Shown piece by piece: positions 1 through 64,000 of a stretch of 64,000 bases of DNA. Under the pieces are notes generated by a model, which made no database searches, was not told the origin of the DNA, and worked only from the letters and a program-made list of their open reading frames with translations. Source of the DNA: Streptomyces sp. P9-A2 (lineage in GTDB: Bacteria > Actinomycetota > Actinomycetes > Streptomycetales > Streptomycetaceae); NCBI RefSeq assembly GCF_036634175.1, contig NZ_JAZIFX010000001.1, forward strand, positions 6,200,001 through 6,264,000, given 5' to 3'. Made by a program: the position numbers and the translations under genes. Numbering within the stretch: position 1 is the first letter of the stretch; each line of letters opens with the position of its first letter.

Positions 1-345
1 GTCATCGACGCACCGGGATCCACCATCGGCGAGCTGGCGCAGGCGCTGGGACTGCGCCAGCCCAACGTGAGCGCGGCGATCCGGGTCCTGGCCGGTCGCG
101 GCTTCGTGGTCAAGGAGACCAGTCCCAAGGACCGTCGCATCACGCTGGTCAGGCCCACCGCACTCGGGCGTTCGGAGCACGAGGCGATCGCGGACAGCTG
201 GGCAGCGCCGATCCGGGAGGCCCTGGAGGGACTCAGCGCGGATCACCGGGAGGCGATCGAGCGGGCGGCGGAGGCACTGGCGGCTCTCCACGAACGTCTC
301 CGGGTCATCGAGCCGGGCGAGGCGCAGGTCGAGGCCTCGGTCTAG
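1..345 (+). CDS. MarR-family transcriptional regulator (5' end outside window)
   Basis: The frame is open from base 1 to the TAG at 343-345, so the true start lies upstream of the window; an internal GTG at 67 is not the start. The visible 114 residues contain a winged helix-turn-helix: a GELAQALGLRQPNVS recognition region, then the wing with KDRRITLV, then a helical C-terminus typical of the MarR dimer interface. MarR proteins usually repress nearby catabolic or efflux genes and are released by small aromatic ligands. The next genes downstream are broken, so its target here is unknown; it could have served the decayed one-carbon genes or something before the window. Confidence 0.75.
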   Translation, partial: VIDAPGSTIGELAQALGLRQPNVSAAIRVLAGRGFVVKETSPKDRRITLVRPTALGRSEHEAIADSWAAPIREALEGLSADHREAIERAAEALAALHERLRVIEPGEAQVEASV

Positions 346-377
346 CCGCCGTAGCCACGCCCGTGTCCCGCCGCAGC

Positions 378-1010
378 TCAGGTGGACTCGCCTTGCAGCA
401 CGCGCGGTCTGTGCCGGGAGATCGCCGGCTCCCAGCCCCAGGACGGTGCGTGCGGTGTGGCCGTCCATGGGCCTCGGCATCGACGTGCACCGTCGTCAGG
501 GCCGGCGTCGACAACTCGGCGTACTGCGTCGCGTCGTAGCCGATCGCTGCCAGATCTTCCGGCACGCGCAGGCCGAGATCGATCCCGGCCCGGAGCACCC
601 GGACGGAGGGCCGTCTCGTCGACGAAGGCCGCGACCGCGGTGATGCCGCGATCCTCCGACAGCAGGGACTCGAGCGCCCGCGCCGCCTTGCGCCGGGAGG
701 CGGGCAGGAGGAGCGACCGCAACGGAGAGAGTCCCAGGGGCCGGGCGGTCTCCTGGGCGAAGTGGAGCCTGACGGTACTCAACGGCGGGTGGTCGTCGGA
801 GATCGCCATGGCGACGCGAGTGTGGCCGCGCTCGGCGAAGTGACGGATCTGGGTCGCGGTGTGAGACGCGAGTCCGGACTCCCAGCCACCGTCCTCGAGT
901 TCGTGTCCGGTGAGATGGCGCTGGGCGAACCGGATGACAGCCCGAGGTGAGACGGTGTCCTGGATCTGCTTGAGCGAGTCGTCGGTGAGCTCTTGGTGCT
1001 GCGCCAGCAG
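378..1010 (-). pseudogene. LacI-family regulator remnant (effector-binding domain, frameshifted)
   Basis: Read leftward, one frame from about 1010 gives a LacI-type sensor domain (residues such as HFAERGHTRVAMAISDD, then LLSEDRGITAVAAFVDETAL). Near 600 the match moves to another frame (LRAGIDLGLRVPEDLAAIGY, STPALTTVHVDAEAHGR) and returns to the first frame for the last residues (RVLQGEST) before the stop at 378. At least two frameshifts are therefore present. The N-terminal DNA-binding helix-turn-helix is absent. LacI proteins normally need both parts, so this is very unlikely to be functional. Sequencing indels are an alternative, but flanking genes 2.3 kb onward read cleanly. Confidence 0.7.
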
Positions 1011-1032
1011 CAGGTGATCGTGGCGTGCCGGA

Positions 1033-1505
1033 GCGGAGTCCTGGAGAGCCACGGGGTGCGCCGCATCAGCATCGCGGGCTACCCCGAGGGGCACCCCGAC
1101 ATCAGCAGAGAGGTGCTGTGCTCCGCCCCTCGAGGCGAAGGCCGCGGCCCTGCGCGAGGCGCGCATCCCCGGCGATGTCATCACGCAGTTCGGCTTCGAC
1201 GTCGACGCCGTCCTGGGCTGGATCGCCGAGGCGCGTGAGCGCGGCGTCCACGTGCCCGTCCGGGTGGGCGTACCGGGCCCCGCCGGCGTCCGACGGCTGC
1301 TCCGTTACGCCGCACGTTTCGGCATCGGCACCAGCGTCGGCATCGCCAAGAAGTACGGCCTTTCCCTCACCAACCTGGTGAGCACTGCGGGACCGGACCG
1401 CTTCATACACGCCCTGGCCGAGCGGCTCCGGCCGGAGTGCACGGCGAGGTGAGGCTGCACTTCTACACGTTCGGCGGCCTGCGAGCCACATCGACGTGGA
1501 TCCAC
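1033..1505 (+). pseudogene. Methylenetetrahydrofolate reductase (MetF-like) remnant
   Basis: Three frame segments in order match the C-terminal two thirds of a MetF-type TIM barrel: RRISIAGYPEGHPDIS (about 1060-1110), then GDVITQFGFDVDAVLGWI to AKKYGLSLTNLVS in a second frame (about 1138-1440), then GEVRLHFYTFGGLRATSTWI in a third (about 1440-1500). The GYPEGHP and FYTFGG blocks are hallmark motifs. The N-terminus is missing and at least two frameshifts interrupt the rest. MetF reduces methylene-THF with FAD. A MetF and PurU pair is common beside THF-dependent O- or N-demethylases, so this is probably the relic of a demethylation module. Confidence 0.72.
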
Positions 1506-2257
1506 GACTTGATCGGCCTCGATGTCGGGCAGCACCGCACTCAGGTGGTCGACCGCGAAGACGGTCCGCTGGAAGAAGGTGCCTCCCTCCGGATCGTCGG
1601 AGTGCTCTTGCCGAGGCACTGCGAGCCGGGTTCGACCTCGAGTTCACCCTGCGCGACATGTCGGTCCCCAAGCGGGAGGCGATCTCCGCCTCGAGGTCCG
1701 ACCACTGCCTGCTCGACCTGCTCTGGCGTCACCGCCGCGGCGAGCTGACCGTCGACATCGCGATGGTGATCTCCAACCACCCCGAAACCGCCGAGGAGGT
1801 GCGCTCGTTGGGCATCCCGTTCTTCCACGTGCCGTCGGCCGGAGCGGACAGGTCGGCCGCCGAGGCCGAGCACCTGCGGCTGCTGCGGGGCAACGTCGAC
1901 TTCGTCGTTCTCGCCCGCTACACGCAGGTCCTCTCCGGCGACTTCATCAGCCGGCTCGGCGTGCCGATCATCAACATCCATCACTCCTTCCTGCCTTCAG
2001 CGGCGCCGGGCCTTGTGCCAAGGCGAAGGAGCGCGGCGTGAAGCTGATCGGAGCGACCGCGCACTACGTGACCGAGGGCTCGACGAGGGCCCGGTCATCG
2101 AGCAGGACCTCGTCCGGGTGAACACGTGCGGACACGGCCGCCGACCTGCGGCGCCGTGGCGTGGACGTCGAACTGGCGGTCCTCTCGCGGGCGGTCGCCC
2201 GGCACGGCGAGCACCGCGTCGTGCGCCACCGGAACCACACCATCGTCTTCGCCTGAG
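1505..2257 (+). pseudogene. purU: Formyltetrahydrofolate deformylase (PurU) remnant with internal inversion
   Basis: The formyl-transferase domain is readable on the plus strand (FDLEFTLRDM, RSDHCLLDLLWRHRRGEL, VDIAMVISNHPETAEEVRSL, LGVPIINIHHSFLP). It then shifts frame near 2000 (KAKERGVKLIGATAHYVTE) and again near 2085 (DEGPVIEQDLVRV) and 2130 (DTAADLRRRGVDVELAVLSR to the TGA at 2257). The N-terminal ACT-domain segment (EHSDDPEGGTFFQRTVFAVD, LPDIEAD) is present only on the opposite strand, at about 1515-1616, just before the forward part. This implies inversion of about 110 bp. PurU releases formate from 10-formyl-THF. The copy cannot encode a working enzyme. Confidence 0.8.
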
Positions 2258-2355
2258 GGGAACACCAGGGTGTCCTGACCATCGGGTGGCCCATGACGGG
2301 CGGCCCGACGATGGGTGTGCCCCACGAGTGGGTCGGCGCCGAGCCAGGTTCCGGT

Positions 2356-3549
2356 TCAGGGCTTCACGTAGACCTCCGGGACGTACCACCCGCCGGTCTC
2401 GAGCGAGGCGTCCTCGGTCGGTCGGTTCGACTCGAGCCGGCGTCGCAGGTGTCGGCCGTCCGGTCCGTGCTGCGCGTAGTGGTCGAGCAGCAGGTCGTGG
2501 CCGAGGTCGTTGTTGAGGTCGCGCCAGATCGCGTGCACGTGCTGGCCTGCGGCCACCGCGTTGTCGGCCTCGACGAGCAGGTCGCGCGTGGAGATCCGGT
2601 AGTAGTGGGCGGTGTTGGCCTCGCGTCCGCCGGCCCAGGCGAAACGGAGGTCGCGCGGGTCGGCCGCGAGCACCAGCTCGCGGTACTGCCGGGACAGCTC
2701 GTCGGGGCCGGTCTCCACGTAATAAAGGAGCAGGTCGCGTACGGCGTTGAGCTGGTCACCGGTCAGGTCGGCACCGCTGATGCCCGACGGGTCGGCCTTC
2801 ATGAAGCGCAGGCGCTCGCGGTCCTCGTCGGTCGTCTCGTAGCCGACGATCCCGAGGTCGACCCAGTCGGGCCACTCCTCGGCGCCGACGTAGGGCACCT
2901 GGCGGGTGACGAAGTCGGCAGGCGCGACATCGTGGATGACGGCCTGCTCCTGGGCGTCGGGGGACAGCGAGTGCAGGATCGAGAGAGCCCGGCGCTCGTT
3001 CTCACCGAGCGCGTCCAGCACGCCGGCGCCGACGGGCTGGGCGCCCATTGCGAGTGGCGTGACGGTGAGGTAACGCTGCGCGACGATCGTGTAGTTGAGG
3101 GACAGGTGGTGGCCGATGACCCGCCAGCCCCACGTGTCCTCGAAGCCGGGCCGCCCCCAGAAGCTGAACCAGTAGCCCTCGGGGTCACGGAAGTTGCCGG
3201 CGAGGACGCCGAATCCGCGCTCGATCACCTCAAGTTCGCGCAGCATGTTCTCCGTGGCCATCACGGAGAGCGCCTGGCTGTAGCCGCGCATGCTCAGGCC
3301 GGCCTTCAGCAGCGAGTGCGCGATGACCTTCTGGTGCCGGTCGAGCGCGTGCATCGGGATGCCGGCCCGGTCGGGCTTCGGGATGAAGTCCCAGTCGACG
3401 CGGCCGGGAGCGTCCATGTCGGGCACGATCGCCGCGGCCTTGAGGTCGGGGCGCAGGGAGTCGAGCAGCGCCCAGGTGGCGAAGAGCATCCGCTTGATGG
3501 TGACGGGTGCCTCGTAGGTCATGGGGGCAGGTGGTGCGGGGGTGGTCAT
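2356..3549 (-). CDS. DUF3500 family protein, copy A (last gene of leftward catabolic operon)
   Basis: A 397-residue soluble protein with no signal peptide. It begins ATG and lies 12 nt after the aldehyde dehydrogenase stop, so it is probably co-transcribed. A WFSFWGRPG segment near residue 125 and WGWRVIGHHLSLNY near residue 140 form a conserved-looking aromatic/histidine block. The same block (WGWQLFGHHVALNF) occurs in the second family member at 14000-15319. DUF3500 has no established biochemical role that I know of. Its presence twice in a catabolic island that lacks an obvious ring-opening oxygenase makes it a candidate enzyme of the pathway. The adjacent histidines could bind metal, but that is inference only. 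Confidence 0.85.
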   Translation of the reverse strand: MTTPAPPAPMTYEAPVTIKRMLFATWALLDSLRPDLKAAAIVPDMDAPGRVDWDFIPKPDRAGIPMHALDRHQKVIAHSLLKAGLSMRGYSQALSVMATENMLRELEVIERGFGVLAGNFRDPEGYWFSFWGRPGFEDTWGWRVIGHHLSLNYTIVAQRYLTVTPLAMGAQPVGAGVLDALGENERRALSILHSLSPDAQEQAVIHDVAPADFVTRQVPYVGAEEWPDWVDLGIVGYETTDEDRERLRFMKADPSGISGADLTGDQLNAVRDLLLYYVETGPDELSRQYRELVLAADPRDLRFAWAGGREANTAHYYRISTRDLLVEADNAVAAGQHVHAIWRDLNNDLGHDLLLDHYAQHGPDGRHLRRRLESNRPTEDASLETGGWYVPEVYVKP

Positions 3550-3561
3550 CGGCGTGTCTCC

Positions 3562-5037
3562 TCAGGCGAACGGGTTGGGGGTGAGTGTGTACTTCGTCTG
3601 CAGGTACTCGTGGATGCCCTCGTCGCCGCCCTCGCGGCCCAGACCGGACATCTTCCAGCCGCCGAACGGTGCGGCCGCGTTGGAGACGGCACCGACGTTG
3701 AGTCCCATCATCCCGGTCTCGAGGCGCTCGATCATGCGCTGGCCGCGGGCGAGCGACTCGGTGAAGACGTACGAGACCAGGCCGTACTCTGTCGCGTTGG
3801 CCAGTGCCACGGCCTCGTCCTCGTCGCGGAAGGGCGCGATCGCCGCGACGGGACCGAAGATCTCCTCGGTCAGCAGTGCGCTCCCCGGCTGTACGTCGGC
3901 CAGCACCGTGGCGGGGTAGAAGTACCCGTGGCCGTCGGCCGGAGCACCTCCGGTGCGGATGCTCGCGCCGCGCGTGACGGCGTCCCGCACGAGTTCGTCG
4001 GTCTTCGCGACGGCCCGGTCGTCGATGAGGGGGCCGATGGCGACACCGGGTTCGGTGCCCGGGCCCATGACCAGGTTCTCGACCCGCTCGGTGAGCCGGG
4101 CGGTGAACTCCTCCACGACGTCGACGTGCACGAGCATCCGGTTGGCGGCGGTGCATGCCTGACCGATGTTGCGGAACTTCGCGAGGATCGCGCCGTCGAC
4201 CGCCTTGTCGAGGTCGGCGTCGTCGAAGACGATGAACGGGGCGTTTCCGCCGAGTTCCATCGAGGTGCGGAGCACACCCTGTGCGGCCTGCTTCAGCAGC
4301 TGCCGGCCGACCGGGGTGGAGCCGGTGAAGGAGAGCTTGCGCAGCCGGGGGTCGGCGAGGATCGCCTCGGACATCGGCCCCGGTACGGAGGTCGTGACGA
4401 CGTTGACGACGCCGGCCGGCAGCCCGGCCTCCTGGAGCAACTGGACGAAATAGGTCGTCGTGAGCGGCGTGAGCGTGGCGGGCTTGATGACGACGGTGCA
4501 CCCGGCCGCCAGGGCGGGCGCGATCTTGCGGGTCGCCATCGCCAGGGGGAAGTTCCACGGCGTGATGAGGTAGCACGGCCCGACCGGGTGCTGCGTGACG
4601 ATCATCCGGCCCGAGCCCTCCGGGTTGGCCCCGTAGCGCCCGGTGACGTGCGCGGTCCGCTCGCTGAACCAGCGCAGGAACTCGCCTCCGTACGCGACCT
4701 CGCCGCGTGCCTCCCCGAGGGGCTTGCCCATCTCGAGGGTCATCAGGAGGGCGAAGTCGTCGGCGCGCTCGGTCAGCAGGTCGAAGGCGCGGCGGAGGAT
4801 CTCCGCGCGCTCCCGGGCCGGCGTGGCCGCCCACGCGGGGAAAGCCTCGTCGGCCGCCGTGAGGGCGGCCAGACCGTCCCCCACTGAGGCGGAGGCGACG
4901 GTGCGGATGACCTCGCCGGTCGCGGGGTTCCGCACGTCGACGGTGGCGCCGTGCGATGAGCCACGCCACTGGCCGCCGATATGGAGGCCGTCGTTCACCG
5001 AGGCGAGGAGTTGCTGTTGGGCGAGCGGGAGCGTCAT
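3562..5037 (-). CDS. NAD(P)-dependent aldehyde dehydrogenase
   Basis: 491 residues, the usual ALDH superfamily length, starting at the ATG that overlaps the RidA stop by 4 nt (ATGA). Diagnostic motifs are the cofactor loop TPWNFPLAMATRK (about residue 155), the catalytic glutamate in MELGGNAPFIVF (about 256) and the catalytic cysteine in FRNIGQACTAANR (about 290). The sequence style resembles succinate-semialdehyde dehydrogenases. In this operon, next to a RidA-type deaminase and an FAH-family enzyme, a muconate-semialdehyde or similar dicarboxylic semialdehyde is an attractive substrate, by analogy with 2-aminomuconate semialdehyde dehydrogenase. The exact substrate cannot be read from the sequence. 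Confidence 0.93.
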   Translation of the reverse strand: MTLPLAQQQLLASVNDGLHIGGQWRGSSHGATVDVRNPATGEVIRTVASASVGDGLAALTAADEAFPAWAATPARERAEILRRAFDLLTERADDFALLMTLEMGKPLGEARGEVAYGGEFLRWFSERTAHVTGRYGANPEGSGRMIVTQHPVGPCYLITPWNFPLAMATRKIAPALAAGCTVVIKPATLTPLTTTYFVQLLQEAGLPAGVVNVVTTSVPGPMSEAILADPRLRKLSFTGSTPVGRQLLKQAAQGVLRTSMELGGNAPFIVFDDADLDKAVDGAILAKFRNIGQACTAANRMLVHVDVVEEFTARLTERVENLVMGPGTEPGVAIGPLIDDRAVAKTDELVRDAVTRGASIRTGGAPADGHGYFYPATVLADVQPGSALLTEEIFGPVAAIAPFRDEDEAVALANATEYGLVSYVFTESLARGQRMIERLETGMMGLNVGAVSNAAAPFGGWKMSGLGREGGDEGIHEYLQTKYTLTPNPFA

Positions 5038-5435
5038 GGATTCCTTCTTCCATCGCTGAGCACGGCGAGCAGGTCGCAGTGGACGACGGCGCCGCGGTCG
5101 AGTCGGGCCGCGATCGCCTGCCGGGCGGGGCGGCGGGCCGGGTCCGGGAACATCGCGAGCCACTCGCGGTTGAGGGCTTCGCGGTCGCTCGGGTCGGTGA
5201 GGTGGAACGTCATCTTGAGGATGTCGTCCGTCGTGCCGCCGAGCTCGGCCATCAGGGTGCGGACGTGCGCGAAGACGTGCGCGAACTGCTGGTCGGCGTC
5301 GGGTGCCATCTCGCCGGTCACCGGGTCGCGGCCGGTGATGACGGAGGTCGCGACGAACGGGCCGATCCGGCTGGCGGCCGGGATCGGGTTGGCGTGGCTG
5401 AACCCCGGGAGGTCGATGCTGGTGCGGGTGCCCAT
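5034..5435 (-). CDS. RidA family enamine/imine deaminase
   Basis: 133 residues, typical for the YjgF/YER057c/UK114 family. The ATG at 5433-5435 begins a good family N-terminus (GTRTSIDLPGFSHANPIP); longer upstream starts would run into the next gene. The FAHVFAHVRTLMAELG helix, DILKMTFHLTD strand and a PAR motif near residue 110 (site of the family's substrate-binding arginine) are present. RidA proteins hydrolyse reactive enamines, and 2-aminomuconate deaminases belong to this family. It is coupled to the dehydrogenase by a 4-nt overlap and follows the FAH gene by 5 nt. That supports a dedicated role in removing ammonia from a pathway intermediate. Confidence 0.9.
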   Translation of the reverse strand: MGTRTSIDLPGFSHANPIPAASRIGPFVATSVITGRDPVTGEMAPDADQQFAHVFAHVRTLMAELGGTTDDILKMTFHLTDPSDREALNREWLAMFPDPARRPARQAIAARLDRGAVVHCDLLAVLSDGRRNP

Positions 5436-5440
5436 GTCGC

Positions 5441-6292
5441 TCAGCCCTCGGCGATGACGCGGTTCTCGATGTGGCCGAGGCCCTCGATCTCCGCGCGGAC
5501 GACATCGCCGACCTTGAGGAACTTGCCCTGCATCGCGCCGATGCCCGCCGGTGTGCCGGTGGCGAGGATGTCGCCGGGCATGAGGGTGAAGACCTGTGAG
5601 AGATAGGCGATCTGCTCGTAGATGTCGTAGACCATGTCGTTCGTCGGCCAGTCCTGGCGGACCTCGCCGTTGACGCTGAGGGTCATCCGCAGGTCGAGCG
5701 GGTCGGCGATCTCGTCGTCGGTGGTCAGCCACGGGCCGATCGGGCCGTGGGTGTCGAACGACTTGCCGAGCGTGAACGTCGGCGACCTCTTCTGCAGCCA
5801 GTCGCGGACCGACACGTCGTTGGTGACGAGGTACCCGGCGATGACCGAGCGGGCGTCCTCGACGGACACGTGCTTGCAGCGTTGGCCGATCACCACGCCG
5901 AGCTCGATCTCGTAGTCGAGAGCGTCGGAGAGGTCGGGCTTCACGATGCCGTCGTAGGGGCCGACGATGCAGGAGACCTGCTTGTTGAACCACATCTGGT
6001 TCTCCGGGATCGGGATGCCCGCGGCGCGCGCCTCCTCGGCGTGCTCCTTGTAGTTCATACCGATGCCGAGGTACTTCTGCGGGTTGTCGATCGGGGCCTC
6101 GAGGACCACGTCGGCGAGTGCGTGCGAGGTCCCGTCGACCGCGAGGATCTCCTGCTTCAGCGAGGGCAGCACGGACAGGATCGACCGCAGCGACGTGCCC
6201 CCGACGACGTCGGAGATGTCGATGATCCGGTCACCGTCGACACGCCCCAGCCGCGTCGGCCCGTCGGCGGTGTGGAAGCGCGCGATCTTCAT
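5441..6292 (-). CDS. Fumarylacetoacetate hydrolase (FAH) family protein
   Basis: 283 residues with the FAH fold. YLGIGMNYKEHAEEA lies at about residue 73, the metal-binding DYEIELGVVIG at about 126, SFDTHGPIGPWL at about 198 and TGTPAGIGA near 246. Members act as Mg2+-dependent hydrolases, decarboxylases (4-oxalocrotonate decarboxylase, HpcE) or acylpyruvases in meta-cleavage-type pathways. The ATG overlaps the preceding stop by 4 nt. With RidA, ALDH, a hydratase (17522-18307) and an aldolase (18304-19098) in the same island, a decarboxylase or C-C hydrolase step on a 2-oxo-dicarboxylate is likely, but the subtype is not settled by the sequence. Confidence 0.92.
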   Translation of the reverse strand: MKIARFHTADGPTRLGRVDGDRIIDISDVVGGTSLRSILSVLPSLKQEILAVDGTSHALADVVLEAPIDNPQKYLGIGMNYKEHAEEARAAGIPIPENQMWFNKQVSCIVGPYDGIVKPDLSDALDYEIELGVVIGQRCKHVSVEDARSVIAGYLVTNDVSVRDWLQKRSPTFTLGKSFDTHGPIGPWLTTDDEIADPLDLRMTLSVNGEVRQDWPTNDMVYDIYEQIAYLSQVFTLMPGDILATGTPAGIGAMQGKFLKVGDVVRAEIEGLGHIENRVIAEG

Positions 6293-6759
6293 TTCTGCTC
6301 CTCCTGAGCGATCTTGTCGAGGCCGGCCTTCTCGTCGGCGGTGGGGGTCCAGACGTGCTCGCCGTCCGGGGTCATCTGGAAGCTCACGAAGCGCCAGGCG
6401 CCGTCCTCGCAGCGCCGCAGCACCTGGATCACCTGGCCGGCGACCGTGCGCTCGGAGCCGTCCGGGCTGCCGAGGCGGTTGATCAGGCGGCCCGTCATGA
6501 TCGCGACGTCGCCGATCACACGAATGGTGAGCTCGCCGCGAGTGGCGCCCTTGTAGGGCGCGCGGGTGGCGACGTGCTCCAGGAGCTGGGCCTTCGTGTG
6601 GGTCAGGCCGGGCGCGTGGGTGTGGATCAGCGAGTCGTCGTACAGGTCGCGCAGCGTGTCGAGGTCGATCTCCAGCAGCGCCCGCTGACGGCGCTCCTCC
6701 ACATCGAGGATCGCCGCGCGCGTGGCCTCGTCGGCCAGGACGACAGGGGCGACGGTCAT
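6289..6759 (-). CDS. NTF2-like/SnoaL-type (DUF4440-like) small protein
   Basis: 156 residues: VLDVEERRQRALLEIDLDTLRDLYDDSLIHTH-type start (helices followed by the curved sheet), then TRAPYKGATRGELTIRV and GRLINRLGSPDG, characteristic of the cone-shaped NTF2/DUF4440 fold. Such proteins act as small isomerases, hydratases or ligand binders, or as small subunits of oxygenases. It overlaps the monooxygenase stop and the FAH start by 4 nt on each side, so translation is tightly coupled in the operon. A helper or isomerase step directly after the flavin hydroxylation is a fair inference. No catalytic residues can be assigned with confidence. Confidence 0.8.
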   Translation of the reverse strand: MTVAPVVLADEATRAAILDVEERRQRALLEIDLDTLRDLYDDSLIHTHAPGLTHTKAQLLEHVATRAPYKGATRGELTIRVIGDVAIMTGRLINRLGSPDGSERTVAGQVIQVLRRCEDGAWRFVSFQMTPDGEHVWTPTADEKAGLDKIAQEEQK

Positions 6760-8054
6760 GCCTTGGCTCCGTACTCTTCGAGGTCGTTGGTGCGGTAGCC
6801 CGTCGCCTCGCCGGCCTCGAAGCCGGGACGGGGCGAGCCGACCAGCGCGTGGTACTTGCTGAAGATCTCGTCGGCCTCCGCGAGCGGGAGCACCTCCTCG
6901 ATGTCGCTGAGGGGGGCGCCCTCGGTGCGCTCGGCGACCATGCGGCGGATGACCTCGTAGCCCTCGCCGCGCATGTTCATCACGATCCGGTTGACGCCCT
7001 CGCGGCGAGTCGCGTCGTACGCGACGAAGGCCGCGTGCGGGTCGTCCGGGGTCTCGGCGAGCTTGTCCACGATGACGCGGGCGTCGAGCATCGCCTGGGT
7101 GATGCCGTTGCCGCCGCGGGGGTACATCGCGTGGGCGGCGTCGCCGAGCAGGACGACCCGGCCGTCGACCCAGTTGTCGAGCGGGTCGTGGCGGATCAGG
7201 GGGAAGAGGTAGACCTCGCGGGCCTCGCGCATCATCTGCTGGACGTCGAGGAACGGCAGCTTGACGGTGTCGAAGAGCGGGATGACCTCGCTGATGTCGC
7301 CGACCTGGTTCCAGTCCTCGATGGTCTCCTCACCGTTGGTCTCGGCGACCCAGTTGACCAGCGTCTTGCCGGTGCCCTCGAAGTTGTCGGCGATGGGGTA
7401 GACGATCATCGAGGCGATGTTGGGGTCACCGATGTGCAGGATCGTGTGGCCGTTGCGGAAGGGTTCCATGACCGTGGTGCCGCGCCACATGGTGATGCCG
7501 GAGAAGTGCGGCTCGGAGAGCTCGGGGAACATCTGCTTGCGGATGGCGGACTTGATGCCGTCGGCGGCGATGACCGCCGCGTGGCGCACCTGCTCCGTGC
7601 GGCCGTCGGCGTGCAGGAGGTGGAGCGTCACACCGGTCTCGTCCTGCGAGTAGCCGGTGACACCGGTGCCGAGGCGGATCGCGTCCGCGCCGAGCCGCTC
7701 GAGCGCGACCTTGTAGAACAGCATCTGGAGGGTGCCCCGGTGCACGAAGCGCTGCTCGTGCAGGTAACCCATGTGTACGCCGCACTTCTCGGCGTAGATC
7801 TCCTGGCCGAAGTGGTTGTAGAAGATCGAGTCCTCCGCGTCGACGGAGATCGCACGGAACTCCTCGAGCAGGCCGAGGTCGTCGATCTCGGCCGTGCCGA
7901 CGGTCTTGATGTCGACGCCGACGCCGAGCGGCTTGAGCTCGGGCACGAGCTCGTAGACGACCGGGCGGAAGCCTTTCTGGTGCATGCGGAGCGCGGTGAG
8001 CAGGCCGGCCGGCCCGGCGCCGATGATCGCGATGTCGAGATCGGTGGTGGTCAT
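6756..8054 (-). CDS. FAD-dependent aromatic hydroxylase-type monooxygenase
   Basis: 432 residues of the p-hydroxybenzoate hydroxylase (group A) flavoprotein family. The dinucleotide motif GAGPAGLLTALR is at residue 12, the DG motif AADGIKSAIR near 165, and the FAD-ribityl GDAAHAMYPRGGNGITQA near 308. Enzymes of this class hydroxylate activated aromatic or N-heteroaromatic rings with NAD(P)H and O2. A few (the MHPCO type) also open pyridine rings. It is the only oxygenase visible in the island, so it probably catalyses the committing step. It is the second gene of the leftward operon, 39 nt after the dienelactone hydrolase, and overlaps the next gene by 4 nt. Confidence 0.92.
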   Translation of the reverse strand: MTTTDLDIAIIGAGPAGLLTALRMHQKGFRPVVYELVPELKPLGVGVDIKTVGTAEIDDLGLLEEFRAISVDAEDSIFYNHFGQEIYAEKCGVHMGYLHEQRFVHRGTLQMLFYKVALERLGADAIRLGTGVTGYSQDETGVTLHLLHADGRTEQVRHAAVIAADGIKSAIRKQMFPELSEPHFSGITMWRGTTVMEPFRNGHTILHIGDPNIASMIVYPIADNFEGTGKTLVNWVAETNGEETIEDWNQVGDISEVIPLFDTVKLPFLDVQQMMREAREVYLFPLIRHDPLDNWVDGRVVLLGDAAHAMYPRGGNGITQAMLDARVIVDKLAETPDDPHAAFVAYDATRREGVNRIVMNMRGEGYEVIRRMVAERTEGAPLSDIEEVLPLAEADEIFSKYHALVGSPRPGFEAGEATGYRTNDLEEYGAKA

Positions 8055-8093
8055 GTCGTTGTCCTCGTCGTTTGAGGGGGGACGGGTGGGTGG

Positions 8094-8840
8094 TCAGGAG
8101 GCCGGAGCGGAGAGCTCGGCGAGGAAGCCGGTGGTGGCCGCCCAGGCGCGCGCGGCGCTGCGCGCGTTGTAGGCGAACACCTCGGGCTCGGGGGAGGCGG
8201 CGACCTTCGGGCTGGTGAAGGCGTGGGTGGTGCCGCTGTAGAGGTGGAACTGGTGGTCCAGCCCGGCGGAGCTCAGGTGTTCCTCGAGCCGGTGCCGCAT
8301 GTCAGGCGTCGCCATCGGGTCGTCGGCGCCGATCATCAGCAGCACGGAGCCCGATCCCGGAGTGCTCCAGTCCTGGTCGAGCAGGTCGAGCCCGGGGTGC
8401 ACCGCGGCGACGCCGGCGACGACTGCCCCGGTGCGGAGGTACTCGAGCGCCGAGGAGCCGCCGAAGCAGTAACCGAGGAGGGCCAGCGGACGGCCGGCGA
8501 ACTCCGGCTGCGCGTCGAGCGCCGCGTGGGCGGCGGCGACGCGCCCCAGCCACCGGTCGCGGTCCTGGGCCATGGCACCGATCAGCGGCCCGATCTCGGC
8601 GACCGAGGCAGGCGTGGCGCGCTCGCCCCATACGTCGGCCAGAAACACCGGATGTCCGGCCGCGGCGAGCCGCGTCGCGTGGCCGATCATCTCCTCGCTG
8701 ACGCCGAAGGCGTCGTGGATGAGCAGGACCGCGGCGGCGGAGGAGTCGCCGGCCGCTTCGCCCTGAGGCGCCATGACCAGACCCAGCATGCGGGTCCCCT
8801 CGTGCTGGTACTCGACGTCACGGCCGGCTGCCTGGGTCAC
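8094..8840 (-). CDS. Dienelactone hydrolase family protein
   Basis: 248 residues when started at the GTG at 8838-8840, which has an AGGGA-like ribosome site just upstream. The much longer open frame to 9101 would cross the divergent promoter. The Cys-Asp-His triad of the DLH family is visible as GYCFGGSSALEYL, IGADDPMATPD and SGTTHAFTSP, with LLIHDAFGVSEEM near the N-terminus. DLH enzymes hydrolyse enol-lactones, or more general esters, produced during aromatic breakdown. It is the first gene of the leftward operon and so the one nearest the predicted GntR operators at 8907-8988. Confidence 0.9.
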   Translation of the reverse strand: MTQAAGRDVEYQHEGTRMLGLVMAPQGEAAGDSSAAAVLLIHDAFGVSEEMIGHATRLAAAGHPVFLADVWGERATPASVAEIGPLIGAMAQDRDRWLGRVAAAHAALDAQPEFAGRPLALLGYCFGGSSALEYLRTGAVVAGVAAVHPGLDLLDQDWSTPGSGSVLLMIGADDPMATPDMRHRLEEHLSSAGLDHQFHLYSGTTHAFTSPKVAASPEPEVFAYNARSAARAWAATTGFLAELSAPAS

Positions 8841-9043
8841 GGTTCCCTGCCTCTCTGCGTATGGGGTATGGCATGCGCCACACGGTGATCCGAAACCGTA
8901 GGCGAGATCGTGTACGATTTCAACCACGATTTGCGGCCACAGAGGGTCTTGCGTTACAGGCGATTCTGTATATGGTTTCGCACACGATCCTGAAGTGTTC
9001 GGCACCACAGCCCGTACGTACCAGCCAGGGAGCGCCCGATCCC
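8841..9043. promoter_or_regulatory. Divergent promoter region with predicted GntR/FCD operators
   Basis: This 203-bp gap separates the leftward catabolic operon from the rightward ABC-transporter operon. It carries ATCGTGTACGAT (8907-8918), whose complement contains the core CGTACACGAT, and TCGCACACGAT (8978-8988); a shorter CACGAT also lies at 8925-8930. The same core occurs twice in tandem at 16010-16039, in front of one of the two GntR-type regulator genes. The palindromic tendency and size fit FadR/FCD-type operators. Which regulator binds is inference. Confidence 0.6.
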
Positions 9044-10087
9044 ATGTCAGAGATGCCCACGGCCGCCCGGCCGACCACCGGCGTGACATCGCCGCCCGCA
9101 CCGGCCTCCGCCCCGGCCGCCCCTGTGAAGCACAGCAGTGGCGGGGCCTGGTTCGCCTCCCGCTTTGCCGTCATCGGAGTCTGGATCGGGCTCGCGGTCC
9201 TCTTCGCGGTCCTCCGTCCCGACGCCTTCATGGCGTCGGGCAGCCTCAAGGTGATCTTCGGCAGTCAGAACCAGGCGGCGCTCGTCTTTCTGACCGCCGC
9301 CCTGCTCTGCACGATCATCGTCGGTGAGTTCGTCGACATGTCGGTCGCCTCCAACTTCGGGCTCGCCGCCATCATGCTGACGGTCCTCAACGTCAACCAC
9401 GGGTGGAGCGTGTGGGCGGCGGCGCTCGCCGCGATCGTCCTGTCCACCGCGGTGGGCGCCGTGAACGGCTGGCTGGTGGTCAAGGTCGGCGTCAACACCA
9501 TCGTGGTGACGCTCGGCATGGGCACCTTCCTCCTCGGCATCGCGCTCTGGGTCTCCGACCTGATGCCGGTCAGCGGCCTCCCCACGGACTTCAAGGACAT
9601 CGCGCTCCTGCCGGTCGCCGGCCTTCCCATCAGCTTCTTCTACGGGCTCGCGCTCATGCTCGGGTTCGCCTACGTCCTGCACTTCACGCCGCTGGGCCGC
9701 ACCATGCGCTTCGTCGGTGAGAGCCGTGAGGTCAGCCGACTGGCCGGTGTGCGCGTGACACGTGTCCGCATCGGGGCCTTCACGACCGCGGGCCTCATCG
9801 CCGGCGTGGGAGGAGTGCTCTCCGCAGCGGCCACCGGCGGCTTCGACCCCAACGTGTCGCAGAGCTACCTGCTGCCGATCTTCGCGGCGACCTTCCTCGG
9901 CACGGCGATCCTGCAGCCGGGGCGGTTCAACCCGATCGGCACCCTCATCGCCGTCTTCTTCCTGGCCACCGGCGTGCTCGGGCTCCAGCTCCTGGGCGCG
10001 ACCTCATGGGTCACGAGCGTCTTCTACGGCGGCGTCCTCGTCGTCGCCGTCACCATCTCGACCGTGCTGCGCAGCCGCTCGCGCTGA
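9044..10087 (+). CDS. ABC transporter permease, ribose/RbsC type
   Basis: 347 residues with a hydrophilic proline/alanine-rich N-terminus (about 35 residues) followed by 8-10 predicted membrane segments. The TAGLIAGVGGVLSAAATGGFDPN cytoplasmic-loop style region and the AATFLGTAIL block are typical of the BPD_transp_2 permeases of the carbohydrate-uptake CUT2 class. The ATG at 9044 was chosen; an in-frame ATG at 9053 is an alternative. The binding protein and ATPase genes follow directly. In this context the importer probably brings in the aromatic or heterocyclic growth substrate rather than a sugar, but no substrate can be deduced. Confidence 0.92.
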   Translation: MSEMPTAARPTTGVTSPPAPASAPAAPVKHSSGGAWFASRFAVIGVWIGLAVLFAVLRPDAFMASGSLKVIFGSQNQAALVFLTAALLCTIIVGEFVDMSVASNFGLAAIMLTVLNVNHGWSVWAAALAAIVLSTAVGAVNGWLVVKVGVNTIVVTLGMGTFLLGIALWVSDLMPVSGLPTDFKDIALLPVAGLPISFFYGLALMLGFAYVLHFTPLGRTMRFVGESREVSRLAGVRVTRVRIGAFTTAGLIAGVGGVLSAAATGGFDPNVSQSYLLPIFAATFLGTAILQPGRFNPIGTLIAVFFLATGVLGLQLLGATSWVTSVFYGGVLVVAVTISTVLRSRSR

Positions 10088-10160
10088 TCACCCGCCGGTC
10101 GCTCTCCCGGATCAGCAGCCCCCGCCACCGTGTCATTCTCAGCAAACAACGGAGTTCGCC

Positions 10161-11318
10161 ATGAGACCCGCACGTTCCACCCGTCGCGCCCGCACCTGGG
10201 CCGCGGCCGCAGGCGTCGCCCTCCTCGCCGGTTCCCTCGCCGCCTGCGGCGGTGACTCGAAGGACACCGCGTCCGCCGGCGCCGACGGCGCGACCGCCGC
10301 GGCCGACGACAAGCTGGCCGCCGCGATGAAGGCGCTGGACGCCTACCCCGTCCCGACGGAGAAGCTCGACAAGGTCGGCTCCGTCGCCGGAAAGACGGTC
10401 TACTACGTCCCGATCACCAAGCAGGCGCCGATGTTCACCACCACGGAGAAGACGCTCGCCGTCGCCGCCAAGGCCGCGGGCCTGCGCCTCCAGGTCTGCG
10501 ACGGCAAGGGCACGCCGACCGACATCGGCGGCTGCATCGGCCAGGCGACGGACGCCAAGGCCGCGGCCATCATCGCGGACGCCATCCCGTACGGCCTGGC
10601 CGCCAACGGCTTCGACGCCGCGCAGAAGGCCGGCATCCCGGTCGTCATCAGCAACCAGGTGCCCGACCCCGCCCACCCGGCCTCCAAGACGCTCACCTGG
10701 GTGCACGTCCCCGGGACCGAGCAGCAGATCCGCATCTTCGACTGGATCGCCGCGGACGCCAAGGGCAAGGCCAACATCCTGGTCAACCAGAGCTCCGACG
10801 GCCCGTCGCCCGCCAGCTACGTCGCCGACGCCAAGGCCGCGCTGAAGAAGAGCTGCCCCGACTGCAAGCTGACGATCAACAAGGTCACGTCCTCCAACTT
10901 CGCGCTCGTCCCCTCCTCGACCAGCGCCGTGCTGCTCAAGGACCCGAGCATCAACTACGTCGACGCGCAGTTCGAGCAGTACCTGCAGCCGACCCAGGGC
11001 GGTGTCCAGCAGACGTCGCGCACGGACATCAAGGTCGTCACCGGCTCCGCCTCCCTCGGCGGCCTGAAGGCCCTCAAGTCCGGTTCGCTGGCGGCCGTCA
11101 CCGCCCAGGCCGCGGCCTTCCAGGGCTGGGTCAACACCGATGCGGCGCTGCGCCTGATCCTCGGCCGGCCGGTGCCGGAGTACAACATCCCGACCCGCCT
11201 GTTCACGAAGGACAACATCGACGACGTCAAGCTGACCGAGGAGGCGGAGCTCTCCGGCGAGTGGTTCGGCCCGGCCACCTTCACCGACGACTTCAAGAAG
11301 CTGTGGGGCGTCGCGTGA
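10161..11318 (+). CDS. ABC transporter substrate-binding lipoprotein
   Basis: 385 residues from the ATG at 10161, 73 nt after the permease. The N-terminus has basic residues, a hydrophobic stretch and a lipobox LAAC with the modified cysteine at residue 29, so it should be anchored to the outer face of the membrane. The mature part has the periplasmic-binding-protein type I pattern of sugar and autoinducer binders (QICD-like GGCIGQATDAKAAAIIAD, then VVISNQVPD, INYVDAQFEQY). It ends in a GTGA overlap with the ATPase gene, so the importer subunits are co-translated. Substrate unknown; aromatic acid or heterocycle inferred from the neighbours. Confidence 0.9.
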   Translation: MRPARSTRRARTWAAAAGVALLAGSLAACGGDSKDTASAGADGATAAADDKLAAAMKALDAYPVPTEKLDKVGSVAGKTVYYVPITKQAPMFTTTEKTLAVAAKAAGLRLQVCDGKGTPTDIGGCIGQATDAKAAAIIADAIPYGLAANGFDAAQKAGIPVVISNQVPDPAHPASKTLTWVHVPGTEQQIRIFDWIAADAKGKANILVNQSSDGPSPASYVADAKAALKKSCPDCKLTINKVTSSNFALVPSSTSAVLLKDPSINYVDAQFEQYLQPTQGGVQQTSRTDIKVVTGSASLGGLKALKSGSLAAVTAQAAAFQGWVNTDAALRLILGRPVPEYNIPTRLFTKDNIDDVKLTEEAELSGEWFGPATFTDDFKKLWGVA

Positions 11319-12931
11319 GCGGGCTCCACAAGTCGGCCCCGGCGGGAGAGACCGTTCTCCCGCCGGCCCCCCGGCTCGCTGTCGAGGGGGTCTCGATGAC
11401 CTTCGGCAGCGCCACGGTCCTGCGCGACGTCGCCATGGATGTGCGTCCCGGAGAGATCCACGCCCTCATCGGGCAGAACGGGTCGGGCAAGTCCACCCTC
11501 GCCAAGATCCTCACCGGTCTCCACTGCCCCGACGCGGGCAGCCGTGTCACGGTCGACGGCGTCGACCTGCGGCTCCCGATCCGGCCCGACGAGTCCCGTG
11601 CCGCGGGGGTCGCGGTCGTGCACCAGAACCTCGGCCTGGTGCCGGACGCCACCGTGCTGGAGAACACCCGGCTCGGCCGGTTCAAGGGCTCGCGCTTCCT
11701 GCGCCGGATCGACTGGAAGGCCGAGGCCGCGGCGACGCAGGCCGTCTTCGAGCGACTCGGCCCGCGGAGGATTCCGCTCGACAGCAAGGTCGCGGATCTG
11801 CATGAGGACGAGAAGGCGGTCGTCGCGATCGCCCGTGCCGTGCAGGACCTCGAGGACGGCCGCGGAGTCATCATCTTCGACGAGTCGACGCGTGCCCTCG
11901 GCCGTGAGGCGCTCGAGCGGTTCTTCGCCCTGCTCGACCGCATCGTCGCGACCGGCACCTCGGCCCTGCTCATCACGCACCGTCTGGAGGAGGTCGTGGA
12001 GGCCGCCGACCGGGTCACCGTGCTCCGCGACGGCCGGATCGTCGTGGCCGGCAAGAATGTCGAGGGCATGACGAAAGCCGACCTCGCTCACCTCATGCTC
12101 GGGCGCGAGGTCGAGGGCCTCGAGCACCGCACGGCGGCCGGCACCGCGAAAGACGCCGCCCCCGTGGTGGTCGACAGCCTCACGGGACGCACCGTGCGCG
12201 AGCTGTCCCTGCGTATCCGACCCGGTGAGGTCGTCGGCGTCACGGGCCTCAGCGGGTCGGGCCACGAGGACGTCCCTTACCTGATCAGCGGCGTCAGCGA
12301 GGCGGAAGGCGGCACCGTGACCCTGCCCGCGGGGCAGGTCGCGCTCAAGGGCCTGTCGCCGGCCTCAGCGATCAAGAGCGGCATCGCGCTCGTCCCGGAG
12401 GGCCGCGAGTCGGCCGGTCTCGTCGGCGGAATGACCGTGACGGAGAACATCTCGTTCCCGCAGACCTGCACCGCGACCGCCTCCGGCAAGGTGCGGCCGC
12501 TGCGGAACGCAGCCGAGAAACAGCTGGCGGCCGACTGGATCGAGCGCCTCGACGTGCGACCCCCGTGGCCGCACGCCGTGCTCAAGAACATGAGCGGGGG
12601 CAACCAGCAGAAGGTGCTCCTGGCCAAGTGGCTCGCGACCGACCCGGCGCTGCTGGTGCTCCACGAGCCCACCCAGGCCGTCGACGTGGGCGCGCGCAAG
12701 ACCATCGTCGAGGCGGTCCGCGGGGCTGCCCGCGAGGGTCGCGCCGTTCTCGTCGCCAGCTCCGACGAGAACGAGCTCGCGCTGCTGTGCGATCGCGTAC
12801 TCGTCTTCAGCAACGGTGTCGTCGGGCGCGAGCTCACGGGTGAGTTCACGCCGCATGACATCGTCGAAAGCATCTACACCGACAGCTCGCGCACCAAGCT
12901 GCGCGAGCGCAGCCCGCAAGGAGTGTCATGA
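11315..12931 (+). CDS. ABC transporter ATP-binding protein with two nucleotide-binding domains (RbsA/MglA type)
   Basis: 538 residues starting at a GTG that overlaps the binding-protein stop. Domain 1 has an intact Walker A (GQNGSGKST, about residue 55) and Walker B (VIIFDEST), but its signature loop reads ADLHEDEKAVVAIARA instead of LSxGQ. Domain 2 has an intact signature (NMSGGNQQKVLLAKWLA) and Walker B-like VLHEPTQAVDVG, but a degenerate Walker A (GLSGSGHED). By known ABC geometry the intact Walker A of domain 1 pairs with the intact signature of domain 2, leaving a single hydrolysing site. It overlaps the amidohydrolase gene by 4 nt. Confidence 0.93.
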   Translation: MSGLHKSAPAGETVLPPAPRLAVEGVSMTFGSATVLRDVAMDVRPGEIHALIGQNGSGKSTLAKILTGLHCPDAGSRVTVDGVDLRLPIRPDESRAAGVAVVHQNLGLVPDATVLENTRLGRFKGSRFLRRIDWKAEAAATQAVFERLGPRRIPLDSKVADLHEDEKAVVAIARAVQDLEDGRGVIIFDESTRALGREALERFFALLDRIVATGTSALLITHRLEEVVEAADRVTVLRDGRIVVAGKNVEGMTKADLAHLMLGREVEGLEHRTAAGTAKDAAPVVVDSLTGRTVRELSLRIRPGEVVGVTGLSGSGHEDVPYLISGVSEAEGGTVTLPAGQVALKGLSPASAIKSGIALVPEGRESAGLVGGMTVTENISFPQTCTATASGKVRPLRNAAEKQLAADWIERLDVRPPWPHAVLKNMSGGNQQKVLLAKWLATDPALLVLHEPTQAVDVGARKTIVEAVRGAAREGRAVLVASSDENELALLCDRVLVFSNGVVGRELTGEFTPHDIVESIYTDSSRTKLRERSPQGVS

Positions 12932-13974
12932 CCGTCGTCGACATCAACATCCACCACCTGCCCGAGGACCTGTTCACGAACGAGAAGATCCTCAACGGCT
13001 TCCTCAACAGCGCTCCGCGCGGCTTCGGCGAGATCGCCAGCGTCATCACCATGGAGGACGGCAAGAAGCAGCTGGTCCTGGAGAAGCCGAAGGGCTACCC
13101 CAACCTCAACTACGTCGAGGGCGACTACTCGACCGAGGCGAAGCTGAAGGCGATGGACGAGGCCGGCGTCGACTACGGCATCATGCGCGTCCCGGTCTGG
13201 CAGGAGTGGCTCGGCCTCGAGACCTGCAAGGCGGTCAACGACAACGCCGCCAAGATCGTCGCCGAGTCCGACGGCCGCCTGTTCTCGACCGCCTGCGTCC
13301 CGCCGTGGGGCGGCAAGGAGAACATCTACGAGCTCGAGCGCTGCCTCGACAACGGCGCCGTGGGCGTCCAGCTCGCCTGCCACTACGGCCAGCTCTACCT
13401 CGACGACGAGGCCTTCAAGCCCTATCTCAAGGTGCTCAACGACAAGAAGGTCCCGGTCATCGTCCACCACACGCCGCTCCCGGTGGAGTGGAAGTCGGTC
13501 ATCGACTACCAGAACTTCCGTCGTGAGTACGGCCGCATCATGGACCAGGGCATCGCGGTCGGACGCGAGCTCTTCAGCGGCATGTTCGACGAGTTCCCCG
13601 ACCTCAAGTTCACCCACACGATGCTCGGCGGCAACTGGTTCGCGGCCACGGCTCTGCTCACCCCGCGCGCTCCCAAGGCCGGCGAGGCGATGCAGCGCCT
13701 GTCGACGACCGGTGGCGACAAGATCAAGCAGTACCTCGAGAACAACATCTTCTTCGACCTCACCCACCCGCACTCCTGGGGCAAGATCCAGGTCGAGGCG
13801 GCACTGAAGATCAACGGCGCCGACCACTACATGTTCGGCTCCTCGTTCCCCGTCTTCCGCTCCTGGATGAGCCAGGGCGTCGACTTCGTCAAGAACGAGC
13901 TCGACATCAGCGACGCCGACCGCGAGGCCGTGTTCTACGGCAACGCGAAGAAGATGTTCAACCTCCCGATCTGA
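12928..13974 (+). CDS. Amidohydrolase-superfamily metal enzyme (ACMSD/LigJ-like)
   Basis: 348 residues, begins ATG overlapping the ATPase stop by 4 nt. The N-terminal DINIHHLPED replaces the usual metal-binding HxH. Other family landmarks are VPVIVHHTPLP near residue 175, the FPDLKFTHTMLGGNW strand near 225, and a terminal AKKMFNL that matches the typical NARRLFxL end of amidohydrolase_2 proteins. The late SSFPVFRSW occupies the position of the usual GSDxP aspartate, so the metal site may be altered. Family members include ACMS decarboxylase, gamma-resorcylate decarboxylase and 4-oxalomesaconate hydratase. Decarboxylation or hydration of a pathway intermediate is the best inference. Confidence 0.82.
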   Translation: MTVVDINIHHLPEDLFTNEKILNGFLNSAPRGFGEIASVITMEDGKKQLVLEKPKGYPNLNYVEGDYSTEAKLKAMDEAGVDYGIMRVPVWQEWLGLETCKAVNDNAAKIVAESDGRLFSTACVPPWGGKENIYELERCLDNGAVGVQLACHYGQLYLDDEAFKPYLKVLNDKKVPVIVHHTPLPVEWKSVIDYQNFRREYGRIMDQGIAVGRELFSGMFDEFPDLKFTHTMLGGNWFAATALLTPRAPKAGEAMQRLSTTGGDKIKQYLENNIFFDLTHPHSWGKIQVEAALKINGADHYMFGSSFPVFRSWMSQGVDFVKNELDISDADREAVFYGNAKKMFNLPI

Positions 13975-13999
13975 CCCGCACCCGAGCAGAGTGAGACCG

Positions 14000-15319
14000 A
14001 TGAGCGCCATACCTGACGAGGACATCGACGGCTTCTTCACGACCTCCCGCACGACGGGCCGTGAGGAGGCGGTCGAGCTCACCGACGACAGTTATCGCAC
14101 CTTCCTGCTCGACCTCGACGACCACAAGCTCGCCGAGGTCCGCGGGATGACCTACGAGGAGTTCGCCCAGGACCGCTACCAGGCGCCCTTCCTGCGTGAC
14201 CTCCTCGTCCACTGGGACGGCCTCTACCGGGAGCCGTTCGTCGGGATCACCTCCGACGGCACGGTGCGCGAGGGGCTCTACGCCCTGCCGGGCACCGCGC
14301 CGTCGGACACCGGGAGCGGGCCCTCCGAGGCCGCCGCTCGCTTCCTCGGGATGCTCACCCCCGGTGAGCTGGACGCGGTGCGCTACGACATCGACGCACC
14401 GCAGTGGCGAGCATGGAGCAACCCCGAGTTCATGGTCTACCGCGTGGGGCTGAGGATGGAGGTGCTCACCGACGACAAGAAGTCGGCGATCCACGACATC
14501 CTCCGCGCGTCGCTGAGCTCCGACGGCTACGCCCGGGTCTCGGGTGCGATGGAGCTCAACGGCCACCTCGGCGAACTGGTCGGCCTGCCCACGGTCATGA
14601 ACCGGCACAGCTACTGGTTCTCCGTCTTCGGCGACCCGTCGGCGGGAGCGGCGGGTGAGCCGTGGGGCTGGCAGCTCTTCGGCCACCACGTGGCCCTCAA
14701 CTTCGTCTCCGTGGGGGGCCGGCACGTCATCGCACCGGTCTTCCTCGGCGCCGAGCCCGCGCTCATGGACGACGGCGTCCACGAGCCGCTCTTCGCGGCG
14801 CGGGAGCGGCTCGCCCTCGAACTGGCCGGTTCCCTCACGGCCGCTCAGCGCGCCCGGGCCGTCGTCTTCGAGTCCGTACTCGACCCGGCGATGCCGGAGG
14901 GACGGCTGCACCCCGCCGACGAGCGGCACGTCGCCGGCGCGTTCCGTGACAACCGGGTGATCCCGTACGAGGGGATCCCGGCGGACGAGCTCGACGACGC
15001 CCAGCGCGACCTGCTCCGCCGCGTCGTCGCCGACTTCCTGCACCTGCTGGTCGAGGAGCAGCGCGAGCCGGCGCTGGCGGAGTACGACGCGCACGTCGAC
15101 GAGACCTGGTTCTCCTGGTACGGCGCGACGGACGGCTCGCAGCCGTTCTACTTCCGGGTGCACAGCCCGGTGCTGATCGCCGAGTTCGACGACCACGCCG
15201 GGGTCTGGCTGAGCAACAAGCTGCCCGCGCGGTTCCACGTGCACACGACGCTCCGGCACCCCAACGGCAACGACTACGCCAAGGCGCTCATCGCCCGGTG
15301 GCGCGAGCGGGGCGAGTGA
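14000..15319 (+). CDS. DUF3500 family protein, copy B
   Basis: 439 residues from the ATG at 14000; an in-frame GTG at 13991 would add three residues. It lacks a signal peptide and follows the amidohydrolase by 25 nt. It is a distant paralogue of the 2356-3549 product: both carry an S/YWFSxFG(D/R)P segment followed by W-G-W-x3-G-H-H-x-x-L-N (WGWQLFGHHVALNF near residue 225). It ends with the HVHTTLRHPNGNDYAKALI block, resembling the HVHAIWRD and HDLLLDHY part of copy A. One copy lies at the 3' end of each arm of the island, suggesting two successive or alternative reactions. No function is established. Confidence 0.85.
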   Translation: MSAIPDEDIDGFFTTSRTTGREEAVELTDDSYRTFLLDLDDHKLAEVRGMTYEEFAQDRYQAPFLRDLLVHWDGLYREPFVGITSDGTVREGLYALPGTAPSDTGSGPSEAAARFLGMLTPGELDAVRYDIDAPQWRAWSNPEFMVYRVGLRMEVLTDDKKSAIHDILRASLSSDGYARVSGAMELNGHLGELVGLPTVMNRHSYWFSVFGDPSAGAAGEPWGWQLFGHHVALNFVSVGGRHVIAPVFLGAEPALMDDGVHEPLFAARERLALELAGSLTAAQRARAVVFESVLDPAMPEGRLHPADERHVAGAFRDNRVIPYEGIPADELDDAQRDLLRRVVADFLHLLVEEQREPALAEYDAHVDETWFSWYGATDGSQPFYFRVHSPVLIAEFDDHAGVWLSNKLPARFHVHTTLRHPNGNDYAKALIARWRERGE

Positions 15320-15331
15320 TCCGTGTCCCCT

Positions 15332-15991
15332 TCAGAACCGCTGTTCGGGCAGGGTGGCCTCGTACTTCGTGACCGCCTCGATGGTGTTGATCTCGTGCTG
15401 CTTCGCGGCCGCCTCGATGGCCTCGGCCGACGCGCCCGACTCGATGAGCTGGAGGATGCCCTCGTGCTCGGCGATGGAGGCCTGGGCGCGGCCGGGGGCG
15501 TACCAGAAGGCCGACTTGCGGACGACTTCGAGCCGGGCCCACTCGTTGTCGACCATGTCGACGAGGCGGCGGTCGGGGCAGCGGCACGCGAGCAGCCGGT
15601 GGAACTCCCGGTTGAGCCGGCCGAAGCGGGCCGGGTCGAAGTCGGCGAGCGCCTCCTTCATCTGCCGGTCCAGTGTGTGGGCCGCCGTCAGGTCGGCCTC
15701 GGTCAGATGGGGCGCCGACAGCGCCGTCGCGTAGCCGCCGAGGCGCGCCACGATCTGCAGGCCCTGCTGCCACGCGTCGGTGTCGAACGTCGCCACCAGC
15801 GCGCCGACGTTGGGCACGATCTCCACCCAGCCCTCGGCCTCGAGCCGGCGCAGCGACTCGCGCCACGGCACCGAGCTGATGCCGTGCTCGCGCACCAGCT
15901 GATCGATGACCAGGCGGTGCCCGGGTCCGTAAGTGCCGTTCATGATCCGTTCCTTGAGGATCATGAATGCCTGCTCGGTCTTGGTCGCCAT
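15332..15991 (-). CDS. GntR-family regulator, FCD (FadR-like) subfamily
   Basis: 219 residues from the ATG at 15989-15991; the longer open frame to 16069 would run through the operators. The N-terminal winged helix (TEQAFMILKERIMNGTYGPG, LVREHGISSVPWRESLRRLE) is followed by an all-helical FCD effector domain with the metal-ligand pattern LNREFHRLLA and an AEHEGILQLIESG segment. FCD regulators sense organic acids. Its promoter faces the tandem CACGAT operators at 16010-16039, so autoregulation together with control of the divergent RraA gene is likely. It is convergent with the DUF3500 copy B gene, only 12 nt away. Confidence 0.9.
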   Translation of the reverse strand: MATKTEQAFMILKERIMNGTYGPGHRLVIDQLVREHGISSVPWRESLRRLEAEGWVEIVPNVGALVATFDTDAWQQGLQIVARLGGYATALSAPHLTEADLTAAHTLDRQMKEALADFDPARFGRLNREFHRLLACRCPDRRLVDMVDNEWARLEVVRKSAFWYAPGRAQASIAEHEGILQLIESGASAEAIEAAAKQHEINTIEAVTKYEATLPEQRF

Positions 15992-16009
15992 GAAGCAGAT
16001 CCAACCACA

Positions 16010-16039
16010 ATTCCGTACACGATAATTCCGTTCACGATA
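16010..16039. promoter_or_regulatory. Tandem 15-bp operator repeat
   Basis: Two directly adjacent 15-mers differ at one base: ATTCCGTACACGATA (16010-16024) and ATTCCGTTCACGATA (16025-16039). They sit between the divergent starts of the GntR gene (15991) and the RraA-like gene (16057). The core CG(T)(A/T)CACGAT recurs upstream of the dienelactone hydrolase and permease genes, which argues for a shared regulator. Confidence 0.72.
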
Positions 16040-16056
16040 TTGAAGCGAGCCCTCCC

Positions 16057-16812
16057 TTGAACACCACACCCCCCTCCCCCCTGACCCCGGCGCTGCGGGC
16101 GAAGCTCGAGTCGGCGCCCGTCGCCGGACTCTCGGCCCAGCTGCGCCGCCGTGGCCTCGAGGGCGTGTTCATCGACGGCGTCCGTCCCCTGGTGGCGGGA
16201 CAGAAGTTCGTCGGCACCGCCCGGACGCTGCGCTTCGTCCCCTTCCGCGAGGACCTCTTCGCAAGCCACGGCGGCGGCTACAACGCGCAGAAGCGCGCCT
16301 TCGACTCCGTGGCGGAGGGCGAGGTCCTCGTCATCGAGGCGCGCGGCGAGAAGGGATCGGCCACGCTCGGCGACATCCTCGCGATCCGTGCCCATGCCCG
16401 CGGCGCCGCAGCCATCGTGACCGACGGCGGGGTGCGCGACGCCGAAACCGTCGCCACCGTGGGAATCCCCGTCTTCGCGGCGGGGCCGCACCCCGCCGTG
16501 CTCGGCCGCAAGCACGTCCCCTGGGACGCCGACCTCACCATCGCGTGCGGCGGTGCCACCGTGCAGCCCGGCGACATCCTCGTCGGCGACACCGACGGGG
16601 TCGTCGTGATCCCGCCGGGGATCGCGGAGGAGGTCGCCGACGCCACCATCGCCCAGGAGGAGGAGGACGGCTGGATCGCCCGGAAGGTCGCCGAGGGACA
16701 CCCCGTCGAGGGGCTCTTCCCGATGAACGCCGAATGGCGGGCGAAGTACGAGGCCGAACGCTCCGCCCGGCCGGAGACGGCGCCGTCGGACACGGCGCGG
16801 GCCACCTCGTGA
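16057..16812 (+). CDS. RraA-like aldolase/decarboxylase (HMG/CHA aldolase family)
   Basis: 251 residues from a TTG at 16057. No Shine-Dalgarno is obvious, the start lies only 17 nt after the operator, and an upstream TTG is stopped at once, so a leaderless or weakly initiated message is possible. GDILAIRAHARGAAAIVTDGGVRD (metal- and substrate-binding DGxxRD, about residue 115) and PGDILVGDTDGVVVIP (about 170) identify the RraA fold. In catabolic clusters these enzymes are divalent-metal 4-hydroxy-4-methyl-2-oxoglutarate / 4-carboxy-4-hydroxy-2-oxoadipate aldolases or oxaloacetate decarboxylases. It overlaps the second GntR gene by 4 nt. Confidence 0.88.
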   Translation: MNTTPPSPLTPALRAKLESAPVAGLSAQLRRRGLEGVFIDGVRPLVAGQKFVGTARTLRFVPFREDLFASHGGGYNAQKRAFDSVAEGEVLVIEARGEKGSATLGDILAIRAHARGAAAIVTDGGVRDAETVATVGIPVFAAGPHPAVLGRKHVPWDADLTIACGGATVQPGDILVGDTDGVVVIPPGIAEEVADATIAQEEEDGWIARKVAEGHPVEGLFPMNAEWRAKYEAERSARPETAPSDTARATS

Positions 16813-17519
16813 CCCGGACCCGGCCGGCACCGGCCGCGAGCAAGTCGCGGGTCGCCTACGAGTGGATCCGGGAGCGGATCACGTCCGGGGCATTCGGTCC
16901 CGGCTACCGCCTCGTCCTGACGACGCTCGCCGCCCAGCTCGGCATGAGCGTGGTGCCGGTCCGTGAGGCCATCAGCCACCTCACGGCCGAGGGCCTGGTG
17001 ACCTTCGAGCCCAACGTCGGCGCGAGCGTCTCCATGGCCGACCCGGACCGCTACATCCACGCGATGGAGGTCATCACCGTGCTGGAGAGCGCGGCGACGG
17101 CGCTCTCGACGCCGCACCTCACCCGGCGGGACCTGGCGCACGCCCGGGAACTCAACGCGGCGATGCGCGGCGGACTCAGCGACTTCGACTTCCGGCGCTT
17201 CAGCGCGCTCAACCAGGAGTTCCACCACACCCTCTACTCCAGGTGCCCCAACCCCCGGCTCCTCGAGATGGTCGACGCGGAGTGGTCCCGGCTGGGCCAC
17301 ATGCGCGACTCGATCTTCGGGTTCGTCCCCCACCGGCCCCAGGAGTCCGTGTGCGAGCACGACGACCTGCTCGACCTCATCGAGGGGGGCGGGACGCCCG
17401 ACCGGATCGAGCAGGCCGTGCGCCGGCACCGCACCGGCTCCCTCGACGCCTTCCGCACCCACAAGACCCACGGCGCCCACGGCCCTCACCGCAGTGACAG
17501 CGTCAACCAAGGAGCCTGA
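16809..17519 (+). CDS. Second GntR-family FCD regulator
   Basis: 236 residues from a GTG overlapping the RraA stop. It has a winged helix (SRVAYEWIRERITSG, AAQLGMSVVPVREAISHL) and an FCD domain (LNQEFHHTLYSRCPNPRLLEMVD, SVCEHDDLLDLIEGG). It is clearly a paralogue of the 15332-15991 product: both share the spacing and the SDFDFRRF/ADFDPARF segment. Being inside the RraA-hydratase-aldolase operon rather than facing a promoter, it probably acts on the same CACGAT operators, possibly with a different ligand. The C-terminal tail is rich in His, Arg and Thr and looks disordered. Confidence 0.9.
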   Translation: MTRTRPAPAASKSRVAYEWIRERITSGAFGPGYRLVLTTLAAQLGMSVVPVREAISHLTAEGLVTFEPNVGASVSMADPDRYIHAMEVITVLESAATALSTPHLTRRDLAHARELNAAMRGGLSDFDFRRFSALNQEFHHTLYSRCPNPRLLEMVDAEWSRLGHMRDSIFGFVPHRPQESVCEHDDLLDLIEGGGTPDRIEQAVRRHRTGSLDAFRTHKTHGAHGPHRSDSVNQGA

Positions 17520-17521
17520 CG

Positions 17522-18307
17522 ATGCTTTCCGACCAGACCCTCGCCGACCTCGCCGCCGAGCTCGAGCGGGCACACGCCGATCGCGCCGTGCTGCCGCGCA
17601 TCACCGCCCGGTACCCCGAGGCGACGGTGGAGGACTCGTACGCCATCCAGGGGTTCTGGCGCGACCGGCGGATCGCGGCCGGCCGCCGCCTCGTCGGCCG
17701 CAAGATCGGTCTGACGTCCAAGGCCATGCAGGCGGCGACGGGCATCACCGAGCCGGACTACGGCGTGATGTTCGACGACACCGTCTGGGAGAACGGCGCT
17801 GTCGTGCCGTTCGACGAGTTCTCCAACGTCCGCATCGAGGTCGAGCTCGCCTTCCTGCTCAAGGCGCCGCTGAAGGGCCCCCACTGCACCGTCTTCGACG
17901 TGCTCCGTGCGACGGAGTACGTCGTCCCGGCGCTGGAGATCCTCAACTCGCACCTGGAACTCGAGGGACGCACGATCGTCGACACCATCGCCGACAACGC
18001 CGGCTACGGCGGCCTGGTGCTCGGCGGCACCCCCGTCGCACCCGACGCGGTCGACCTGCGCTGGATCTCCGCGCTGCTCTACCGCAACGAGACGATCGAG
18101 GAGACCGGCGTCGCCGCCGGTGTGCTCAACCACCCCGCCACGGGCGTCGCGTGGCTCGCCAACAAGCTCCACCAGCACGGCACCGGCCTCGACGCCGGCG
18201 AACTGATCCTCGCCGGATCCTTCACCCGGCCGATGTGGGTGTCGCGCGGCGACACGGTGCTCTGCGACTACGGAACGATGGGAACGATCTCGTGCAGCTT
18301 CCGGTGA
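17522..18307 (+). CDS. 2-oxo-hept-4-ene-1,7-dioate / 2-hydroxypentadienoate hydratase family
   Basis: 261 residues, the length of HpaH/HpcG and MhpD hydratases. Landmarks are RRLVGRKIGLTSKAMQ (about residue 58), EPDYGVMFDDTVWENG, VRIEVELAFLLKAPL (metal-binding glutamates) and the terminal LAGSFTRPMWVSRGDTVLCDYG. The hydratase adds water to a 2-hydroxy-dienoate to give a 4-hydroxy-2-oxo acid, the substrate of the next enzyme. Its ATG is 2 nt after the GntR stop, and its own stop overlaps the aldolase GTG. The aspartate-rich RIEVE region is closer to dioate hydratases than to the monocarboxylate type, but this is a weak call. Confidence 0.9.
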   Translation: MLSDQTLADLAAELERAHADRAVLPRITARYPEATVEDSYAIQGFWRDRRIAAGRRLVGRKIGLTSKAMQAATGITEPDYGVMFDDTVWENGAVVPFDEFSNVRIEVELAFLLKAPLKGPHCTVFDVLRATEYVVPALEILNSHLELEGRTIVDTIADNAGYGGLVLGGTPVAPDAVDLRWISALLYRNETIEETGVAAGVLNHPATGVAWLANKLHQHGTGLDAGELILAGSFTRPMWVSRGDTVLCDYGTMGTISCSFR

Positions 18308-19098
18308 ACCTTCCGCCGACCTTCCGCGAGGCGCTCGCCGCCTCCGACCGCCCCCTGATCGGCATGTGGGTGTGCAGCGGCAGCCCGCTCGTCGCCGAGA
18401 TCTGCGCGGGCAGCGGCCTCGACTGGCTGCTGATCGACATGGAGCACGGGCCCAACCAGCTCGAGTCGGTGCTCGCGCAGCTCCAGGCGGTCGCCGCCTA
18501 CCCGGTCAGCCCGCTCGTCCGGGCGCCGGGCCTGCTGCCGGTCATGATCAAGCAGATCCTCGACCTCGGTGCCCAGAACATCCTGATGCCGATGATCGAC
18601 ACTCCGGAGCAGGCCGAGGCGGCCGTGCGGGCGGTGCGCTACCCGCCGCGCGGCAACCGCGGGGTCGGATCGGCCCTCGCGCGGTCGGCCCGGTGGAACC
18701 GCGTCGACGACTACCTGGCCAACGGGGACGACCATGTCTCGCTCTTCGTCCAGATCGAGTCGGTCACCGGAGTCGGGAACGCCGCCGAGATCGCCGCGGT
18801 CGACGGCGTCGACGGTGTCTTCGTCGGTCCGTCCGACCTCGCCGCGTCGATGGGCCTGATCGGCCGTCAGACCCACCCCGACGTGGTGGCCGCGGTCGAG
18901 CGGGCCTTCGAGGCCGTCCGCGGCGTCGGCAAGCCCGTCGGCGTCAACGCCTTCGACCTGGCTGTCGCGTCCGCCTATCTCGACCAGGGCGCGTCGTTCG
19001 TCCTCGTCGGCGCCGACGTCGCCATGCTCGCCCGAGGCTCCGAAGCCCTGGCCGAGCGGTTCATCGGCGCGCCCGGTCCGGGCCGCGCCGGCAAGTGA
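18304..19098 (+). CDS. HpaI/HpcH-type class II aldolase
   Basis: 264 residues from a GTG overlapping the hydratase stop. Family motifs in order are GMWVCSGSPLVAEI, DWLLIDMEHGPN, PLVRAPGLLP (substrate arginine), LMPMIDTPEQAEAAVRAVRY, QIESVTGVGN (metal glutamate) and GVFVGPSDLAASMG (metal aspartate). The enzyme cleaves 4-hydroxy-2-oxo acids to pyruvate plus an aldehyde or semialdehyde. Directly behind the hydratase, it forms the classic lower part of a meta-cleavage-type pathway. The aldehyde product could be oxidised by the ALDH at 3562-5037. Confidence 0.93.
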   Translation: MNLPPTFREALAASDRPLIGMWVCSGSPLVAEICAGSGLDWLLIDMEHGPNQLESVLAQLQAVAAYPVSPLVRAPGLLPVMIKQILDLGAQNILMPMIDTPEQAEAAVRAVRYPPRGNRGVGSALARSARWNRVDDYLANGDDHVSLFVQIESVTGVGNAAEIAAVDGVDGVFVGPSDLAASMGLIGRQTHPDVVAAVERAFEAVRGVGKPVGVNAFDLAVASAYLDQGASFVLVGADVAMLARGSEALAERFIGAPGPGRAGK

Positions 19099-19109
19099 AG
19101 GAGCACCCC

Positions 19110-19952
19110 TTGTCCCTCCCCCCGAACTCCGGCCGCCCCCGAGGCGAAGGCCGTCCCCGAGGCGAAGGCCGTCCCGGTGGCCCGCGCCGCCGGCCGCCGC
19201 GCCAGGTCGAGGTCGTCGACGTCAGGCCGCTGACCCCGCGCATGGTGGCGGTGGTGTTCGCCGGCGAGTCCCTCGCCGGCTTCGCCGAGCCCGCCCCGAC
19301 GGCGCACATCAAGCTCTTCCTGCCCGACGCCGAGGGCAACGTCGCGCGGCCGGTGGTCGGCCCGGACGGCCACCTCGAATGGCCCGACGGCCGGCCGACG
19401 ATGCGGACGTACACACCCCGGCGTTTCGATGCCGAGGCCGGCACCCTCGAGGTCTGGTTCGTTCTGCACGGCGACGGGCCGGCCGCGCGGTGGGCCGCGC
19501 AGGCCGAGCCCGGCAGCCGTGCCGCCATCGGCGGCCCGGGCGGCCGCTTCTCCGTCGATCCGACGGCGACCTCATGGTGGATCGGCGGCGACGAGAGCGC
19601 CCTGCCCGCGATCGCCACCCTGCTCGAGGCGCTGCCGGACGACGTCACCGGTCAGGTGCACCTGGAGGTCGAGGGCCCCGAGGCCCGCATCGGCCTGCCG
19701 GCACCTGCCGGTGTCGAGGTGACCTGGCACGACCGGGTGGGCGAGCCGGGCGCCGCCCTCGTCGACGCGCTCCACCGGGCCGGCCTCGGGGACGACACGC
19801 ACGTCTGGATCGCCTGCGAGGCATCGGCGGTCCGCAAGGCGCGGTCGTACCTCCTCGACGACCGGGTGCTGCCGCGCCCGCACGTAACCACGCGTGGCTA
19901 CTGGCGCGTGGGCGAGGCCAACCACCCCGACCACGACTTCGGCGAGGACTGA
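19110..19952 (+). CDS. Siderophore-interacting-protein-like FAD reductase
   Basis: 280 residues. The start is a TTG with a perfect AAGGAG six bases upstream (19098-19103), 11 nt after the aldolase stop. An Arg/Gly/Pro-rich N-terminal tail contains two PRGEGR units encoded by an 18-bp tandem repeat. The SIP/ferredoxin-reductase fold follows: RTYTPRRFDAEAG (FAD), WFVLHGDGPAARWAAQAEPG, GGPGGRFSVDP, then a C-terminal NAD(P)-type domain ending GYWRVGEANHPDHD. SIP proteins reduce ferric chelates. Here it could instead deliver electrons to, or reduce, a pathway component. Its place at the end of the operon may be incidental. Confidence 0.85.
   Translation: MSLPPNSGRPRGEGRPRGEGRPGGPRRRPPRQVEVVDVRPLTPRMVAVVFAGESLAGFAEPAPTAHIKLFLPDAEGNVARPVVGPDGHLEWPDGRPTMRTYTPRRFDAEAGTLEVWFVLHGDGPAARWAAQAEPGSRAAIGGPGGRFSVDPTATSWWIGGDESALPAIATLLEALPDDVTGQVHLEVEGPEARIGLPAPAGVEVTWHDRVGEPGAALVDALHRAGLGDDTHVWIACEASAVRKARSYLLDDRVLPRPHVTTRGYWRVGEANHPDHDFGED
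19141..19176. repeat. 18-bp tandem repeat inside the SIP gene
   Basis: An 18-base unit (19141-19158) is repeated directly (19159-19176) with at most a terminal mismatch. It encodes duplicated PRGEGR hexapeptides in the disordered N-terminal tail, so copy number changes would stay in frame. Confidence 0.85.
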
Positions 19953-19966
19953 CGGACGTGCCCGTC

Positions 19967-19997
19967 GTGGGCCGGCGGGTGAAGCCGTCCGGCCCAC
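19967..19997. terminator. Hairpin terminator after the catabolic operon
   Basis: GTGGGCCGG (19967-19975) pairs with CCGGCCCAC (19989-19997) across a 13-nt loop, beginning 15 nt after the SIP stop. No T-tract follows, which is common for high-GC actinomycete terminators. Confidence 0.55.
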
Positions 19998-20616
19998 CCG
20001 CTGATCGCACCCGGCCGCCCTGGCAAGGCCGTGCGAACAGTGAGGTCAGGCGCGTGCTGCCGGTGGCGCACCCGCTCGTCGAGCTCGGCGGCGGCTGGGA
20101 TGCCCCGCCGGGCGATTCACGGTCCGCATGACGACGTCAGTGGGCGCGCGGCCGTGACGCTCATATGACGCTCCGGCCCGGTGCAGGCCGTTCCGATACC
20201 GGGGAAGTAGCCTCTGAACTGCTGTTTTTCCCGCCTGGAAAATCCGGACGTGTTCCCGATGACGCACCATGTGGAGTGCGTGGCGATTTTGGAGCCTCTC
20301 GCAAAGCGGGCCTGACCTGCGGTTTTGCGGCCCGGGTCGGTCGCCCGACCTGTTTCCCTCCATGTAACGGGTCGAGCGGACCGACTGACAGTGATGATGT
20401 TCGTGGTGACGCTGCGGGTGGGCCCACACCACTGTTCAGGTGGTTCCCGTCGCCGTGGTCGCTCAGTGGTCGGAAGAGCTGAAGTCGCCCACGGTCCAGG
20501 CGCTGACGTCCTCGATCGCAACCCGGTACATCCCGCCCGTCTCCGGGATCCCCACCGTGCCCTGCAGGATCCGGGCGACAAGGAAGTGCAGAGGAGTGGC
20601 TGCTTGAGCGGTGACG
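19998..20616. other. Intergenic region without a recognisable gene; holds a TGACGCTC direct repeat
   Basis: No open frame here resembles a known protein or has a convincing ribosome site. The one notable element is TGACGCTC-ATA-TGACGCTC at 20155-20173, two octamers with an 11-bp period. The same arrangement recurs at 26706-26724 and 33586-33604. Confidence 0.5.
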
Positions 20617-21009
20617 CTACCGGGTAAGGCAGGCGCTCACGGTCTTGCCGCCGGAGGCCCGGCGGGTGACCGCGGTGGAGCGGGCGAGGCGGTTGACCAT
20701 GGGCCAGCCGAAGCCACCAGTGCCGCCGTTCAGGTCAGGGGTGCGCATCCGCGGCACATGCCGGCTGGGGTCGTGAACGGCCACCTCGATACTGTCGGGG
20801 TGCGCAGTCAGGTCCAGAGTGCAGGTGCCCCCGCCGTGGCGCAGGGCGTTGGTGACGAGCTCGGACACGACCAAGACCACAGTGTCAGCGATTTCCGGCG
20901 CCATGGCCGGCTGCCGCAAACCTTCGAGGAAGGCCCGTGCCGTATCGCGTGCGTCGGCAACGGCTGTCGTGAAACGGACGGTTGTGGCATTGACGGTCAT
21001 CATGTTCAT
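20617..21009 (-). CDS. RsbW/anti-sigma-type ATP-binding (HATPase_c) protein
   Basis: 130 residues from the ATG at 21007-21009; several ATG codons (MNMM) lie together, and the long frame extending to 21195 has no family similarity upstream. The N-box ELVTNALRHGGG (about residue 55), the D-box DPSRHVPRMRTPD (about 85) and GGFGWPMVNRLA (about 105) define the GHKL ATPase fold of serine-kinase anti-sigma factors. Streptomyces has dozens of these, often unlinked to their sigma factor. It probably regulates a stress sigma factor or acts with a SpoIIE-type phosphatase such as the broken one at 26140. Confidence 0.85.
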   Translation of the reverse strand: MNMMTVNATTVRFTTAVADARDTARAFLEGLRQPAMAPEIADTVVLVVSELVTNALRHGGGTCTLDLTAHPDSIEVAVHDPSRHVPRMRTPDLNGGTGGFGWPMVNRLARSTAVTRRASGGKTVSACLTR

Positions 21010-22371
21010 CAGGGTCACCCTGGTCTCTGCATCGTCGATGCCCGGCCTTTGCCTACCCGACCTCTGTGCCCCGCTCCTCCAGCTGCCAACCCGGCAGAGC
21101 CGTAGTGCTTGCCGGAGAAACTGACGACCACGGTCGACGTGTGACGGCAAGCTGCCGTGTGCCCGCGTCCCGCCCGTGTCAAGGTGCCGGCCCATGGCCT
21201 GATCGAGTCGGGTCCGCGCCGGGTTCGATCAGGCGGTCCATCCGAGGCGACGCCACCGGTCGGGCGAGCACGGGCAGCCGGGCGAACACGAGAGAGTGCC
21301 CGCGGGCTGAGGAAGCAGATCCCCGTTGTGGCGCTGACTCGGCAGCAGGAGCGCCAGTCTGCGAATCGTGGCACCAGCACCGGCGTGCACCGCTTCCACG
21401 AGCTGCTCGGTCATCGGGCCACGCCCGTCAAGACCGGCGCAGGCCCTCGTGCCACGCCCGTCACCGGCCGGCCTGTCGGTAGATACGGCCGGAAGCATGA
21501 ATGCCCAGCGGTGGCCGGCACCTGCCGACGGTAGCCGTGGCGCAGTCGGCGGCGCCCCGGGAAGCCCGACGGGCTGCGCGGCTGTGGGTCACTCCGAGCG
21601 CCGGACCTGAGCTTCGGGGCTGCCCCGACCATCAAGAGACCGGTCGAGGCGGGTTACCTCATGTTCGAGCACGCAGAAACCTATGCCCGCCAGAGTAGAC
21701 ATTGGGTGGTGGTGTGGTTATGGTTTCTCTCGTAGCCGAGATCGAGCAGGGCCCGGCAGAGACGAACTGCCGGGCAGCAGTACACGCAGGTGCAGTGCGC
21801 AGGACGGTGCGGTGGTGGAGTTCCGAAGCCAGAGCGGTTGCAGGACGGCGACGGGACTGACGACCGCACCGGGTGGCCCGCAGTGATCAGGGGCCGCCGT
21901 GAGCAGGGCCGCGGTCAACGCGGTGGCAGTACCGGTAAGTGCAGTTCGCGGTACCCAGCAGTGAAGTCAGTGAGCAGCACCTCGGTGAAGGCGTCGGCTG
22001 CGGGCGCGCGCACCGGGAGGTTCGGCAGTGGGGTTCCAAGCCAGAGCAGACGCAGAACGGGCGACGGGGCTGGCTGCCGGAGAGTGGCGCTTCACGAGGC
22101 CACGGAGCAGTTCGCATCACCAGCAGTACGCAGGAGAGCAGTACCAGCAGTAGGTAAGTGATTGATCCCAGAGGGAAGAACGGAGGACTTCAGCGCCATC
22201 AGGATCGCCCGGGCGGAAGCCTTGAACCCGGGTACCGCAGGACATCGATAGTGAGGTGGTCTCCGGTCGAGCAACCGCGATCCCCGCGCCCCCGACAGCA
22301 TCTCGGTCGGGTCAGCGGACACAGAAGGCCGGCGCAGCACTAGGGCCGGCAGATGGTGTAGCAGTTCCTTC
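21010..22371. other. Long non-coding region with imperfect repeats
   Basis: About 1.36 kb without a convincing gene. Between 21776 and 22160 three related stretches can be seen. Each starts with a GCAGTAC-type element (21776, 21928, 22125). The first two also contain AAGCCAGAGC followed by GCAGGACGGCGACGG (21826) or GCAGAACGGGCGACGG (22040). The repeats are diverged. Short Arg-rich open frames here look like chance high-GC frames. Confidence 0.4.
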
Positions 22372-22402
22372 GGGGCCCTGGCGCCAATGGCGCCAGGGCC
22401 CC
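22372..22402. terminator. Perfect 14-bp hairpin directly before the MerR-like gene
   Basis: GGGGCCCTGGCGCC (22372-22385) and GGCGCCAGGGCCCC (22389-22402) form a perfect stem with an AAT loop, ending 12 nt before the ribosome site of the gene at 22428. It could terminate an unseen upstream transcript or be a structured 5' leader. Confidence 0.6.
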
Positions 22403-22427
22403 TCCACGCGTTCCGAGAGAGGTGCAA

Positions 22428-22763
22428 GTGACAGCAGACGACTCGTACGGCCGTCTCGACGACGACTACCCCGCCTACACCATGGGCCGAGCCGCCGACA
22501 TGCTCGGCACCACCCCGGGCTTCCTGCGCGCCATCGGCGAAGCCCGCCTGATCACCCCGCTGCGCCCCAAGGGCGGCCACCGCCGCTACTCCCGCTACCA
22601 GCTGCGCATCGCGGCCCGCGCCCGGGAACTCGTCGACCACGGCACCCCCGTCGAGGCCGCCTGCCGCATCGTCATCCTCGAAGACCAGCTCGAAGAAGCC
22701 CAGCGCATCAACGCCGAGCACCGCCGCGCCGCCGAATCACCCAAGCCCCCGGCCGCGGCATGA
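22428..22763 (+). CDS. MerR-like (BldC-type) small helix-turn-helix regulator
   Basis: 111 residues from the GTG at 22428, chosen because GAGAGAGG ends five bases before it; the in-frame GTG at 22422 overlaps that site. [38 protein letters not shown] N-terminus is the MerR winged helix with the [10 protein letters not shown] wing, followed by a helical stretch ([18 protein letters not shown]) likely to form a coiled coil. No effector-binding domain is present, as in BldC. It is followed by a cold-shock protein gene, a pairing I recall from other streptomycetes, so it may control that gene. Confidence 0.85.
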
Positions 22764-22895
22764 GAGGAGCGTGTCCGCCGGTATCGGCGGACACCGCCCG
22801 CACGGTCCCGGTCTGCGGCGTGATCGTTCCAGTGGTGACGCGGTGTGCGGCCGTGTAGCGTCTGCGTCAGCTGTCGTGGTTCGGAGTTCCCCTTT

Positions 22896-22920
22896 GCCCA
22901 CGCCTTGGTGTGGGCGTTTT
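22896..22920 (+). terminator. Hairpin plus T-run between the MerR-like and cold-shock genes
   Basis: GCCCACGCC (22896-22904) pairs with GGTGTGGGC (22907-22915, one G-T pair) and is followed by GTTTTGC. It is either the terminator of the MerR-like gene or an attenuator/thermosensor in the long leader of the cold-shock gene. Confidence 0.6.
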
Positions 22921-23004
22921 GCTGTGCTGTGCCGCAGGAACCAGGGCGATCACCTCTGCCTTCCACATGGAGTGGGAGGCGTTCATCGACTGGAAGGCAT
23001 GACT

Positions 23005-23208
23005 ATGGCTACGGGAACCGTGAAGTGGTTCAACGCGGAAAAAGGCTTCGGCTTCATCGCCCAGGACGGGGGCGGCCCGGATGTCTTCGCGCACTACTCC
23101 GCGATCAACTCCTCTGGCTTTCGTGAGCTCCAGGAGGGCCAGGCCGTGACGTTCGACGTCACCCAGGGCCAAAAGGGCCCGCAGGCCGAGAACATCAACC
23201 CGGCCTGA
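23005..23208 (+). CDS. Cold-shock domain protein (CspA family)
   Basis: 67 residues, the standard length of Streptomyces Csp proteins. The ATG at 23005 has GGAAGG seven bases upstream; an ATG at 22999 is too close to that site. RNA-binding motifs RNP1 (KGFGFIAQD) and RNP2 (DVFAHYSAI) are intact, in the classic order after [10 protein letters not shown], ending QGPQAENI-like ([11 protein letters not shown]). It binds single-stranded nucleic acid and acts as an RNA chaperone. A strong terminator lies about 130 nt downstream. Confidence 0.97.
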
Positions 23209-23337
23209 CCTCGCAGCCTTGCCCGAGGGACCGGGCACTTCGCGGCCGGTGACTGCCGCGGCCCGTGCGGGCCGTGTTTTCAGCCGGACAAGGGGACCCG
23301 CTTTCGTGCCGGGCGCCGACAGGACCTGTCGTGCACA

Positions 23338-23377
23338 GGATCGGGGCCGCGCAGCAATGGCTGCGCGGCCCCGATCC
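23338..23377. terminator. Strong 17-bp hairpin terminator after the cold-shock gene
   Basis: A perfect 17-bp inverted repeat (23338-23354 with 23361-23377) with the six-base loop CAATGG. The remaining bases to the next gene at 23660 contain nothing recognisable. Confidence 0.85.
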
Positions 23378-23659
23378 GTTGAGGTGCATCCGGGGCGACG
23401 CGACCTCGGCCGGAAAATTCCTGAACTCGGTCGCTCCAAGCGTTGTCCCGGACTCGGCCGCCTCACCGTCGAGTTGCCGTTGAGCCGAGGGCCACGACGT
23501 TACGTCCAGGTCGCCGGCGCGCAGTTCGTCGGCGACCAGGGTTGCTCGCAAGGTGCAGCAGCACCGAGCCGGATGAGTACGGATACGGGGCCGGGTCTGC
23601 GCGCCACGTGCAGGCTCGGGTGCCGCGTGCCCTGCGTGGCTGTCTGGAGGAGCAGACGT

Positions 23660-24220
23660 TCAGACGCTGGTCCAGGCGTCGAAAAAGGCTTTCCGTCCAG
23701 CCGGATCGTCCGACCTGCGGTCTGCATGCAGGACGCGCCAGGCGGTGAGCTCGAGATCTCGGAGCCACAGTTCTCCGATGACCTGTGTCTTGAGGTCGGG
23801 AAGATCGTCGGACTCGGCGAGGGCTTGACCGATCACCTCCCCGGCCGCGACGCGCTGGGGTGGGGTCATCTCATAGACGGCCGAGAGGATCTGTCGGGCC
23901 AGGACGGTTCCTTCTCCTGCCAGGGAACGCAGCACCTGAGCCTTGATGTTGACGGGGAGCAGGTACGCGGTGCCCGATGACCTCCACAGGTCCGACCAGA
24001 AGCGTTCTCCTGCCTTGGTGGGGGTAGGCAGCGCGGCCAGCAACCCGAGGAGATGGCCGGTGGCCGCATAGCCATCGGAGTGGGCAGCTGCGACGACTGC
24101 GATGCCGGCGACGCCCTCCACATCGAGATGGCCGGCTTCGAGATGCGAAGCCAGACCCAATTGATGTTCCAGCTGGTGTGCCAGGGGGGCGGATACGTGG
24201 GGGCGGACCTCAGGAAGCAT
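23660..24220 (-). CDS. Hypothetical helical protein
   Basis: 186 residues from the ATG at 24218-24220, preceded by AAGGA six bases upstream; the longer frame to 24364 lacks such a site. The protein is leucine- and alanine-rich with predicted amphipathic helices (SAPLAHQLEHQLGLASHLEAG, LGLLAALPTPTKAGERFW, VNIKAQVLRSLAGEG). It has no membrane segment, signal peptide or recognisable motif. I do not recognise the family. It is convergent with the cold-shock unit and divergent from the hemolysin III-like gene, so it is probably a single-gene transcript. Confidence 0.55.
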   Translation of the reverse strand: MLPEVRPHVSAPLAHQLEHQLGLASHLEAGHLDVEGVAGIAVVAAAHSDGYAATGHLLGLLAALPTPTKAGERFWSDLWRSSGTAYLLPVNIKAQVLRSLAGEGTVLARQILSAVYEMTPPQRVAAGEVIGQALAESDDLPDLKTQVIGELWLRDLELTAWRVLHADRRSDDPAGRKAFFDAWTSV

Positions 24221-24440
24221 CGGCGATCCTTGTGCGTAGGCGAGCGGAGATGCCCGTTCTGGAGCCCTGATCGTTCCCATGACCAGCCGATCTATTCGGC
24301 TTCGGCAGGCCCTATCGGCGGCAGCGTCTACGGAGCTGGGGCTCACCCTCGCGAACCAGCCCATGCCCGGCGACGTGGCCCTGAGGTTCTGGACCGACCT
24401 CCCCTCATGCTGTCGGAGTGAGGTCTTTTAGCATGACCGC

Positions 24441-25271
24441 ATGGCTGCCAGTCACGCCCAGGTGCCCGAGAGAGGACGAGAAGCTGTGTCCCGCGACGCC
24501 GCTGAAGTCGAGTATGGTCACGTCGCCTCAGCGCGTGGAGAGCGCCGTGAGGACGGATTACCCGGCGGATCACAAGGCGACCATGCAGGGGAGAAGGCCC
24601 ACTCGGTTGCTGCTCTGGTGGAGCGGGCGGCCGACCTGGCCGAACCGATCAAGCCGAGGTTGCGTGGCTGGCTCCATGCCGGAATGGTCCCCGCCGCGCT
24701 GATCGCAGGCGTCGTACTCATCTGCCTGGCCCGTACTCCGCAGGCAGTCCTGGCCTGCGCCGTGTATTCGGTCACCGCCTGGCTGCTGTTCGCAACGAGC
24801 GCCATCTACCACCGAGGTACCTGGGGACCGCTGGGCGAGGCTCTTCTACGACGTCTCGACCACGCCAACATCTTCCTGATCATCGCCGGCACCTGCACGC
24901 CCCTGGCCGTGCTCCTCCTCCCGCCGGAACAGCGGTCCATGCTGCTGTGGATCGTGTGGGCGGGCGCGTTGGCCGGCATCGCGTTCCGGGTTCTGTGGGT
25001 GGGAGCTCCGCGCTGGCTGTACACCCCGTGTTACCTGGCCTTGGGGTGGGCGCCGGTGCGCTACCTGCCTGACTTCCTGCACACCGGCGGAGCGACCGTA
25101 CTCGCCCTGATCGTGGCGGGCGGTCTCCTCTACAGCGCGGGCGCGGTCGTCTACGCCCTCCAGCGACCCGACCCCTCGCCCCGCTGGTTCGGCTTCCATG
25201 AGGTGTTCCACGCCCTGACCGTGGCAGCCTTCACCGCGCACTATGTCGCCATCTCCCTCACCACCTACTGA
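24441..25271 (+). CDS. Hemolysin III / PAQR-type seven-helix membrane protein
   Basis: 276 residues from the ATG at 24441; family members are usually near 220, so a GTG at 24486 or a later codon may be the true start. The conserved core begins at IKPRLRGWLHAGM (about residue 68). Family motifs are TSAIYHRGTW, the LLRRLDHANIFLIIAGTCTP block (about 130) and the terminal FGFHEVFHALTVAAFTAHY with histidines thought to bind zinc. Seven hydrophobic segments are visible. The family is linked to membrane homeostasis; haemolysis is not implied. Confidence 0.88.
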   Translation: MAASHAQVPERGREAVSRDAAEVEYGHVASARGERREDGLPGGSQGDHAGEKAHSVAALVERAADLAEPIKPRLRGWLHAGMVPAALIAGVVLICLARTPQAVLACAVYSVTAWLLFATSAIYHRGTWGPLGEALLRRLDHANIFLIIAGTCTPLAVLLLPPEQRSMLLWIVWAGALAGIAFRVLWVGAPRWLYTPCYLALGWAPVRYLPDFLHTGGATVLALIVAGGLLYSAGAVVYALQRPDPSPRWFGFHEVFHALTVAAFTAHYVAISLTTY

Positions 25272-25501
25272 CCCCGCGACAGTGTTCCGGCCCGTGCTGC
25301 TCATCGCCCATGTTGCCGTGCGCTGGACCGCGCCGGGCCGGGCGGTCGCTGAGGCATCACCCCGCGCGTGAAAGCCGTCCGCCGTCTGGCCCGCAAGTGG
25401 GCTGCTCTCCAGGGTGTGACGCTCCGTAGACAGGTAAGGAGGAAGGAGCGAGAGAAAGACGAGACAGCGGTCTTCAGCTGACCTGCGACGGAGGAGGCCC
25501 C

Positions 25502-25858
25502 GTGTTCGAGGCGGAAGACATCAGGGAATGGCGAGGCCACGACGTGGTCGACCATGAGCGGCACAAGATCGGCGTCCTGGAAGCGGTCTACGTCGACACG
25601 GCCACGGACCGGCCCGCGTTCGCGACGGTCACGGTCGGCCTGCCGACCCGGCACCGGCTGGTGTTCGTCCCCCTGGCCGACGCGACGGTCGGTCCGGGAT
25701 ATCTGAAGGTCGCCTACGACAAGAAGCAGGTCAAGGAAGCGCCCTCGATCGGCACGGACGGCGAACTGCTCGCGGAGGACGAGAAGACGGTCTTCGCGCA
25801 CTACGAGCTCGCCTACCGGACGGGTGCGGGCGGCGAACGTCGCCTCGCCCGCCGCTGA
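25502..25858 (+). CDS. PRC-barrel domain protein
   Basis: 118 residues from a GTG with GGAGG six to ten bases upstream. EDIREWRGHDVVDHERHKIG, the VYVDTATDRPAFATV strands and LVFVPLADATVGPGYLKVAYDK are the beta-barrel repeats of PRC-barrel proteins. Such proteins bind RNA, photosynthetic reaction centres or other partners; in Streptomyces they are common in stress regions, with unknown roles. A lone TGACGCTC half-site lies at 25417-25424 in the leader. Confidence 0.85.
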   Translation: MFEAEDIREWRGHDVVDHERHKIGVLEAVYVDTATDRPAFATVTVGLPTRHRLVFVPLADATVGPGYLKVAYDKKQVKEAPSIGTDGELLAEDEKTVFAHYELAYRTGAGGERRLARR

Positions 25859-25894
25859 TGCCCCACCAACTTCCCCTCCCACGAGGTGACACGC

Positions 25895-26062
25895 ATGGCC
25901 CTCTTCCTCCTGCTGGTCATTGTGGCCATCGTGCTCGGCGTCATCGGAGTGGTGGCGAAGGGTCTGTTTTACCTGCTGGTCATCGGTGTGGTGGTCCTGG
26001 TCGCCGACTTCGTTCTCCTCGGCCTGCGCCTGGGCCGCCGCCGCAGGCGCCTGCCCCGGTGA
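25895..26062 (+). CDS. Small hydrophobic membrane protein
   Basis: 55 residues, ATG at 25895 with GAGGTGA about eight bases upstream, 36 nt after the PRC-barrel gene. Nearly the whole chain is hydrophobic (LFLLLVIVAIVLGVIGVVAK, then LFYLLVIGVVVLVADFVLLG), forming two membrane helices with a basic LRLGRRRRRLPR tail on the cytoplasmic side. Similar unnamed peptides sit near PRC-barrel genes in streptomycetes. A stress-related membrane role is inference only. Confidence 0.75.
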   Translation: MALFLLLVIVAIVLGVIGVVAKGLFYLLVIGVVVLVADFVLLGLRLGRRRRRLPR

Positions 26063-26139
26063 CGCGGTCACCCGGGCAGAGCACCCCGCTTTGCCCGCCC
26101 AAGGGCCGGCCGAAGTGGGCTGCTGGAGCAGTCCTTGAG

Positions 26140-26560
26140 TCATCGTCGAGTGGTCCGCCCGGTCCGTGACGGTGCGGAGGCGTCGGTGAGGTCGGCGCCG
26201 GTGTCGGCGTCCCGCTGGGAGTGGTTGACGCCGTGCCAGTCCAGGCACATGACGGTCGCGTCGTCCTGCAGGTGACCGTGGTTGGCGTCGACGACCGCCG
26301 CGATGAGGGTGCGGGCGGCCTCACGGCGATGCAGCGCGCGGGTGCGGATGATCAGGTCCGACAGATCGAGGCTGTTGGCGTTGCGCTCCAGCATGCCGTC
26401 GGTCAGCATCACCAGCCGGTCGCCCGGCCGCAGGCCCAGCGACTGGACCCGGTAGCTGTGAGGGGCATGGAAGCCGAACGGCATATCGATCTTCGGTTTG
26501 ATCTCCCGCACCTGTCCGTTCCGCATCCGCAGCGGCCAGGGATGCCCGGCCCTGCTGATA
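26140..26560 (-). pseudogene. SpoIIE/RsbU-type serine phosphatase, C-terminal remnant
   Basis: The frame from about 26557 reads ISRAGHPWPLRMRNGQ, then RPGDRLVMLTDGMLERNAN (metal-binding aspartate of PP2C/SpoIIE enzymes) and HLQDDATVMCLDWHG (second metal-binding aspartates). An in-frame TGA sits about 10 codons before AGHPWPL, and no upstream PAS/GAF or first phosphatase half is found. A full domain needs about 200 residues; only the last third remains. An ATG at 26526 could start a 128-residue fragment, but it would lack the N-terminal metal ligands. Such phosphatases normally reactivate anti-anti-sigma factors. Confidence 0.8.
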
Positions 26561-26910
26561 CTTCCTGTTCACGGGTTCTGGGCGGGTGGGACCGACCTGT
26601 TTTCCGGGGTGCAGCAGGTGGACGCGGAGAACCCCGTCTGAGCTGCGGTTTCCAGCGGTTCGGGGGCGATTCGCGGGCCGGCGCCACCCAGCCGCGGTGC
26701 CTTCTTGACGCACGGATGACGCTCGTTTTGAACGGCCGTCAGATGCAGGGAGGCGTGTGCACGAGCGCGGGCGAGCCCAGCTGCGCGGGATCCGTCGATA
26801 CCCATCGATCATGCTGAGGCCCTCACCCGAGCCGCACGTCAGGGCTCGGGGGACGAGCGGAGCCGACTTCAGGAGGAAGTACGACGGCTGTGCGGTGAAA
26901 CCGACCTGCC
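26561..26910. other. Intergenic region with a second TGACGC direct repeat
   Basis: No gene is recognised. TGACGCAC-GGA-TGACGCTC at 26706-26724 has the same octamer, spacing and 11-bp period as the elements at 20155 and 33586. Confidence 0.5.
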
Positions 26911-27072
26911 TCATGCGCTGTTCCGGCTGTTCCACCCCAGCGGCGGGGTGAGTGCCGGGCTGCCCGGTGCGGCCGTGGCGGTGGAGTGAGAGGAAGCAGC
27001 CACGGACGCGGTGACCGTCAGCACGGCGGTCGCCAGGAGGTGGAGCAGTCGTCCGCCTGTTCGTCTGGGCAC
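26911..27072 (-). pseudogene. GH27 alpha-galactosidase, N-terminal remnant
   Basis: A GTG at 27070-27072 with AAAAGGAG eight bases upstream begins PRRTGGRLLHLLATAVLTVTAS, a complete signal peptide ending near STATAAPGSPA. It is followed by LTPPLGWNS, the hallmark start of GH27 catalytic domains (usual form LTPPMGWNSW). After RNSA the frame stops at 26911, about 53 residues in, and no catalytic core is found leftward. A deletion or rearrangement has therefore removed the enzyme but left its promoter, leader and signal peptide, facing the GH43 gene. Confidence 0.82.
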
Positions 27073-27465
27073 CTGGGGCTCCTTTTCCCGGGGATCACCT
27101 GAGAGGGTTCGAAAGTTCGGATGTCGTTCGGAAAATCTGGGTGTCCCGGATGCTAGAGACGTGGCCGACTGTGTCAACACCATCCGGGAAATCGACCCCG
27201 ATCCGGCGCCAAATGATGGTCCAGCCCAGTCATTCGATGGCTCAACCTGCGCCGTTTCGTCCATGAAGCCTTGCGAATGTTTCGAAATTGATGGCGATTC
27301 ATGCGAGAGGTATTGACGCCGTTCACCGGTTCCCTATCATTCGGGTTGCTCGACACTTCGACCTGTGTTCGATATCACGAACACATCAGAGCCGCTCCAC
27401 TTGCACAGCAGGGCATCTCCGGGTCGCGCCCACCGAAACGCCGAGCCGCAAGGAGCACGCCGCAT
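27073..27465. promoter_or_regulatory. Divergent promoter region with CGAA-N-TTCG operators
   Basis: This 393-bp gap between the GH27 relic and the GH43 gene contains CGAAAGTTCG (27110-27119), CGAATGTTTCG (27274-27284) and the overlapping TTTCGAAA (27280-27287). These inverted CGAA/TTCG elements resemble the operators of LacI-type xylan/xyloside regulators such as BxlR. The local base composition is lower in GC than the surroundings. Confidence 0.5.
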
Positions 27466-30896
<3,431 letters not shown>

Positions 30897-30969
30897 CCTT
30901 CCCGATTCACGATGACCGTGATGTGGTGCGGTCCGCCGGCGTGTGGGCGAGCGGTTTACGGCGTGGGCG

Positions 30970-31155
30970 ATTCCGCCTGCTGAACTGGCGGAGTCCAGCT
31001 CGGACCCGGTGGGCCGCGAGGAGATGCGTACCTACCACAGCGTCGCCGTCCCGGCCTCGTCCATCGGCGCGGCCATCTCGTTCGCCATCGACCAGCCCGC
31101 CGAGGTCGACGTCAGCGAGATCATCGTCCGCCCCACGACCGGCCCGTCCGAGCCG
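30970..31155 (+). pseudogene. Short-chain dehydrogenase, C-terminal remnant
   Basis: Only the last 55 or so residues of an SDR remain: TELA-like AELAESSSDP, REEMRTYHSVAVPASSIGAA, ISFAIDQPAEVDVSEIIVRP. The Rossmann fold and YxxxK catalytic motif are absent upstream, where the GH62 gene ends at 30896. After RPTTG the frame continues into unrelated sequence. A deletion has removed most of the gene. Confidence 0.8.
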
Positions 31156-31406
31156 GTCACCTGCCCCGTCCCCACCGCTCATGGGGGACGGGGCGGCGTC
31201 GTCCACCACGTGGCCATACGGACCGGAGACCGGCCGTTCCTCGTCGTCGGGTACGTCCGGCGACGCCGACCCGCACGACAGCCAGGGTCCGGAACCGCTC
31301 GTGCGAGGCATCCCGCCCCTCCGGAGTGAGCCGAGGCGGACCCTGCCGGTGCGCTGGTTGTCGTAGCCTCCTCTGCTCTGAGCCGCAGGGGCGGGCTGTC
31401 GGCCGT

Positions 31407-31496
31407 GCGGAGAGTGCCGTCGGCGCGTTCGGACTCCAGGTCCAGTTCCTCTGCCGTCCCGATCTTCTGCAGGTCCGAGTCGTTCCAGGTGGTCAT
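31407..31496 (-). pseudogene. DUF2255-family protein, N-terminal remnant
   Basis: From the ATG at 31494-31496, MTTWNDSDLQKIGTAEEL and then LESERADGTLR match the opening of DUF2255 proteins (about 120-130 residues when complete), after which similarity is lost abruptly. It lies just before the aldo/keto reductase in the same direction's downstream side. It is another truncated gene of this decayed stretch. Confidence 0.6.
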
Positions 31497-31538
31497 GGTC
31501 CTCACCTTCTGTGTCCTCTGCGCGGAGAGGAGGTGATG

Positions 31539-32423
31539 TCAGGCTTCGGGGATGGCGCGGCCGAAGTCGGCGAGGGTGACGTTCTCCGGCTCGGGACCTC
31601 CGCGGCGGCCGGTCTCCAGGCCGTCGAGGGCCTTCAACTCGTCCGCGGTGAGTTCGAAGTCGAAGACGTCGATGTTCTCGGCGATGCGGTGGCGCTTGGT
31701 CGACTTGGGGATCACCGAGCGGCCGTGCTGGAGGCCCCAACGCAGCAGCACCTGGGCCGGGCTCTTGCCGTGTGCCTCGGCGATGCCGATGACCACCGGA
31801 TCCTGCAGGACGCTCTTGCGGTTCTCGCCGTAGCCCGGGTAGAAGGTGATCCCGCCGATGGGGGACCACGCCTGGTTGAGGATGTGGCGCCGGTCGTCGA
31901 AGTCGAGGACGGCGCGTTGCTGGAAGTAGGGGTGGATCTCCAGCTGGTTGACGGCCGGCACGACGGAGGTGGCGTCGAGCAGCGCGGTCAGGTGATCGAC
32001 CATGAAGTTGCTGACGCCGATGGCGCGGACCTTGCCGTCGGCCAGGAGCTTCTCCAGGGCGCGGTAGGCCGCGAGGGTCTTGTCGAAGTCCGACGGCAGC
32101 GCCTGGTGCAGGATCAGCAGGTCGATCCGGTCGACGCCGAGCTTGGCGGCGCTCTTGTCGAAGCTGTGCAGGGTCTCGTCGTAGCCGTAGTCGCTGATCC
32201 AGACCTTGGTCTCGACGAAGATCTCCTCGCGGGGCACCCCGGAGTCGCGGATGGCCTGGCCGACCTCGCGCTCGTTGCCGTACGCGGCGGCGGTGTCGAT
32301 GTGCCGGTAGCCGAGGTCGAGCGCCGCCGTGACGGCGGTCCGGGTCTCGTTCGGCGGGGTCTGGAAGACGCCGAGCCCGAGGGCGGGCATCTCGACGCCG
32401 TTGTTGAGGGTGAGGGTCTGCAT
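31539..32423 (-). CDS. Aldo/keto reductase (2,5-diketogluconate reductase-like)
   Basis: 294 residues from the ATG at 32421-32423. The catalytic tetrad is complete: aspartate in RHIDTAAAYGNE with its tyrosine, lysine in IFVETKVWISDYG, and histidine in IDLLILHQALP. The NADPH-binding SVIPKSTKRHRIAEN is near the C-terminus. It reduces small carbonyl compounds. Its ATG overlaps the stop of the degenerate MFS gene by a few bases, so it was once the second gene of a transporter-reductase operon. It is intact, while almost all its neighbours are broken. Confidence 0.93.
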   Translation of the reverse strand: MQTLTLNNGVEMPALGLGVFQTPPNETRTAVTAALDLGYRHIDTAAAYGNEREVGQAIRDSGVPREEIFVETKVWISDYGYDETLHSFDKSAAKLGVDRIDLLILHQALPSDFDKTLAAYRALEKLLADGKVRAIGVSNFMVDHLTALLDATSVVPAVNQLEIHPYFQQRAVLDFDDRRHILNQAWSPIGGITFYPGYGENRKSVLQDPVVIGIAEAHGKSPAQVLLRWGLQHGRSVIPKSTKRHRIAENIDVFDFELTADELKALDGLETGRRGGPEPENVTLADFGRAIPEA

Positions 32424-32900
32424 CACAGGGACCTTTCGTTCCGGGTGGCCCGTGCGGGCACGATCAGGGTGAGTACGGTCATGATCGCCAGAGTGAGCAG
32501 GACGGCCGAGCCGGTCAGGGCCGCGCCCGGGCGGGACGCGATGTCGGCGGCCGCATGGCCGGTGGAGACGGCGGTGGCCACAGCGGTCAGGATGCTCAGG
32601 CTCAGCGCTGCCGGCCTGGTGAACGGTGTTGACCGGACCCGAGCCGGCCCCCGCGTCCTCGGGGGCGACGCCGTCGACGCCGTCGACGCCGCTGGAGGCC
32701 GGCGGGGCCGGCGCCGGCCCCTGGCCGGTGCCTGTGAGCACCATCGGCAACGCACTCCCGTCAGGTAGGGCGTGTGCAGGTCGATGCGGCTCAGCCAGGC
32801 CATGCCCATTGTCCAGGATGACCATGAAATAGCTGACGCAGATGATCGCGAGGGTCAGCGTCGAGCGGGCCTGGGCCCCGCGCTGCTCGCGCCGGTCCGG
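32423..32900 (-). pseudogene. MFS (DHA2/EmrB-type) transporter with large internal deletion
   Basis: Reading leftward, STLTLAIICVSYFMVILDN (first transmembrane helix and motif of 14-helix drug exporters) is present at about 32865-32810. Short parts of the middle and end follow in shifted frames (PMVLTGTGQGPA, SSGVDGVAPEDAGAGSG, LSILTAVATAVSTGHAA, LLTLAIMTVLTLIVPA). About 300 residues between helix 1 and the late helices are missing. The stop overlaps the AKR start. Confidence 0.78.
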
Positions 32901-33141
32901 GCGCGTCGGCGGGGACGGCGTGGTGCCCCCTGCGTCACTCGGCACACGGGTGGTGCCCGGACGGCTCGGGTCGGCGACGCGCCCGGCACGGACGTCGCCG
33001 GCCCCGTACCCGTAGGCGGGTGCTGCGCGCACGGTGTTCCTTCGAGTCGGCTGTGAGTTCGGGCCCGGTCCTGAACCGCCAGTTTCTGGCTTCTCCCAGG
33101 TAACCGCACGTCGGCCCACGCGTGGGAGTCACTGCTCTTCC

Positions 33142-33158
33142 AGGTACTGGCAGTACCT
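33142..33158. promoter_or_regulatory. Perfect 8-bp palindrome, candidate operator
   Basis: AGGTACTG (33142-33149) and CAGTACCT (33151-33158) are exact inverted repeats around one base. They lie between the start region of the broken MFS-AKR operon and a strong ribosome site (AAAAGGAGG, about 33218) for a rightward start at 33231. The position fits an operator for a divergently encoded MarR/HxlR-type regulator that is no longer present. Confidence 0.55.
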
Positions 33159-33230
33159 CGCGGGCCCGTTCGGACAGACCTCACGTGAAGATGTCGGCAC
33201 GACACACAGGATGATCAAAAGGAGGTCGCA

Positions 33231-33452
33231 GTGCCCCCGGCTCCGGTATGCGCACCAGCCTGGCGGCTGAGCCGCACCGTCCGTCCCGCGCCGCCCTCCC
33301 CCATCGGCGGCGTCCTGCCCGCCACCGACGCCACCCTCCCGGCAGACGTGCTCGACGCTGTCGATGACATCGTCGCGCCCGGGGTCACAGTCAACCCGGT
33401 CGACAACAGCTACGGCGACTTCGAGCTGCGGGCCGACCAGCGACGACGCTGA
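33231..33452 (+). pseudogene. Aldo/keto reductase C-terminal remnant fused to a foreign start
   Basis: A GTG at 33231 with an excellent AAAAGGAGG site opens 22 residues of unrelated sequence. This runs into PATDATLPADVLDAVDDIVA and PGVTVNPVDNSYGD, the typical final helix and tail of AKR-family proteins. The TIM barrel is missing. A deletion has joined the 5' end of one gene to the 3' end of another. Confidence 0.65.
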
Positions 33453-33585
33453 CGCGCGGTCGGCCCGCCGGGCCACGGCCGCTCGACTCCACACGCCAGG
33501 GCCACCGCGACAGTTCGCCGGCGCGGTGGCCGACCGGGGGCATCGTGCGTGCTGGTGGCGTGTCGGCTGCCATGGGAACCACGTG

Positions 33586-33604
33586 TGACGCTCGTTTGAC
33601 GCTC
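33586..33604. repeat. Third TGACGCTC direct repeat
   Basis: TGACGCTC-GTT-TGACGCTC, identical in octamer and spacing to 20155-20173 and nearly identical to 26706-26724. The flanking region (33453-33714) holds no recognisable gene. Confidence 0.6.
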
Positions 33605-33714
33605 CGAGCGCCGGACAGCTCTGGAGAACCGTGGCAAATGCCCTTTGGCCTGCACATATATGTGACCAGCCTGGCCTTGGTACTTCGCTTCCGGGGATCC
33701 CGTTGTCATCCCCT

Positions 33715-33880
33715 GTGGCGATGCCCATTCCTGGACCGTCAGGAGGTGGGTCGCCGTAAGGCCGGTGTACGGATCCGGCTGGACGAGCAGCGTCGGGTGG
33801 CCACGGGTGGTCCGTTCGGCGGCCCAGGTGTGGCCGGACTCGGAGAAGTCGTCGTCGATCCAGGCGACCGCCGATTCCCC
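33715..33880 (-). pseudogene. HAD-like hydrolase C-terminal fragment
   Basis: Read leftward, one frame gives AVAWIDDDFSESGHTWAAER, then TTRGHPTLLVQPDPYTGLTA and THLLTVQEWAS. This resembles the C-terminal part of HAD-like proteins found in actinomycetes, where WIDDD supplies metal-binding aspartates. No start and no upstream phosphatase part are present. The call rests on recognition of one short block. Confidence 0.5.
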
Positions 33881-34099
33881 CCGCCACGGTTCAACGTGGT
33901 CTCGCTGTCACAGGTAGCCGTTGGGGCGGCTGGTGATGATCTGGGGGGCGGGGAAGAACGAGGTACCGGAGCTCCGGCAGTCCGAGGAGCGGCCCGACGA
34001 CGGTGGTGGTGTCCCTGCGCCGGCCCGTCACCACACGGGGACGACGAGACCGCTGGTCAGGAAGCCGGTGGGCAGGGGGCCACGGGTGACATTGAGCCA

Positions 34100-34310
34100 G
34101 ATGGGCTTCCGGTACCACTTGAGGGAAGGGATCGGGTCATGTCCGTAACCCCGAGCGAAGCCCGCAAAGCTCTCTGAAGTGCCACTTGCCCAGGGCGTGG
34201 TCGAGGCGGATCGATGACGAGCATCGCCTCGTCCGCCTGGTCACGGAGACGGACATCATCGTCCTCGCTGCCCGCTGCCCGCTGCCCGCTGCCCGCTGCC
34301 CGCTGCCGGT
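34100..34310 (+). pseudogene. Txe/YoeB-type toxin remnant, 3' end overrun by a heptanucleotide repeat
   Basis: One frame reads AWSRRIDDEHRLVRLVTETD and then IIVLAAR, matching the C-terminal half of YoeB toxins, which normally end in ARYHY. Shortly upstream, in other frames, REGIGS and KPAKLSE recall the preceding GIGKPEPL block, so a frameshift lies near 34170. After IIVLAAR the codons run straight into a GCTGCCC repeat that replaces the final YHY. No YefM-type antitoxin is visible upstream. Confidence 0.6.
34267..34308. repeat. GCTGCCC heptanucleotide repeat, six units
   Basis: Five perfect GCTGCCC units from 34267 plus a sixth ending in G. A 7-bp unit shifts frame with each copy, so any change in number alters the reading frame of the toxin relic. 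Confidence 0.9.
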
Positions 34311-34570
34311 GGGATGCTGGGACGTCCGCGCGGCGACCCGCACTGCGGCGCCCTGGCGCCGACTCGGCCGAACCTGCGCGCGCACCCAAGTCCGGCGGCC
34401 GCTGTCTGCCAGGCTTGCGGACCTCGAAGAGGGAAGCCGTACGCCCGTCGGGCCCTCGTCGTACCGCCGCCGTACCCCCGTCGTACGACGGGGCCGCTCT
34501 CCGGAAACTCCGGACGGTCCGTTCCCGTCAATTGCGGAACAAGCCCTGCGAGGACGGACGAGGGGCGGCG

Positions 34571-35050
34571 ATGATGACCGGCATGTCGGAAGCTCTCGAG
34601 ATTTTCGCCCTCATCTGCACCGGGCTGTACGCCGGATACATGCTCGCCTTTCTGTCGGGTGTCATGCCCGCTCTGAAAGAGATGGACGACGACGCCTCGT
34701 TCACCCTCGTCATGCGGGCGGTGAACCGAAAGGTCCCCGGACCGCTTTTCCTGCTGCTCTTCCTCGGTTCGCTCGCCTTCCCCGCCGTCTCGTTCTTCGT
34801 GGCGCCGGAGGAGCGCGACGGGAGCGGGTCGATCCTCGTGGGGGTCGCCGCCGTCTGCGCGCTGGTGGGGCACCTGATCACCTCGGGCGGCAACGTCCCC
34901 CTCAACAACGCGCTGGAGTCCTCGCGCAGCCGGGGCGACGAGCGGGCCGCCCGGACGGCTTTCGAGGGACGGTGGAACGCCCTGCACGGCGCGCGGACCC
35001 TGTTCGCCGTCGCCGCCTTCGTCCTCGTGGCCGCGGCCCTCGCCCGCTGA
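34571..35050 (+). CDS. DUF1772 (anthrone-oxygenase-like) membrane protein, copy 1
   Basis: 159 residues from the ATG at 34571, with AGGG six bases upstream; ATGs at 34574 and 34583 are alternatives. Four hydrophobic segments (LICTGLYAGYMLAFLSGVM, LFLLLFLGSLAFPAVSFF, ILVGVAAVCALVGHLI, LFAVAAFVLVAAALA) and the NVPLNNALESSRSR motif, with its GRWNALHGAR partner, identify DUF1772. Relatives include anthrone oxygenases and many unassigned redox helpers. Two further copies lie at 36895 and 60790. The NmrA-like gene follows on the same strand. Confidence 0.85.
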   Translation: MMTGMSEALEIFALICTGLYAGYMLAFLSGVMPALKEMDDDASFTLVMRAVNRKVPGPLFLLLFLGSLAFPAVSFFVAPEERDGSGSILVGVAAVCALVGHLITSGGNVPLNNALESSRSRGDERAARTAFEGRWNALHGARTLFAVAAFVLVAAALAR

Positions 35051-35209
35051 ACCTCCGGCGGGGCGCTCCGGGCCGAACCCCTCCGGTCCTCGAGTGTCCC
35101 GTTCGGGATATGGGGACCTACGTCTTACGCTCGCAGATCGAGACGATGACGTATGAAAGTGAGCGCTGGAGCTATGTAACGTCTGCAACGAAGAGACTTC
35201 AATGAAGCT

Positions 35210-36037
35210 ATGAGCACTCAAGGACAGAACATCGCCCCCATCCTCGTCATCGGCGACACCGGTAAGACCGGACGGCGCGTGGTCGAGCGCCTGCAGGGGC
35301 TCGGCCGCCCGACCCGGGGCGGCTCGCGCAGCAGCGACATCCCCTTCGTCTGGGAGGACGAGAGCACCTGGGAGGCCGCGCTCGACGGGGTCTCCGCCGC
35401 CTACGTGACCTACTATCCGGACCTCGCCTTCCCTGGCGCGAAGGAATCCGTCGGGCGGTTCGCCGCGTTCGCCGTGGAGCGGGGCGTCCGCCGCCTGGTG
35501 CTGCTCTCCGGCCGGGGCGAGGAGGGCGCCGTCGCCAGCGAGGACGCCCTCAAGGCGTCCGGCAACGACTGGACCGTCGTCCGAGCCAACTGGTTCAACC
35601 AGAACTTCAGCGAGAGCTTCTTCCTCGACCCGGTCCGTTCCGGCGAGCTGGCGCTTCCCACTGGCGACGCAGTCGAGCCGTTCGTCGACGCCGACGACAT
35701 CGCCGACGTGGTGGTCGCCGCCCTCACCGACGACCGGCACATCGGCAAGACCTACGAGCTGTCCGGCCCGCGGCTGCTGAGCTTCCACGACGTGGCCCGC
35801 GAACTGTCGGCGGCCACCGGCCGGACCGTCACCTACATCCCGGTCAGCGTCGACGACTACCGCGCGGCGCTGCGCGAGCTGGGCGAGCCGGAGGAGTTCG
35901 CGGACCTCTTCACCCTCATCGTCGACGGCCGCAACGCCAGCCTGGTGCACGGAGTCCGGGAAGCGCTCGGGCGGGAGCCCAGGGACTTCGCGGACTACGC
36001 CAAGGAGGCCGCGGCCACCGGCGTCTGGGACGCCTGA
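35210..36037 (+). CDS. NmrA-like NAD(P)-binding protein
   Basis: 275 residues from the ATG at 35210. GDTGKTGRRVVERL (residue 15) is the NmrA/HSCARG dinucleotide motif, followed by a Rossmann pattern (AAFAVERGVRRLVLLSGRG, WTVVRANWFNQNFSESFF, EPFVDADDIADVVVAALTD). The SDR catalytic tyrosine motif is absent. Such proteins act as redox sensors or atypical reductases on quinone-like substrates. The 160-bp upstream gap is AT-richer than average and probably holds the promoter. A neighbouring AraC regulator (37651) could control it. Confidence 0.88.
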   Translation: MSTQGQNIAPILVIGDTGKTGRRVVERLQGLGRPTRGGSRSSDIPFVWEDESTWEAALDGVSAAYVTYYPDLAFPGAKESVGRFAAFAVERGVRRLVLLSGRGEEGAVASEDALKASGNDWTVVRANWFNQNFSESFFLDPVRSGELALPTGDAVEPFVDADDIADVVVAALTDDRHIGKTYELSGPRLLSFHDVARELSAATGRTVTYIPVSVDDYRAALRELGEPEEFADLFTLIVDGRNASLVHGVREALGREPRDFADYAKEAAATGVWDA

Positions 36038-36173
36038 CGAATCGGTGTCCCGCAGCGGTGGTCCGCCGGACCGGGCTGTCCGGCGGACCACCGCGCCGAC
36101 CGTGGATCGTCACAGACCGACCGAGCCGGGCGCCCCGGCGGCGAGCGCCGGGGCCAGAGGAGAGAGGAACGCG

Positions 36174-36809
36174 ATGGACGGGCTGCTGTGGGGAGACAAG
36201 GGTGTGGACGCACTGCCCCCCCACCTCCGTGGATTCGCGCAGACGCACCTCGCGCTGCGGCGCGACTCCAGGCGACTGGTGGCCGCGGCGCCGCTTCTGA
36301 CGTCCGCCGGTCTTCCCCGGGCCGCTGAGTGGTGGCAGCAGCTCAGGGCCATCGTGGACTGGCATCACCGCACGGAGGACGAGATTCTCTGGCCGGGCCT
36401 GATCGAGCACGTGCCGGAGATCGCCGCCGGTTCACACCGCATGGTGCAGGACCACGTGGCGCTCGACGACTCGATGTTCCGCGTGACCAAGGCGCTGGAG
36501 AGCGGACGCGCCGAGCTGATCGGCGGCCACGTCGACACCTTCGACACCGTCCTCCACCGGCATCTGCACGAGGAGGAGGCGCTGACCTTCCCGGCCTTCG
36601 CCCGCGTACCGGCCGACGTGTTCGCCGCTTTGGAGCGCCGCGTCCTCGCGGCGGCGCCTTTCCGCGTCAAGCGGGTCCTTCCACCGTGGCTGCTGGACGG
36701 ACTCCCGCAGCCGGACAGGCTGATGCCCGGACCGGTGCGCCTGGTCGGGCGCACCCTGCTGGAAGGCGCCTACCGCCGCTCACTCGCCGGAATCCTGGAA
36801 CCCCGGTGA
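36174..36809 (+). CDS. Hemerythrin HHE-domain protein
   Basis: 211 residues from the ATG at 36174, with a GAGAGGA site. The four-helix bundle iron ligands are recognisable: TH in RGFAQTHLALRRD, HH and E in IVDWHHRTEDEILWP, H in MVQDHVALDD, and HxxxE in VLHRHLHEEEALTFP. The C-terminal 60 residues (RVLAAAPFRVKRVLPPWLL) form an extra helical segment. Hemerythrin proteins bind O2 or sense NO/O2 through a di-iron centre. With NmrA and DUF1772 neighbours it suggests a small redox-stress operon. Confidence 0.9.
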   Translation: MDGLLWGDKGVDALPPHLRGFAQTHLALRRDSRRLVAAAPLLTSAGLPRAAEWWQQLRAIVDWHHRTEDEILWPGLIEHVPEIAAGSHRMVQDHVALDDSMFRVTKALESGRAELIGGHVDTFDTVLHRHLHEEEALTFPAFARVPADVFAALERRVLAAAPFRVKRVLPPWLLDGLPQPDRLMPGPVRLVGRTLLEGAYRRSLAGILEPR

Positions 36810-36815
36810 ACGGCC

Positions 36816-36854
36816 GCCGCCGGGGCGGTCGCGGTCGACGACCGCCCCGGCGGC
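36816..36854. terminator. 16-bp hairpin between hemerythrin and DUF1772 genes
   Basis: A perfect inverted repeat (36816-36831 with 36839-36854, seven-base loop) just after the hemerythrin stop. It may end that transcript or reduce read-through into the next gene at 36895. Confidence 0.7.
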
Positions 36855-36894
36855 GCCGCATACCCGCCCCACAGAACCGACCGGAGGAACACCC

Positions 36895-37422
36895 ATGAGC
36901 ACTGCCGCCGCCCGCCACGAGGCCACCTCCAAGGACCCCGTGCTCGTCGCGGCCACCCTCGGCACCGGCCTGATGGCCGGTCTGTACCTCGCGTTCGACG
37001 TCGGTGTGATGCCCGCCCTCGCGCGCCGCGAGGACGAGGGATTCGTCTCCGCGATGCGCCAGGCCAATGACGCCCTGGACGACAACGCCGTCTTCGGGGT
37101 GCTTTTCCTCGGTGTGTTCGTGGCAACCGGCGTGGCCGCTCGCAGACTCGCCCGTGCGGACCGGAGCGACGCCGCCCGGCGGGCCCGGGCCGCCGCGGTG
37201 CTGTACGGCCTCAGCGTCGTGGTGACGATCTGCGCCAACCTGCCTCTGAACCGCCGGCTGCGCACCGCCCCTGGCACGTCGGCCGCAGCCCTGGCCGCTG
37301 TCAGGAAGGCGTACGAGCGCCCTTGGCGTCGGGCCAACGCGGTGCGCACGGCAGCCTGCCTGGGTGCCCTCGCCTTGCTGGGCGACACGGCGAGGCGGGG
37401 GGCGACCTCACGGACGCGGTGA
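36895..37422 (+). CDS. DUF1772 (anthrone-oxygenase-like) membrane protein, copy 2
   Basis: 175 residues from an ATG with GGAGG nine bases upstream. It has the same plan as copy 1: TLGTGLMAGLYLAFDVGVMP, an AVFGVLFLGVFVATGV segment, VLYGLSVVVTICANLPLNRRL with the NLPLN motif, and a PWRRANAVRTAACLGALALL end. Four membrane helices are predicted. Its order and topology match the copy at 60790 more closely than that at 34571 (both have the TGLMAGL-x2-x-D-x-VMP start). Function unknown; redox assistance is a family-level guess. Confidence 0.85.
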   Translation: MSTAAARHEATSKDPVLVAATLGTGLMAGLYLAFDVGVMPALARREDEGFVSAMRQANDALDDNAVFGVLFLGVFVATGVAARRLARADRSDAARRARAAAVLYGLSVVVTICANLPLNRRLRTAPGTSAAALAAVRKAYERPWRRANAVRTAACLGALALLGDTARRGATSRTR

Positions 37423-37650
37423 CGGCCACGACGAACGGACGTGGTGCCGGTACGAGGTGGCAGGAAGCGTTGACAGACTGGACACGGGAACCACCGCGGG
37501 TCCGGAACTCCCCACGGGAGCGTCCGGACCCACGGTCGCGCCTCCTTCCGGGAGCCGCGCCGCCCGGCGGCGCGGCTTCACGGGACGGGCACGGCCGGGG
37601 CCGAGAGCGCCCCGCGAGAAACGACGGCGAGACGGTGCGAGGTGAAGGTT

Positions 37651-38643
37651 GTGGATACGCTCAGCGGTCTGCTGGAAAGCCCCAAGGCGCGGGGTGCCTT
37701 TCTGTTGAAATCGGTGTTCAACCCCCCGTGGGGACTGCGTATCGAGGACCGCGCGCCCCTGTCGGTGTTCACCATGCTGCACGGCTCGGCATGGGTGCTC
37801 CGCGAGGGGGCCTCCCCGGTGCGGATCGCGGCGGGGGACGTGGCGGTCCTGCGCGGCCCCGAGCCTTACACGCTCGCCGACGACCCGTCGACGCCCCCGG
37901 GCATCACCGTCGACCCCGAGCAGCGCTGCAACACCACTGACGGCAAGGACGTCACCGAGGCGATGTCCTTGGGCGTACGCACCTGGGGCGAGCCGCGCCG
38001 CACCGGGTCGACCGTGATGCTGAGCGGCACCTACCAGGCGCCCAACGAGGTCGGGCGCAGACTGCTCGCCAGCCTGCCCGCGCTGCTCGTCCAGCCCGCC
38101 TCGGCCGCGCGGACCCCGCTGATCGGCATGCTGGCCGCCGAAATGGACAAGGAGGACATCTGTCAGGAGGTCGTCCTCGACCGGCTGCTCGACCTGCTGC
38201 TCATCAACGTGCTGCGCTCCTGGCTCATGGAGCCGGGCACGGGTGCGCCGCTCTGGTTCCGGGCGCAGAGCGACCCGGTGGTGGGACGGGCGCTGCGGCT
38301 GCTGCACGAACGGCCCGGCGAGTCGTGGACGGTCGCCTCGCTCGCGGCCTCGGTCGGGGTCTCCCGGGCGGTGTTGGCCCGGCACTTCACCGAGCTCGTC
38401 GGCGAACCGCCGATGTCCTACCTGACCGGATGGCGGCTGACGCTCGCCGCCGACCTGCTGCGCGACCCCGACCTGTCGGTCGCCAAGATCGCCCAGCAGG
38501 TGGGCTATTCGGGGCCGTTCGCGCTGAGTGCCGCGTTCAAGCGGGAACGGGGCGTCAGCCCGCAGGAGTTCCGCCGGGGCAGGCGGTCCGAGGAGACCCT
38601 GGCCATCGGCTCGGACGGGCGGACAGTGGTCCTCAGATGCTGA
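37651..38643 (+). CDS. AraC-family regulator with N-terminal cupin (AraC_binding/cupin_6)
   Basis: 330 residues from the GTG at 37651, chosen because GAGG (37639-37642) is eight bases upstream and the family typically begins MDxLxGLL; a GTG at 37642 is possible. Residues 1-190 form the cupin sensor (ARGAFLLKSVFNPPWGLRI, AAGDVAVLRGPEPYTLAD). The C-terminal double helix-turn-helix is clear (SLAASVGVSRAVLARHFTEL, SVAKIAQQVGYSGPFALSAA, FKRERGVSPQEFRRG). It probably activates the adjacent NmrA/DUF1772 redox genes in response to a small molecule. Confidence 0.92.
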   Translation: MDTLSGLLESPKARGAFLLKSVFNPPWGLRIEDRAPLSVFTMLHGSAWVLREGASPVRIAAGDVAVLRGPEPYTLADDPSTPPGITVDPEQRCNTTDGKDVTEAMSLGVRTWGEPRRTGSTVMLSGTYQAPNEVGRRLLASLPALLVQPASAARTPLIGMLAAEMDKEDICQEVVLDRLLDLLLINVLRSWLMEPGTGAPLWFRAQSDPVVGRALRLLHERPGESWTVASLAASVGVSRAVLARHFTELVGEPPMSYLTGWRLTLAADLLRDPDLSVAKIAQQVGYSGPFALSAAFKRERGVSPQEFRRGRRSEETLAIGSDGRTVVLRC

Positions 38644-38968
38644 GACGCCTCCGGCCCGCGGGCTCCGGCCCGCTGAGTCGAGGGAGGGCGGGTCACGGAT
38701 CCGGGCGCGGCCCGGCGGCCCTTCGGGGGTGGTCACCGGACGGCGTCCGGAGCCGTCGCGGGAGCCCCGGCGGCGCCGGCAGCCGCGTCCTGGTGCCGTG
38801 GCAGGCAACGTTCGCCCTGTCGCGACGCCCGGCATCAGGGCCTCTCGTCCGGATCAAGCTTGGCTCGCGTGCCCTGCACCGCACTCCCCCAGCTACCGCT
38901 GGCAGGTGTCCCCAGAGCAGGGGAGCCCCCGATCGACTCCCTTTTGCGCCTGGCGGTGCTCCCCACAG
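38644..38968. other. Intergenic region with small hairpins
   Basis: No gene is seen. Short inverted repeats occur near 38889-38902 (CCAGC/GCTGG) and at about 38912 (CCCC/GGGG), placed between the convergent AraC and PPTase genes, where they may terminate both transcripts. Confidence 0.35.
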
Positions 38969-39727
38969 TCAAAACGAAAGACTCTGGTCCTCCACGGACA
39001 CGCGGGCCCGCGCCCCCGTCCCCACCGGAGCCGCGGCCGGGACCGCCACGGCGGTGAGCAGCAGGCCCCCTTCGACGTGCCAGCGGCCCGTGTAGTGGGC
39101 CGTGACGCCGCCGGCCCCGGCCGGGGTTCCGTCCTCAGGGCGTCGCCGCGCCGGGGGCGGCGGCGTGCGGTCCGAGCGGACCTCGGCCGTCAGCCGGCCA
39201 CCGGTTGTGAAGGCGACCGCGACGGCGCCCGTGCCGATCCACTGGCGGGTGGCCGGGTACCAAGCCTTGTAGACGGCTTCCTTGGCGCTGAACAACAGCC
39301 GGTCCCAGGGTAGTTCGGGGCGCTCCCCGGAGAGCCGGGCCACCATCCGCCGCTCGCACTCCGACGCGATCAGACCGAGGACGCCGTGCTGAAGGGGGAG
39401 CGCGGGTTCGGCGTCCACGCCGAGCGCCGCCCACACCTCCGCGCGCGCCGCCACCGCCCCCCGGTACCCGACGCAGTGGGTGAGGCTGCCGACGAACCCG
39501 GCGGGCCACGCCGGGGCGCCGCCCGCCGTGCGCAGCAGCGGCCCGGGCGGCGCCCCGAGGACGTCCAGACAGCGGTGGGCGCAGGCGCGCGCAGCGGTGA
39601 ACTGCCGGACGACCCGGTCCGGCCGGCCCCGTACGAGGGCGAGTTCCCGGCGGTCCGGCAGGTGGGGGAGCGCGTCGTCGAAGGCCTCCGCCCCGGCGAC
39701 CCCTGCCGGCAGGAGCCGCTCGATCAC
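38969..39727 (-). CDS. Sfp-type 4'-phosphopantetheinyl transferase
   Basis: 252 residues from a GTG at 39725-39727 that overlaps the stop of a small upstream frame by 4 nt. Diagnostic blocks are AGFVGSLTHCVGYRGAVAAR (substrate entry), ALGVDAEPALPL (Mg2+-binding GVDxE) and LLFSAKEAVYKAWYPATR (catalytic W/F-SxKEAxYK). It transfers phosphopantetheine from CoA to carrier proteins. Two are encoded in this cluster, the ACP at 45733 and the prolyl carrier protein at 54335, so it is most likely their dedicated activating enzyme. Confidence 0.93.
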   Translation of the reverse strand: MIERLLPAGVAGAEAFDDALPHLPDRRELALVRGRPDRVVRQFTAARACAHRCLDVLGAPPGPLLRTAGGAPAWPAGFVGSLTHCVGYRGAVAARAEVWAALGVDAEPALPLQHGVLGLIASECERRMVARLSGERPELPWDRLLFSAKEAVYKAWYPATRQWIGTGAVAVAFTTGGRLTAEVRSDRTPPPPARRRPEDGTPAGAGGVTAHYTGRWHVEGGLLLTAVAVPAAAPVGTGARARVSVEDQSLSF

Positions 39728-39960
39728 GGTGCGCCCACCGGAGTGAGCCGCGGAGCCGCGCCGTGCAGGGGCTGCGGTGTGCCCGCCCGCACGAGACGCG
39801 GTCCGTCGGCTCCTGCGGTACAGGGCGCGTCGACCCGTACGAGATCCGGCACACCGGCCTGGACGGGGAGCGCCCGGCCGTCCCGTACCCGGCGCTGCGC
39901 ACCGCCCCTCGTACCGATCGCCGCACTGCCCACGAGCACACCCGGCGCGCGGGCCGTCAC
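39724..39960 (-). CDS. Small unassigned frame coupled to the PPTase gene
   Basis: 78 residues from a GTG at 39958-39960. No motif, membrane segment or family is recognised (GVLVGSAAIGTRGGAQRRVR, LPVQAGVPDLVRVDAPC). The reason to list it is its stop, which overlaps the PPTase GTG as GTGA, the pattern used between real genes here. It could equally be a chance frame. The gap from 39961 to the hydrolase stop at 40085 holds nothing else. Confidence 0.3.
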   Translation of the reverse strand: MTARAPGVLVGSAAIGTRGGAQRRVRDGRALPVQAGVPDLVRVDAPCTAGADGPRLVRAGTPQPLHGAAPRLTPVGAP

Positions 39961-40084
39961 CCCGTTCCCTCGACCGGTCGGTGTCCTGCGCGGAGCCTCC
40001 CGGGCGCAGGGACGGACCCGGATGAGCTCCCGACAGCCGGTCGGGCGGCGCGCCCAGTGGCAGTCGAGCCGGGGAGGGCCCTGT

Positions 40085-40978
40085 TCACCGGGTGCCCGCC
40101 TCTTTCATGCCGCCGGTGTCCCGGGCGCGCCCGCCCACGCGGGCGGCGGTCCGGATGACGGCCTCGGTCACGGCGTCCGGGTCCTCCAAGGGCAGGACAT
40201 GACCGGCGCGGGGGATCGAGGTGAACACGGCGTCCGGCAGCGCGGACGCCAACTCCCGTCCCAGCTCGGGCCGGATGACCCGGTCGGACTCGCCCGCGAG
40301 GACCGCGGCGGGCAACCGGACCTCGGCCAGCGCGGCCCGCAGGTCCATGCCCCGGGAGGTACGGAAGCAAGCAGCCCGCACCTGCGGTGTGGTCGCGGCG
40401 AACACCTGCCGGTTGACCTCGCGGAGCCGGGGGGCCAGTGACGTGCCCGTCATCTGCCCCAGCAGGGCCCGCCCGAGGCCCGGTCGGCGCAGGGCCCACG
40501 AGAAGAGCGGCGCCTCCATCATGCGGGCCTCCTTCTCCGGGGTGTCCTGATCATGCGCGGCCGAGGCGACCAGGACCAGGCCCACCGGACGGGCCCCGGG
40601 CTCGGGTGCCGCGGCCAGCGCGAGCGCGGCGAACCCGCCGCCGGAGTGCCCGACGACGAGCGGCGTGCCCCCTGCGTGATGGACGACCGCCGCCAGGTCC
40701 GCGTTCATCGCCTCGGTGGTCACCTCCGAGGCGCCCACGGTGGAGGCGCCGTGGCCACGCAGGTCGTAGGCGACCACCGGGAAGCCGCTCCGCAGCAGCC
40801 GGTCGGTCACCGGGCTCCAGATCCGGCGGCTGCCGCCCCAGCCGTGCGCGAGCACCACCACGGGCCGGTCCTCGGCGCCCCGCTCCAGCGGCTCCAGGAC
40901 GGAGACTGCCAGCCGGGCCCCGTCCTTCGTACGCAGGAACGTCTCGCCGGGGGCGGGAGCCGGAGCGGGCCCGGTCAC
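40085..40978 (-). CDS. Alpha/beta hydrolase
   Basis: 297 residues from a GTG that overlaps the SRPBCC stop by 4 nt. The fold is clear: VVVLAHGWGGSRRIWSP (oxyanion), VAYDLRGHGAS, nucleophile in PLVVGHSGGGFAALALA, aspartate in AGESDRVIRPE and histidine in IPRAGHVLPLEDPDAV. There is no signal peptide. Its place in the leftward arm of the biosynthetic cluster suggests hydrolysis of an ester, lactone or thioester intermediate, perhaps the ester formed by the Baeyer-Villiger-type enzyme two genes upstream. A role as an editing thioesterase is the alternative. Confidence 0.9.
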   Translation of the reverse strand: MTGPAPAPAPGETFLRTKDGARLAVSVLEPLERGAEDRPVVVLAHGWGGSRRIWSPVTDRLLRSGFPVVAYDLRGHGASTVGASEVTTEAMNADLAAVVHHAGGTPLVVGHSGGGFAALALAAAPEPGARPVGLVLVASAAHDQDTPEKEARMMEAPLFSWALRRPGLGRALLGQMTGTSLAPRLREVNRQVFAATTPQVRAACFRTSRGMDLRAALAEVRLPAAVLAGESDRVIRPELGRELASALPDAVFTSIPRAGHVLPLEDPDAVTEAVIRTAARVGGRARDTGGMKEAGTR

Positions 40979-41487
40979 CGGGAGACTTCCGGGGCCGGGG
41001 CGGCGGGGGCCGCCGGCGACGGCGCGGCGGACAGCAGACGGCTGAGCCGCGCGAACGCCGCGCGCGTGGCGCGGGTGTGCTTCGCGTCCATGTCCACGAG
41101 GTTCGCCAGGACGGCGAGCGCGCCGTGCGGCTGGGCCCGGAAGCGCATCGCGAGCCGGGTACCGCCGTCGTCGAGCGGGGCGAGGGTGAACTCCGCCGTG
41201 CCCCGGAACGCCCCCTCCACGTACTTCAGGGCCAGGCGCCTGCCAGGTTCCACAGCGGTCGTGCGCGCGGTGAACCGGATCTTCTTGCCCCCTTTGTCCA
41301 CGCCCTTGGTGTGGACGGTGACCCGGGTGAGCGCGCCCACCCGGGCCGGGGTGCCGTTCACCGGCTCGAAGGTGTTGTCCGGCACCCACCACCGGGCGTC
41401 GCCCGCGAGTTCGCCCATCAGGGCCTCCCAGACAGCGCCCGGACCGGCGGCGAGCAATGCCTCGTCGACCAGGTCGTATCTCTTCAA
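40975..41487 (-). CDS. SRPBCC (START-like/polyketide cyclase) protein
   Basis: 170 residues. The helix-grip fold is indicated by the N-terminal MKRYDLVDEALLAAGPGAVW, the WWVPDNTFEPV segment, a run of alternating beta strands (TRVTVHTKGVDKGGKKIRFT, FRGTAEFTLAPLDDGGTRLA) and a long C-terminal helix. Such proteins bind hydrophobic molecules or assist cyclisation in polyketide pathways. It lies 67 nt after the flavin oxidase gene and is coupled to the hydrolase. Ligand unknown. The Ala/Pro-rich tail looks disordered. Confidence 0.8.
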   Translation of the reverse strand: MKRYDLVDEALLAAGPGAVWEALMGELAGDARWWVPDNTFEPVNGTPARVGALTRVTVHTKGVDKGGKKIRFTARTTAVEPGRRLALKYVEGAFRGTAEFTLAPLDDGGTRLAMRFRAQPHGALAVLANLVDMDAKHTRATRAAFARLSRLLSAAPSPAAPAAPAPEVSR

Positions 41488-41554
41488 CTGCTCTTCCTCC
41501 TCATGGGATCGACGGTGACGGGCCGCCCTCGAAGGGCGGCCGGGCCGTGCTCGG

Positions 41555-43063
41555 TCAGCCGAAGAAGCCCTGGCCGGGGGTGAGAACGTTGCCGGGGTCG
41601 AAGCGCTGCTTCGCCTTGCCCAGCGTCTTGTAGGAGGTGCCGAAGTGGCGGCGCCAGTCGTCGGTGGTGAGGTTCGGCACCGCGCCGACGAGGTAGCGCT
41701 TGGCGCCCATCGCCACCGCCCGGTCGTACAGCCAACGGTTCTGCTGCATCATGCGGTCGATGTCGGCGGCTCCGGTGCCCGGGTGCGGGAAGCGCAACAG
41801 GTCGAAGAGGTAGCCCACCCGGTCGTCCGGCTGGACGGCCATGGGCGCGGTGACAGCGGAGGTGAGGTACGGGTAGCTCAGCAGCACGCCCGCGCCCAGA
41901 TCGTCCGGTGCCAGTTCGCCCTCCACCATGCGCAGGAAGCGCGCGGCCGAGGAGCGCGGCAGGAACAGGCTCAGCCAGGGCTTGGGCTGGGCCCAGTGTC
42001 CGGCGTCCTTCAGATACGCCTCGAAGCCGTCGAGACGGAAGAGGTAGTCGCGCAGCGCGTAGTCCTCGATGAGCGCCTCGGCGCGCAGGTCCTTGAGGCC
42101 CCTCAGCAGCCGGGCGCGGTCCGGGACGCGGCCGCCGGAGTACGTGGCGACCGCCTCGATCTTGTAGCGCCATCCCGAGTCGTCCGGCCGCCGGACCATC
42201 TCACCGCCCTGCATCTGGAAGCGGTGGTCCGCCAGCAGGATTTCGGAGTCCTTCATGAAGGCGGCGACGTTGTCGTAGAGCAGGCTGAAGACGGTGGCGC
42301 GTTCGGCGGCGGGCACGGTCCGCAGGGTGACCTGGACGATGACGCCGACCTGTCCGCCGCCCGCCAGCGCGGTGCGGAACAGTTCGGGCTGACGGCTCGG
42401 TGAGGTGGTGACGACCTCGCCGGTGCCCGTCACCACGACCAGCGACTGCACGGTGTCGGCGATCAGACCCTCGGTACCCATGGTCAGGCCGATGCCGCCG
42501 ACGCTGAGGGTGCCGCCGACGGAGAGCGGCAGGTAGTCGGGCAGGGCGGGAAGCGTACGGCCCCGGAGCAGCAGGTGGTCGGTGATCTCCGCGAACGTCG
42601 CGCCGGCCTCGACGGTGATCGAGGCGGAGCCGGTGGACAGGATGCGCGCCATGCCCCGGGCGTCCACCGCGATGCCCCCGGGGACGGCGGCCTGGCCGTA
42701 GCAGGAGTGGGACTCCAGGTCCCCGCCGGTGCCGCTGCGGCCGCTGACGGCGAGCTTGAGCTTGTTGGCCCGGGCGTAGCGGATCATCACGGCGATGTCC
42801 TGGACCGAGCCGGGGGTGAGCACCGCCCATGGAACCGTGCCCGTCACCAGACGGCCGAAGTCGTGGGAATAGGAGCCGAACTGGGAAGTGTCGGTGGTGA
42901 GGGTGCCGTCGAGGTCGGGCACGGGCACGACGCGGTCGCCGGTGCGTCGGGCGGTGTCGGCGGCAAAGGCCCAGCTTCCGGTGGTGGCGTTCCAGCCGAT
43001 CACGGCGGCGGCGGCGCCCACCGTGCCGAGGACCGCTCTGCGGGAGGGAGTGTGCAGGTTCAT
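41555..43063 (-). CDS. Secreted or Tat-dependent FAD oxidase/dehydrogenase, cytokinin-dehydrogenase-like
   Basis: 502 residues. TPSRRAVLGTVGAAAAVIG at residues 5-23 is a twin-arginine-like signal. The PCMH FAD domain follows, with SHSCYGQA (H119) at the place where cytokinin dehydrogenases carry the GHSxxGQA flavin-linking histidine, LPLSVGGTLSVGGIG (about 180) and GQVGVIVQVTLR. The C-terminal substrate domain ends LGKAKQRFDPGNVLTPGQGFF, the usual end of the family. It could oxidise an amine or aromatic C-N bond of the pathway product outside the membrane. True cytokinin activity is possible but not implied by context. Confidence 0.85.
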   Translation of the reverse strand: MNLHTPSRRAVLGTVGAAAAVIGWNATTGSWAFAADTARRTGDRVVPVPDLDGTLTTDTSQFGSYSHDFGRLVTGTVPWAVLTPGSVQDIAVMIRYARANKLKLAVSGRSGTGGDLESHSCYGQAAVPGGIAVDARGMARILSTGSASITVEAGATFAEITDHLLLRGRTLPALPDYLPLSVGGTLSVGGIGLTMGTEGLIADTVQSLVVVTGTGEVVTTSPSRQPELFRTALAGGGQVGVIVQVTLRTVPAAERATVFSLLYDNVAAFMKDSEILLADHRFQMQGGEMVRRPDDSGWRYKIEAVATYSGGRVPDRARLLRGLKDLRAEALIEDYALRDYLFRLDGFEAYLKDAGHWAQPKPWLSLFLPRSSAARFLRMVEGELAPDDLGAGVLLSYPYLTSAVTAPMAVQPDDRVGYLFDLLRFPHPGTGAADIDRMMQQNRWLYDRAVAMGAKRYLVGAVPNLTTDDWRRHFGTSYKTLGKAKQRFDPGNVLTPGQGFFG

Positions 43064-43123
43064 CGGGGAAACTCCGTGTCTCGTCGGTCGCGGGTACGCG
43101 GTTCGGTCGCGGTGGCGCGGCCG

Positions 43124-44635
43124 TCAGGAAGCGGTGTGCGCGGGGGCGCGCAGATCCTCGCTGGTGCTCAGCAGGTGCTCGGCCGGGTCGAAGCGGCTGG
43201 TGGCCCGCCGGAAGCGCCAGGTGTAGGTGGGCCAGATCGAGGGGTTGCGCCCGTGCTCGTCGAGGTACCAGCTCCGGCAGTTGCCCGCGTTCCACACGGT
43301 GCCCTCAAGCCGCTGGTCGAGTCGCTCGTTGTACGCCCGCTGGGCCTCGGGGAGCACCTCCACGCAGGCCAGCCCGCGCTTGTTCATCATCTTCAACGCG
43401 TCGAGGACGTAGGCGATCTGCGCCTCGATCATGATCACCTGGGAGGAGTGGCCCAGGGTCGTGTTGGGGCCGAGCATCATGAAGAGGTTGGGGAAGCCGG
43501 CGACACCGGTTCCGCGCAGGGCGCTCATGCCCTCGCTCCATGTCTCCTCGAGGCTCACACCGTCCCGTCCGAAGAGGCGTTCCGCGATCGGCCGCTGTAC
43601 GGCTTCGAAGCCTGTCCCGAGGATGATCGTGTCCACCGGCCGCTCCTGGCCGTCGGCCGTGACCACCGCGTCGGCCGTGACCTTGGCGATGCCGTCGGTG
43701 ACCAGGTCCACGTTGGGCTGCTGGATCGCCGGGTAGTACGTGTTGGAGAAGAGCAGGCGCTTGCAGGCCAACACGTAGTCGGGCGTCAGCACGGCCCGCA
43801 GCCGCTCGTCCGGCACGCTCGTCTTCAGGTGGTCGGAGGCCATCTTCTGCATCTTCGCGGCGACGGCGGGGCGCGCCATGACGAAGGCGAGGATCTCCCG
43901 GCCCCACATGTTGAAGTTCCGCCGGAAGCGCTGGTAGCCGGGCACGGAGGTCAGCAGCTTCGTCTGCAGGGCGCTGTTGACCTTGTCGTTCTTGGGCCCG
44001 ATCCAGGGCGGGGTGCGCTGGTAGAGGTCGAGGTGGCCGACCTCCGGCTGGATGGCGGGCACGAACTGGATGGCGGAGGCGCCGGTGCCGACCACGGCGA
44101 CCCGGCGGCCGGTGAGGTCTACGTCATGGCGCCAGCGGGCGGAGTGGAAGACCTCGCCCTGAAAGTCGGCCAGGCCCGGGATGTCGGGGATGGCGGGTTC
44201 GCTGAGGTAGCCGGTGCCGGTGACGAGCACCTGGGCTGTGTAGTCCCCGCCCGTGGTGGAAATCCGCCAGCGCTTGCGCAGGTCGTCCCAGCGCGCCTCG
44301 GTCAGCTCGTGCCGGAAGCGGATGCGGGAGCGCACGCCGAACTCGTCGGCGCAGTCGCGCAGGTAGGCGAAGAGCTCCTGCTGCTTGCCGAAGGTGCTCT
44401 TCCAGCGGGGGTTCGGCGCGAAGGAGAAGGAGTAGAGGTGCGACATCACGTCGCAGGCACAGCCCGGGTAGGTGTTGTCCCGCCAGGTGCCGCCGACCTC
44501 GTCGGCCCGTTCGAAGACGAGGAAATCGTCGATGCCCTGCTGGAGCAGCCGGATCGCCGTTCCCAGCCCCGAGAAGCCGCTGCCGATCACCGCCACCCGC
44601 AGGTCGCGTGCGGAGTCCGGAAATGTCTCGGTCAT
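43124..44635 (-). CDS. Baeyer-Villiger-type flavin monooxygenase
   Basis: 503 residues from the ATG at 44633-44635. Two Rossmann motifs (VIGSGFSGLGTAIRL at residue 15 and VVGTGASAIQFVPAI near 180) flank the family fingerprint FQGEVFHSARWRHD. EVGGTWRDNTYPGCACDV is the conserved FAD/NADPH loop. Such enzymes insert oxygen next to a ketone or oxidise N or S atoms. The gene starts 5 nt after the methyltransferase stop and precedes the oxidase, within a six-gene leftward unit. A tailoring role on the cluster product is likely. Confidence 0.92.
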   Translation of the reverse strand: MTETFPDSARDLRVAVIGSGFSGLGTAIRLLQQGIDDFLVFERADEVGGTWRDNTYPGCACDVMSHLYSFSFAPNPRWKSTFGKQQELFAYLRDCADEFGVRSRIRFRHELTEARWDDLRKRWRISTTGGDYTAQVLVTGTGYLSEPAIPDIPGLADFQGEVFHSARWRHDVDLTGRRVAVVGTGASAIQFVPAIQPEVGHLDLYQRTPPWIGPKNDKVNSALQTKLLTSVPGYQRFRRNFNMWGREILAFVMARPAVAAKMQKMASDHLKTSVPDERLRAVLTPDYVLACKRLLFSNTYYPAIQQPNVDLVTDGIAKVTADAVVTADGQERPVDTIILGTGFEAVQRPIAERLFGRDGVSLEETWSEGMSALRGTGVAGFPNLFMMLGPNTTLGHSSQVIMIEAQIAYVLDALKMMNKRGLACVEVLPEAQRAYNERLDQRLEGTVWNAGNCRSWYLDEHGRNPSIWPTYTWRFRRATSRFDPAEHLLSTSEDLRAPAHTAS

Positions 44636-44640
44636 GCCCG

Positions 44641-45525
44641 TCACCCCTTGCGGACCAGCGTGAGCCGGAAGTTGTTGAAGAAGCGGTCCTCCAGCGTGTA
44701 CGCGAAGATGTCCAGGTAGCGCTCGAAGCGGGCCACCACCTCCTCGTTCTCCAACGCGACCGCCTCGTCGCGCCGTTCGGCGAGCCGGCCCAGCCAGGCG
44801 CGGCACGCCCGCGCGAACGCCTCGCGCTCGTTGACCAGTTCCACGACCTCGAACAGGCCCTCGGCGCCGGCCGCCAGCTCGTGCAGGTGCGGGATGTGCA
44901 TCCCGGTGAACTCGGAGCGCTGGAGGAACTTCAGGTCCGCCAGGATCTTGCGGCCGATGGGCTGGGCCTCGGCGGTCATCGTGTGCAGCACGAACCGGCC
45001 GTCCGGCACCAGTGCCTCGTGCACCTGCTGGAAGAAGAAGCGGTAACGCTTGGTCCGCTCCTTCGGAGGGAGGCTGGAGGGGACGAAGTGCTCCAGGGCG
45101 TTGACGCAGAATGCCGCGTCGTACGCGCCGGGGGCGTGGTGCTCCGACCAGCTCTCGACCCGGGTGGTGACGGCCGGGTTGCCCAGATCCGCGATATACG
45201 CCGCCTGGGTGCGGCTCAGAGTGAGGCCGACGGCCTCCCGGACGCCGTGCTTCGTCGTCAGGCGGTGGACGAGGGTGCCCCAGCCGCATCCGATGTCGAG
45301 CACGCGGTCCTTCCCGGCCGCGTGCGCCAGGTCGGCGAACACGTCGAGCTTGCGTTCCTGCGCGACGTCCAGGGCCTCGACCAGGCGCTCACCCGGCTCC
45401 CAATAACCCCCGCTGTACATCATGCTGGGGCCGAGCAACAGTCGGTAGAACTCGTTTCCCACCTCGTAGTGGTGGCGGACGGCGTCCACCTCCGGCTCCG
45501 CGGTGTGGGAGGCAATCGTCGCCAT
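44641..45525 (-). CDS. Cyclopropane-fatty-acid-synthase-like SAM methyltransferase
   Basis: 294 residues from the ATG at 45523-45525, preceded by GAGGAGAGG. It has the CFAS-type opening VRHHYEVGNEFYRLLLGPSM and MMYSGGYWEPG, then SAM motif I VLDIGCGWGTLVHRL and FCVNALEHFVPSS. It ends DRFFNNFRLTLVRKG, as CFA synthases do. These enzymes methylenate double bonds of acyl chains, or C-methylate activated alkenes. It is the first gene of the leftward arm and directly faces the ACP operon, so its acceptor may be an unsaturated acyl intermediate of the cluster. Confidence 0.88.
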   Translation of the reverse strand: MATIASHTAEPEVDAVRHHYEVGNEFYRLLLGPSMMYSGGYWEPGERLVEALDVAQERKLDVFADLAHAAGKDRVLDIGCGWGTLVHRLTTKHGVREAVGLTLSRTQAAYIADLGNPAVTTRVESWSEHHAPGAYDAAFCVNALEHFVPSSLPPKERTKRYRFFFQQVHEALVPDGRFVLHTMTAEAQPIGRKILADLKFLQRSEFTGMHIPHLHELAAGAEGLFEVVELVNEREAFARACRAWLGRLAERRDEAVALENEEVVARFERYLDIFAYTLEDRFFNNFRLTLVRKG

Positions 45526-45732
45526 CCTCGCCCTCTCCTCGCAGCTTCGACCGTCGGGCACCCGCGCGTCGCGGCGGCCGTCCGGCTGTCTGAACCGTGC
45601 TGGGGCTGAGCCAAGCCGATCGGCGCAATTCGGCCGCAACAGCGTTGTGTGACCGCCTTGTTGCGGTCGGGTTGCGAGGGACGGCTTTCATGCGGACACA
45701 CGACCTTCCGTCGCGTTCAGAGAGGAACAACC
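45526..45732. promoter_or_regulatory. Bidirectional promoter of the biosynthetic cluster with SARP-like repeats
   Basis: This 207-bp gap separates the two divergent arms. GTTGCGGTCGG (45660-45670) and GTTGCGAGGGA (45671-45681) are direct repeats with an 11-bp period, the spacing bound by SARP activators, ending about 52 nt before the ACP start. A SARP gene lies at 47966-48775. Confidence 0.5.
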
Positions 45733-45993
45733 ATGGCACTGCCGACCGTCGAGGAACTCGCGCAGCAGCTCGCCGTCGTCTCGGGGGCCACCGAGGTGAC
45801 CCCCGACGCGCCGATCCAGCACATCGCGGATGTGGACTCGCTGGACCTGATGGAGTGGCTCTACAACTTCCAGAACCAGTACCCCGACATTCCCGCGGAC
45901 GAGTCCCTCTTCGCGGACCTGGACGACACCACGACCATGCGCGACGTGTACACCAAGCTGCTGGAGCACCTGCCCCAGCCGGCCGAGCGGTGA
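45733..45993 (+). CDS. Acyl carrier protein
   Basis: 86 residues from the ATG at 45733, with AGAGGAAC upstream. Four-helix ACP pattern with the phosphopantetheine serine in HIADVDSLDLMEWLYNFQ (about residue 37) and the acidic helix around it. It ends in a GTGA overlap with the KAS III gene. It probably carries the growing short acyl chain made by the KAS III, FabG, KAS II and MaoC enzymes of this cluster. The DSLD in place of DSLE, and the WLYNFQNQYPDIPADE segment, mark it as a specialised ACP distinct from the fatty-acid-synthesis one. Confidence 0.92.
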   Translation: MALPTVEELAQQLAVVSGATEVTPDAPIQHIADVDSLDLMEWLYNFQNQYPDIPADESLFADLDDTTTMRDVYTKLLEHLPQPAER

Positions 45994-46988
45994 CGGTACG
46001 TCACATGAGTGGATTCGACATCGCGGGGTGGGGCAAGGCCCTGCCCGAACGGGTCATCACCAGTGCCGAGCTGGCGGACCGCTTCGGGGTCGACGAGGAC
46101 TGGGTCGTCAGCCGCTGCGGCATCCGCGAGCGGCGGGCGGTCGACCCCGGTCAGACCACTGCCTCGCTGGCCGTCGAGGCGGGCCGCGCGGCCTTGGACA
46201 AGGCGGGCCTGACCGGTGCCGACATCGCCCATCTGATCGTGGCCACGGCCACCCCCGAACAACCCTCGCCCGCCACCTCCGCCTTCGTCCACCATGAACT
46301 GGGCATCGGCGGCGGGGCGATGGACGTCAACTCCGAATGTGCGGGCTTCGTGTACGGCCTGGTCACGGCCATGGGGTTCCTCCGTATGGACCGCCGCCCG
46401 ATCCTGTTGATCGGCTCGGACACGCACACGCTGACCGCCGACCCGGCCGACCGTGACCTGTCCATCCTGGTGGGCGACGGCGCGGCCGCGGTGGTACTCG
46501 TGCCGGGTCCGGAGGATCCGGTACTGGCGTGGAACCTGGGTGCGGACGGCTCCTGCGCCGACGCGCTGAAGGTGCCCGCGGGCGGCAGCCGGATGCCCAC
46601 CACACCGGAGACGGTCGCGCAGGGACTCCACTACGCGCAGATCAAGGGCAACGAGATCTACCTCAACGCGGTCCGCTACACGGTCCGCACGGTGCGCGAG
46701 ACCCTGGAGAGCGCCAAGGTCCCGCCCACTGAGGTGGACCACGTCGTCCCGCACCAGGCGAACATCCGGATCATCAACTCCGTTCTCCAGCACACCGGTC
46801 TGCGGCCGGAGTCCCTGGTGACCAACCTGGAGCGGTACGGCAACACCGCCTCGGCCTCCATCCCGCTGGCGCTCACCGAGGCGCTGGAGGCAGGACGCAT
46901 CCGGCCTGGGGAGCTCGTGCTGTTCGCGGGCTTCGGCGCGGGGATGACCTGGGGTTCGGTGCTGATGCGCTGGGGAGGGGCCGCGTGA
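45990..46988 (+). CDS. 3-oxoacyl-ACP synthase III (FabH-like)
   Basis: 332 residues from the GTG that overlaps the ACP stop (327 if the ATG at 46005 is used; neither has a clear ribosome site, so coupling is favoured). The Cys-His-Asn triad is intact: VNSECAGFVYGLVT, DHVVPHQANIRIINS and ERYGNTASASIPLAL. FabH-type enzymes condense an acyl-CoA or acyl-carrier starter with malonyl-ACP. Here the starter could be a simple acyl-CoA, or the pyrrolyl group handed over from the prolyl carrier protein. It shares a GTGA overlap with the following FabG gene. Confidence 0.93.
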   Translation: MTVRHMSGFDIAGWGKALPERVITSAELADRFGVDEDWVVSRCGIRERRAVDPGQTTASLAVEAGRAALDKAGLTGADIAHLIVATATPEQPSPATSAFVHHELGIGGGAMDVNSECAGFVYGLVTAMGFLRMDRRPILLIGSDTHTLTADPADRDLSILVGDGAAAVVLVPGPEDPVLAWNLGADGSCADALKVPAGGSRMPTTPETVAQGLHYAQIKGNEIYLNAVRYTVRTVRETLESAKVPPTEVDHVVPHQANIRIINSVLQHTGLRPESLVTNLERYGNTASASIPLALTEALEAGRIRPGELVLFAGFGAGMTWGSVLMRWGGAA

Positions 46989-47737
46989 GCGGACAGGGGG
47001 CGGGGAAGCGCCCCGACGCGCCGGTCGCGCTGGTGACCGGCGCGTCGGGCGGGCTCGGGCAGGCGCTCGCGGTCGAACTCGACGCGTTGGGCTGTCGGGT
47101 GGCCGTACACTACCGCCGTGCTGCCGACCAGGCCGATGCGGTGCGCGAGAAGCTGACGCACGACGCGGTGGTCGTCGGCGCGGACGTGGGCTCGTGGGAG
47201 GCGACCCAGAAGCTGTACCGGCGCGTCGAGGAGTCCCTCGGGCCTATCGATGTCGTGGTCAACAACGGGGCGATCCGCCGGGACGCCCTGATGGCGATGC
47301 AGTCCCCGGACGACTGGCACGAGGTCATCCGAACCAACCTGCTGGGGACGTTCCACACCAGCCGGGTCGCACTGCCGCACATGTTGCGGCAGCGCTGGGG
47401 CCGGATCATCAACGTCGTCTCGCCCTCGGGCCTGATCGCCACGGCGGGTCAGACAGCGTATTCCGCCTCCAAGGCCGGGGTCATCGGCATGACCCGGACG
47501 CTGGCCGCCGAGTGCGGCCGGCGCGGGGTCACGGTGAACGCCGTCTCACCGGGATTCATGATCACGGGCATGACCCAGGACCTGCCGGAACGGATCATGG
47601 ACGACATGGCACGCAAGGCGCCGGTGCCGAGGTTCGTCACGGTGGAGGAGGTCGCCCGCAGTGTCTCGCTCTTCCTCGACCAGGACTGCATGACCGGTCA
47701 GGTGGTCAGCATCGACAGCGGGGTCTCCGTCATGTGA
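46985..47737 (+). CDS. 3-oxoacyl-ACP reductase (FabG-like SDR)
   Basis: 250 residues from a GTG overlapping the KAS III stop. The cofactor motif is TGASGGLGQALAVEL. NNGAIRRDALMAM is the FabG signature with NNG in place of NNAG. The catalytic serine and YSASK lie in VVSPSGLIATAGQTAYSASK, and the typical GFMITGMTQDLPE and GQVVSIDSG end follows. It reduces a 3-oxoacyl-ACP with NADPH. Together with KAS II and MaoC it supplies a dissociated fatty-acid-type elongation cycle. Two hairpin terminators follow. Confidence 0.94.
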   Translation: MSGQGAGKRPDAPVALVTGASGGLGQALAVELDALGCRVAVHYRRAADQADAVREKLTHDAVVVGADVGSWEATQKLYRRVEESLGPIDVVVNNGAIRRDALMAMQSPDDWHEVIRTNLLGTFHTSRVALPHMLRQRWGRIINVVSPSGLIATAGQTAYSASKAGVIGMTRTLAAECGRRGVTVNAVSPGFMITGMTQDLPERIMDDMARKAPVPRFVTVEEVARSVSLFLDQDCMTGQVVSIDSGVSVM

Positions 47738-47759
47738 GACGGGACCCGCGGCGATGAGT

Positions 47760-47791
47760 CCGGGAGGGGCGCGTGGGAGCGCCCCTCCCGG
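47760..47791. terminator. 12-bp hairpin terminator after fabG-like gene
   Basis: CCGGGAGGGGCG (47760-47771) and CGCCCCTCCCGG (47780-47791) form a perfect stem with an eight-base loop, 22 nt after the stop codon. Confidence 0.75.
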
Positions 47792-47856
47792 ATTTCGTGC
47801 GGGTCGATCGGGTTCTGGGTGGGGGTGGGTCCGAAGCGGACAGGTCCGGGATTCCG

Positions 47857-47904
47857 GCCGTACGGGCAGGTCCGGAAACAGCCGTACGGGCAGGTCCGGA
47901 AACA
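47857..47904. repeat. Perfect 24-bp tandem duplication
   Basis: The 24-base unit at 47857-47880 is repeated exactly at 47881-47904 (unit starts GCCGTACGGG and ends CCGGAAACA); a partial degenerate copy precedes it near 47838. Confidence 0.9.
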
Positions 47905-47911
47905 ACGGTGA

Positions 47912-47957
47912 GCCGGGGGGCCGCGGACGCCGGTCCCGGCGTCCGCGGCCCCCCGGC
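47912..47957. terminator. Very long 21-22-bp hairpin between convergent genes
   Basis: Positions 47912-47933 are exactly complementary to 47936-47957, GC throughout. It lies nine bases from the SARP stop and probably serves as a bidirectional terminator. Confidence 0.85.
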
Positions 47958-47965
47958 TTCCGGTG

Positions 47966-48775
47966 TCAGCTCAGCGCGTGCGACGGCACCGCCTGGTGCG
48001 GTGACGGGACGGGCGGGGGCATGGGCCTGGAACTGCTCAGCAGCCCCAGGTAGGCGGCCTCGCTCTCCGGGCTGGGGTCTATCCCCAGCTCCTCGGCGAG
48101 CACCGTGCGTAACTGCTGGTATATCTGCAGGGCTTCGGCCCTGTTGCCGGCCAGCCGGTGCGCGGTCATCTGACACCGGTAGGCGCTCTCTCTGAACGGC
48201 GCCTGGCGCACCGCCTCATCCGCGTACCGCAGGGCGTGATGCGTGTCGCCCAGCGCGGAGGACGAGCTACTGGCGGTCTCCAGCGCGGAGACGCGCACCT
48301 CCTTCAGCCGGCCCCGGACCGAGCCGACCCACTCGCCCTCGTGGGAAGCGAGGAAAGGTCCCCGCAGCAGGGACACGGCCATGACGGCGAGCCGTTGCGC
48401 GGTGGCGTGGTCACCGTTGCGGTACGCTGCCGCCGCGCTGACGGCGGCACTCTCGGCGCGGTCCACGTCCACCTGGGCACCCTCCGGAAGCCGCAACAGA
48501 TAGCGCCCCCCGCGGGCGATCAGAAGGGGCTCGGAGGTGGGTGACTCCTCGGACAGGAAGGCCCGCAGGCGGCTGACGACGCTGCGGAGGGCCGAGGCCC
48601 AGGTGCTCGGCGGGCCGTCCGGCCAGATGGTGTCGGCGAGCTGTTCCCGGTCGATACCGGTGGGCCGCTCGACGCAGAGCCGGGCGAGAGCGATCTGAGC
48701 CTGGTGACTGGAGAGAACCTGGGGGGCCTCTCTGTCGTGTTCGATGGACACAAGGCCGACAAGCCTGATGAGCAC
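47966..48775 (-). CDS. SARP-family pathway-specific activator
   Basis: 269 residues from a GTG at 48773-48775 with GGGGGAG just upstream; the long frame to 48976 has no family similarity before this point. The OmpR-type winged helix is at residues 1-90 (LIRLVGLVSIEHDREAPQVL, REQLADTIWPDGPPSTWASA, LRSVVSRLRAFL). The bacterial transcriptional activation domain is at 95-250 (VDVDRAESAAVSAAAAYRNG, ELGIDPSPESEAAYLGLL). SARPs recruit RNA polymerase at direct heptamer repeats 11 bp apart. The repeat at 45660-45681 and the intergenic region at 48776-49185 are candidate targets. Confidence 0.93.
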   Translation of the reverse strand: MLIRLVGLVSIEHDREAPQVLSSHQAQIALARLCVERPTGIDREQLADTIWPDGPPSTWASALRSVVSRLRAFLSEESPTSEPLLIARGGRYLLRLPEGAQVDVDRAESAAVSAAAAYRNGDHATAQRLAVMAVSLLRGPFLASHEGEWVGSVRGRLKEVRVSALETASSSSSALGDTHHALRYADEAVRQAPFRESAYRCQMTAHRLAGNRAEALQIYQQLRTVLAEELGIDPSPESEAAYLGLLSSSRPMPPPVPSPHQAVPSHALS

Positions 48776-49185
48776 GGCTACTCCCCCGAGAGTTTGAGGC
48801 GGCCCCCACCGGTTTGGCCGAGGGAAGCCGACTTGCTGTCGTGTGGCGTGCTGGTGGTGCGTACGGCCCCGGTCCGGCCCGCGCCCCTGAACGGCGGACT
48901 TGTGGATTCCGCGAGAGGAGGGAGCCGGAGCGGAAGGGGCTTTACAAAATCCTCCCCAGAACTGAGTAAACATCATTCTCGTTCAAAACAGTGGTGTGTC
49001 AACTGAGCTGTGAATCGGTAAAAGTTGAATCACGACGCATATAACTTTCCATATGCGAATCAGTCGGGTGGCTACTTGGTCTTGCTCCCGTGTTGCGCCC
49101 TCATTGCGTGGTGGACGTTGAATTCGAGGCACGACGGTTCCGTTGTGCCGGTGCGCAATGGACGCCATGAACGAGAGGACGTCCG
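48776..49185. promoter_or_regulatory. Divergent SARP/oxoamine-synthase promoter region with AT-rich inverted repeat
   Basis: About 410 bp, strikingly AT-rich between 48945 and 49075. GCATAT (49037-49042) and ATATGC (49051-49056) form a perfect inverted repeat eight bases apart, 130 nt before the oxoamine synthase start. TGAATC elements occur at 49011 and 49026. These are candidate operator and promoter elements. Confidence 0.5.
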
Positions 49186-50400
49186 ATGGCTTCCGCAGGG
49201 TGGGGGAGAATCGCGTACAAGCTCGACGCTACTCGGCGTCGCGTGGCCTCGCTGGAGTGGGGCGCCGAGCGCCGCAACAGCTTCGTCCCCTACACCGCCG
49301 AGCGCGACTCGGCCTACGTCGACCTGGACGGCCGGCGTCTGCTGATGATGTCGGGCTACAGCTACCTCGGCCTCTCCGGTGACGAGCGAGTGGTCTCCGC
49401 CGCCCAGGAGGCCGCCGCCCGATACGGCACCGGCAACCACGGGGTGCGCGCGCTGGCGGGTTCCATCCCGCTCCACGAGGAGCTGGAGGCCGAGATCGCC
49501 GAGATCGCCGAGCGGGACCGGGCCATCGCCTTCGGCTCCGGCTACGCCGCCAACGTCGGGACGATCGGTGCGCTCGTCGGTCCCGGCGACACCGTCTTCG
49601 TCGACAAGTACGCCCACGCCAGCATCGTGGACGGCTGCCGGCTCAGCGGTGCCACCGTGGTCCGTTTCCGGCACAACGACACCGAGCACCTCACTCGGCG
49701 GATGGAGGCCGCCGCACCCGGCGGGGTACGCCTGGTGATCGTCGACAGCGTCTACTCGATGGACGGTGACATCGCCCCGCTGCCGCGGCTGCGCGAGGTC
49801 TGCGACGCCCACGAGGCATTGCTGATGGCCGATGAGGCCCACGCCCTCGGCGTCATCGGCCGCACCGGCATGGGCATCGAGGAGCACTTCGACCGCGAGG
49901 TGCGGGTGGATGTCAAACTCGGCACCCTCTCCAAGGCCATCCCCTCCATGGGCGGCTGGGTCGCCGGGTCGGCCGAGCTCATCGGCCATCTGCGGTACGC
50001 CGCCCGGCCGTTCCTCTTCTCCGCCGCGCTCGCCCCCGCGTCGGCCGCCGCCGCCCTGGCGGCGTTGCGGGTGCTGCGCGCCGAACCGGAGCTCGTCGCC
50101 CGGGTCCAGAGCCACGGCACCCGCTTCCGGGATCTGGTCACGGCGGGCGGGATGCGGATCGGCGACAGCGAGACGGCCGTCGTCCCGCTTATCGCCGGTA
50201 CCGATGAGGCTGCCTACGACCTGGCGACCGCCGCCCGAAGGCTGGGCGTCATCGGCCTGCCGGTGGTGACCCCGGCCGTCCCCCGCGACCTGGCCCGGCT
50301 GCGCATCGCCGTGACCGCACGGCACACGGACGCGGACATCGAATTCGCGGCCGAGGCCCTCCTCAAGGCTGCGGGGGAGTGCGGCCTGCCGACCGCCTGA
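49186..50400 (+). CDS. PLP-dependent alpha-oxoamine synthase
   Basis: 404 residues from an ATG. The fold-type I family signature is complete: SGYSYLGLSGDERV, YGTGNHGVRALAGSIPLHEE (acyl-binding), FGSGYAANVGTIGAL, MADEAHALGVIGRTGMG (PLP aspartate) and KLGTLSKAIPSMGGWVAG (PLP lysine). Such enzymes decarboxylatively condense an amino acid (Gly, Ala or Ser) with an acyl-thioester to give an aminoketone, as in KBL, BioF, ALA synthase, CqsA and the domain in prodiginine RedN. In this cluster it probably adds a C-N unit to an ACP- or PCP-bound acyl group. Confidence 0.94.
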   Translation: MASAGWGRIAYKLDATRRRVASLEWGAERRNSFVPYTAERDSAYVDLDGRRLLMMSGYSYLGLSGDERVVSAAQEAAARYGTGNHGVRALAGSIPLHEELEAEIAEIAERDRAIAFGSGYAANVGTIGALVGPGDTVFVDKYAHASIVDGCRLSGATVVRFRHNDTEHLTRRMEAAAPGGVRLVIVDSVYSMDGDIAPLPRLREVCDAHEALLMADEAHALGVIGRTGMGIEEHFDREVRVDVKLGTLSKAIPSMGGWVAGSAELIGHLRYAARPFLFSAALAPASAAAALAALRVLRAEPELVARVQSHGTRFRDLVTAGGMRIGDSETAVVPLIAGTDEAAYDLATAARRLGVIGLPVVTPAVPRDLARLRIAVTARHTDADIEFAAEALLKAAGECGLPTA

Positions 50401-50575
50401 CCGGAGCCGCCCGGCCCGAACCGAAGGGCTCCGGGCCGCGACCCCGGGGCCGTACGGGACCCGACGCCGCACCGGACCCCGCCGGGCGACCGCCCCGGAG
50501 AGCGGCGGGAAACAGGCTGTGCTTGCTTGCTCCGGTCGGCCCGAGACCACCGGAGAGTGAAGGAGAGAACAGACC

Positions 50576-51841
50576 ATGCGTACTCCGGCAGGACGTCCCG
50601 CCCGATCGGACGTGGCCATCAGCGGCATGGGTGTCGTCACCCCGGCCGGCTGCACCACCGAGGAGCTGTGGACCGCCGTCTCGGCCGGCCGCTCCCTCGC
50701 CGCCGACCTCACCCACTTCGATGTCGCGCAGCACCGCATCCGCATCGGCTGCCGGGTGCGCGGCCTCACCGACGCCGACCGGGACCACCCCTGGCAGCGG
50801 GTGCTGGCGAGCAAGGACGCCCAGCGGCTCGATCCCTTCGCCCGGTACGGGCTCGCCGCCGCCCTGGCCGCGCACGCCGACGCCGGGCTTCCCGAGGCCT
50901 CCGCCGCCCGTTGCGCGATCGTGGTCGGCAACGCCGTCGGCGGGCGCACCACCAGTGACCTGGAGTCCGTGAACTTCGCGGCCCGCGGCCCCCAGGGCGT
51001 CCGCCCACTGATGCCCCTGATGACGATGCCCAACGCCGCCGCCGCGCAGATCGCCCTTCAACTGGGCTGGCACGGGCCGGCCCTCACGGTCAGTACCACC
51101 TGCGCCAGCGGCGCCGACGCCATCGGCCTGGGCGCCGCGATGCTCCGGGACCACCGCGCGGACATCGTGATCGCCGGGGGCTGCGAGGCGACCCTCACCC
51201 CGATCACCCTCGCCGGTTTCGGCAACCTCAACGCCACCTCCACCCGCACCGACGCCGCGACCGCGTGCCGCCCCTTCGACGAGAGCCGGGACGGCTTCGT
51301 CATGGGAGAGGGAGCCGCCTTCGTGGTCCTGGAGCGGGCGGAGGACGCCCGGGCCCGGGGTGCCCGCCCGCACGGCCTCGTAGCTGGGCACGCCGCCACC
51401 TCCGACGCGTACCACCTCTCCGCCCCGCACCCCGAAGGCGCCTTCGCCGCCGATGCCATGTCCGGTGCCCTCACCGACGCCGGGCTCGCCCCCGCCGACA
51501 TCGCCCATGTCAACGCCCACGGCACCGCCACCGTGCACAACGATCGCGCCGAAGCCGCCGCGCTGGCCAAGGTGTTCGGGCCGTACGGGCTTCCGGTGAC
51601 CGCCAGCAAGGGCGTCATCGGCCACCTCATCGGAGCGGCCGGGGCCGTCGAACTCGTCGTCGCCGTCCTGTCGATGAACGCGGGCGCGGTGCCGCCCACC
51701 GCCAACCACACACGAACGGAGCCCGAGATGGAGATCGACGTGGTCCACGGCGCCCCGCGGCCCGTCGCCCTCGGCCCGGCACTGACCAACTCCTTCGGCT
51801 TCGGCGGCCACAACAGCAGCCTGGTGGTGACCCCCGCATGA
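50576..51841 (+). CDS. 3-oxoacyl-ACP synthase II (FabF-like)
   Basis: 421 residues from the ATG at 50576, with GAAGGAGAG upstream. The Cys-His-His triad is intact: TVSTTCASGADAIGLGA, HVNAHGTATVHND and ASKGVIGHLIGAAGAVEL. The usual NSFGFGGHNSSLV end is present. No chain-length-factor partner is encoded, so it is an active homodimer-type condensing enzyme rather than a type II PKS pair. It overlaps the MaoC gene by 4 nt and should extend the chain begun by KAS III, or condense the pyrrolyl starter with malonyl-ACP. Confidence 0.94.
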   Translation: MRTPAGRPARSDVAISGMGVVTPAGCTTEELWTAVSAGRSLAADLTHFDVAQHRIRIGCRVRGLTDADRDHPWQRVLASKDAQRLDPFARYGLAAALAAHADAGLPEASAARCAIVVGNAVGGRTTSDLESVNFAARGPQGVRPLMPLMTMPNAAAAQIALQLGWHGPALTVSTTCASGADAIGLGAAMLRDHRADIVIAGGCEATLTPITLAGFGNLNATSTRTDAATACRPFDESRDGFVMGEGAAFVVLERAEDARARGARPHGLVAGHAATSDAYHLSAPHPEGAFAADAMSGALTDAGLAPADIAHVNAHGTATVHNDRAEAAALAKVFGPYGLPVTASKGVIGHLIGAAGAVELVVAVLSMNAGAVPPTANHTRTEPEMEIDVVHGAPRPVALGPALTNSFGFGGHNSSLVVTPA

Positions 51842-52695
51842 CACTCCCCGGACCCCTCCTCGACCCGGCCGCCCCGCCGTTCGACCCGGCGGCCGCCCAC
51901 CGCTACCGCACGGTGACGCGCCAGGCCCTCGGCCGGGCGGAGCCCGCCCGCCCCGACGCGGGCCCCCTCGCAGCCTTCGTGCTCACCCACCCGCTCGCCG
52001 AACGCACCGTCGCCGACCTCGCCGCCGGGCACGGCCCGTACGCCCTGGTCCACCTTGCCCAGGAGATCGAGCTGCGCGCCCCGCTGCTGCCCGGCACCGC
52101 CGTCGACGCCCGCGCCGAGGTGCTCGGGGCACGCGTCGAACTCAAGGGCACCCGCCTCGCCCTGCGCACCCGCCTCACCGACCGGAAGGCCGGGACCCCG
52201 GTCGCCGACCTCACCACGCACATCCTGCTGGTCGGCATCCGCGCCACCGAGCCGCACGGCACCCTCGCCACGGCCCCCGCGCCCCGCCTGGAGGCGCCCG
52301 GTACGCCGGTGAGCCACGCCGTCGCGATCGACCGGGAGTGGATCGCCCGCTACGGCGAGGCCGCAGGGGACCTCAACCCGGTCCACCTCGACCCGGCGGC
52401 CGGCCGGGAGGCGGGCTTCCCCGATGTCATCGCCCACGGCATGGCGCTGGTCTCGCTGGCCGTCGAGGAGATCACCGAGCGGTACGCCGACGGGCACGCC
52501 GACCGCGTCCGGGCGCTCGGCGCCCGCTTCGCCCGCCCGGTGCTCCCCGGCACGGAAACGGCCCTCGAACTGACCCCGCCGTCCGCGCCGCCCGGCCCCG
52601 GAGACACCGTCCTGTTCACCGTCCGCTCCCAGGGTGCCGCTGCCGTCAGGGGCGGCTGGGCCCGCCTGGGACCCGCAGAGGGAGGGCACCGATGA
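51838..52695 (+). CDS. MaoC-like double-hotdog dehydratase
   Basis: 285 residues from an ATG overlapping the KAS II stop. The C-terminal hotdog carries the hydratase-2 motif WIARYGEAAGDLNPVHLDPA (catalytic Asp and His), then GFPDVIAHGMALVSLAVEEI. The N-terminal half is a degenerate hotdog (GPYALVHLAQEIELRAPLLP). This arrangement is typical of 3-hydroxyacyl-thioester dehydratases in actinomycetes. Together with FabG it would convert the beta-keto group to an enoyl-ACP. No enoyl reductase is visible, so an unsaturated chain is predicted. Confidence 0.9.
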   Translation: MTLPGPLLDPAAPPFDPAAAHRYRTVTRQALGRAEPARPDAGPLAAFVLTHPLAERTVADLAAGHGPYALVHLAQEIELRAPLLPGTAVDARAEVLGARVELKGTRLALRTRLTDRKAGTPVADLTTHILLVGIRATEPHGTLATAPAPRLEAPGTPVSHAVAIDREWIARYGEAAGDLNPVHLDPAAGREAGFPDVIAHGMALVSLAVEEITERYADGHADRVRALGARFARPVLPGTETALELTPPSAPPGPGDTVLFTVRSQGAAAVRGGWARLGPAEGGHR

Positions 52696-54200
52696 CCGAC
52701 CGACACGGCGAGACCGCCGAGGCCGTCCTGCGCTGGGCCGAGAAGACCCCCGACGCCCCCGCCCTGTGGTGGAACGGCACCGCCACCACCTACCGCGAGC
52801 TGGCCGGCGAGACCGCCGCCGCCCGCGCCCGTCTCGCCGGGCATCTCCCCGCCGGCGCCACGCTCGCGGTCCTCGACACCAAGGCGCCCCGGACCGTCGC
52901 CACCGTTCTCGCCTGCCTCGTCTCCGGCCACCCCGTCCTGCTCCCCTCGCCCACGCTGCCGCGCGACCACCTCGCCGCCGTGACCGCTGAGGCGGGCTGC
53001 GGGTACACCCTGACGGGGGAGACCGTCACGGCTCTGCCCCCGCAGCCCGGTGACGCCCGCAAGCAGGCCGTCCCGCCGGGCACCGGTTTCGTCCTGACCA
53101 CCTCCGGGTCCACCGGAACACCCAAGGCCGTCCCCCTGCCCCACGACGGCGTGGACGCCTTCACCCGCTGGGCCGCCGACGCCTTCGGTATCACCGAGGG
53201 AACCCCCGTCCTCAACTACGCTCCGCTCAACTTCGACCTGTGCCTGCTCGACGTGTGGACCACGCTCGCCCACGGCGGCCAAGTCGTGCTCGTGGACCCA
53301 GCGGTCGCCGCCAGTGGCCCCCGCCTGGTCGGCCTGCTGCGCGCCCACCGGATCGAGGTGGTCCAGGCGGTACCGCTCTTCTACGCGCTGCTCGCCGCCG
53401 CCGCGCGGGCCGAGGGAGGCGGCCCGCTGGAGACCATGCGCCATGCGGTCTTCACCGGGGACGTGATGGCCGAGCGGCCCCTCGCCGACCTCACGGCCCT
53501 CGCCCCGGGCGCGCGACTGCACAACGTCTACGGCTGCACCGAGACCAACGACAGCCTGATCCACGAGGTCGACCGGGACCGGCCGCTGCCCTCCCCGCCG
53601 CCGCTGGGCCGCCCGCTGCCGGGCGTGCACGTCCGGCTGCGGGACTCCGAGGGCCGCCTCGTCACCGGCCGGGGCGAGCTGGAGGTCTCCACGCCCTTCC
53701 AGAGCACCGGCTACCCCGACCGGCGACGCACCGCCGAGAAGTTCATCACAGACCCGGCCGACGGCTCGGACGAGGGGGTGCGCTGGTTCCGTACCGGCGA
53801 CCTGGTCGAGGCCGACGCCGACGGGGTCCTGCGGCTCGTAGGACGCCTCGACCATCAGGTGAAGATCAGGGGCGTCGCCGTCAACACCGCCGAGGTCGAG
53901 CAGGTGATGCTCGACCACCCCGACGTCGTGGAAGCCGGGGTGACCACCCTGCCCGACCCCGTCGAGGGCCGCCGCCTGGTCGCCGTGGTCCGGCTGGAGC
54001 GCGACTCGACCGCGACCAGCCTCGACCTCAAACGCCATTGCTCCGCCCGGCTGCCACGTGGTTCGGTGCCCGCCACCCTCGTTCCCGTACGCGAGCCTCT
54101 GCCCCGTACCAGCACCGGGAAGGTGGACCGCCGGGCCTTGGCCGCGCTCCGCCCCGCCGCGCCCCAGGCGCCGGCCATGTCGGTCGGCACCCGGTCCTGA
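52692..54200 (+). CDS. Stand-alone adenylation enzyme, probable L-prolyl-AMP ligase
   Basis: 502 residues from an ATG overlapping the MaoC stop. ANL motifs: A3 VLTTSGSTGTPKAVPLPH, A4 LNYAPLNFDLCLLDVWTTLA, A5 NVYGCTETNDSLIHEVD, A7 WFRTGDLVEADADG, and a C-terminal lysine in LPRTSTGKVDRRAL. The FDLCLLD and YGCTETNDS blocks resemble those of prolyl-AMP ligases such as PltF and RedM. The neighbouring carrier protein and dehydrogenase complete the known three-protein route from proline to pyrrole-2-carboxyl-PCP. Proline specificity is therefore well supported, but inferred. Confidence 0.87.
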   Translation: MTDRHGETAEAVLRWAEKTPDAPALWWNGTATTYRELAGETAAARARLAGHLPAGATLAVLDTKAPRTVATVLACLVSGHPVLLPSPTLPRDHLAAVTAEAGCGYTLTGETVTALPPQPGDARKQAVPPGTGFVLTTSGSTGTPKAVPLPHDGVDAFTRWAADAFGITEGTPVLNYAPLNFDLCLLDVWTTLAHGGQVVLVDPAVAASGPRLVGLLRAHRIEVVQAVPLFYALLAAAARAEGGGPLETMRHAVFTGDVMAERPLADLTALAPGARLHNVYGCTETNDSLIHEVDRDRPLPSPPPLGRPLPGVHVRLRDSEGRLVTGRGELEVSTPFQSTGYPDRRRTAEKFITDPADGSDEGVRWFRTGDLVEADADGVLRLVGRLDHQVKIRGVAVNTAEVEQVMLDHPDVVEAGVTTLPDPVEGRRLVAVVRLERDSTATSLDLKRHCSARLPRGSVPATLVPVREPLPRTSTGKVDRRALAALRPAAPQAPAMSVGTRS

Positions 54201-54334
54201 CTGCCGCGTACACGGGCACGTCCCGCACGAACACGCCGTACCGGCACGCCTGTGCGCGTACCCCGTACGAAAGCTTCCGCACCACCACGCCCGTACGCAC
54301 ACCTCTGTACGAACACCCTGTCAAGGAGAGCCTC

Positions 54335-54598
54335 GTGAGCAACGCCGACCAGATCAGCGAGTACATCGTCCGGGAGTTCCTGCCCGACCTCACACCCTCC
54401 CAACTGCCGTACGACCAGAACCTCCTGGGCGACGGCGTCATCGACAGCCTCGGAGTCCTCAAGTTGATCGCCTGGGTCGAGCACCACTTCCAGCTCGCCG
54501 TCGGCGACACCGACCTCGACCCGGACAACTTCCGCAGTGTCCAGGCCATCGACGCCTACATCGCCCGTTCCCGGGGCGCCTCCGTCACGGGTAGCTGA
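54335..54598 (+). CDS. Prolyl/pyrrolyl carrier protein (PltL/RedO-like)
   Basis: 87 residues from a GTG with AAGGAG six bases upstream. The sequence EFLPDLTPSQLPYDQNLLGD, then GVIDSLGVLKLIAWVEHHF with the phosphopantetheine serine near residue 38, and LDPDNFRSVQAIDAY, is the characteristic pattern of carrier proteins that hold proline for oxidation to pyrrole. It starts 134 nt after the ligase; the gap contains several short CCGTACG/GTACGAACAC-like repeats of unknown role. It ends just before the TrpD-like gene. Confidence 0.92.
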   Translation: MSNADQISEYIVREFLPDLTPSQLPYDQNLLGDGVIDSLGVLKLIAWVEHHFQLAVGDTDLDPDNFRSVQAIDAYIARSRGASVTGS

Positions 54599-54601
54599 GC
54601 C

Positions 54602-55633
54602 GTGCACCCCGCTCTCGTCCCGCTCGTCGACCGGCGTGCCCCGGCAGACGCGGACAACTGGGACACGCTGTGGCAGGCACTGGCCGACGGAGCGCTGGAC
54701 CGCGCCGACGTCCTCGCCCTGCTCGCCTCGCTCACCGCTGCGCTCCCCGACGGCCCGAGCCTGCTCACGCTCCTCGACTCGCTGGACCGGCGCCGCCCGG
54801 CCCCGCCGGCCGTGCCCTGGCCCGGCACCGTCAACGTGGTGGGCACCGGGGGCGGGCCCCCGACCGTCAACCTCTCCACGGCGTCCGCCCTGGTGGCCGC
54901 CGCCACCGGCGTCCGGGTCGTCAAGTCCGGTTCGCGCGCCCACACCGCGCGGACGGGCTCGGTCGACCTCCTGGACCGCCTCGGCGTCCCCCTCACCTCC
55001 TCCCTCGATCACACCGCCGACCACCTGGCCGCGCACGGCATCGCCTTCACCGGCCCGTTCGTCTACCCCGGCCAGCTCGCCCGGCTCGCGCTGCTCGCGG
55101 TCCCCACCCCGATGCGGGTCTTCGGCCGCTTCCTCAACACCCTTGGCCCCTTCCTGGCCGTCGTCCCCGTGGCCGCCCAGGTCACCGGGGTCTCCGCGGC
55201 CGAACCCCCGCCCCCGCTCCGCACCCTCGCCGCCCGGCCCGGCGGCCCCGTGACCTGGCTGACCACCAACGCGGCGGGCGCCGACGAACTCCTCAGCGTC
55301 ACCGACAACACGATCCACCTCCCGGGCGGCGACACGCGCATGCTCCGGGCGGGCGAACTGGTCCCTTGTGAGGGCACTCTCGACGACCTCGCCCCCGTCT
55401 CCCGGGAGGAAGCGGCCGACCACTTCCGGACCGTCCTGACCGGCCGGGCGGGCGCCCCGCTGCGCGCCACCCTCCAGCTCAATGCCGCCGCGCTCGCCGT
55501 CGCATCCGGCCACCGCGACGACTGGGCCACGGCCGTCGCCGAAGCCGGCGCCGCGCTCGACGACGGGGCCGCGCTCGGACTGCTGGAACGCCTCACCACG
55601 ACCCGCGCGCGAGGAGTGAGCCGCGTTGGCTGA
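54602..55633 (+). CDS. Anthranilate phosphoribosyltransferase-like protein (TrpD family)
   Basis: 343 residues from a GTG 3 nt after the carrier protein. The PRPP-binding GTGG loop (NVVGTGGGPPTVNLSTASAL) and VRVVKSGSRAHTARTGSVDL, equivalent to the KHGNRAxSSxxGSADxLE block, place it in the TrpD family. Several conserved positions differ (no D after GTGG, T in place of the second S), so the amine acceptor may not be anthranilate. Primary-metabolism TrpD is normally encoded elsewhere. This copy is in a biosynthetic operon between a carrier protein and a TrpA-like gene. Confidence 0.82.
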   Translation: MHPALVPLVDRRAPADADNWDTLWQALADGALDRADVLALLASLTAALPDGPSLLTLLDSLDRRRPAPPAVPWPGTVNVVGTGGGPPTVNLSTASALVAAATGVRVVKSGSRAHTARTGSVDLLDRLGVPLTSSLDHTADHLAAHGIAFTGPFVYPGQLARLALLAVPTPMRVFGRFLNTLGPFLAVVPVAAQVTGVSAAEPPPPLRTLAARPGGPVTWLTTNAAGADELLSVTDNTIHLPGGDTRMLRAGELVPCEGTLDDLAPVSREEAADHFRTVLTGRAGAPLRATLQLNAAALAVASGHRDDWATAVAEAGAALDDGAALGLLERLTTTRARGVSRVG

Positions 55634-56459
55634 GTTCACCCAGAGGTTCTTCGGCGAGGCACGCGCCCGCGCCGAACTGGGCCTGGCCGTCTTCCTGAAC
55701 GCCGGGGACCCGCCCCTGTCCGTCCTCAAGGACTGCGTCGCCATGCTGGACGAGTCGGGCATCGGCTGCCTCGAACTAGCCGTCCCCTTCCCGGACTCGC
55801 CCACCGACGGGCCCGTCGTACGGCGCTCCGCGGACCGGGCGCTCGCCGAAGGTGTGGGCCTCGCCGAGACCCTGGCCTTCGTCGCGGCCGTACGGCCATC
55901 CCTGAAGCGCCTGCGCATAGCCCTGCTCGCCGACTGGAGCCACACCCTGCGCACCGCGCCACCGACCGACTACGCGCGGGCCGTGGCGGACAGCGGTGTC
56001 GACGCCCTGCTCGCCCACGGTCTGCCACCCCGGCTGCGTTCCGCCCACCACGAGGCGCTGCGCGAGGCCGGACTGCCCGAGGTCACCACCTGCTACCCGG
56101 CGAGCCCCCCGGCCACGGTGACCGATGCGGCGGCCCACGCCACCGGCTACCTCTACCTGATCGCCCGCTACGGTCGCAGCGGCAGCGGCACGCCCTCCGC
56201 CGGCCACGCCGGACTGGCTCCGGTCGTCGGTTTTCTGCGTGACCTCACAGCTTCCCCGATAGCCGTCGGCTTCGGGGTGTCGACCGCCGAGGACCTCGCC
56301 TCCGTCGCGCTGAGCGGCGCGGACGCGGCGATCGTCGGTTCCGCCGGGGTGGCGGTGATGGAGCGGGCCCGCGAGACCGGGGCGGACCCGGTCGACGCCT
56401 ACCGCTCCTTCATCGCCACCCTCACCACAACCCCCACGTGCCGAGGAGGATATCCGTGA
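55626..56459 (+). CDS. Tryptophan synthase alpha-like lyase (TrpA family)
   Basis: 277 residues from a TTG at 55626 overlapping the TrpD-like stop by 8 nt. The two catalytic acids of TrpA are kept: E50 in GIGCLELAVPFPDS and D61 in PTDGPVVRRSAD. The barrel end SPIAVGFGVSTAEDLASVAL and GADAAIVGSAGVAVMERARE is typical. With no TrpB partner encoded here, it would resemble plant BX1/IGL, which cleave indole-3-glycerol phosphate to free indole. A retro-aldol role on another glycerol-phosphate adduct is an alternative. It is coupled to the next gene by a GTGA overlap. Confidence 0.85.
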   Translation: MAEFTQRFFGEARARAELGLAVFLNAGDPPLSVLKDCVAMLDESGIGCLELAVPFPDSPTDGPVVRRSADRALAEGVGLAETLAFVAAVRPSLKRLRIALLADWSHTLRTAPPTDYARAVADSGVDALLAHGLPPRLRSAHHEALREAGLPEVTTCYPASPPATVTDAAAHATGYLYLIARYGRSGSGTPSAGHAGLAPVVGFLRDLTASPIAVGFGVSTAEDLASVALSGADAAIVGSAGVAVMERARETGADPVDAYRSFIATLTTTPTCRGGYP

Positions 56460-56830
56460 TCATCCGCCAGCTCGAGAACGCCAAGACCGTCGAATGGGGC
56501 AACGGCCTCAGCCGCCGCTTCATCGTGGAAGCCGACGGCCTGGGCTACAGCATCACCGACACCATCGTCCTGGCCGGAACCAAGTCCCGGTTGCAGTACC
56601 GCAACCACCTGGAGACCTGCTACTGCATCGAGGGCTCAGGGGAGGTCGTGGAGTTCGACGGCACGAGCCACCCACTGAGACCGGGCGTCCTGTACTCGCT
56701 GAACGATTACGACCCGCACTATCTGATCGCCTCACCCGACGAGGACATGCGGCTGGTCTGCGTCTTCGCCCCCGCGCTCCAGGGCGACGAGGTCCACAAC
56801 CTGGACGAGAACGTCTCGTCGGCCTACTAG
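56456..56830 (+). CDS. Ectoine-synthase-like cupin (EctC family), orphan
   Basis: 124 residues from a GTG behind GAGGAGGA (56443-56450). The pattern VIIRQLENAKTVEWGNGLSR, ITDTIVLAGTKSRLQYRNHL, ETCYCIEGSGEVVEF, RPGVLYSLNDYDPHYLIA is that of EctC. The iron-ligand positions known for ectoine synthase (Glu, Tyr, His) correspond to E53, Y80 and H88 with the same Tyr-His spacing. EctC closes a ring by intramolecular imine formation. No ectA or ectB is nearby, so it probably catalyses a cyclocondensation on a pathway intermediate such as an aminoketone. Confidence 0.85.
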   Translation: MIIRQLENAKTVEWGNGLSRRFIVEADGLGYSITDTIVLAGTKSRLQYRNHLETCYCIEGSGEVVEFDGTSHPLRPGVLYSLNDYDPHYLIASPDEDMRLVCVFAPALQGDEVHNLDENVSSAY

Positions 56831-56970
56831 GGCGTGCCGGACGCCGCGGGGCAGGCGGGACTTTCGAAACACGCCCCAGCCGACCGGTTCAGCGGGCGAC
56901 CAGGTCGTCACGCATCCCCCGCCCGTAACCGACCGAGGCCACCCGCACGGCCCGTACGGAAGGCTCCGCA

Positions 56971-58116
56971 GTGAGGCACCGCAACGAAGATCAGCAGGCG
57001 CTGAGCGCAGGCATGGCCCAGTGGGGCAAGGCCCTCAGCGAAGGACACGTCGAGGCGGACGCGCGGTCCGCCTTCGACCCGGCCCGCTGGCGGCTGGTGA
57101 GTGGGAGCGGGGTGCTGGGGCTGCCCTTCCCCGAGCGGTGGGGCGGCGCCGGCCAGTCCCTCGTCACCACCCTCCACGTCCTGGAGACCCTGGGCGAGAC
57201 CTGCCGGGAGACCGGCCTCAACTTCTGCGTGACGACCTCGATGGCCAGCACCGGGGTGCCGCTCGACGCCTTCGGAACGGACTCCCAGCGGGAGCGCTTC
57301 CTGCCGGGAATCTGCTCCGGGGAGCTGATCGGCGCCCACGCCATCACCGAACCCGACAGCGGCTCGGACGCGATGGCGATGACCACCCGGGCCGAGCGGG
57401 ACGGCGCGGACTACGTGCTCACCGGCGGCAAGGCGTTCGTCAGCAACGGTCCGATCGCCGACGTCTTCGTCGTCTACGCCCGTACCCACCCCGACGGCGG
57501 TCCGCTCGGGACCACCGCCTTCCTCGTCGAACGCGGTACGCCCGGCCTCTTCGTGGGCGAGCCGACCGCCAAGATGGGCCTTCGGACCGCCCCGTTGTCC
57601 ACCCTGCACCTCGACGGCTGCCGGATCCCGGCCGACCGCGTCCTCGGCCGGGCAGGCGGCGGGCTCCTCGTCCTCGACCACGTGATGAAGCGCGAGATCC
57701 TCTTCGGCTTCACCGTCGGCCTGGGCGAGATGCGCCACCGGCTGGGGCGCGCCGTCGCCTACGCGCGCGAACGCCGCGCCTTCGGCCACCCCATCGGTGA
57801 CTACCAGGCGGTCTCGCACCGAGTGGTCGACATGAAGATCCGCACCGAGACCGCCGCGAAGTGGCTGTACGACACCGCCGAGCGGCTCACGGCGGGGGAG
57901 GACGTCACCGCCGACCTCGCCATCACCAAGATCCTCGCCAGCGAGGCCGCCCTGTCCACCAGCCTCTCGGCGATCCGCGTCTTCGGCGGCGCGGGCTACC
58001 TCTCCGAGGCCGGCCTGGAGAAGGACCTGCGCGCCGCCGTCGCCGGCACCCTCTACTCCGGCACCAACGACATCCAGTACAACCGGATCGCCTCGACCCT
58101 GGGGCTCGGGGGATGA
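56971..58116 (+). CDS. Acyl-CoA-dehydrogenase-family enzyme, probable prolyl-PCP dehydrogenase
   Basis: 381 residues from a GTG with GGAAGG seven bases upstream. The flavoprotein pattern is complete: CSGELIGAHAITEPDSGSDA, AFVSNGPIADVFVVYARTHP, ERRAFGHPIGDYQAVSHRVV and LYSGTNDIQYNRIA. The usual late glutamate (YEGT) is replaced by YSGT. A glutamate in VMKREILFG (E242) lies where isovaleryl-CoA dehydrogenase and prolyl-PCP dehydrogenases such as PigA carry the base. This supports oxidation of prolyl-PCP to pyrrolyl-PCP, in line with the ligase and carrier protein upstream. Confidence 0.88.
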   Translation: MRHRNEDQQALSAGMAQWGKALSEGHVEADARSAFDPARWRLVSGSGVLGLPFPERWGGAGQSLVTTLHVLETLGETCRETGLNFCVTTSMASTGVPLDAFGTDSQRERFLPGICSGELIGAHAITEPDSGSDAMAMTTRAERDGADYVLTGGKAFVSNGPIADVFVVYARTHPDGGPLGTTAFLVERGTPGLFVGEPTAKMGLRTAPLSTLHLDGCRIPADRVLGRAGGGLLVLDHVMKREILFGFTVGLGEMRHRLGRAVAYARERRAFGHPIGDYQAVSHRVVDMKIRTETAAKWLYDTAERLTAGEDVTADLAITKILASEAALSTSLSAIRVFGGAGYLSEAGLEKDLRAAVAGTLYSGTNDIQYNRIASTLGLGG

Positions 58117-58922
58117 GCGCACCGCACCGGTCCGGCCTGCCGCCGGGGCACCGGCCGCTGCTGAAGGTGTGCGGGGCGACCCGCGTCGAGGAGGCCACCG
58201 CTGTCGCCGCGCGGGCCGATCTGGTCGGCCTCTGGTACGGCGTCGAGGGCGGCGCCCACGACCTGCCCGCCGCCCTGCCCGAGCTGGCTGACGCCGTCCG
58301 CGCCGGGGGCCGGGCCGAACCCGTCCTCGTCACCTTCCTGCATGACGCCGACCGGCTCGCGCGGGCGGCCCGGGCCGCCCGCATCCGCTGGATCCAGCTC
58401 CACGCCTACCAGCCGCCCCGGGCCGTCGCCGCCCTGCGCGCCGCGTTGCCGGACGCGGTCCTCGTCAAAGCCGTGCACGTCGTCGACGGGAGTTGCGCCG
58501 AACGCCCTTTCTTCGGGGCCTACGCGCGGGCGGGCACCGACCTGTTCCTCGTGGACGCCGCGACCCCGGGCGGCGGGGTCGGCAGCACCGGCCACCATCT
58601 CCCCCCCGAGGTGCTGGAGCCGCTGCTGCCCGCCCTCGGGCTGTCCTTCCTGCTCGCCGGGGGCATTACCGAGGCCGACGCGGCGCGCGGCCCGGCCCTC
58701 GGGGCGCACCCCGGCTTCCGGGGTGTGGACGTGGACAGTGCCGCCCGGGGCGACGACGGCCTGCTGAGTGCCGACCGGGTCACCAGCCTGGACCGCGCCT
58801 GGACGGGGGCGGACACAGGATCGGGAAGCCCGCCGGGGATTCACGCAGGGGCCGGTCAGAGCGCCCGGTCCCGTACGGACGCCCCTCCCGCATCCATCAC
58901 CCCGCGAGGGAACCTGACATGA
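58113..58922 (+). CDS. Phosphoribosylanthranilate isomerase-like protein (TrpF family)
   Basis: 269 residues from an ATG overlapping the dehydrogenase stop. The general base cysteine is kept in LLKVCGATRVEEATAVAAR (usual KICG). IRWIQLHAYQPPRAVAALR corresponds to VQLHG, the aspartate lies in LFLVDAATPGGGVGSTG, and FLLAGGITEADAAR is the phosphate-binding turn. The C-terminal 45 residues are a Ser/Gly-rich extension not found in normal TrpF (about 205-215 residues). It would perform an Amadori rearrangement of a phosphoribosylamine. The altered motifs leave the exact substrate open. Confidence 0.85.
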   Translation: MSAPHRSGLPPGHRPLLKVCGATRVEEATAVAARADLVGLWYGVEGGAHDLPAALPELADAVRAGGRAEPVLVTFLHDADRLARAARAARIRWIQLHAYQPPRAVAALRAALPDAVLVKAVHVVDGSCAERPFFGAYARAGTDLFLVDAATPGGGVGSTGHHLPPEVLEPLLPALGLSFLLAGGITEADAARGPALGAHPGFRGVDVDSAARGDDGLLSADRVTSLDRAWTGADTGSGSPPGIHAGAGQSARSRTDAPPASITPRGNLT

Positions 58923-59740
58923 CCCAGCCCCTGCCCTTCATCTCCGCGCTCCTCGGCGCCGAGCGCCCCCTGATCATGGAGGTGAAAGCCCGCGACGCGC
59001 ACGGCGGCAACCTGCTGCGGGGCCGCGCCCCCGGCGACCTGGCCGCAGCCTACGAGCGGTCCGGTGCCCCGTGCGTCTCCGTCGTGACCGGCCGGTGGTT
59101 CGGCGGATCGGCCGCCATGCTGACGGAGGTCACCTCCCGGGTCCGCGTCCCCGTGTTGCTCAAGGACTTCGTCACCCGCCGCGACCAGATCGCTGCCGCA
59201 GCCTCGGCGGGTGCCTCGGCGGTGCTGCTGACGGCTGCACTGCTGCCGCGCGAGTCTCTGGAGGGCCTCTCCCGGGAGTGCCAGGAGTACGGCCTCACCC
59301 CCTTCGTCGAGATCACCCGCGCCGAGGAGGCGGCCGGTCTGCCCGACCCGCACCGCTGCGTCATCGCGGTCAACAACAAGGACATCGCGGCCAAGGAACG
59401 CGACGCGGGAGACCTGGACCGCAGCCGGTCCCTGCTGCCCGCCGTACGGGCCGCGGGCACCCTCTGCCCGGTCAGCGCAAGCGCGGTGGGCGGTCCAAAG
59501 GTCGCTGCCGGGCTGCTGGCGGAGGGGTACGCCGCCCTGCTCGTCGGGACGGCGCTCCTTCGCGCGCCCAGCGTGGAGGAGTGGCTGCGTGAGTTCGACG
59601 CCTGCCGCGCCGGGGCCGTCGTGCCGGGGGCGATTCCGGTTCCGACGACCGCCTCCGTATCCTCCTCGGCGCCCGCGACCCCCGCCGAGCCGCCGCTTCC
59701 GGCCGGTCCCGTCGCCGAGGCGGAAGGAGCGCCCGTGTGA
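58919..59740 (+). CDS. Indole-3-glycerol-phosphate synthase-like protein (TrpC family)
   Basis: 273 residues from an ATG overlapping the TrpF-like stop. Counterparts of the catalytic residues are present: E21 and K23 in PLIMEVKARDAHGGN, K82 in VPVLLKDFVTRRDQ, E131 in TPFVEITRAEE and N152 in IAVNNKDI. The hallmark KxxSPSKG is instead KARDAHGGN, and the SESG block is SASA, so phosphate or substrate binding has changed. A Pro/Ala/Ser-rich tail of about 45 residues follows. It may still make indole glycerol phosphate, or cyclise a related Amadori product. Confidence 0.82.
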   Translation: MTQPLPFISALLGAERPLIMEVKARDAHGGNLLRGRAPGDLAAAYERSGAPCVSVVTGRWFGGSAAMLTEVTSRVRVPVLLKDFVTRRDQIAAAASAGASAVLLTAALLPRESLEGLSRECQEYGLTPFVEITRAEEAAGLPDPHRCVIAVNNKDIAAKERDAGDLDRSRSLLPAVRAAGTLCPVSASAVGGPKVAAGLLAEGYAALLVGTALLRAPSVEEWLREFDACRAGAVVPGAIPVPTTASVSSSAPATPAEPPLPAGPVAEAEGAPV

Positions 59741-60639
59741 GCGCCGCACCCATGGAGACCGTCACCACCGGCGGCGTGGAGCGGATCGTGCTGGGACGCG
59801 GCCGCCACCGGCTCGGTGCTTGGCAGGCCGCCTCCGCCACCGGCAGCCCCCGGTCCGTACTCGTCGCGATCCATGGCCGGGCGATGTCCCCGGGCTACTT
59901 CGCCGGACCGGTCGCCCCGCACACCTCCCTGCTCGCCCTCGCCTCCTCCCTCGGCCACACCGTCCTCGCGGTCGAGCGGCCCGGCTACGGCCTCTCCCGC
60001 TCGTCACTCCCGCTCGGGCTCCCCCTGGCCGACCAGGCCCGCCTGCTGCGCCAGGCGCTCGCCGACTACGCCGAACTCCACCCGGTCGGGGCCGGGTTCT
60101 TCCTCCTCGGTCATTCCGACGGCGGCAAGACCGCCCTGTACCTGGCGGGCGAGTCGTGGGGCGAGGCCCCGGCCGAGCGCCTGCTCGGACTCGACCTCAA
60201 CGGCTGCGGCTGGCACTACTCTCCGGCAGCCGCCCACTTCCCCGACACCTTGGGGGGCGGCGCGGGCCGACTCAACTGGGGCCCGCTGCGGCTCTATCCG
60301 GGCGGTACCTTCCGCGCCAGCCGCGTCCTGCTCCGCGACGTCCCGGCCGCCGAGGAGGCCGATACGGCCCTCTGGCCCGCACGCTTCCCGGGCGTCGCGG
60401 CCCGGGTGCGCTGCCCCGTGCGGCTCACCTTCGGGGAGTACGAGGGCTGGTGGTGCCTCGACCGCGACGAACTGGCGGCCGTGGCCGCCTGCTTCACCAG
60501 GACACGTCGGCCCGTGGCCGAACGCGTTCCTGAGGCGGGCCACAACCTCAGTCTCGGACTGGCCGCCCCCCGCTACCACTTGTGCGCGCTGGCGTTCCTG
60601 GAGGAGTGCCTGACGACCGTGCCGACCCCCGTCCGGTGA
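59737..60639 (+). CDS. Alpha/beta hydrolase, thioesterase-like
   Basis: 300 residues from a GTG overlapping the TrpC-like stop, with GGAAGGAG upstream. Motifs: VLVAIHGRAMSPGYF (oxyanion region), VLAVERPGYGLSRSS, the nucleophile in FFLLGHSDGGKTALYLAG, LTFGEYEGWWCLDRDEL and the histidine in VPEAGHNLSLGLAAPR. It is the last gene of the rightward arm and is followed by a hairpin terminator. Likely roles are release of the product from a carrier protein or hydrolysis of an intermediate. Confidence 0.88.
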   Translation: MSAAPMETVTTGGVERIVLGRGRHRLGAWQAASATGSPRSVLVAIHGRAMSPGYFAGPVAPHTSLLALASSLGHTVLAVERPGYGLSRSSLPLGLPLADQARLLRQALADYAELHPVGAGFFLLGHSDGGKTALYLAGESWGEAPAERLLGLDLNGCGWHYSPAAAHFPDTLGGGAGRLNWGPLRLYPGGTFRASRVLLRDVPAAEEADTALWPARFPGVAARVRCPVRLTFGEYEGWWCLDRDELAAVAACFTRTRRPVAERVPEAGHNLSLGLAAPRYHLCALAFLEECLTTVPTPVR

Positions 60640-60716
60640 CGACCGCGTATGCGTCCGAGCGTGTGAAGCATGGACCGCGCATCCCTCCGCCTGCTGGGAT
60701 GGTCCTTCGAGTAGTG

Positions 60717-60748
60717 CGGACGGTGCGCTCTCGCTCGCGCACCGTCCG
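60717..60748. terminator. 12-bp hairpin ending the biosynthetic operon
   Basis: CGGACGGTGCGC (60717-60728) and GCGCACCGTCCG (60737-60748) form a perfect stem with an eight-base loop, 78 nt after the hydrolase stop. Confidence 0.8.
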
Positions 60749-60789
60749 TCAGCAGCCGGGAGAGACCACCCGATCGACAGGACGGCAAT

Positions 60790-61386
60790 GTGAGCCATCA
60801 CCCTCCGCCCAGCCCCTCACCCTGGGCGGCACCTCCCTTCCGGCCGGCCGCGCCGCCTGGCCGCGACCGTTTCACCGGGCCGCTCCTGGTGGCCTCCGTC
60901 CTCTGCACCGGCTTGATGGCCGGGCTGTTCTTCTCCTACGACATCTCCGTCATGCCGGGCCTCGCGGAGCTGGACGACCGCACGTACGCGGCGGCCATGC
61001 AGCGCTTCAACGCGGTGATCGACGGCAGCGCGCTGTTCGGCATGGTTTTCCTCGCCGCGCTGGGTCTCACGGTCGCTTCCGCGATCCTGGCCTTCCGGAA
61101 GAAACGGCTCACGGTCGCCGTGCCACTGGTCGTCGCGGCCGTCTGCTACCTGGTGGTACTCGTGATCACCGTCACGGTCAGCCTCCCGCTCAACGCGGAG
61201 CTGGCGGCGCTCGGGAGCACGGCCACCGCCAAGGACCTCTCGGCGGTGATCGAGGACTTCAAGTCGGTGTGGGTGCCGGTGAACGTCGTCCGGACCGTGC
61301 TGTGTGTGCTGAGCCTCGGGGCGCTGTGTTCAGCCGTGCTCCGGTACGGCCGCGCGACCGCGGCCGTACCCTTCCCGCCCGTGTGA
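60790..61386 (+). CDS. DUF1772 (anthrone-oxygenase-like) membrane protein, copy 3
   Basis: 198 residues from a GTG at 60790. A Pro/Ser/His-rich cytoplasmic N-terminus (about 35 residues) precedes four membrane segments: LLVASVLCTGLMAGLFFSYD, ALFGMVFLAALGLTVASAIL, LVVAAVCYLVVLVITVTVSL with the SLPLNAEL motif, and NVVRTVLCVLSLGALCSAV. It resembles copy 2 (36895) most. It sits behind the cluster's terminator, so cluster membership is uncertain. Some relatives are anthrone oxygenases, so a tailoring oxidation is conceivable. Confidence 0.82.
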   Translation: MSHHPPPSPSPWAAPPFRPAAPPGRDRFTGPLLVASVLCTGLMAGLFFSYDISVMPGLAELDDRTYAAAMQRFNAVIDGSALFGMVFLAALGLTVASAILAFRKKRLTVAVPLVVAAVCYLVVLVITVTVSLPLNAELAALGSTATAKDLSAVIEDFKSVWVPVNVVRTVLCVLSLGALCSAVLRYGRATAAVPFPPV

Positions 61387-61719
61387 CCTGCCTCCGCCCG
61401 GCGCGACGGTCCGGTCCCCGCCCGACCTCCGGGTCCGGGACCGGAATCGGGGAAATCCGCGCGTCGCACGATGCGGTGAAGGGGCGGGGCGAAGAGCCGC
61501 TTGCCGTACCCCGGGAATTCATTCGACCGAAAGCTCGGGATTTTTCGCGAGGGCGAATTCCTTGAGAACCCATTCCCGTTCCACCCCGTGCTTTGCGTTC
61601 GCGTACGGCCGTGGAGTGAATGCCCCGTGCCCGCACACGCATCGGCGCGCCTCTCACCCGCGTTCGTGCGGGGTGAGGGGGTACGCCGAGTACGCCGTCC
61701 GGGAATTTACGGGACGGTC
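61387..61719. other. Intergenic region without recognised gene
   Basis: No convincing frame. A stretch near 61500-61570 is richer in A and T, which would fit a promoter, but no gene with a clear start follows. Confidence 0.35.
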
Positions 61720-62567
61720 AGGTGCCTGTCTCCACCAGCGCCGTCCGGCCGCCCAGCGCCACCGAGAACGCGTCCGCGTCGAAGCTGGTCGGTGACAGCG
61801 CCTTCCTGCCGACGGCCGGCTCTGCCTCGCGTGCCGGCTGGACCTGGTCACCCTGCGAGGTCGTCGGCTGCGCCATGGCCGATCACCACCGCGTCACCGG
61901 GGCACCCGGCTGGGTGCCGTCGGCAGTGTCGTTCTCCTTGCGGCGCTTGCCGGCGGTCTCGGTGCCGTCGGCGATCACGTCCGGTGACTGCTGGAGTGAG
62001 CGCCTCGCGAAGTCGGTCCGGAAGGCTCCGGGCTCCTTGGCCATGGCCGTGATGCCCAGCGGGGTGACCTTGTTGCGCGGTGAGGCGGACACCGCTTCCA
62101 GTGCCGCCTTGGTGGCGGAGCAGTAGCCGGAGCCGGGTGCGTTGACGCGGGTGGCGACCGAGGAGACGCCGGCGATGACGCCACTGCGCCGGGCACGCAT
62201 GCCGGGGAGTGCGGCTTTGATCATGTCGACGGCGCCGAAGGAGTGGGTGGCGAACAGTTGCCGTACGTCTGCTCCGCGGCCTTCCCCGACAGCGGCGCGG
62301 TATCCGTAGCCGGCGTTGTCGACCAGCACGTCGATCGCGCCGAAGTGTTCCTCGGCCCGCTTGACCGCTTCGGCGATCTGCTCGGTCGGTCACGTCGAGG
62401 GGAAGGGCGAGCGCGGTGGCGGAGTGGGCGTCGGCGAGATCTTGGACGCGGGCCGTGTCCCGGGTGGTGATCACGGCATTGTGGCCACTTTCGAGTACGG
62501 CCTGTGCGAGAGCACGGCCGAGACCGGTCGAGCGGCCGGTGATGAGCCAGATGGACAGGGTGGGCAA
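61720..62567 (-). pseudogene. Short-chain dehydrogenase pseudogene, frameshifted
   Basis: Leftward from the ATG at 62567: LSIWLITGRSTGLGRALAQA, NAVITTRDTARVQDLADAHS and ALALPLDVTDRADR (cofactor half). After about 62400 the match moves to another frame: IDVLVDNAGYGYRAAVGEG, MIKAALPGMRARRSGVIAGV, SSVATRVNAPGSGYCSATKA (catalytic YxxxK kept) and KEPGAFRTDF. Near 61850 a further shift gives SFDADAFSVALGGRTALVET before a stop. At least two frameshifts prevent one protein. SDRs of this type reduce or oxidise small carbonyl compounds. Confidence 0.8.
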
Positions 62568-62996
62568 ACCTTCCGGAGCGGGGGTGGTTCGAAGGGCCGG
62601 CAGAGGACGGCCCCGGCGCGCGGATGATCCTGTGTGGGTCCGCGATGAGCGTCATGCGCGAACTGCTGTCCGGAACGAAGCCGTTGCGCGGCCGTGCGGT
62701 GATCGATCTGAGGCTGGGGGTCTTCGACTGCCGGGCCAGCCGTACCGGAGGCCGGAGAAGACCGTGCCCACCTTCACCGACCGGGGCGATCGGCGCACTG
62801 TGACGCGGTACATGCCCTTACCACGTCGACGGCGGCGAGAAGCGGATCTACCGTACTCCCACGGTTGCGAGCGGACCGCCGGGCGTCACCGCGGAGTTCG
62901 GAGCCGGGGCCGTTCTCGGTACGAGTGGCCGAGGCACTTCGGGCCATCGCGTCCACGCAGGCCCCTACGGGTGACCACGAGACGAAAGAGCCGAGC
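62568..62996. other. Intergenic region before pntA
   Basis: About 430 bp in which I recognise no gene. Short rightward frames (for example from 62650) are Arg-rich and end within 60 codons. The promoter of pntA should lie here. Confidence 0.35.
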
Positions 62997-64000
62997 ATGC
63001 TCATTGGAGTGACCCGGGAGACCAGACCCGGGGAGACCCGGGTCGCGGCCACACCCGCGACCGTCAGACAACTGACCGGACTGGGCTACGACGTGGTGAT
63101 CGAGACCGGGGCGGGGGCGGGCTCGAGCATCACCGACGAGGCGTACACCCAGGCCGGTGCCGCGATCGGCACTGCGGAGGAGGCGTGGCGTGCCGACCTG
63201 GTCTTTCGGGTGAACGCCCCCGAACTCCCGGAAGTGGAGCGGCTCAAGGAGGGCGCGACACTGGTCGCCCCGCTCGCGCCGGCGGCCAACGGCGACCTGC
63301 TCACGGCGTTGGCCGCGTGCAAGGTCGACGCCCTCGCGATGGACGCGGTTCCGCGCATCTCCCGAGCCCAGTCGCTGGACATTCTCTCCAGCCAGGCCAA
63401 CATCGCGGGGTACCGTGCGGTGATCGAGGCGGCGCACCACTTCGGCCGGTTCTTCACCGGTCAGGTGACCGCGGCGGGCAAGGTGCCGCCGGCCAAGGTG
63501 CTCGTCGCCGGTGTCGGCGTGGCGGGTCTGGCGGCGATCGGCGCGGCCGCCTCCCTGGGCGCCGTCGTCCGTGCCACCGATCCACGGCCCGAGGTCGCCG
63601 ACCAGGTGAAGTCGCTCGGCGGCGCGTACCTGCCGGTGGACATCGAGGTCGAGCAGTCGACCGACGGGTACGCGAGGGCGACCTCCGGGGCGTACGACCG
63701 ACGGGCCGCCGAGATCTACTCCGAGCAGGCCGCGGACGTGGACATCATCATCACCACGGCGCTGATCCCGGGGCGGCCGGCGCCGAGACTGATCACGGCC
63801 GCCGATGTCGCTTCCATGAAGCCCGGGAGCGTCATCGTCGACATGGCGGCCGCCCAGGGCGGGAACGTCGAGGGATCGGTCAAGGACAGGGTCGTCACGA
63901 CCGACAACGGTGTGACGATCATCGGCTACACCGACCTGCCCGCGCGTCTGCCGGCGCAGTCGTCACAGCTGTACGGCACCAACCTGGTCAACCTGATGAA
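62997..64000 (+). CDS. pntA: NAD(P) transhydrogenase alpha subunit, N-terminal part (3' end outside window)
   Basis: 334 residues are visible from the ATG at 62997 (AAAGAG about six bases upstream), running off the window. The N-terminal MLIGVTRETRPGETRVAATP and YDVVIETGAGAGSSITDEAY are shared with alanine dehydrogenase. The transhydrogenase-specific NAD fold follows: AKVLVAGVGVAGLAAIGAAA, RATDPRPEVADQVKSLGG, the mobile-loop area near YARATSGAY, VDIIITTALIPGRPAPRLIT and MKPGSVIVDMAAAQGGNVEG. The enzyme couples proton entry to NADPH formation. The beta subunit should follow beyond the window. Confidence 0.94.
   Translation, partial: MLIGVTRETRPGETRVAATPATVRQLTGLGYDVVIETGAGAGSSITDEAYTQAGAAIGTAEEAWRADLVFRVNAPELPEVERLKEGATLVAPLAPAANGDLLTALAACKVDALAMDAVPRISRAQSLDILSSQANIAGYRAVIEAAHHFGRFFTGQVTAAGKVPPAKVLVAGVGVAGLAAIGAAASLGAVVRATDPRPEVADQVKSLGGAYLPVDIEVEQSTDGYARATSGAYDRRAAEIYSEQAADVDIIITTALIPGRPAPRLITAADVASMKPGSVIVDMAAAQGGNVEGSVKDRVVTTDNGVTIIGYTDLPARLPAQSSQLYGTNLVNLM

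Follow-up and report, generated by a model that had tools for sequence, protein, structure and literature searches.

A conserved Streptomyces gene cluster joining a kosinostatin-type eight-gene cassette to an oxoamine synthase and fatty-acid-type enzymes

The window, by which we mean the whole stretch of 64,000 nucleotides from Streptomyces sp. P9-A2 that was analyzed, contains an eight-gene cassette with four trp-like genes, preceded by an oxoamine synthase and associated genes. The genes are as follows (coordinates, strand, product, and basis of the assignment).

34214..35050, +, DUF1772/anthrone-oxygenase-like, left edge of the conserved cluster (Pfam PF08592; retained in all 4 close relatives)
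35279..36037, +, NmrA-like NAD(P)H-binding protein (Pfam; 91-92% in 4 of 4 close relatives)
36174..36809, +, hemerythrin-domain protein (Pfam; retained in all 4 close relatives)
36895..37422, +, DUF1772/anthrone-oxygenase-like (Pfam; retained in all 4 close relatives)
37714..38643, +, AraC-family regulator with cupin (Pfam; 87-89% in all 4 close relatives, of which two are incomplete at the end of the sequence stretch)
38969..39727, -, 4'-phosphopantetheinyl transferase (PPTase; Pfam 4PPT_N and ACPS)
40085..40978, -, alpha/beta hydrolase (Pfam match on the longer ORF 40085-41392)
40975..41487, -, SRPBCC-family protein (position and similarity: counterpart in loci L015 and L017 annotated SRPBCC, 55-56% identical; no match in the Pfam scan)
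41555..43063, -, FAD-linked oxidase (Pfam FAD_binding_4 and Cytokin-bind)
43124..44644, -, FAD/NAD(P) monooxygenase, FMO-like (Pfam FMO-like)
44641..45561, -, CMAS-type SAM methyltransferase (Pfam PF02353)
45733..45993, +, small acyl carrier protein (DSL motif; accompanies KAS III and SDR in related loci; no match in Pfam or NCBIfam)
46005..46988, +, KAS III, FabH-like (Pfam PF08541/PF08545)
46985..47737, +, SDR, FabG-like ketoreductase (Pfam PF00106/PF13561)
47966..48775, -, SARP-type regulator, BTAD (Pfam PF03704)
49186..50400, +, alpha-oxoamine synthase, BioF/SPT-like, PLP (NCBIfam bioF; PDB 3a2b)
50576..51841, +, KAS II, FabF-like (NCBIfam fabF, 411 bits, below the cut-off of 494)
51838..52695, +, MaoC-like dehydratase (Pfam PF01575)
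52692..54200, +, cassette gene 1, discrete adenylation enzyme with kosinostatin-type code DLLQVTVDS (profile, PDB, specificity code)
54335..54598, +, cassette gene 2, carrier protein (NCBIfam ACP models up to 40 bits, below cut-offs)
54602..55633, +, cassette gene 3, TrpD-like phosphoribosyltransferase (Pfam/NCBIfam, residues)
55626..56459, +, cassette gene 4, TrpA-like enzyme (Pfam/NCBIfam, residues)
56456..56830, +, cassette gene 5, EctC-like cupin (Pfam PF06339, 125 bits; PDB 5onm, 102 bits)
56971..58116, +, cassette gene 6, acyl-CoA-dehydrogenase-like, RedW/PigA-related flavoenzyme (Pfam, NCBIfam, PDB)
58113..58922, +, cassette gene 7, TrpF-like isomerase (weak Pfam PRAI match, 29 bits; residues)
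58919..59740, +, cassette gene 8, TrpC-like cyclase (Pfam IGPS, 117 bits; residues)
59752..60639, +, alpha/beta hydrolase (Pfam; retained in all 4 close relatives)
60889..61386, +, DUF1772/anthrone-oxygenase-like, right edge of the conserved cluster (Pfam; retained in all 4 close relatives)

The enzymes named in an earlier account of this DNA (the sequence-only reading) are all present as open frames, and that inventory is borne out: Pfam and NCBIfam back the PPTase, KAS III, SDR/FabG, oxoamine synthase, KAS II, MaoC, and AMP ligase, as well as the TrpD-, TrpA-, EctC-, RedW/PigA-, TrpF-, and TrpC-like proteins. The conserved cluster (34.2 to 61.4 kb) is wider than the interval drawn there, 38969..60639, and includes the five genes at 34214-38643, which are retained in all four close relatives. 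Three genes tested beyond these limits are not so retained, and six relatives at a greater distance lack most of the five left-hand genes or have weak matches to them. Of 14 loci checked for the 12 genes of the non-cassette half, 13 have the full set. Among these genes, the oxoamine synthase is a PLP enzyme of the BioF/SPT/KBL/ALAS group and has the lysine of the LSKA motif; it scores 378.5 bits against NCBIfam bioF (below the cut-off of 426) and 270 bits against serine palmitoyltransferase (PDB 3a2b). No type II polyketide synthase (PKS) KS-alpha/CLF pair was found in the window, where the KAS II is the sole match to either protein (37-38% to the KS-alpha and CLF of locus L064).

The cassette half of the cluster is already known. 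Its order, A-PCP-TrpD-TrpA-EctC-ACAD-TrpF-TrpC, is identical in Micromonospora okii TP-A0468 (L131), which produces kosinostatin; a KS-alpha lies about 7 kb past the cassette there and shares 72% identity with its S. xanthii counterpart. In S. spiroverticillatus (L099), the other reported producer species, which has been linked to kosinostatin (PMC13099267), all eight cassette genes stand next to KS-alpha/CLF. According to the kosinostatin reports, kstB genes load nicotinic acid and form a pyrrole, and kstC genes form the pyrrolopyrrole with PRPP; this ring chemistry goes back to a 2013 study, whose assignment of KstB7 is doubted in a later paper. Disruption of ksnC3, which resembles phosphoribosylanthranilate isomerase, abolished kosinostatin production. 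The earlier remark that no characterised cluster with this combination was known is not supported for the eight-gene set, which a kosinostatin producer carries in the same order. No characterised counterpart of the oxoamine-synthase half and no product of the oxoamine-synthase version were found in the literature searched, a scope with few subscription papers that makes this weak evidence of absence.

The adenylation enzyme resembles that of the kosinostatin producer TP-A0468 in its specificity code, which is identical at 8 of 9 positions (DLLQVTLDS in TP-A0468). Of 93 sequences, 92 share Q, D, and S at three code positions, and one of the 93 (DLTKSGEVG) is probably a neighbouring NRPS domain. 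Positions 299 and 322, in what we take to be the correct numbering, vary among relatives; the other seven are nearly invariant (88-93 of 93). A kosinostatin-type cassette could instead act on another acid and give a product with a different PRPP-derived ring. The two adenylation enzymes are just 46% identical, two code positions differ between relatives, and identities of 45-63% between the cassette enzymes and their kosinostatin counterparts allow for a different acid or product. However, we regard this alternative as unlikely in view of the shared and nearly invariant code positions and the preservation of all eight genes in order.

Both small carrier proteins have a DSL motif and lack a Pfam match; that of the cassette matches carrier-protein models weakly, at 40 bits, and its Ser is present in 91 of 91 sequences. 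The sequence-only reading took the adenylation enzyme for a prolyl-AMP ligase and had it make pyrrole-2-carboxyl-PCP from proline with the carrier protein and dehydrogenase. Neither claim is supported: the code is of kosinostatin type, not a proline code, and the dehydrogenase reaches 369 bits against the NCBIfam RedW cut-off of 650 (329 against 500 for PigA). A prodiginine-like route, in which this trio supplies the pyrrole, a KAS and the oxoamine synthase form a bipyrrole as PigJ/PigH do, and the trp-like genes add something else, would account for several observations. RedW and PigA are still the nearest named families of the dehydrogenase, its nearest PDB entry is the prolyl-ACP dehydrogenase 4irn, one of the better PDB matches to the adenylation enzyme is a proline ligase (6o6e, 163 bits), and the window has both an oxoamine synthase and a KAS. 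We nevertheless consider such a route improbable, as the code differs at 7 of 9 positions from that of two prodiginine-type (RedM-type) controls (DLFYLALVC), the RedW cut-off is missed, and the trio accompanies trp-like genes even where no oxoamine synthase was found (in loci that were chosen by a trp-like gene). The bipyrrole itself was rejected on the non-proline code. The nearest named dehydrogenases being prolyl-PCP enzymes is also a counterpoint to the scheme proposed below.

The trp-like enzymes look repurposed, as that reading had it, and the genome has separate TrpA, TrpC, TrpD, and TrpE genes, for which reason we rejected the cassette copies as the primary tryptophan genes. As had been claimed, TrpB and TrpE were not found in the cluster: TrpE domains occur at two genome sites, both outside the window, and no TrpB is among the window proteins scanned. 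A primary TrpB was spotted by eye in an ORF of locus L001. Residues were counted over distinct, stop-free sequences with at least 60% query coverage, the window included. TrpD-like proteins (NCBIfam, 115.7 bits against a cut-off of 199) retain GTGG, N-ST, and DE in at least 91 of 92 sequences. In all 92, a gap stands where primary TrpD has an Asp after GTGG, and the Asp before that motif is replaced by Asn, so the PRPP site is not unchanged; the His, Asn, and Arg that we take to be anthranilate contacts are also lost in every one. The presumed catalytic Glu and Asp of TrpA (Glu49/Asp60 equivalents) are retained in 97 of 97 sequences, and this enzyme exceeds the NCBIfam trpA cut-off (132.5 against 102.35). 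The TrpC-like enzyme (119 bits against 284) retains Glu/Lys/Lys/Glu, but the SPS motif is mostly lost and Glu226 (numbering of the genome's own TrpC) is Ala in all 78 sequences covering it, so that its reaction may differ from that of IGPS. Matches of the TrpF-like protein are weak (Pfam, 29 bits; best PDB E value, 0.029; NCBIfam, 48 against 216 bits), yet the Cys and Asp that we presume to be catalytic occur in 90 of 90 sequences.

That these enzymes convert cellular anthranilate to an indole to be joined to the rest, one of two alternatives in the sequence-only reading, is very improbable: the TrpC- and TrpA-like enzymes keep their main catalytic residues, the latter passes its family cut-off, and a primary TrpE exists in the genome, but the loss of the presumed anthranilate contacts makes indole unlikely, the window has no TrpE domain, the other three trp-like enzymes fall below their cut-offs, and such genes reportedly serve the pyrrolopyrrole in kosinostatin. 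The other alternative, in which PRPP supplies the ring, agrees with what is reported for kosinostatin. The idea that the octet makes a substituted pyrrole from a dehydroamino acid was likewise considered and given up in favor of that precedent. The EctC-like cupin has Glu/Tyr/His in 90 of 90 sequences and cassette genes as neighbours; we rejected it as the ectoine gene of this genome, which has a better EctC match at 1647419 (177 bits).

Cassette order is kept in 66 of 81 loci. The analysis took the best 80 of 85 confirmed stretches, left out four genomes with a TrpA-like match (G309, G320, G330, and G701), and included G039 in part. A quick tree, which has long branches, was based on four proteins, all of which were present in 75 of the 81 loci. 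The cassette lies beside type II PKS, NRPS, or oxoamine-synthase genes, and 34 of the loci are of the oxoamine type. Among 392 Streptomyces genomes, the TrpA-like query matched 20 and the TrpD-like query 21, with 19 common to both, and we therefore rejected a chance association of the cassette genes. Outside the shared 19 are G320, with TrpA alone at the start of a contig; G050, with a fragment of TrpD at the edge of one; and G151, which has just A, PCP, and TrpD. An oxoamine synthase stands beside the cassette in 11 of the 392 genomes, counting that of P9-A2 and a partial copy in G178; decayed copies occur in two further Streptomyces genomes, and other genera have this version too. The oxoamine-synthase version is uniform.

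We propose the following scheme. As in the kosinostatin reports, and in agreement with its code and gene order, the adenylation enzyme would charge the PCP with nicotinic acid or a closely related analogue, and the flavoenzyme and EctC-like cupin may then form a carrier-bound cyclic amidine. Judging by the residues and the kosinostatin precedent, the TrpD-like enzyme would attach the phosphoribose of PRPP to an amidine nitrogen and the TrpF-like enzyme would carry out an Amadori shift; closure of the second ring would fall to the TrpC-like enzyme, and release of glyceraldehyde-3-phosphate by the TrpA-like enzyme would leave the pyrrolopyrrole on the PCP. These steps probably constitute a kosinostatin-type unit, by analogy with that pathway. 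What follows is tentative. Unlike in kosinostatin, the ACP, KAS III, KAS II, SDR, and MaoC might make a short reduced chain; the oxoamine synthase might condense the acyl thioester with an amino acid, with decarboxylation, to an alpha-aminoketone; and the methyltransferase and flavin oxidases might tailor the result. How the cassette product meets the oxoamine half is a guess. The predicted product is an alkaloid that contains a bicyclic amidine and differs from the aromatic polyketides of kosinostatin type.

We conclude that the window probably contains a conserved specialised-metabolite cluster of about 27 kb (34.2-61.4 kb) that is built around a kosinostatin-type cassette and works as in this scheme. 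What is new is the setting, in which the cassette is joined to an oxoamine synthase, KAS III, KAS II, SDR, and MaoC in one conserved cluster, the product of which is uncharacterised as far as the literature was searched. It is conceivable, and worth considering seriously, that the locus makes alkaloids of a class not yet described: a pyrrolopyrrole amidine derived from PRPP would pass through fatty-acid-type extension and be joined to an amino acid by an oxoamine synthase, and the cassette would be a portable amidine-building unit that serves three or more unrelated kinds of assembly in Actinomycetota and in some Alphaproteobacteria. The double-ring amidine is rare and, in the literature searched, tied to quinocycline antibiotics alone, and a compact gene set for it appears to recur beside several unrelated assembly systems. 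The oxoamine version offers an accessible target in the search for new products and a clear example of tryptophan-pathway enzymes redirected to another substrate.

Among known systems, ectoine synthase shares its sequence family and Glu/Tyr/His with the cupin, whereas the window copy lies within a cassette and is a weaker match than the gene elsewhere in the genome. The primary tryptophan pathway has the same TrpD, TrpF, TrpC, and TrpA families and several of the catalytic residues, but the window has no TrpE, its presumed anthranilate contacts are lost, and primary genes are located elsewhere. Scytonemin and hapalindole clusters also include trp genes inside a specialised cluster, where they raise tryptophan supply. 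Prodiginine clusters (red/pig) resemble the window in their discrete adenylation enzyme, carrier protein, RedW-related dehydrogenase, oxoamine synthase, and KAS; the window differs in its non-proline code, missed RedW/PigA cut-offs, trp-like genes, and EctC-like cupin. The closest system is kosinostatin/quinocycline (kst in M. okii TP-A0468; ksn in S. albidoflavus), which shares the eight-gene order (as seen in TP-A0468), the adenylation-code class, and the main residue losses and retentions. The Pfam scan, which covered part of the ORFs in the window, showed no branched-octose genes. Where the kosinostatin cassette accompanies a type II PKS, that of the window instead accompanies an oxoamine synthase, KAS III, KAS II, SDR, MaoC, a CMAS methyltransferase, and flavin oxidases.

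The unusual gene mix of this Streptomyces cluster is real, yet half of it is accounted for by a published pathway. Pfam and NCBIfam searches bore out the enzymes that a sequence-only reading had listed (a pyrrole starter, an oxoamine synthase and trp-like enzymes). That reading was also right that a cluster exists, but its borders, 38969..60639, were drawn too narrowly, as gene conservation in close relatives marks a wider cluster. The window (6,200,001-6,264,000 of contig 1, in a genome of 8.39 Mb) holds the following features.

2356-13974: apparent catabolic/uptake set, with aldehyde dehydrogenase, FAA hydrolase, FAD monooxygenase, dienelactone hydrolase, ABC transporter parts and amidohydrolase
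27466-30896: glycosidases of families GH43 and GH62, with a ricin-B-type lectin domain on the GH62 enzyme
34214-38643: two DUF1772 genes, NmrA-like gene, hemerythrin, AraC regulator; outside the borders first drawn, yet conserved with the rest of the cluster in close relatives
40085-52695: oxoamine-synthase half, comprising ABH1, SRPBCC, FAD oxidase, FMO, methyltransferase, ACP, KAS III, SDR, SARP, oxoamine synthase (49186-50400), KAS II (50576-51841, plus strand) and MaoC
52692-59740, plus strand: cassette of eight genes, A (adenylation enzyme), PCP, TrpD, TrpA, EctC, ACAD (acyl-CoA-dehydrogenase-like), TrpF and TrpC
61848-62567: short-chain dehydrogenase, frameshifted or misread, since its N-terminal and C-terminal parts match in separate frames

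The plus-strand genes that begin with KAS II and end with the TrpC-like gene are tightly packed, several overlapping by 4-8 bases. The five genes at 34214-38643 are retained in all four close relatives (G347, G274, G005 and G272), as are the two genes that extend the cluster to 61386; the outer genes at 31539, 61883 and 63009 were not found in the compared stretches of these relatives. Among six more distant relatives, the NmrA-like gene is retained by NBC_00536 only and the AraC gene by two.

The cassette is portable and occurs in at least three settings. It was followed in 24 further loci chosen by the TrpA-like protein, some of them incomplete at the ends of the compared stretch, and in the best 80 of 85 stretches confirmed in a TrpA-like alignment scan of 84,980 species genomes. 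A, PCP, TrpD, TrpA, EctC, ACAD, TrpF and TrpC are present in 22, 24, 24, 24, 24, 24, 23 and 20 of the 24 loci, and in 76, 76, 77, 80, 77, 78, 78 and 76 of the best 80 of 85, where the TrpA count (80/80) is the selection criterion. All eight genes follow a single order in 66/81 loci, the window counted. Thirteen of the 24 loci have the oxoamine synthase, and in eight (the incomplete G039 left out) no oxoamine synthase, KAS III or MaoC was seen. A simple rule assigned the best 80 of 85 loci to oxoamine synthase (34), KAS II without oxoamine synthase (5), type II PKS (5), NRPS (9) and other or unclear settings (27), the last taking in loci with short flanks or with a PKS outside the 10 kb compared, such as L131, that of the kosinostatin producer Micromonospora okii TP-A0468. 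On a quick tree built from four cassette proteins, with 75 rows, the settings must have changed at least 11 times; the oxoamine loci do not form a single group (5 changes), and L131 falls among the type II PKS loci.

Individual loci add detail. The cassette adjoins NRPS-like ORFs with a condensation motif in L080, L086, L098 and L104, and large NRPS-like ORFs with adenylation-domain matches on S. clavuligerus plasmid pCLA1 (L016), a stretch with no annotated feature in this collection. Five loci on one branch (L084, L089, L116, L129 and L142, from Kibdelosporangium, Actinosynnema and Rhodococcus rhodnii) retain KAS II and MaoC, with no oxoamine synthase seen in the compared stretch. Alphaproteobacteria record titles stand on L101, L115, L119 and L126 (Acetobacteraceae, Rhodospira, Azospirillum and Roseomonas), at least two of which are MAGs; in L119 and L126, TrpF and TrpC precede the remaining genes. 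Partial cassettes in L118 and L144 have adenylation, TrpA-like, ACAD and TrpF-like matches, with PCP, TrpD, EctC and TrpC not found at the threshold used. L183, L184 and L185 look like decaying clusters: the second copies in genomes G129 and G174 carry extra ORFs, with no TrpA- or TrpF-like match found, and G151 retains A, PCP and TrpD only. A plasmid of Streptomyces NBC_01544 (L018) bears a distinct cluster, in which a TrpA homologue (31%) is accompanied by a DUF6875 protein and a histidine decarboxylase; a DUF6875 match also occurs in 17 of the best 80 of 85 loci. Public annotation of L015, L017, L064, L065 and L066 gives the cassette genes names such as tryptophan synthase alpha, ectoine synthase and indole-3-glycerol-phosphate synthase, with the TrpD-like protein "hypothetical"; such names are likely misleading.

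The sequence-only reading would have been contradicted had the trp-like genes been the organism's only tryptophan-pathway genes. They are not, since separate primary copies of TrpA (1858864; 255 bits against 137 for the window copy), TrpC (1861318; 263 against 119), TrpD (1979465; 367 against 115) and TrpE (1864954) lie elsewhere in the same genome, and an ectoine-synthase match at 1647419 is likewise stronger than the window copy (177 vs 124 bits). In the TrpD-like protein, GTGG, N-ST and DE are present in at least 91 of 92 sequences; the Asp following GTGG, two residues of KHGNR (His and Asn) and the Arg that makes the third anthranilate contact are gone in 92/92. The TrpC-like protein retains Glu, Lys, Lys and Glu in all covering sequences (77, 77, 77 and 79 of 79), has mostly lost the SPS motif and has Ala for Glu226 in 78/78. 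Retained throughout are the Glu/Asp of TrpA (97/97), the Glu/Tyr/His of EctC (90/90), the Cys/Asp of TrpF (90/90) and the Ser of PCP (91/91). For all six proteins, we assume the residue roles established for the parent enzymes. Taken together, the residues retained and lost across the cassette enzymes suggest chemistry of the PRPP type in which the acceptor is not anthranilate.

The window enzyme has the adenylation code DLLQVTVDS and its TP-A0468 counterpart DLLQVTLDS, and positions 278, 330 and 331 are Q, D and S in 92/93 adenylation sequences. As proline controls we used two adenylation genes near RedW genes passing the family cut-off, taken as RedM; both read DLFYLALVC, which matches the proline code, and share 34-36% identity with the window enzyme. 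In the PDB, the latter comes closest to a domain of gramicidin synthase (226 bits), a proline ligase scoring lower (163 bits). Against this evidence for a non-proline code, the window ACAD is nearest to prolyl-PCP dehydrogenases, although its identity is 44-45% to the RedW controls and 60% to the TP-A0468 ACAD.

As for the other half, all 12 of its genes are present in 13 of 14 loci selected for the oxoamine synthase, the exception, G178, having two of the 12 at the same threshold. We infer that a pyrrolopyrrole on its carrier would be combined with chain extension and with an oxoamine condensation in one pathway. The cluster product is discoverable.

The precedent for the cassette is kosinostatin. 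TP-A0468 carries all eight genes ordered as in the window, with identities of 46, 47, 48 and 55% for A, PCP, TrpD and TrpA and 63, 60, 45 and 54% for EctC, ACAD, TrpF and TrpC. Its genome has a KS-alpha at C12:76112 (72% to that of S. xanthii), about 7 kb past the cassette if C12 is the contig of L131; the next KS-like match (34%) has one in-frame TGA within the aligned stretch. In S. spiroverticillatus (L099), all eight genes adjoin KS-alpha (86%) and CLF (78%). Table 5 of PMC7918784, which follows Ma et al. 2013, assigns to the kstB genes the loading of nicotinic acid and its conversion to a pyrrole, and to the kstC genes the step from pyrrole and PRPP to pyrrolopyrrole; the role assigned to KstB7 is questioned in the same source. 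According to PMC13099267, disruption of ksnC3 (putative phosphoribosylanthranilate isomerase) abolished kosinostatin, production is linked to the cluster versions of Micromonospora and S. albidoflavus/S. spiroverticillatus, and the intact cluster occurs in 18/34,389 Actinomycetota genomes, its modules being reportedly more widespread. With no KS-alpha/CLF pair in the window, and with the genes of its other half, the window cluster is therefore not a kosinostatin cluster, though the cassette is common to both. The sequence-only reading knew of no characterised cluster with this combination; that view is not supported for the cassette, which has a counterpart in the published kosinostatin pathway, but may still be right about the oxoamine-synthase half.
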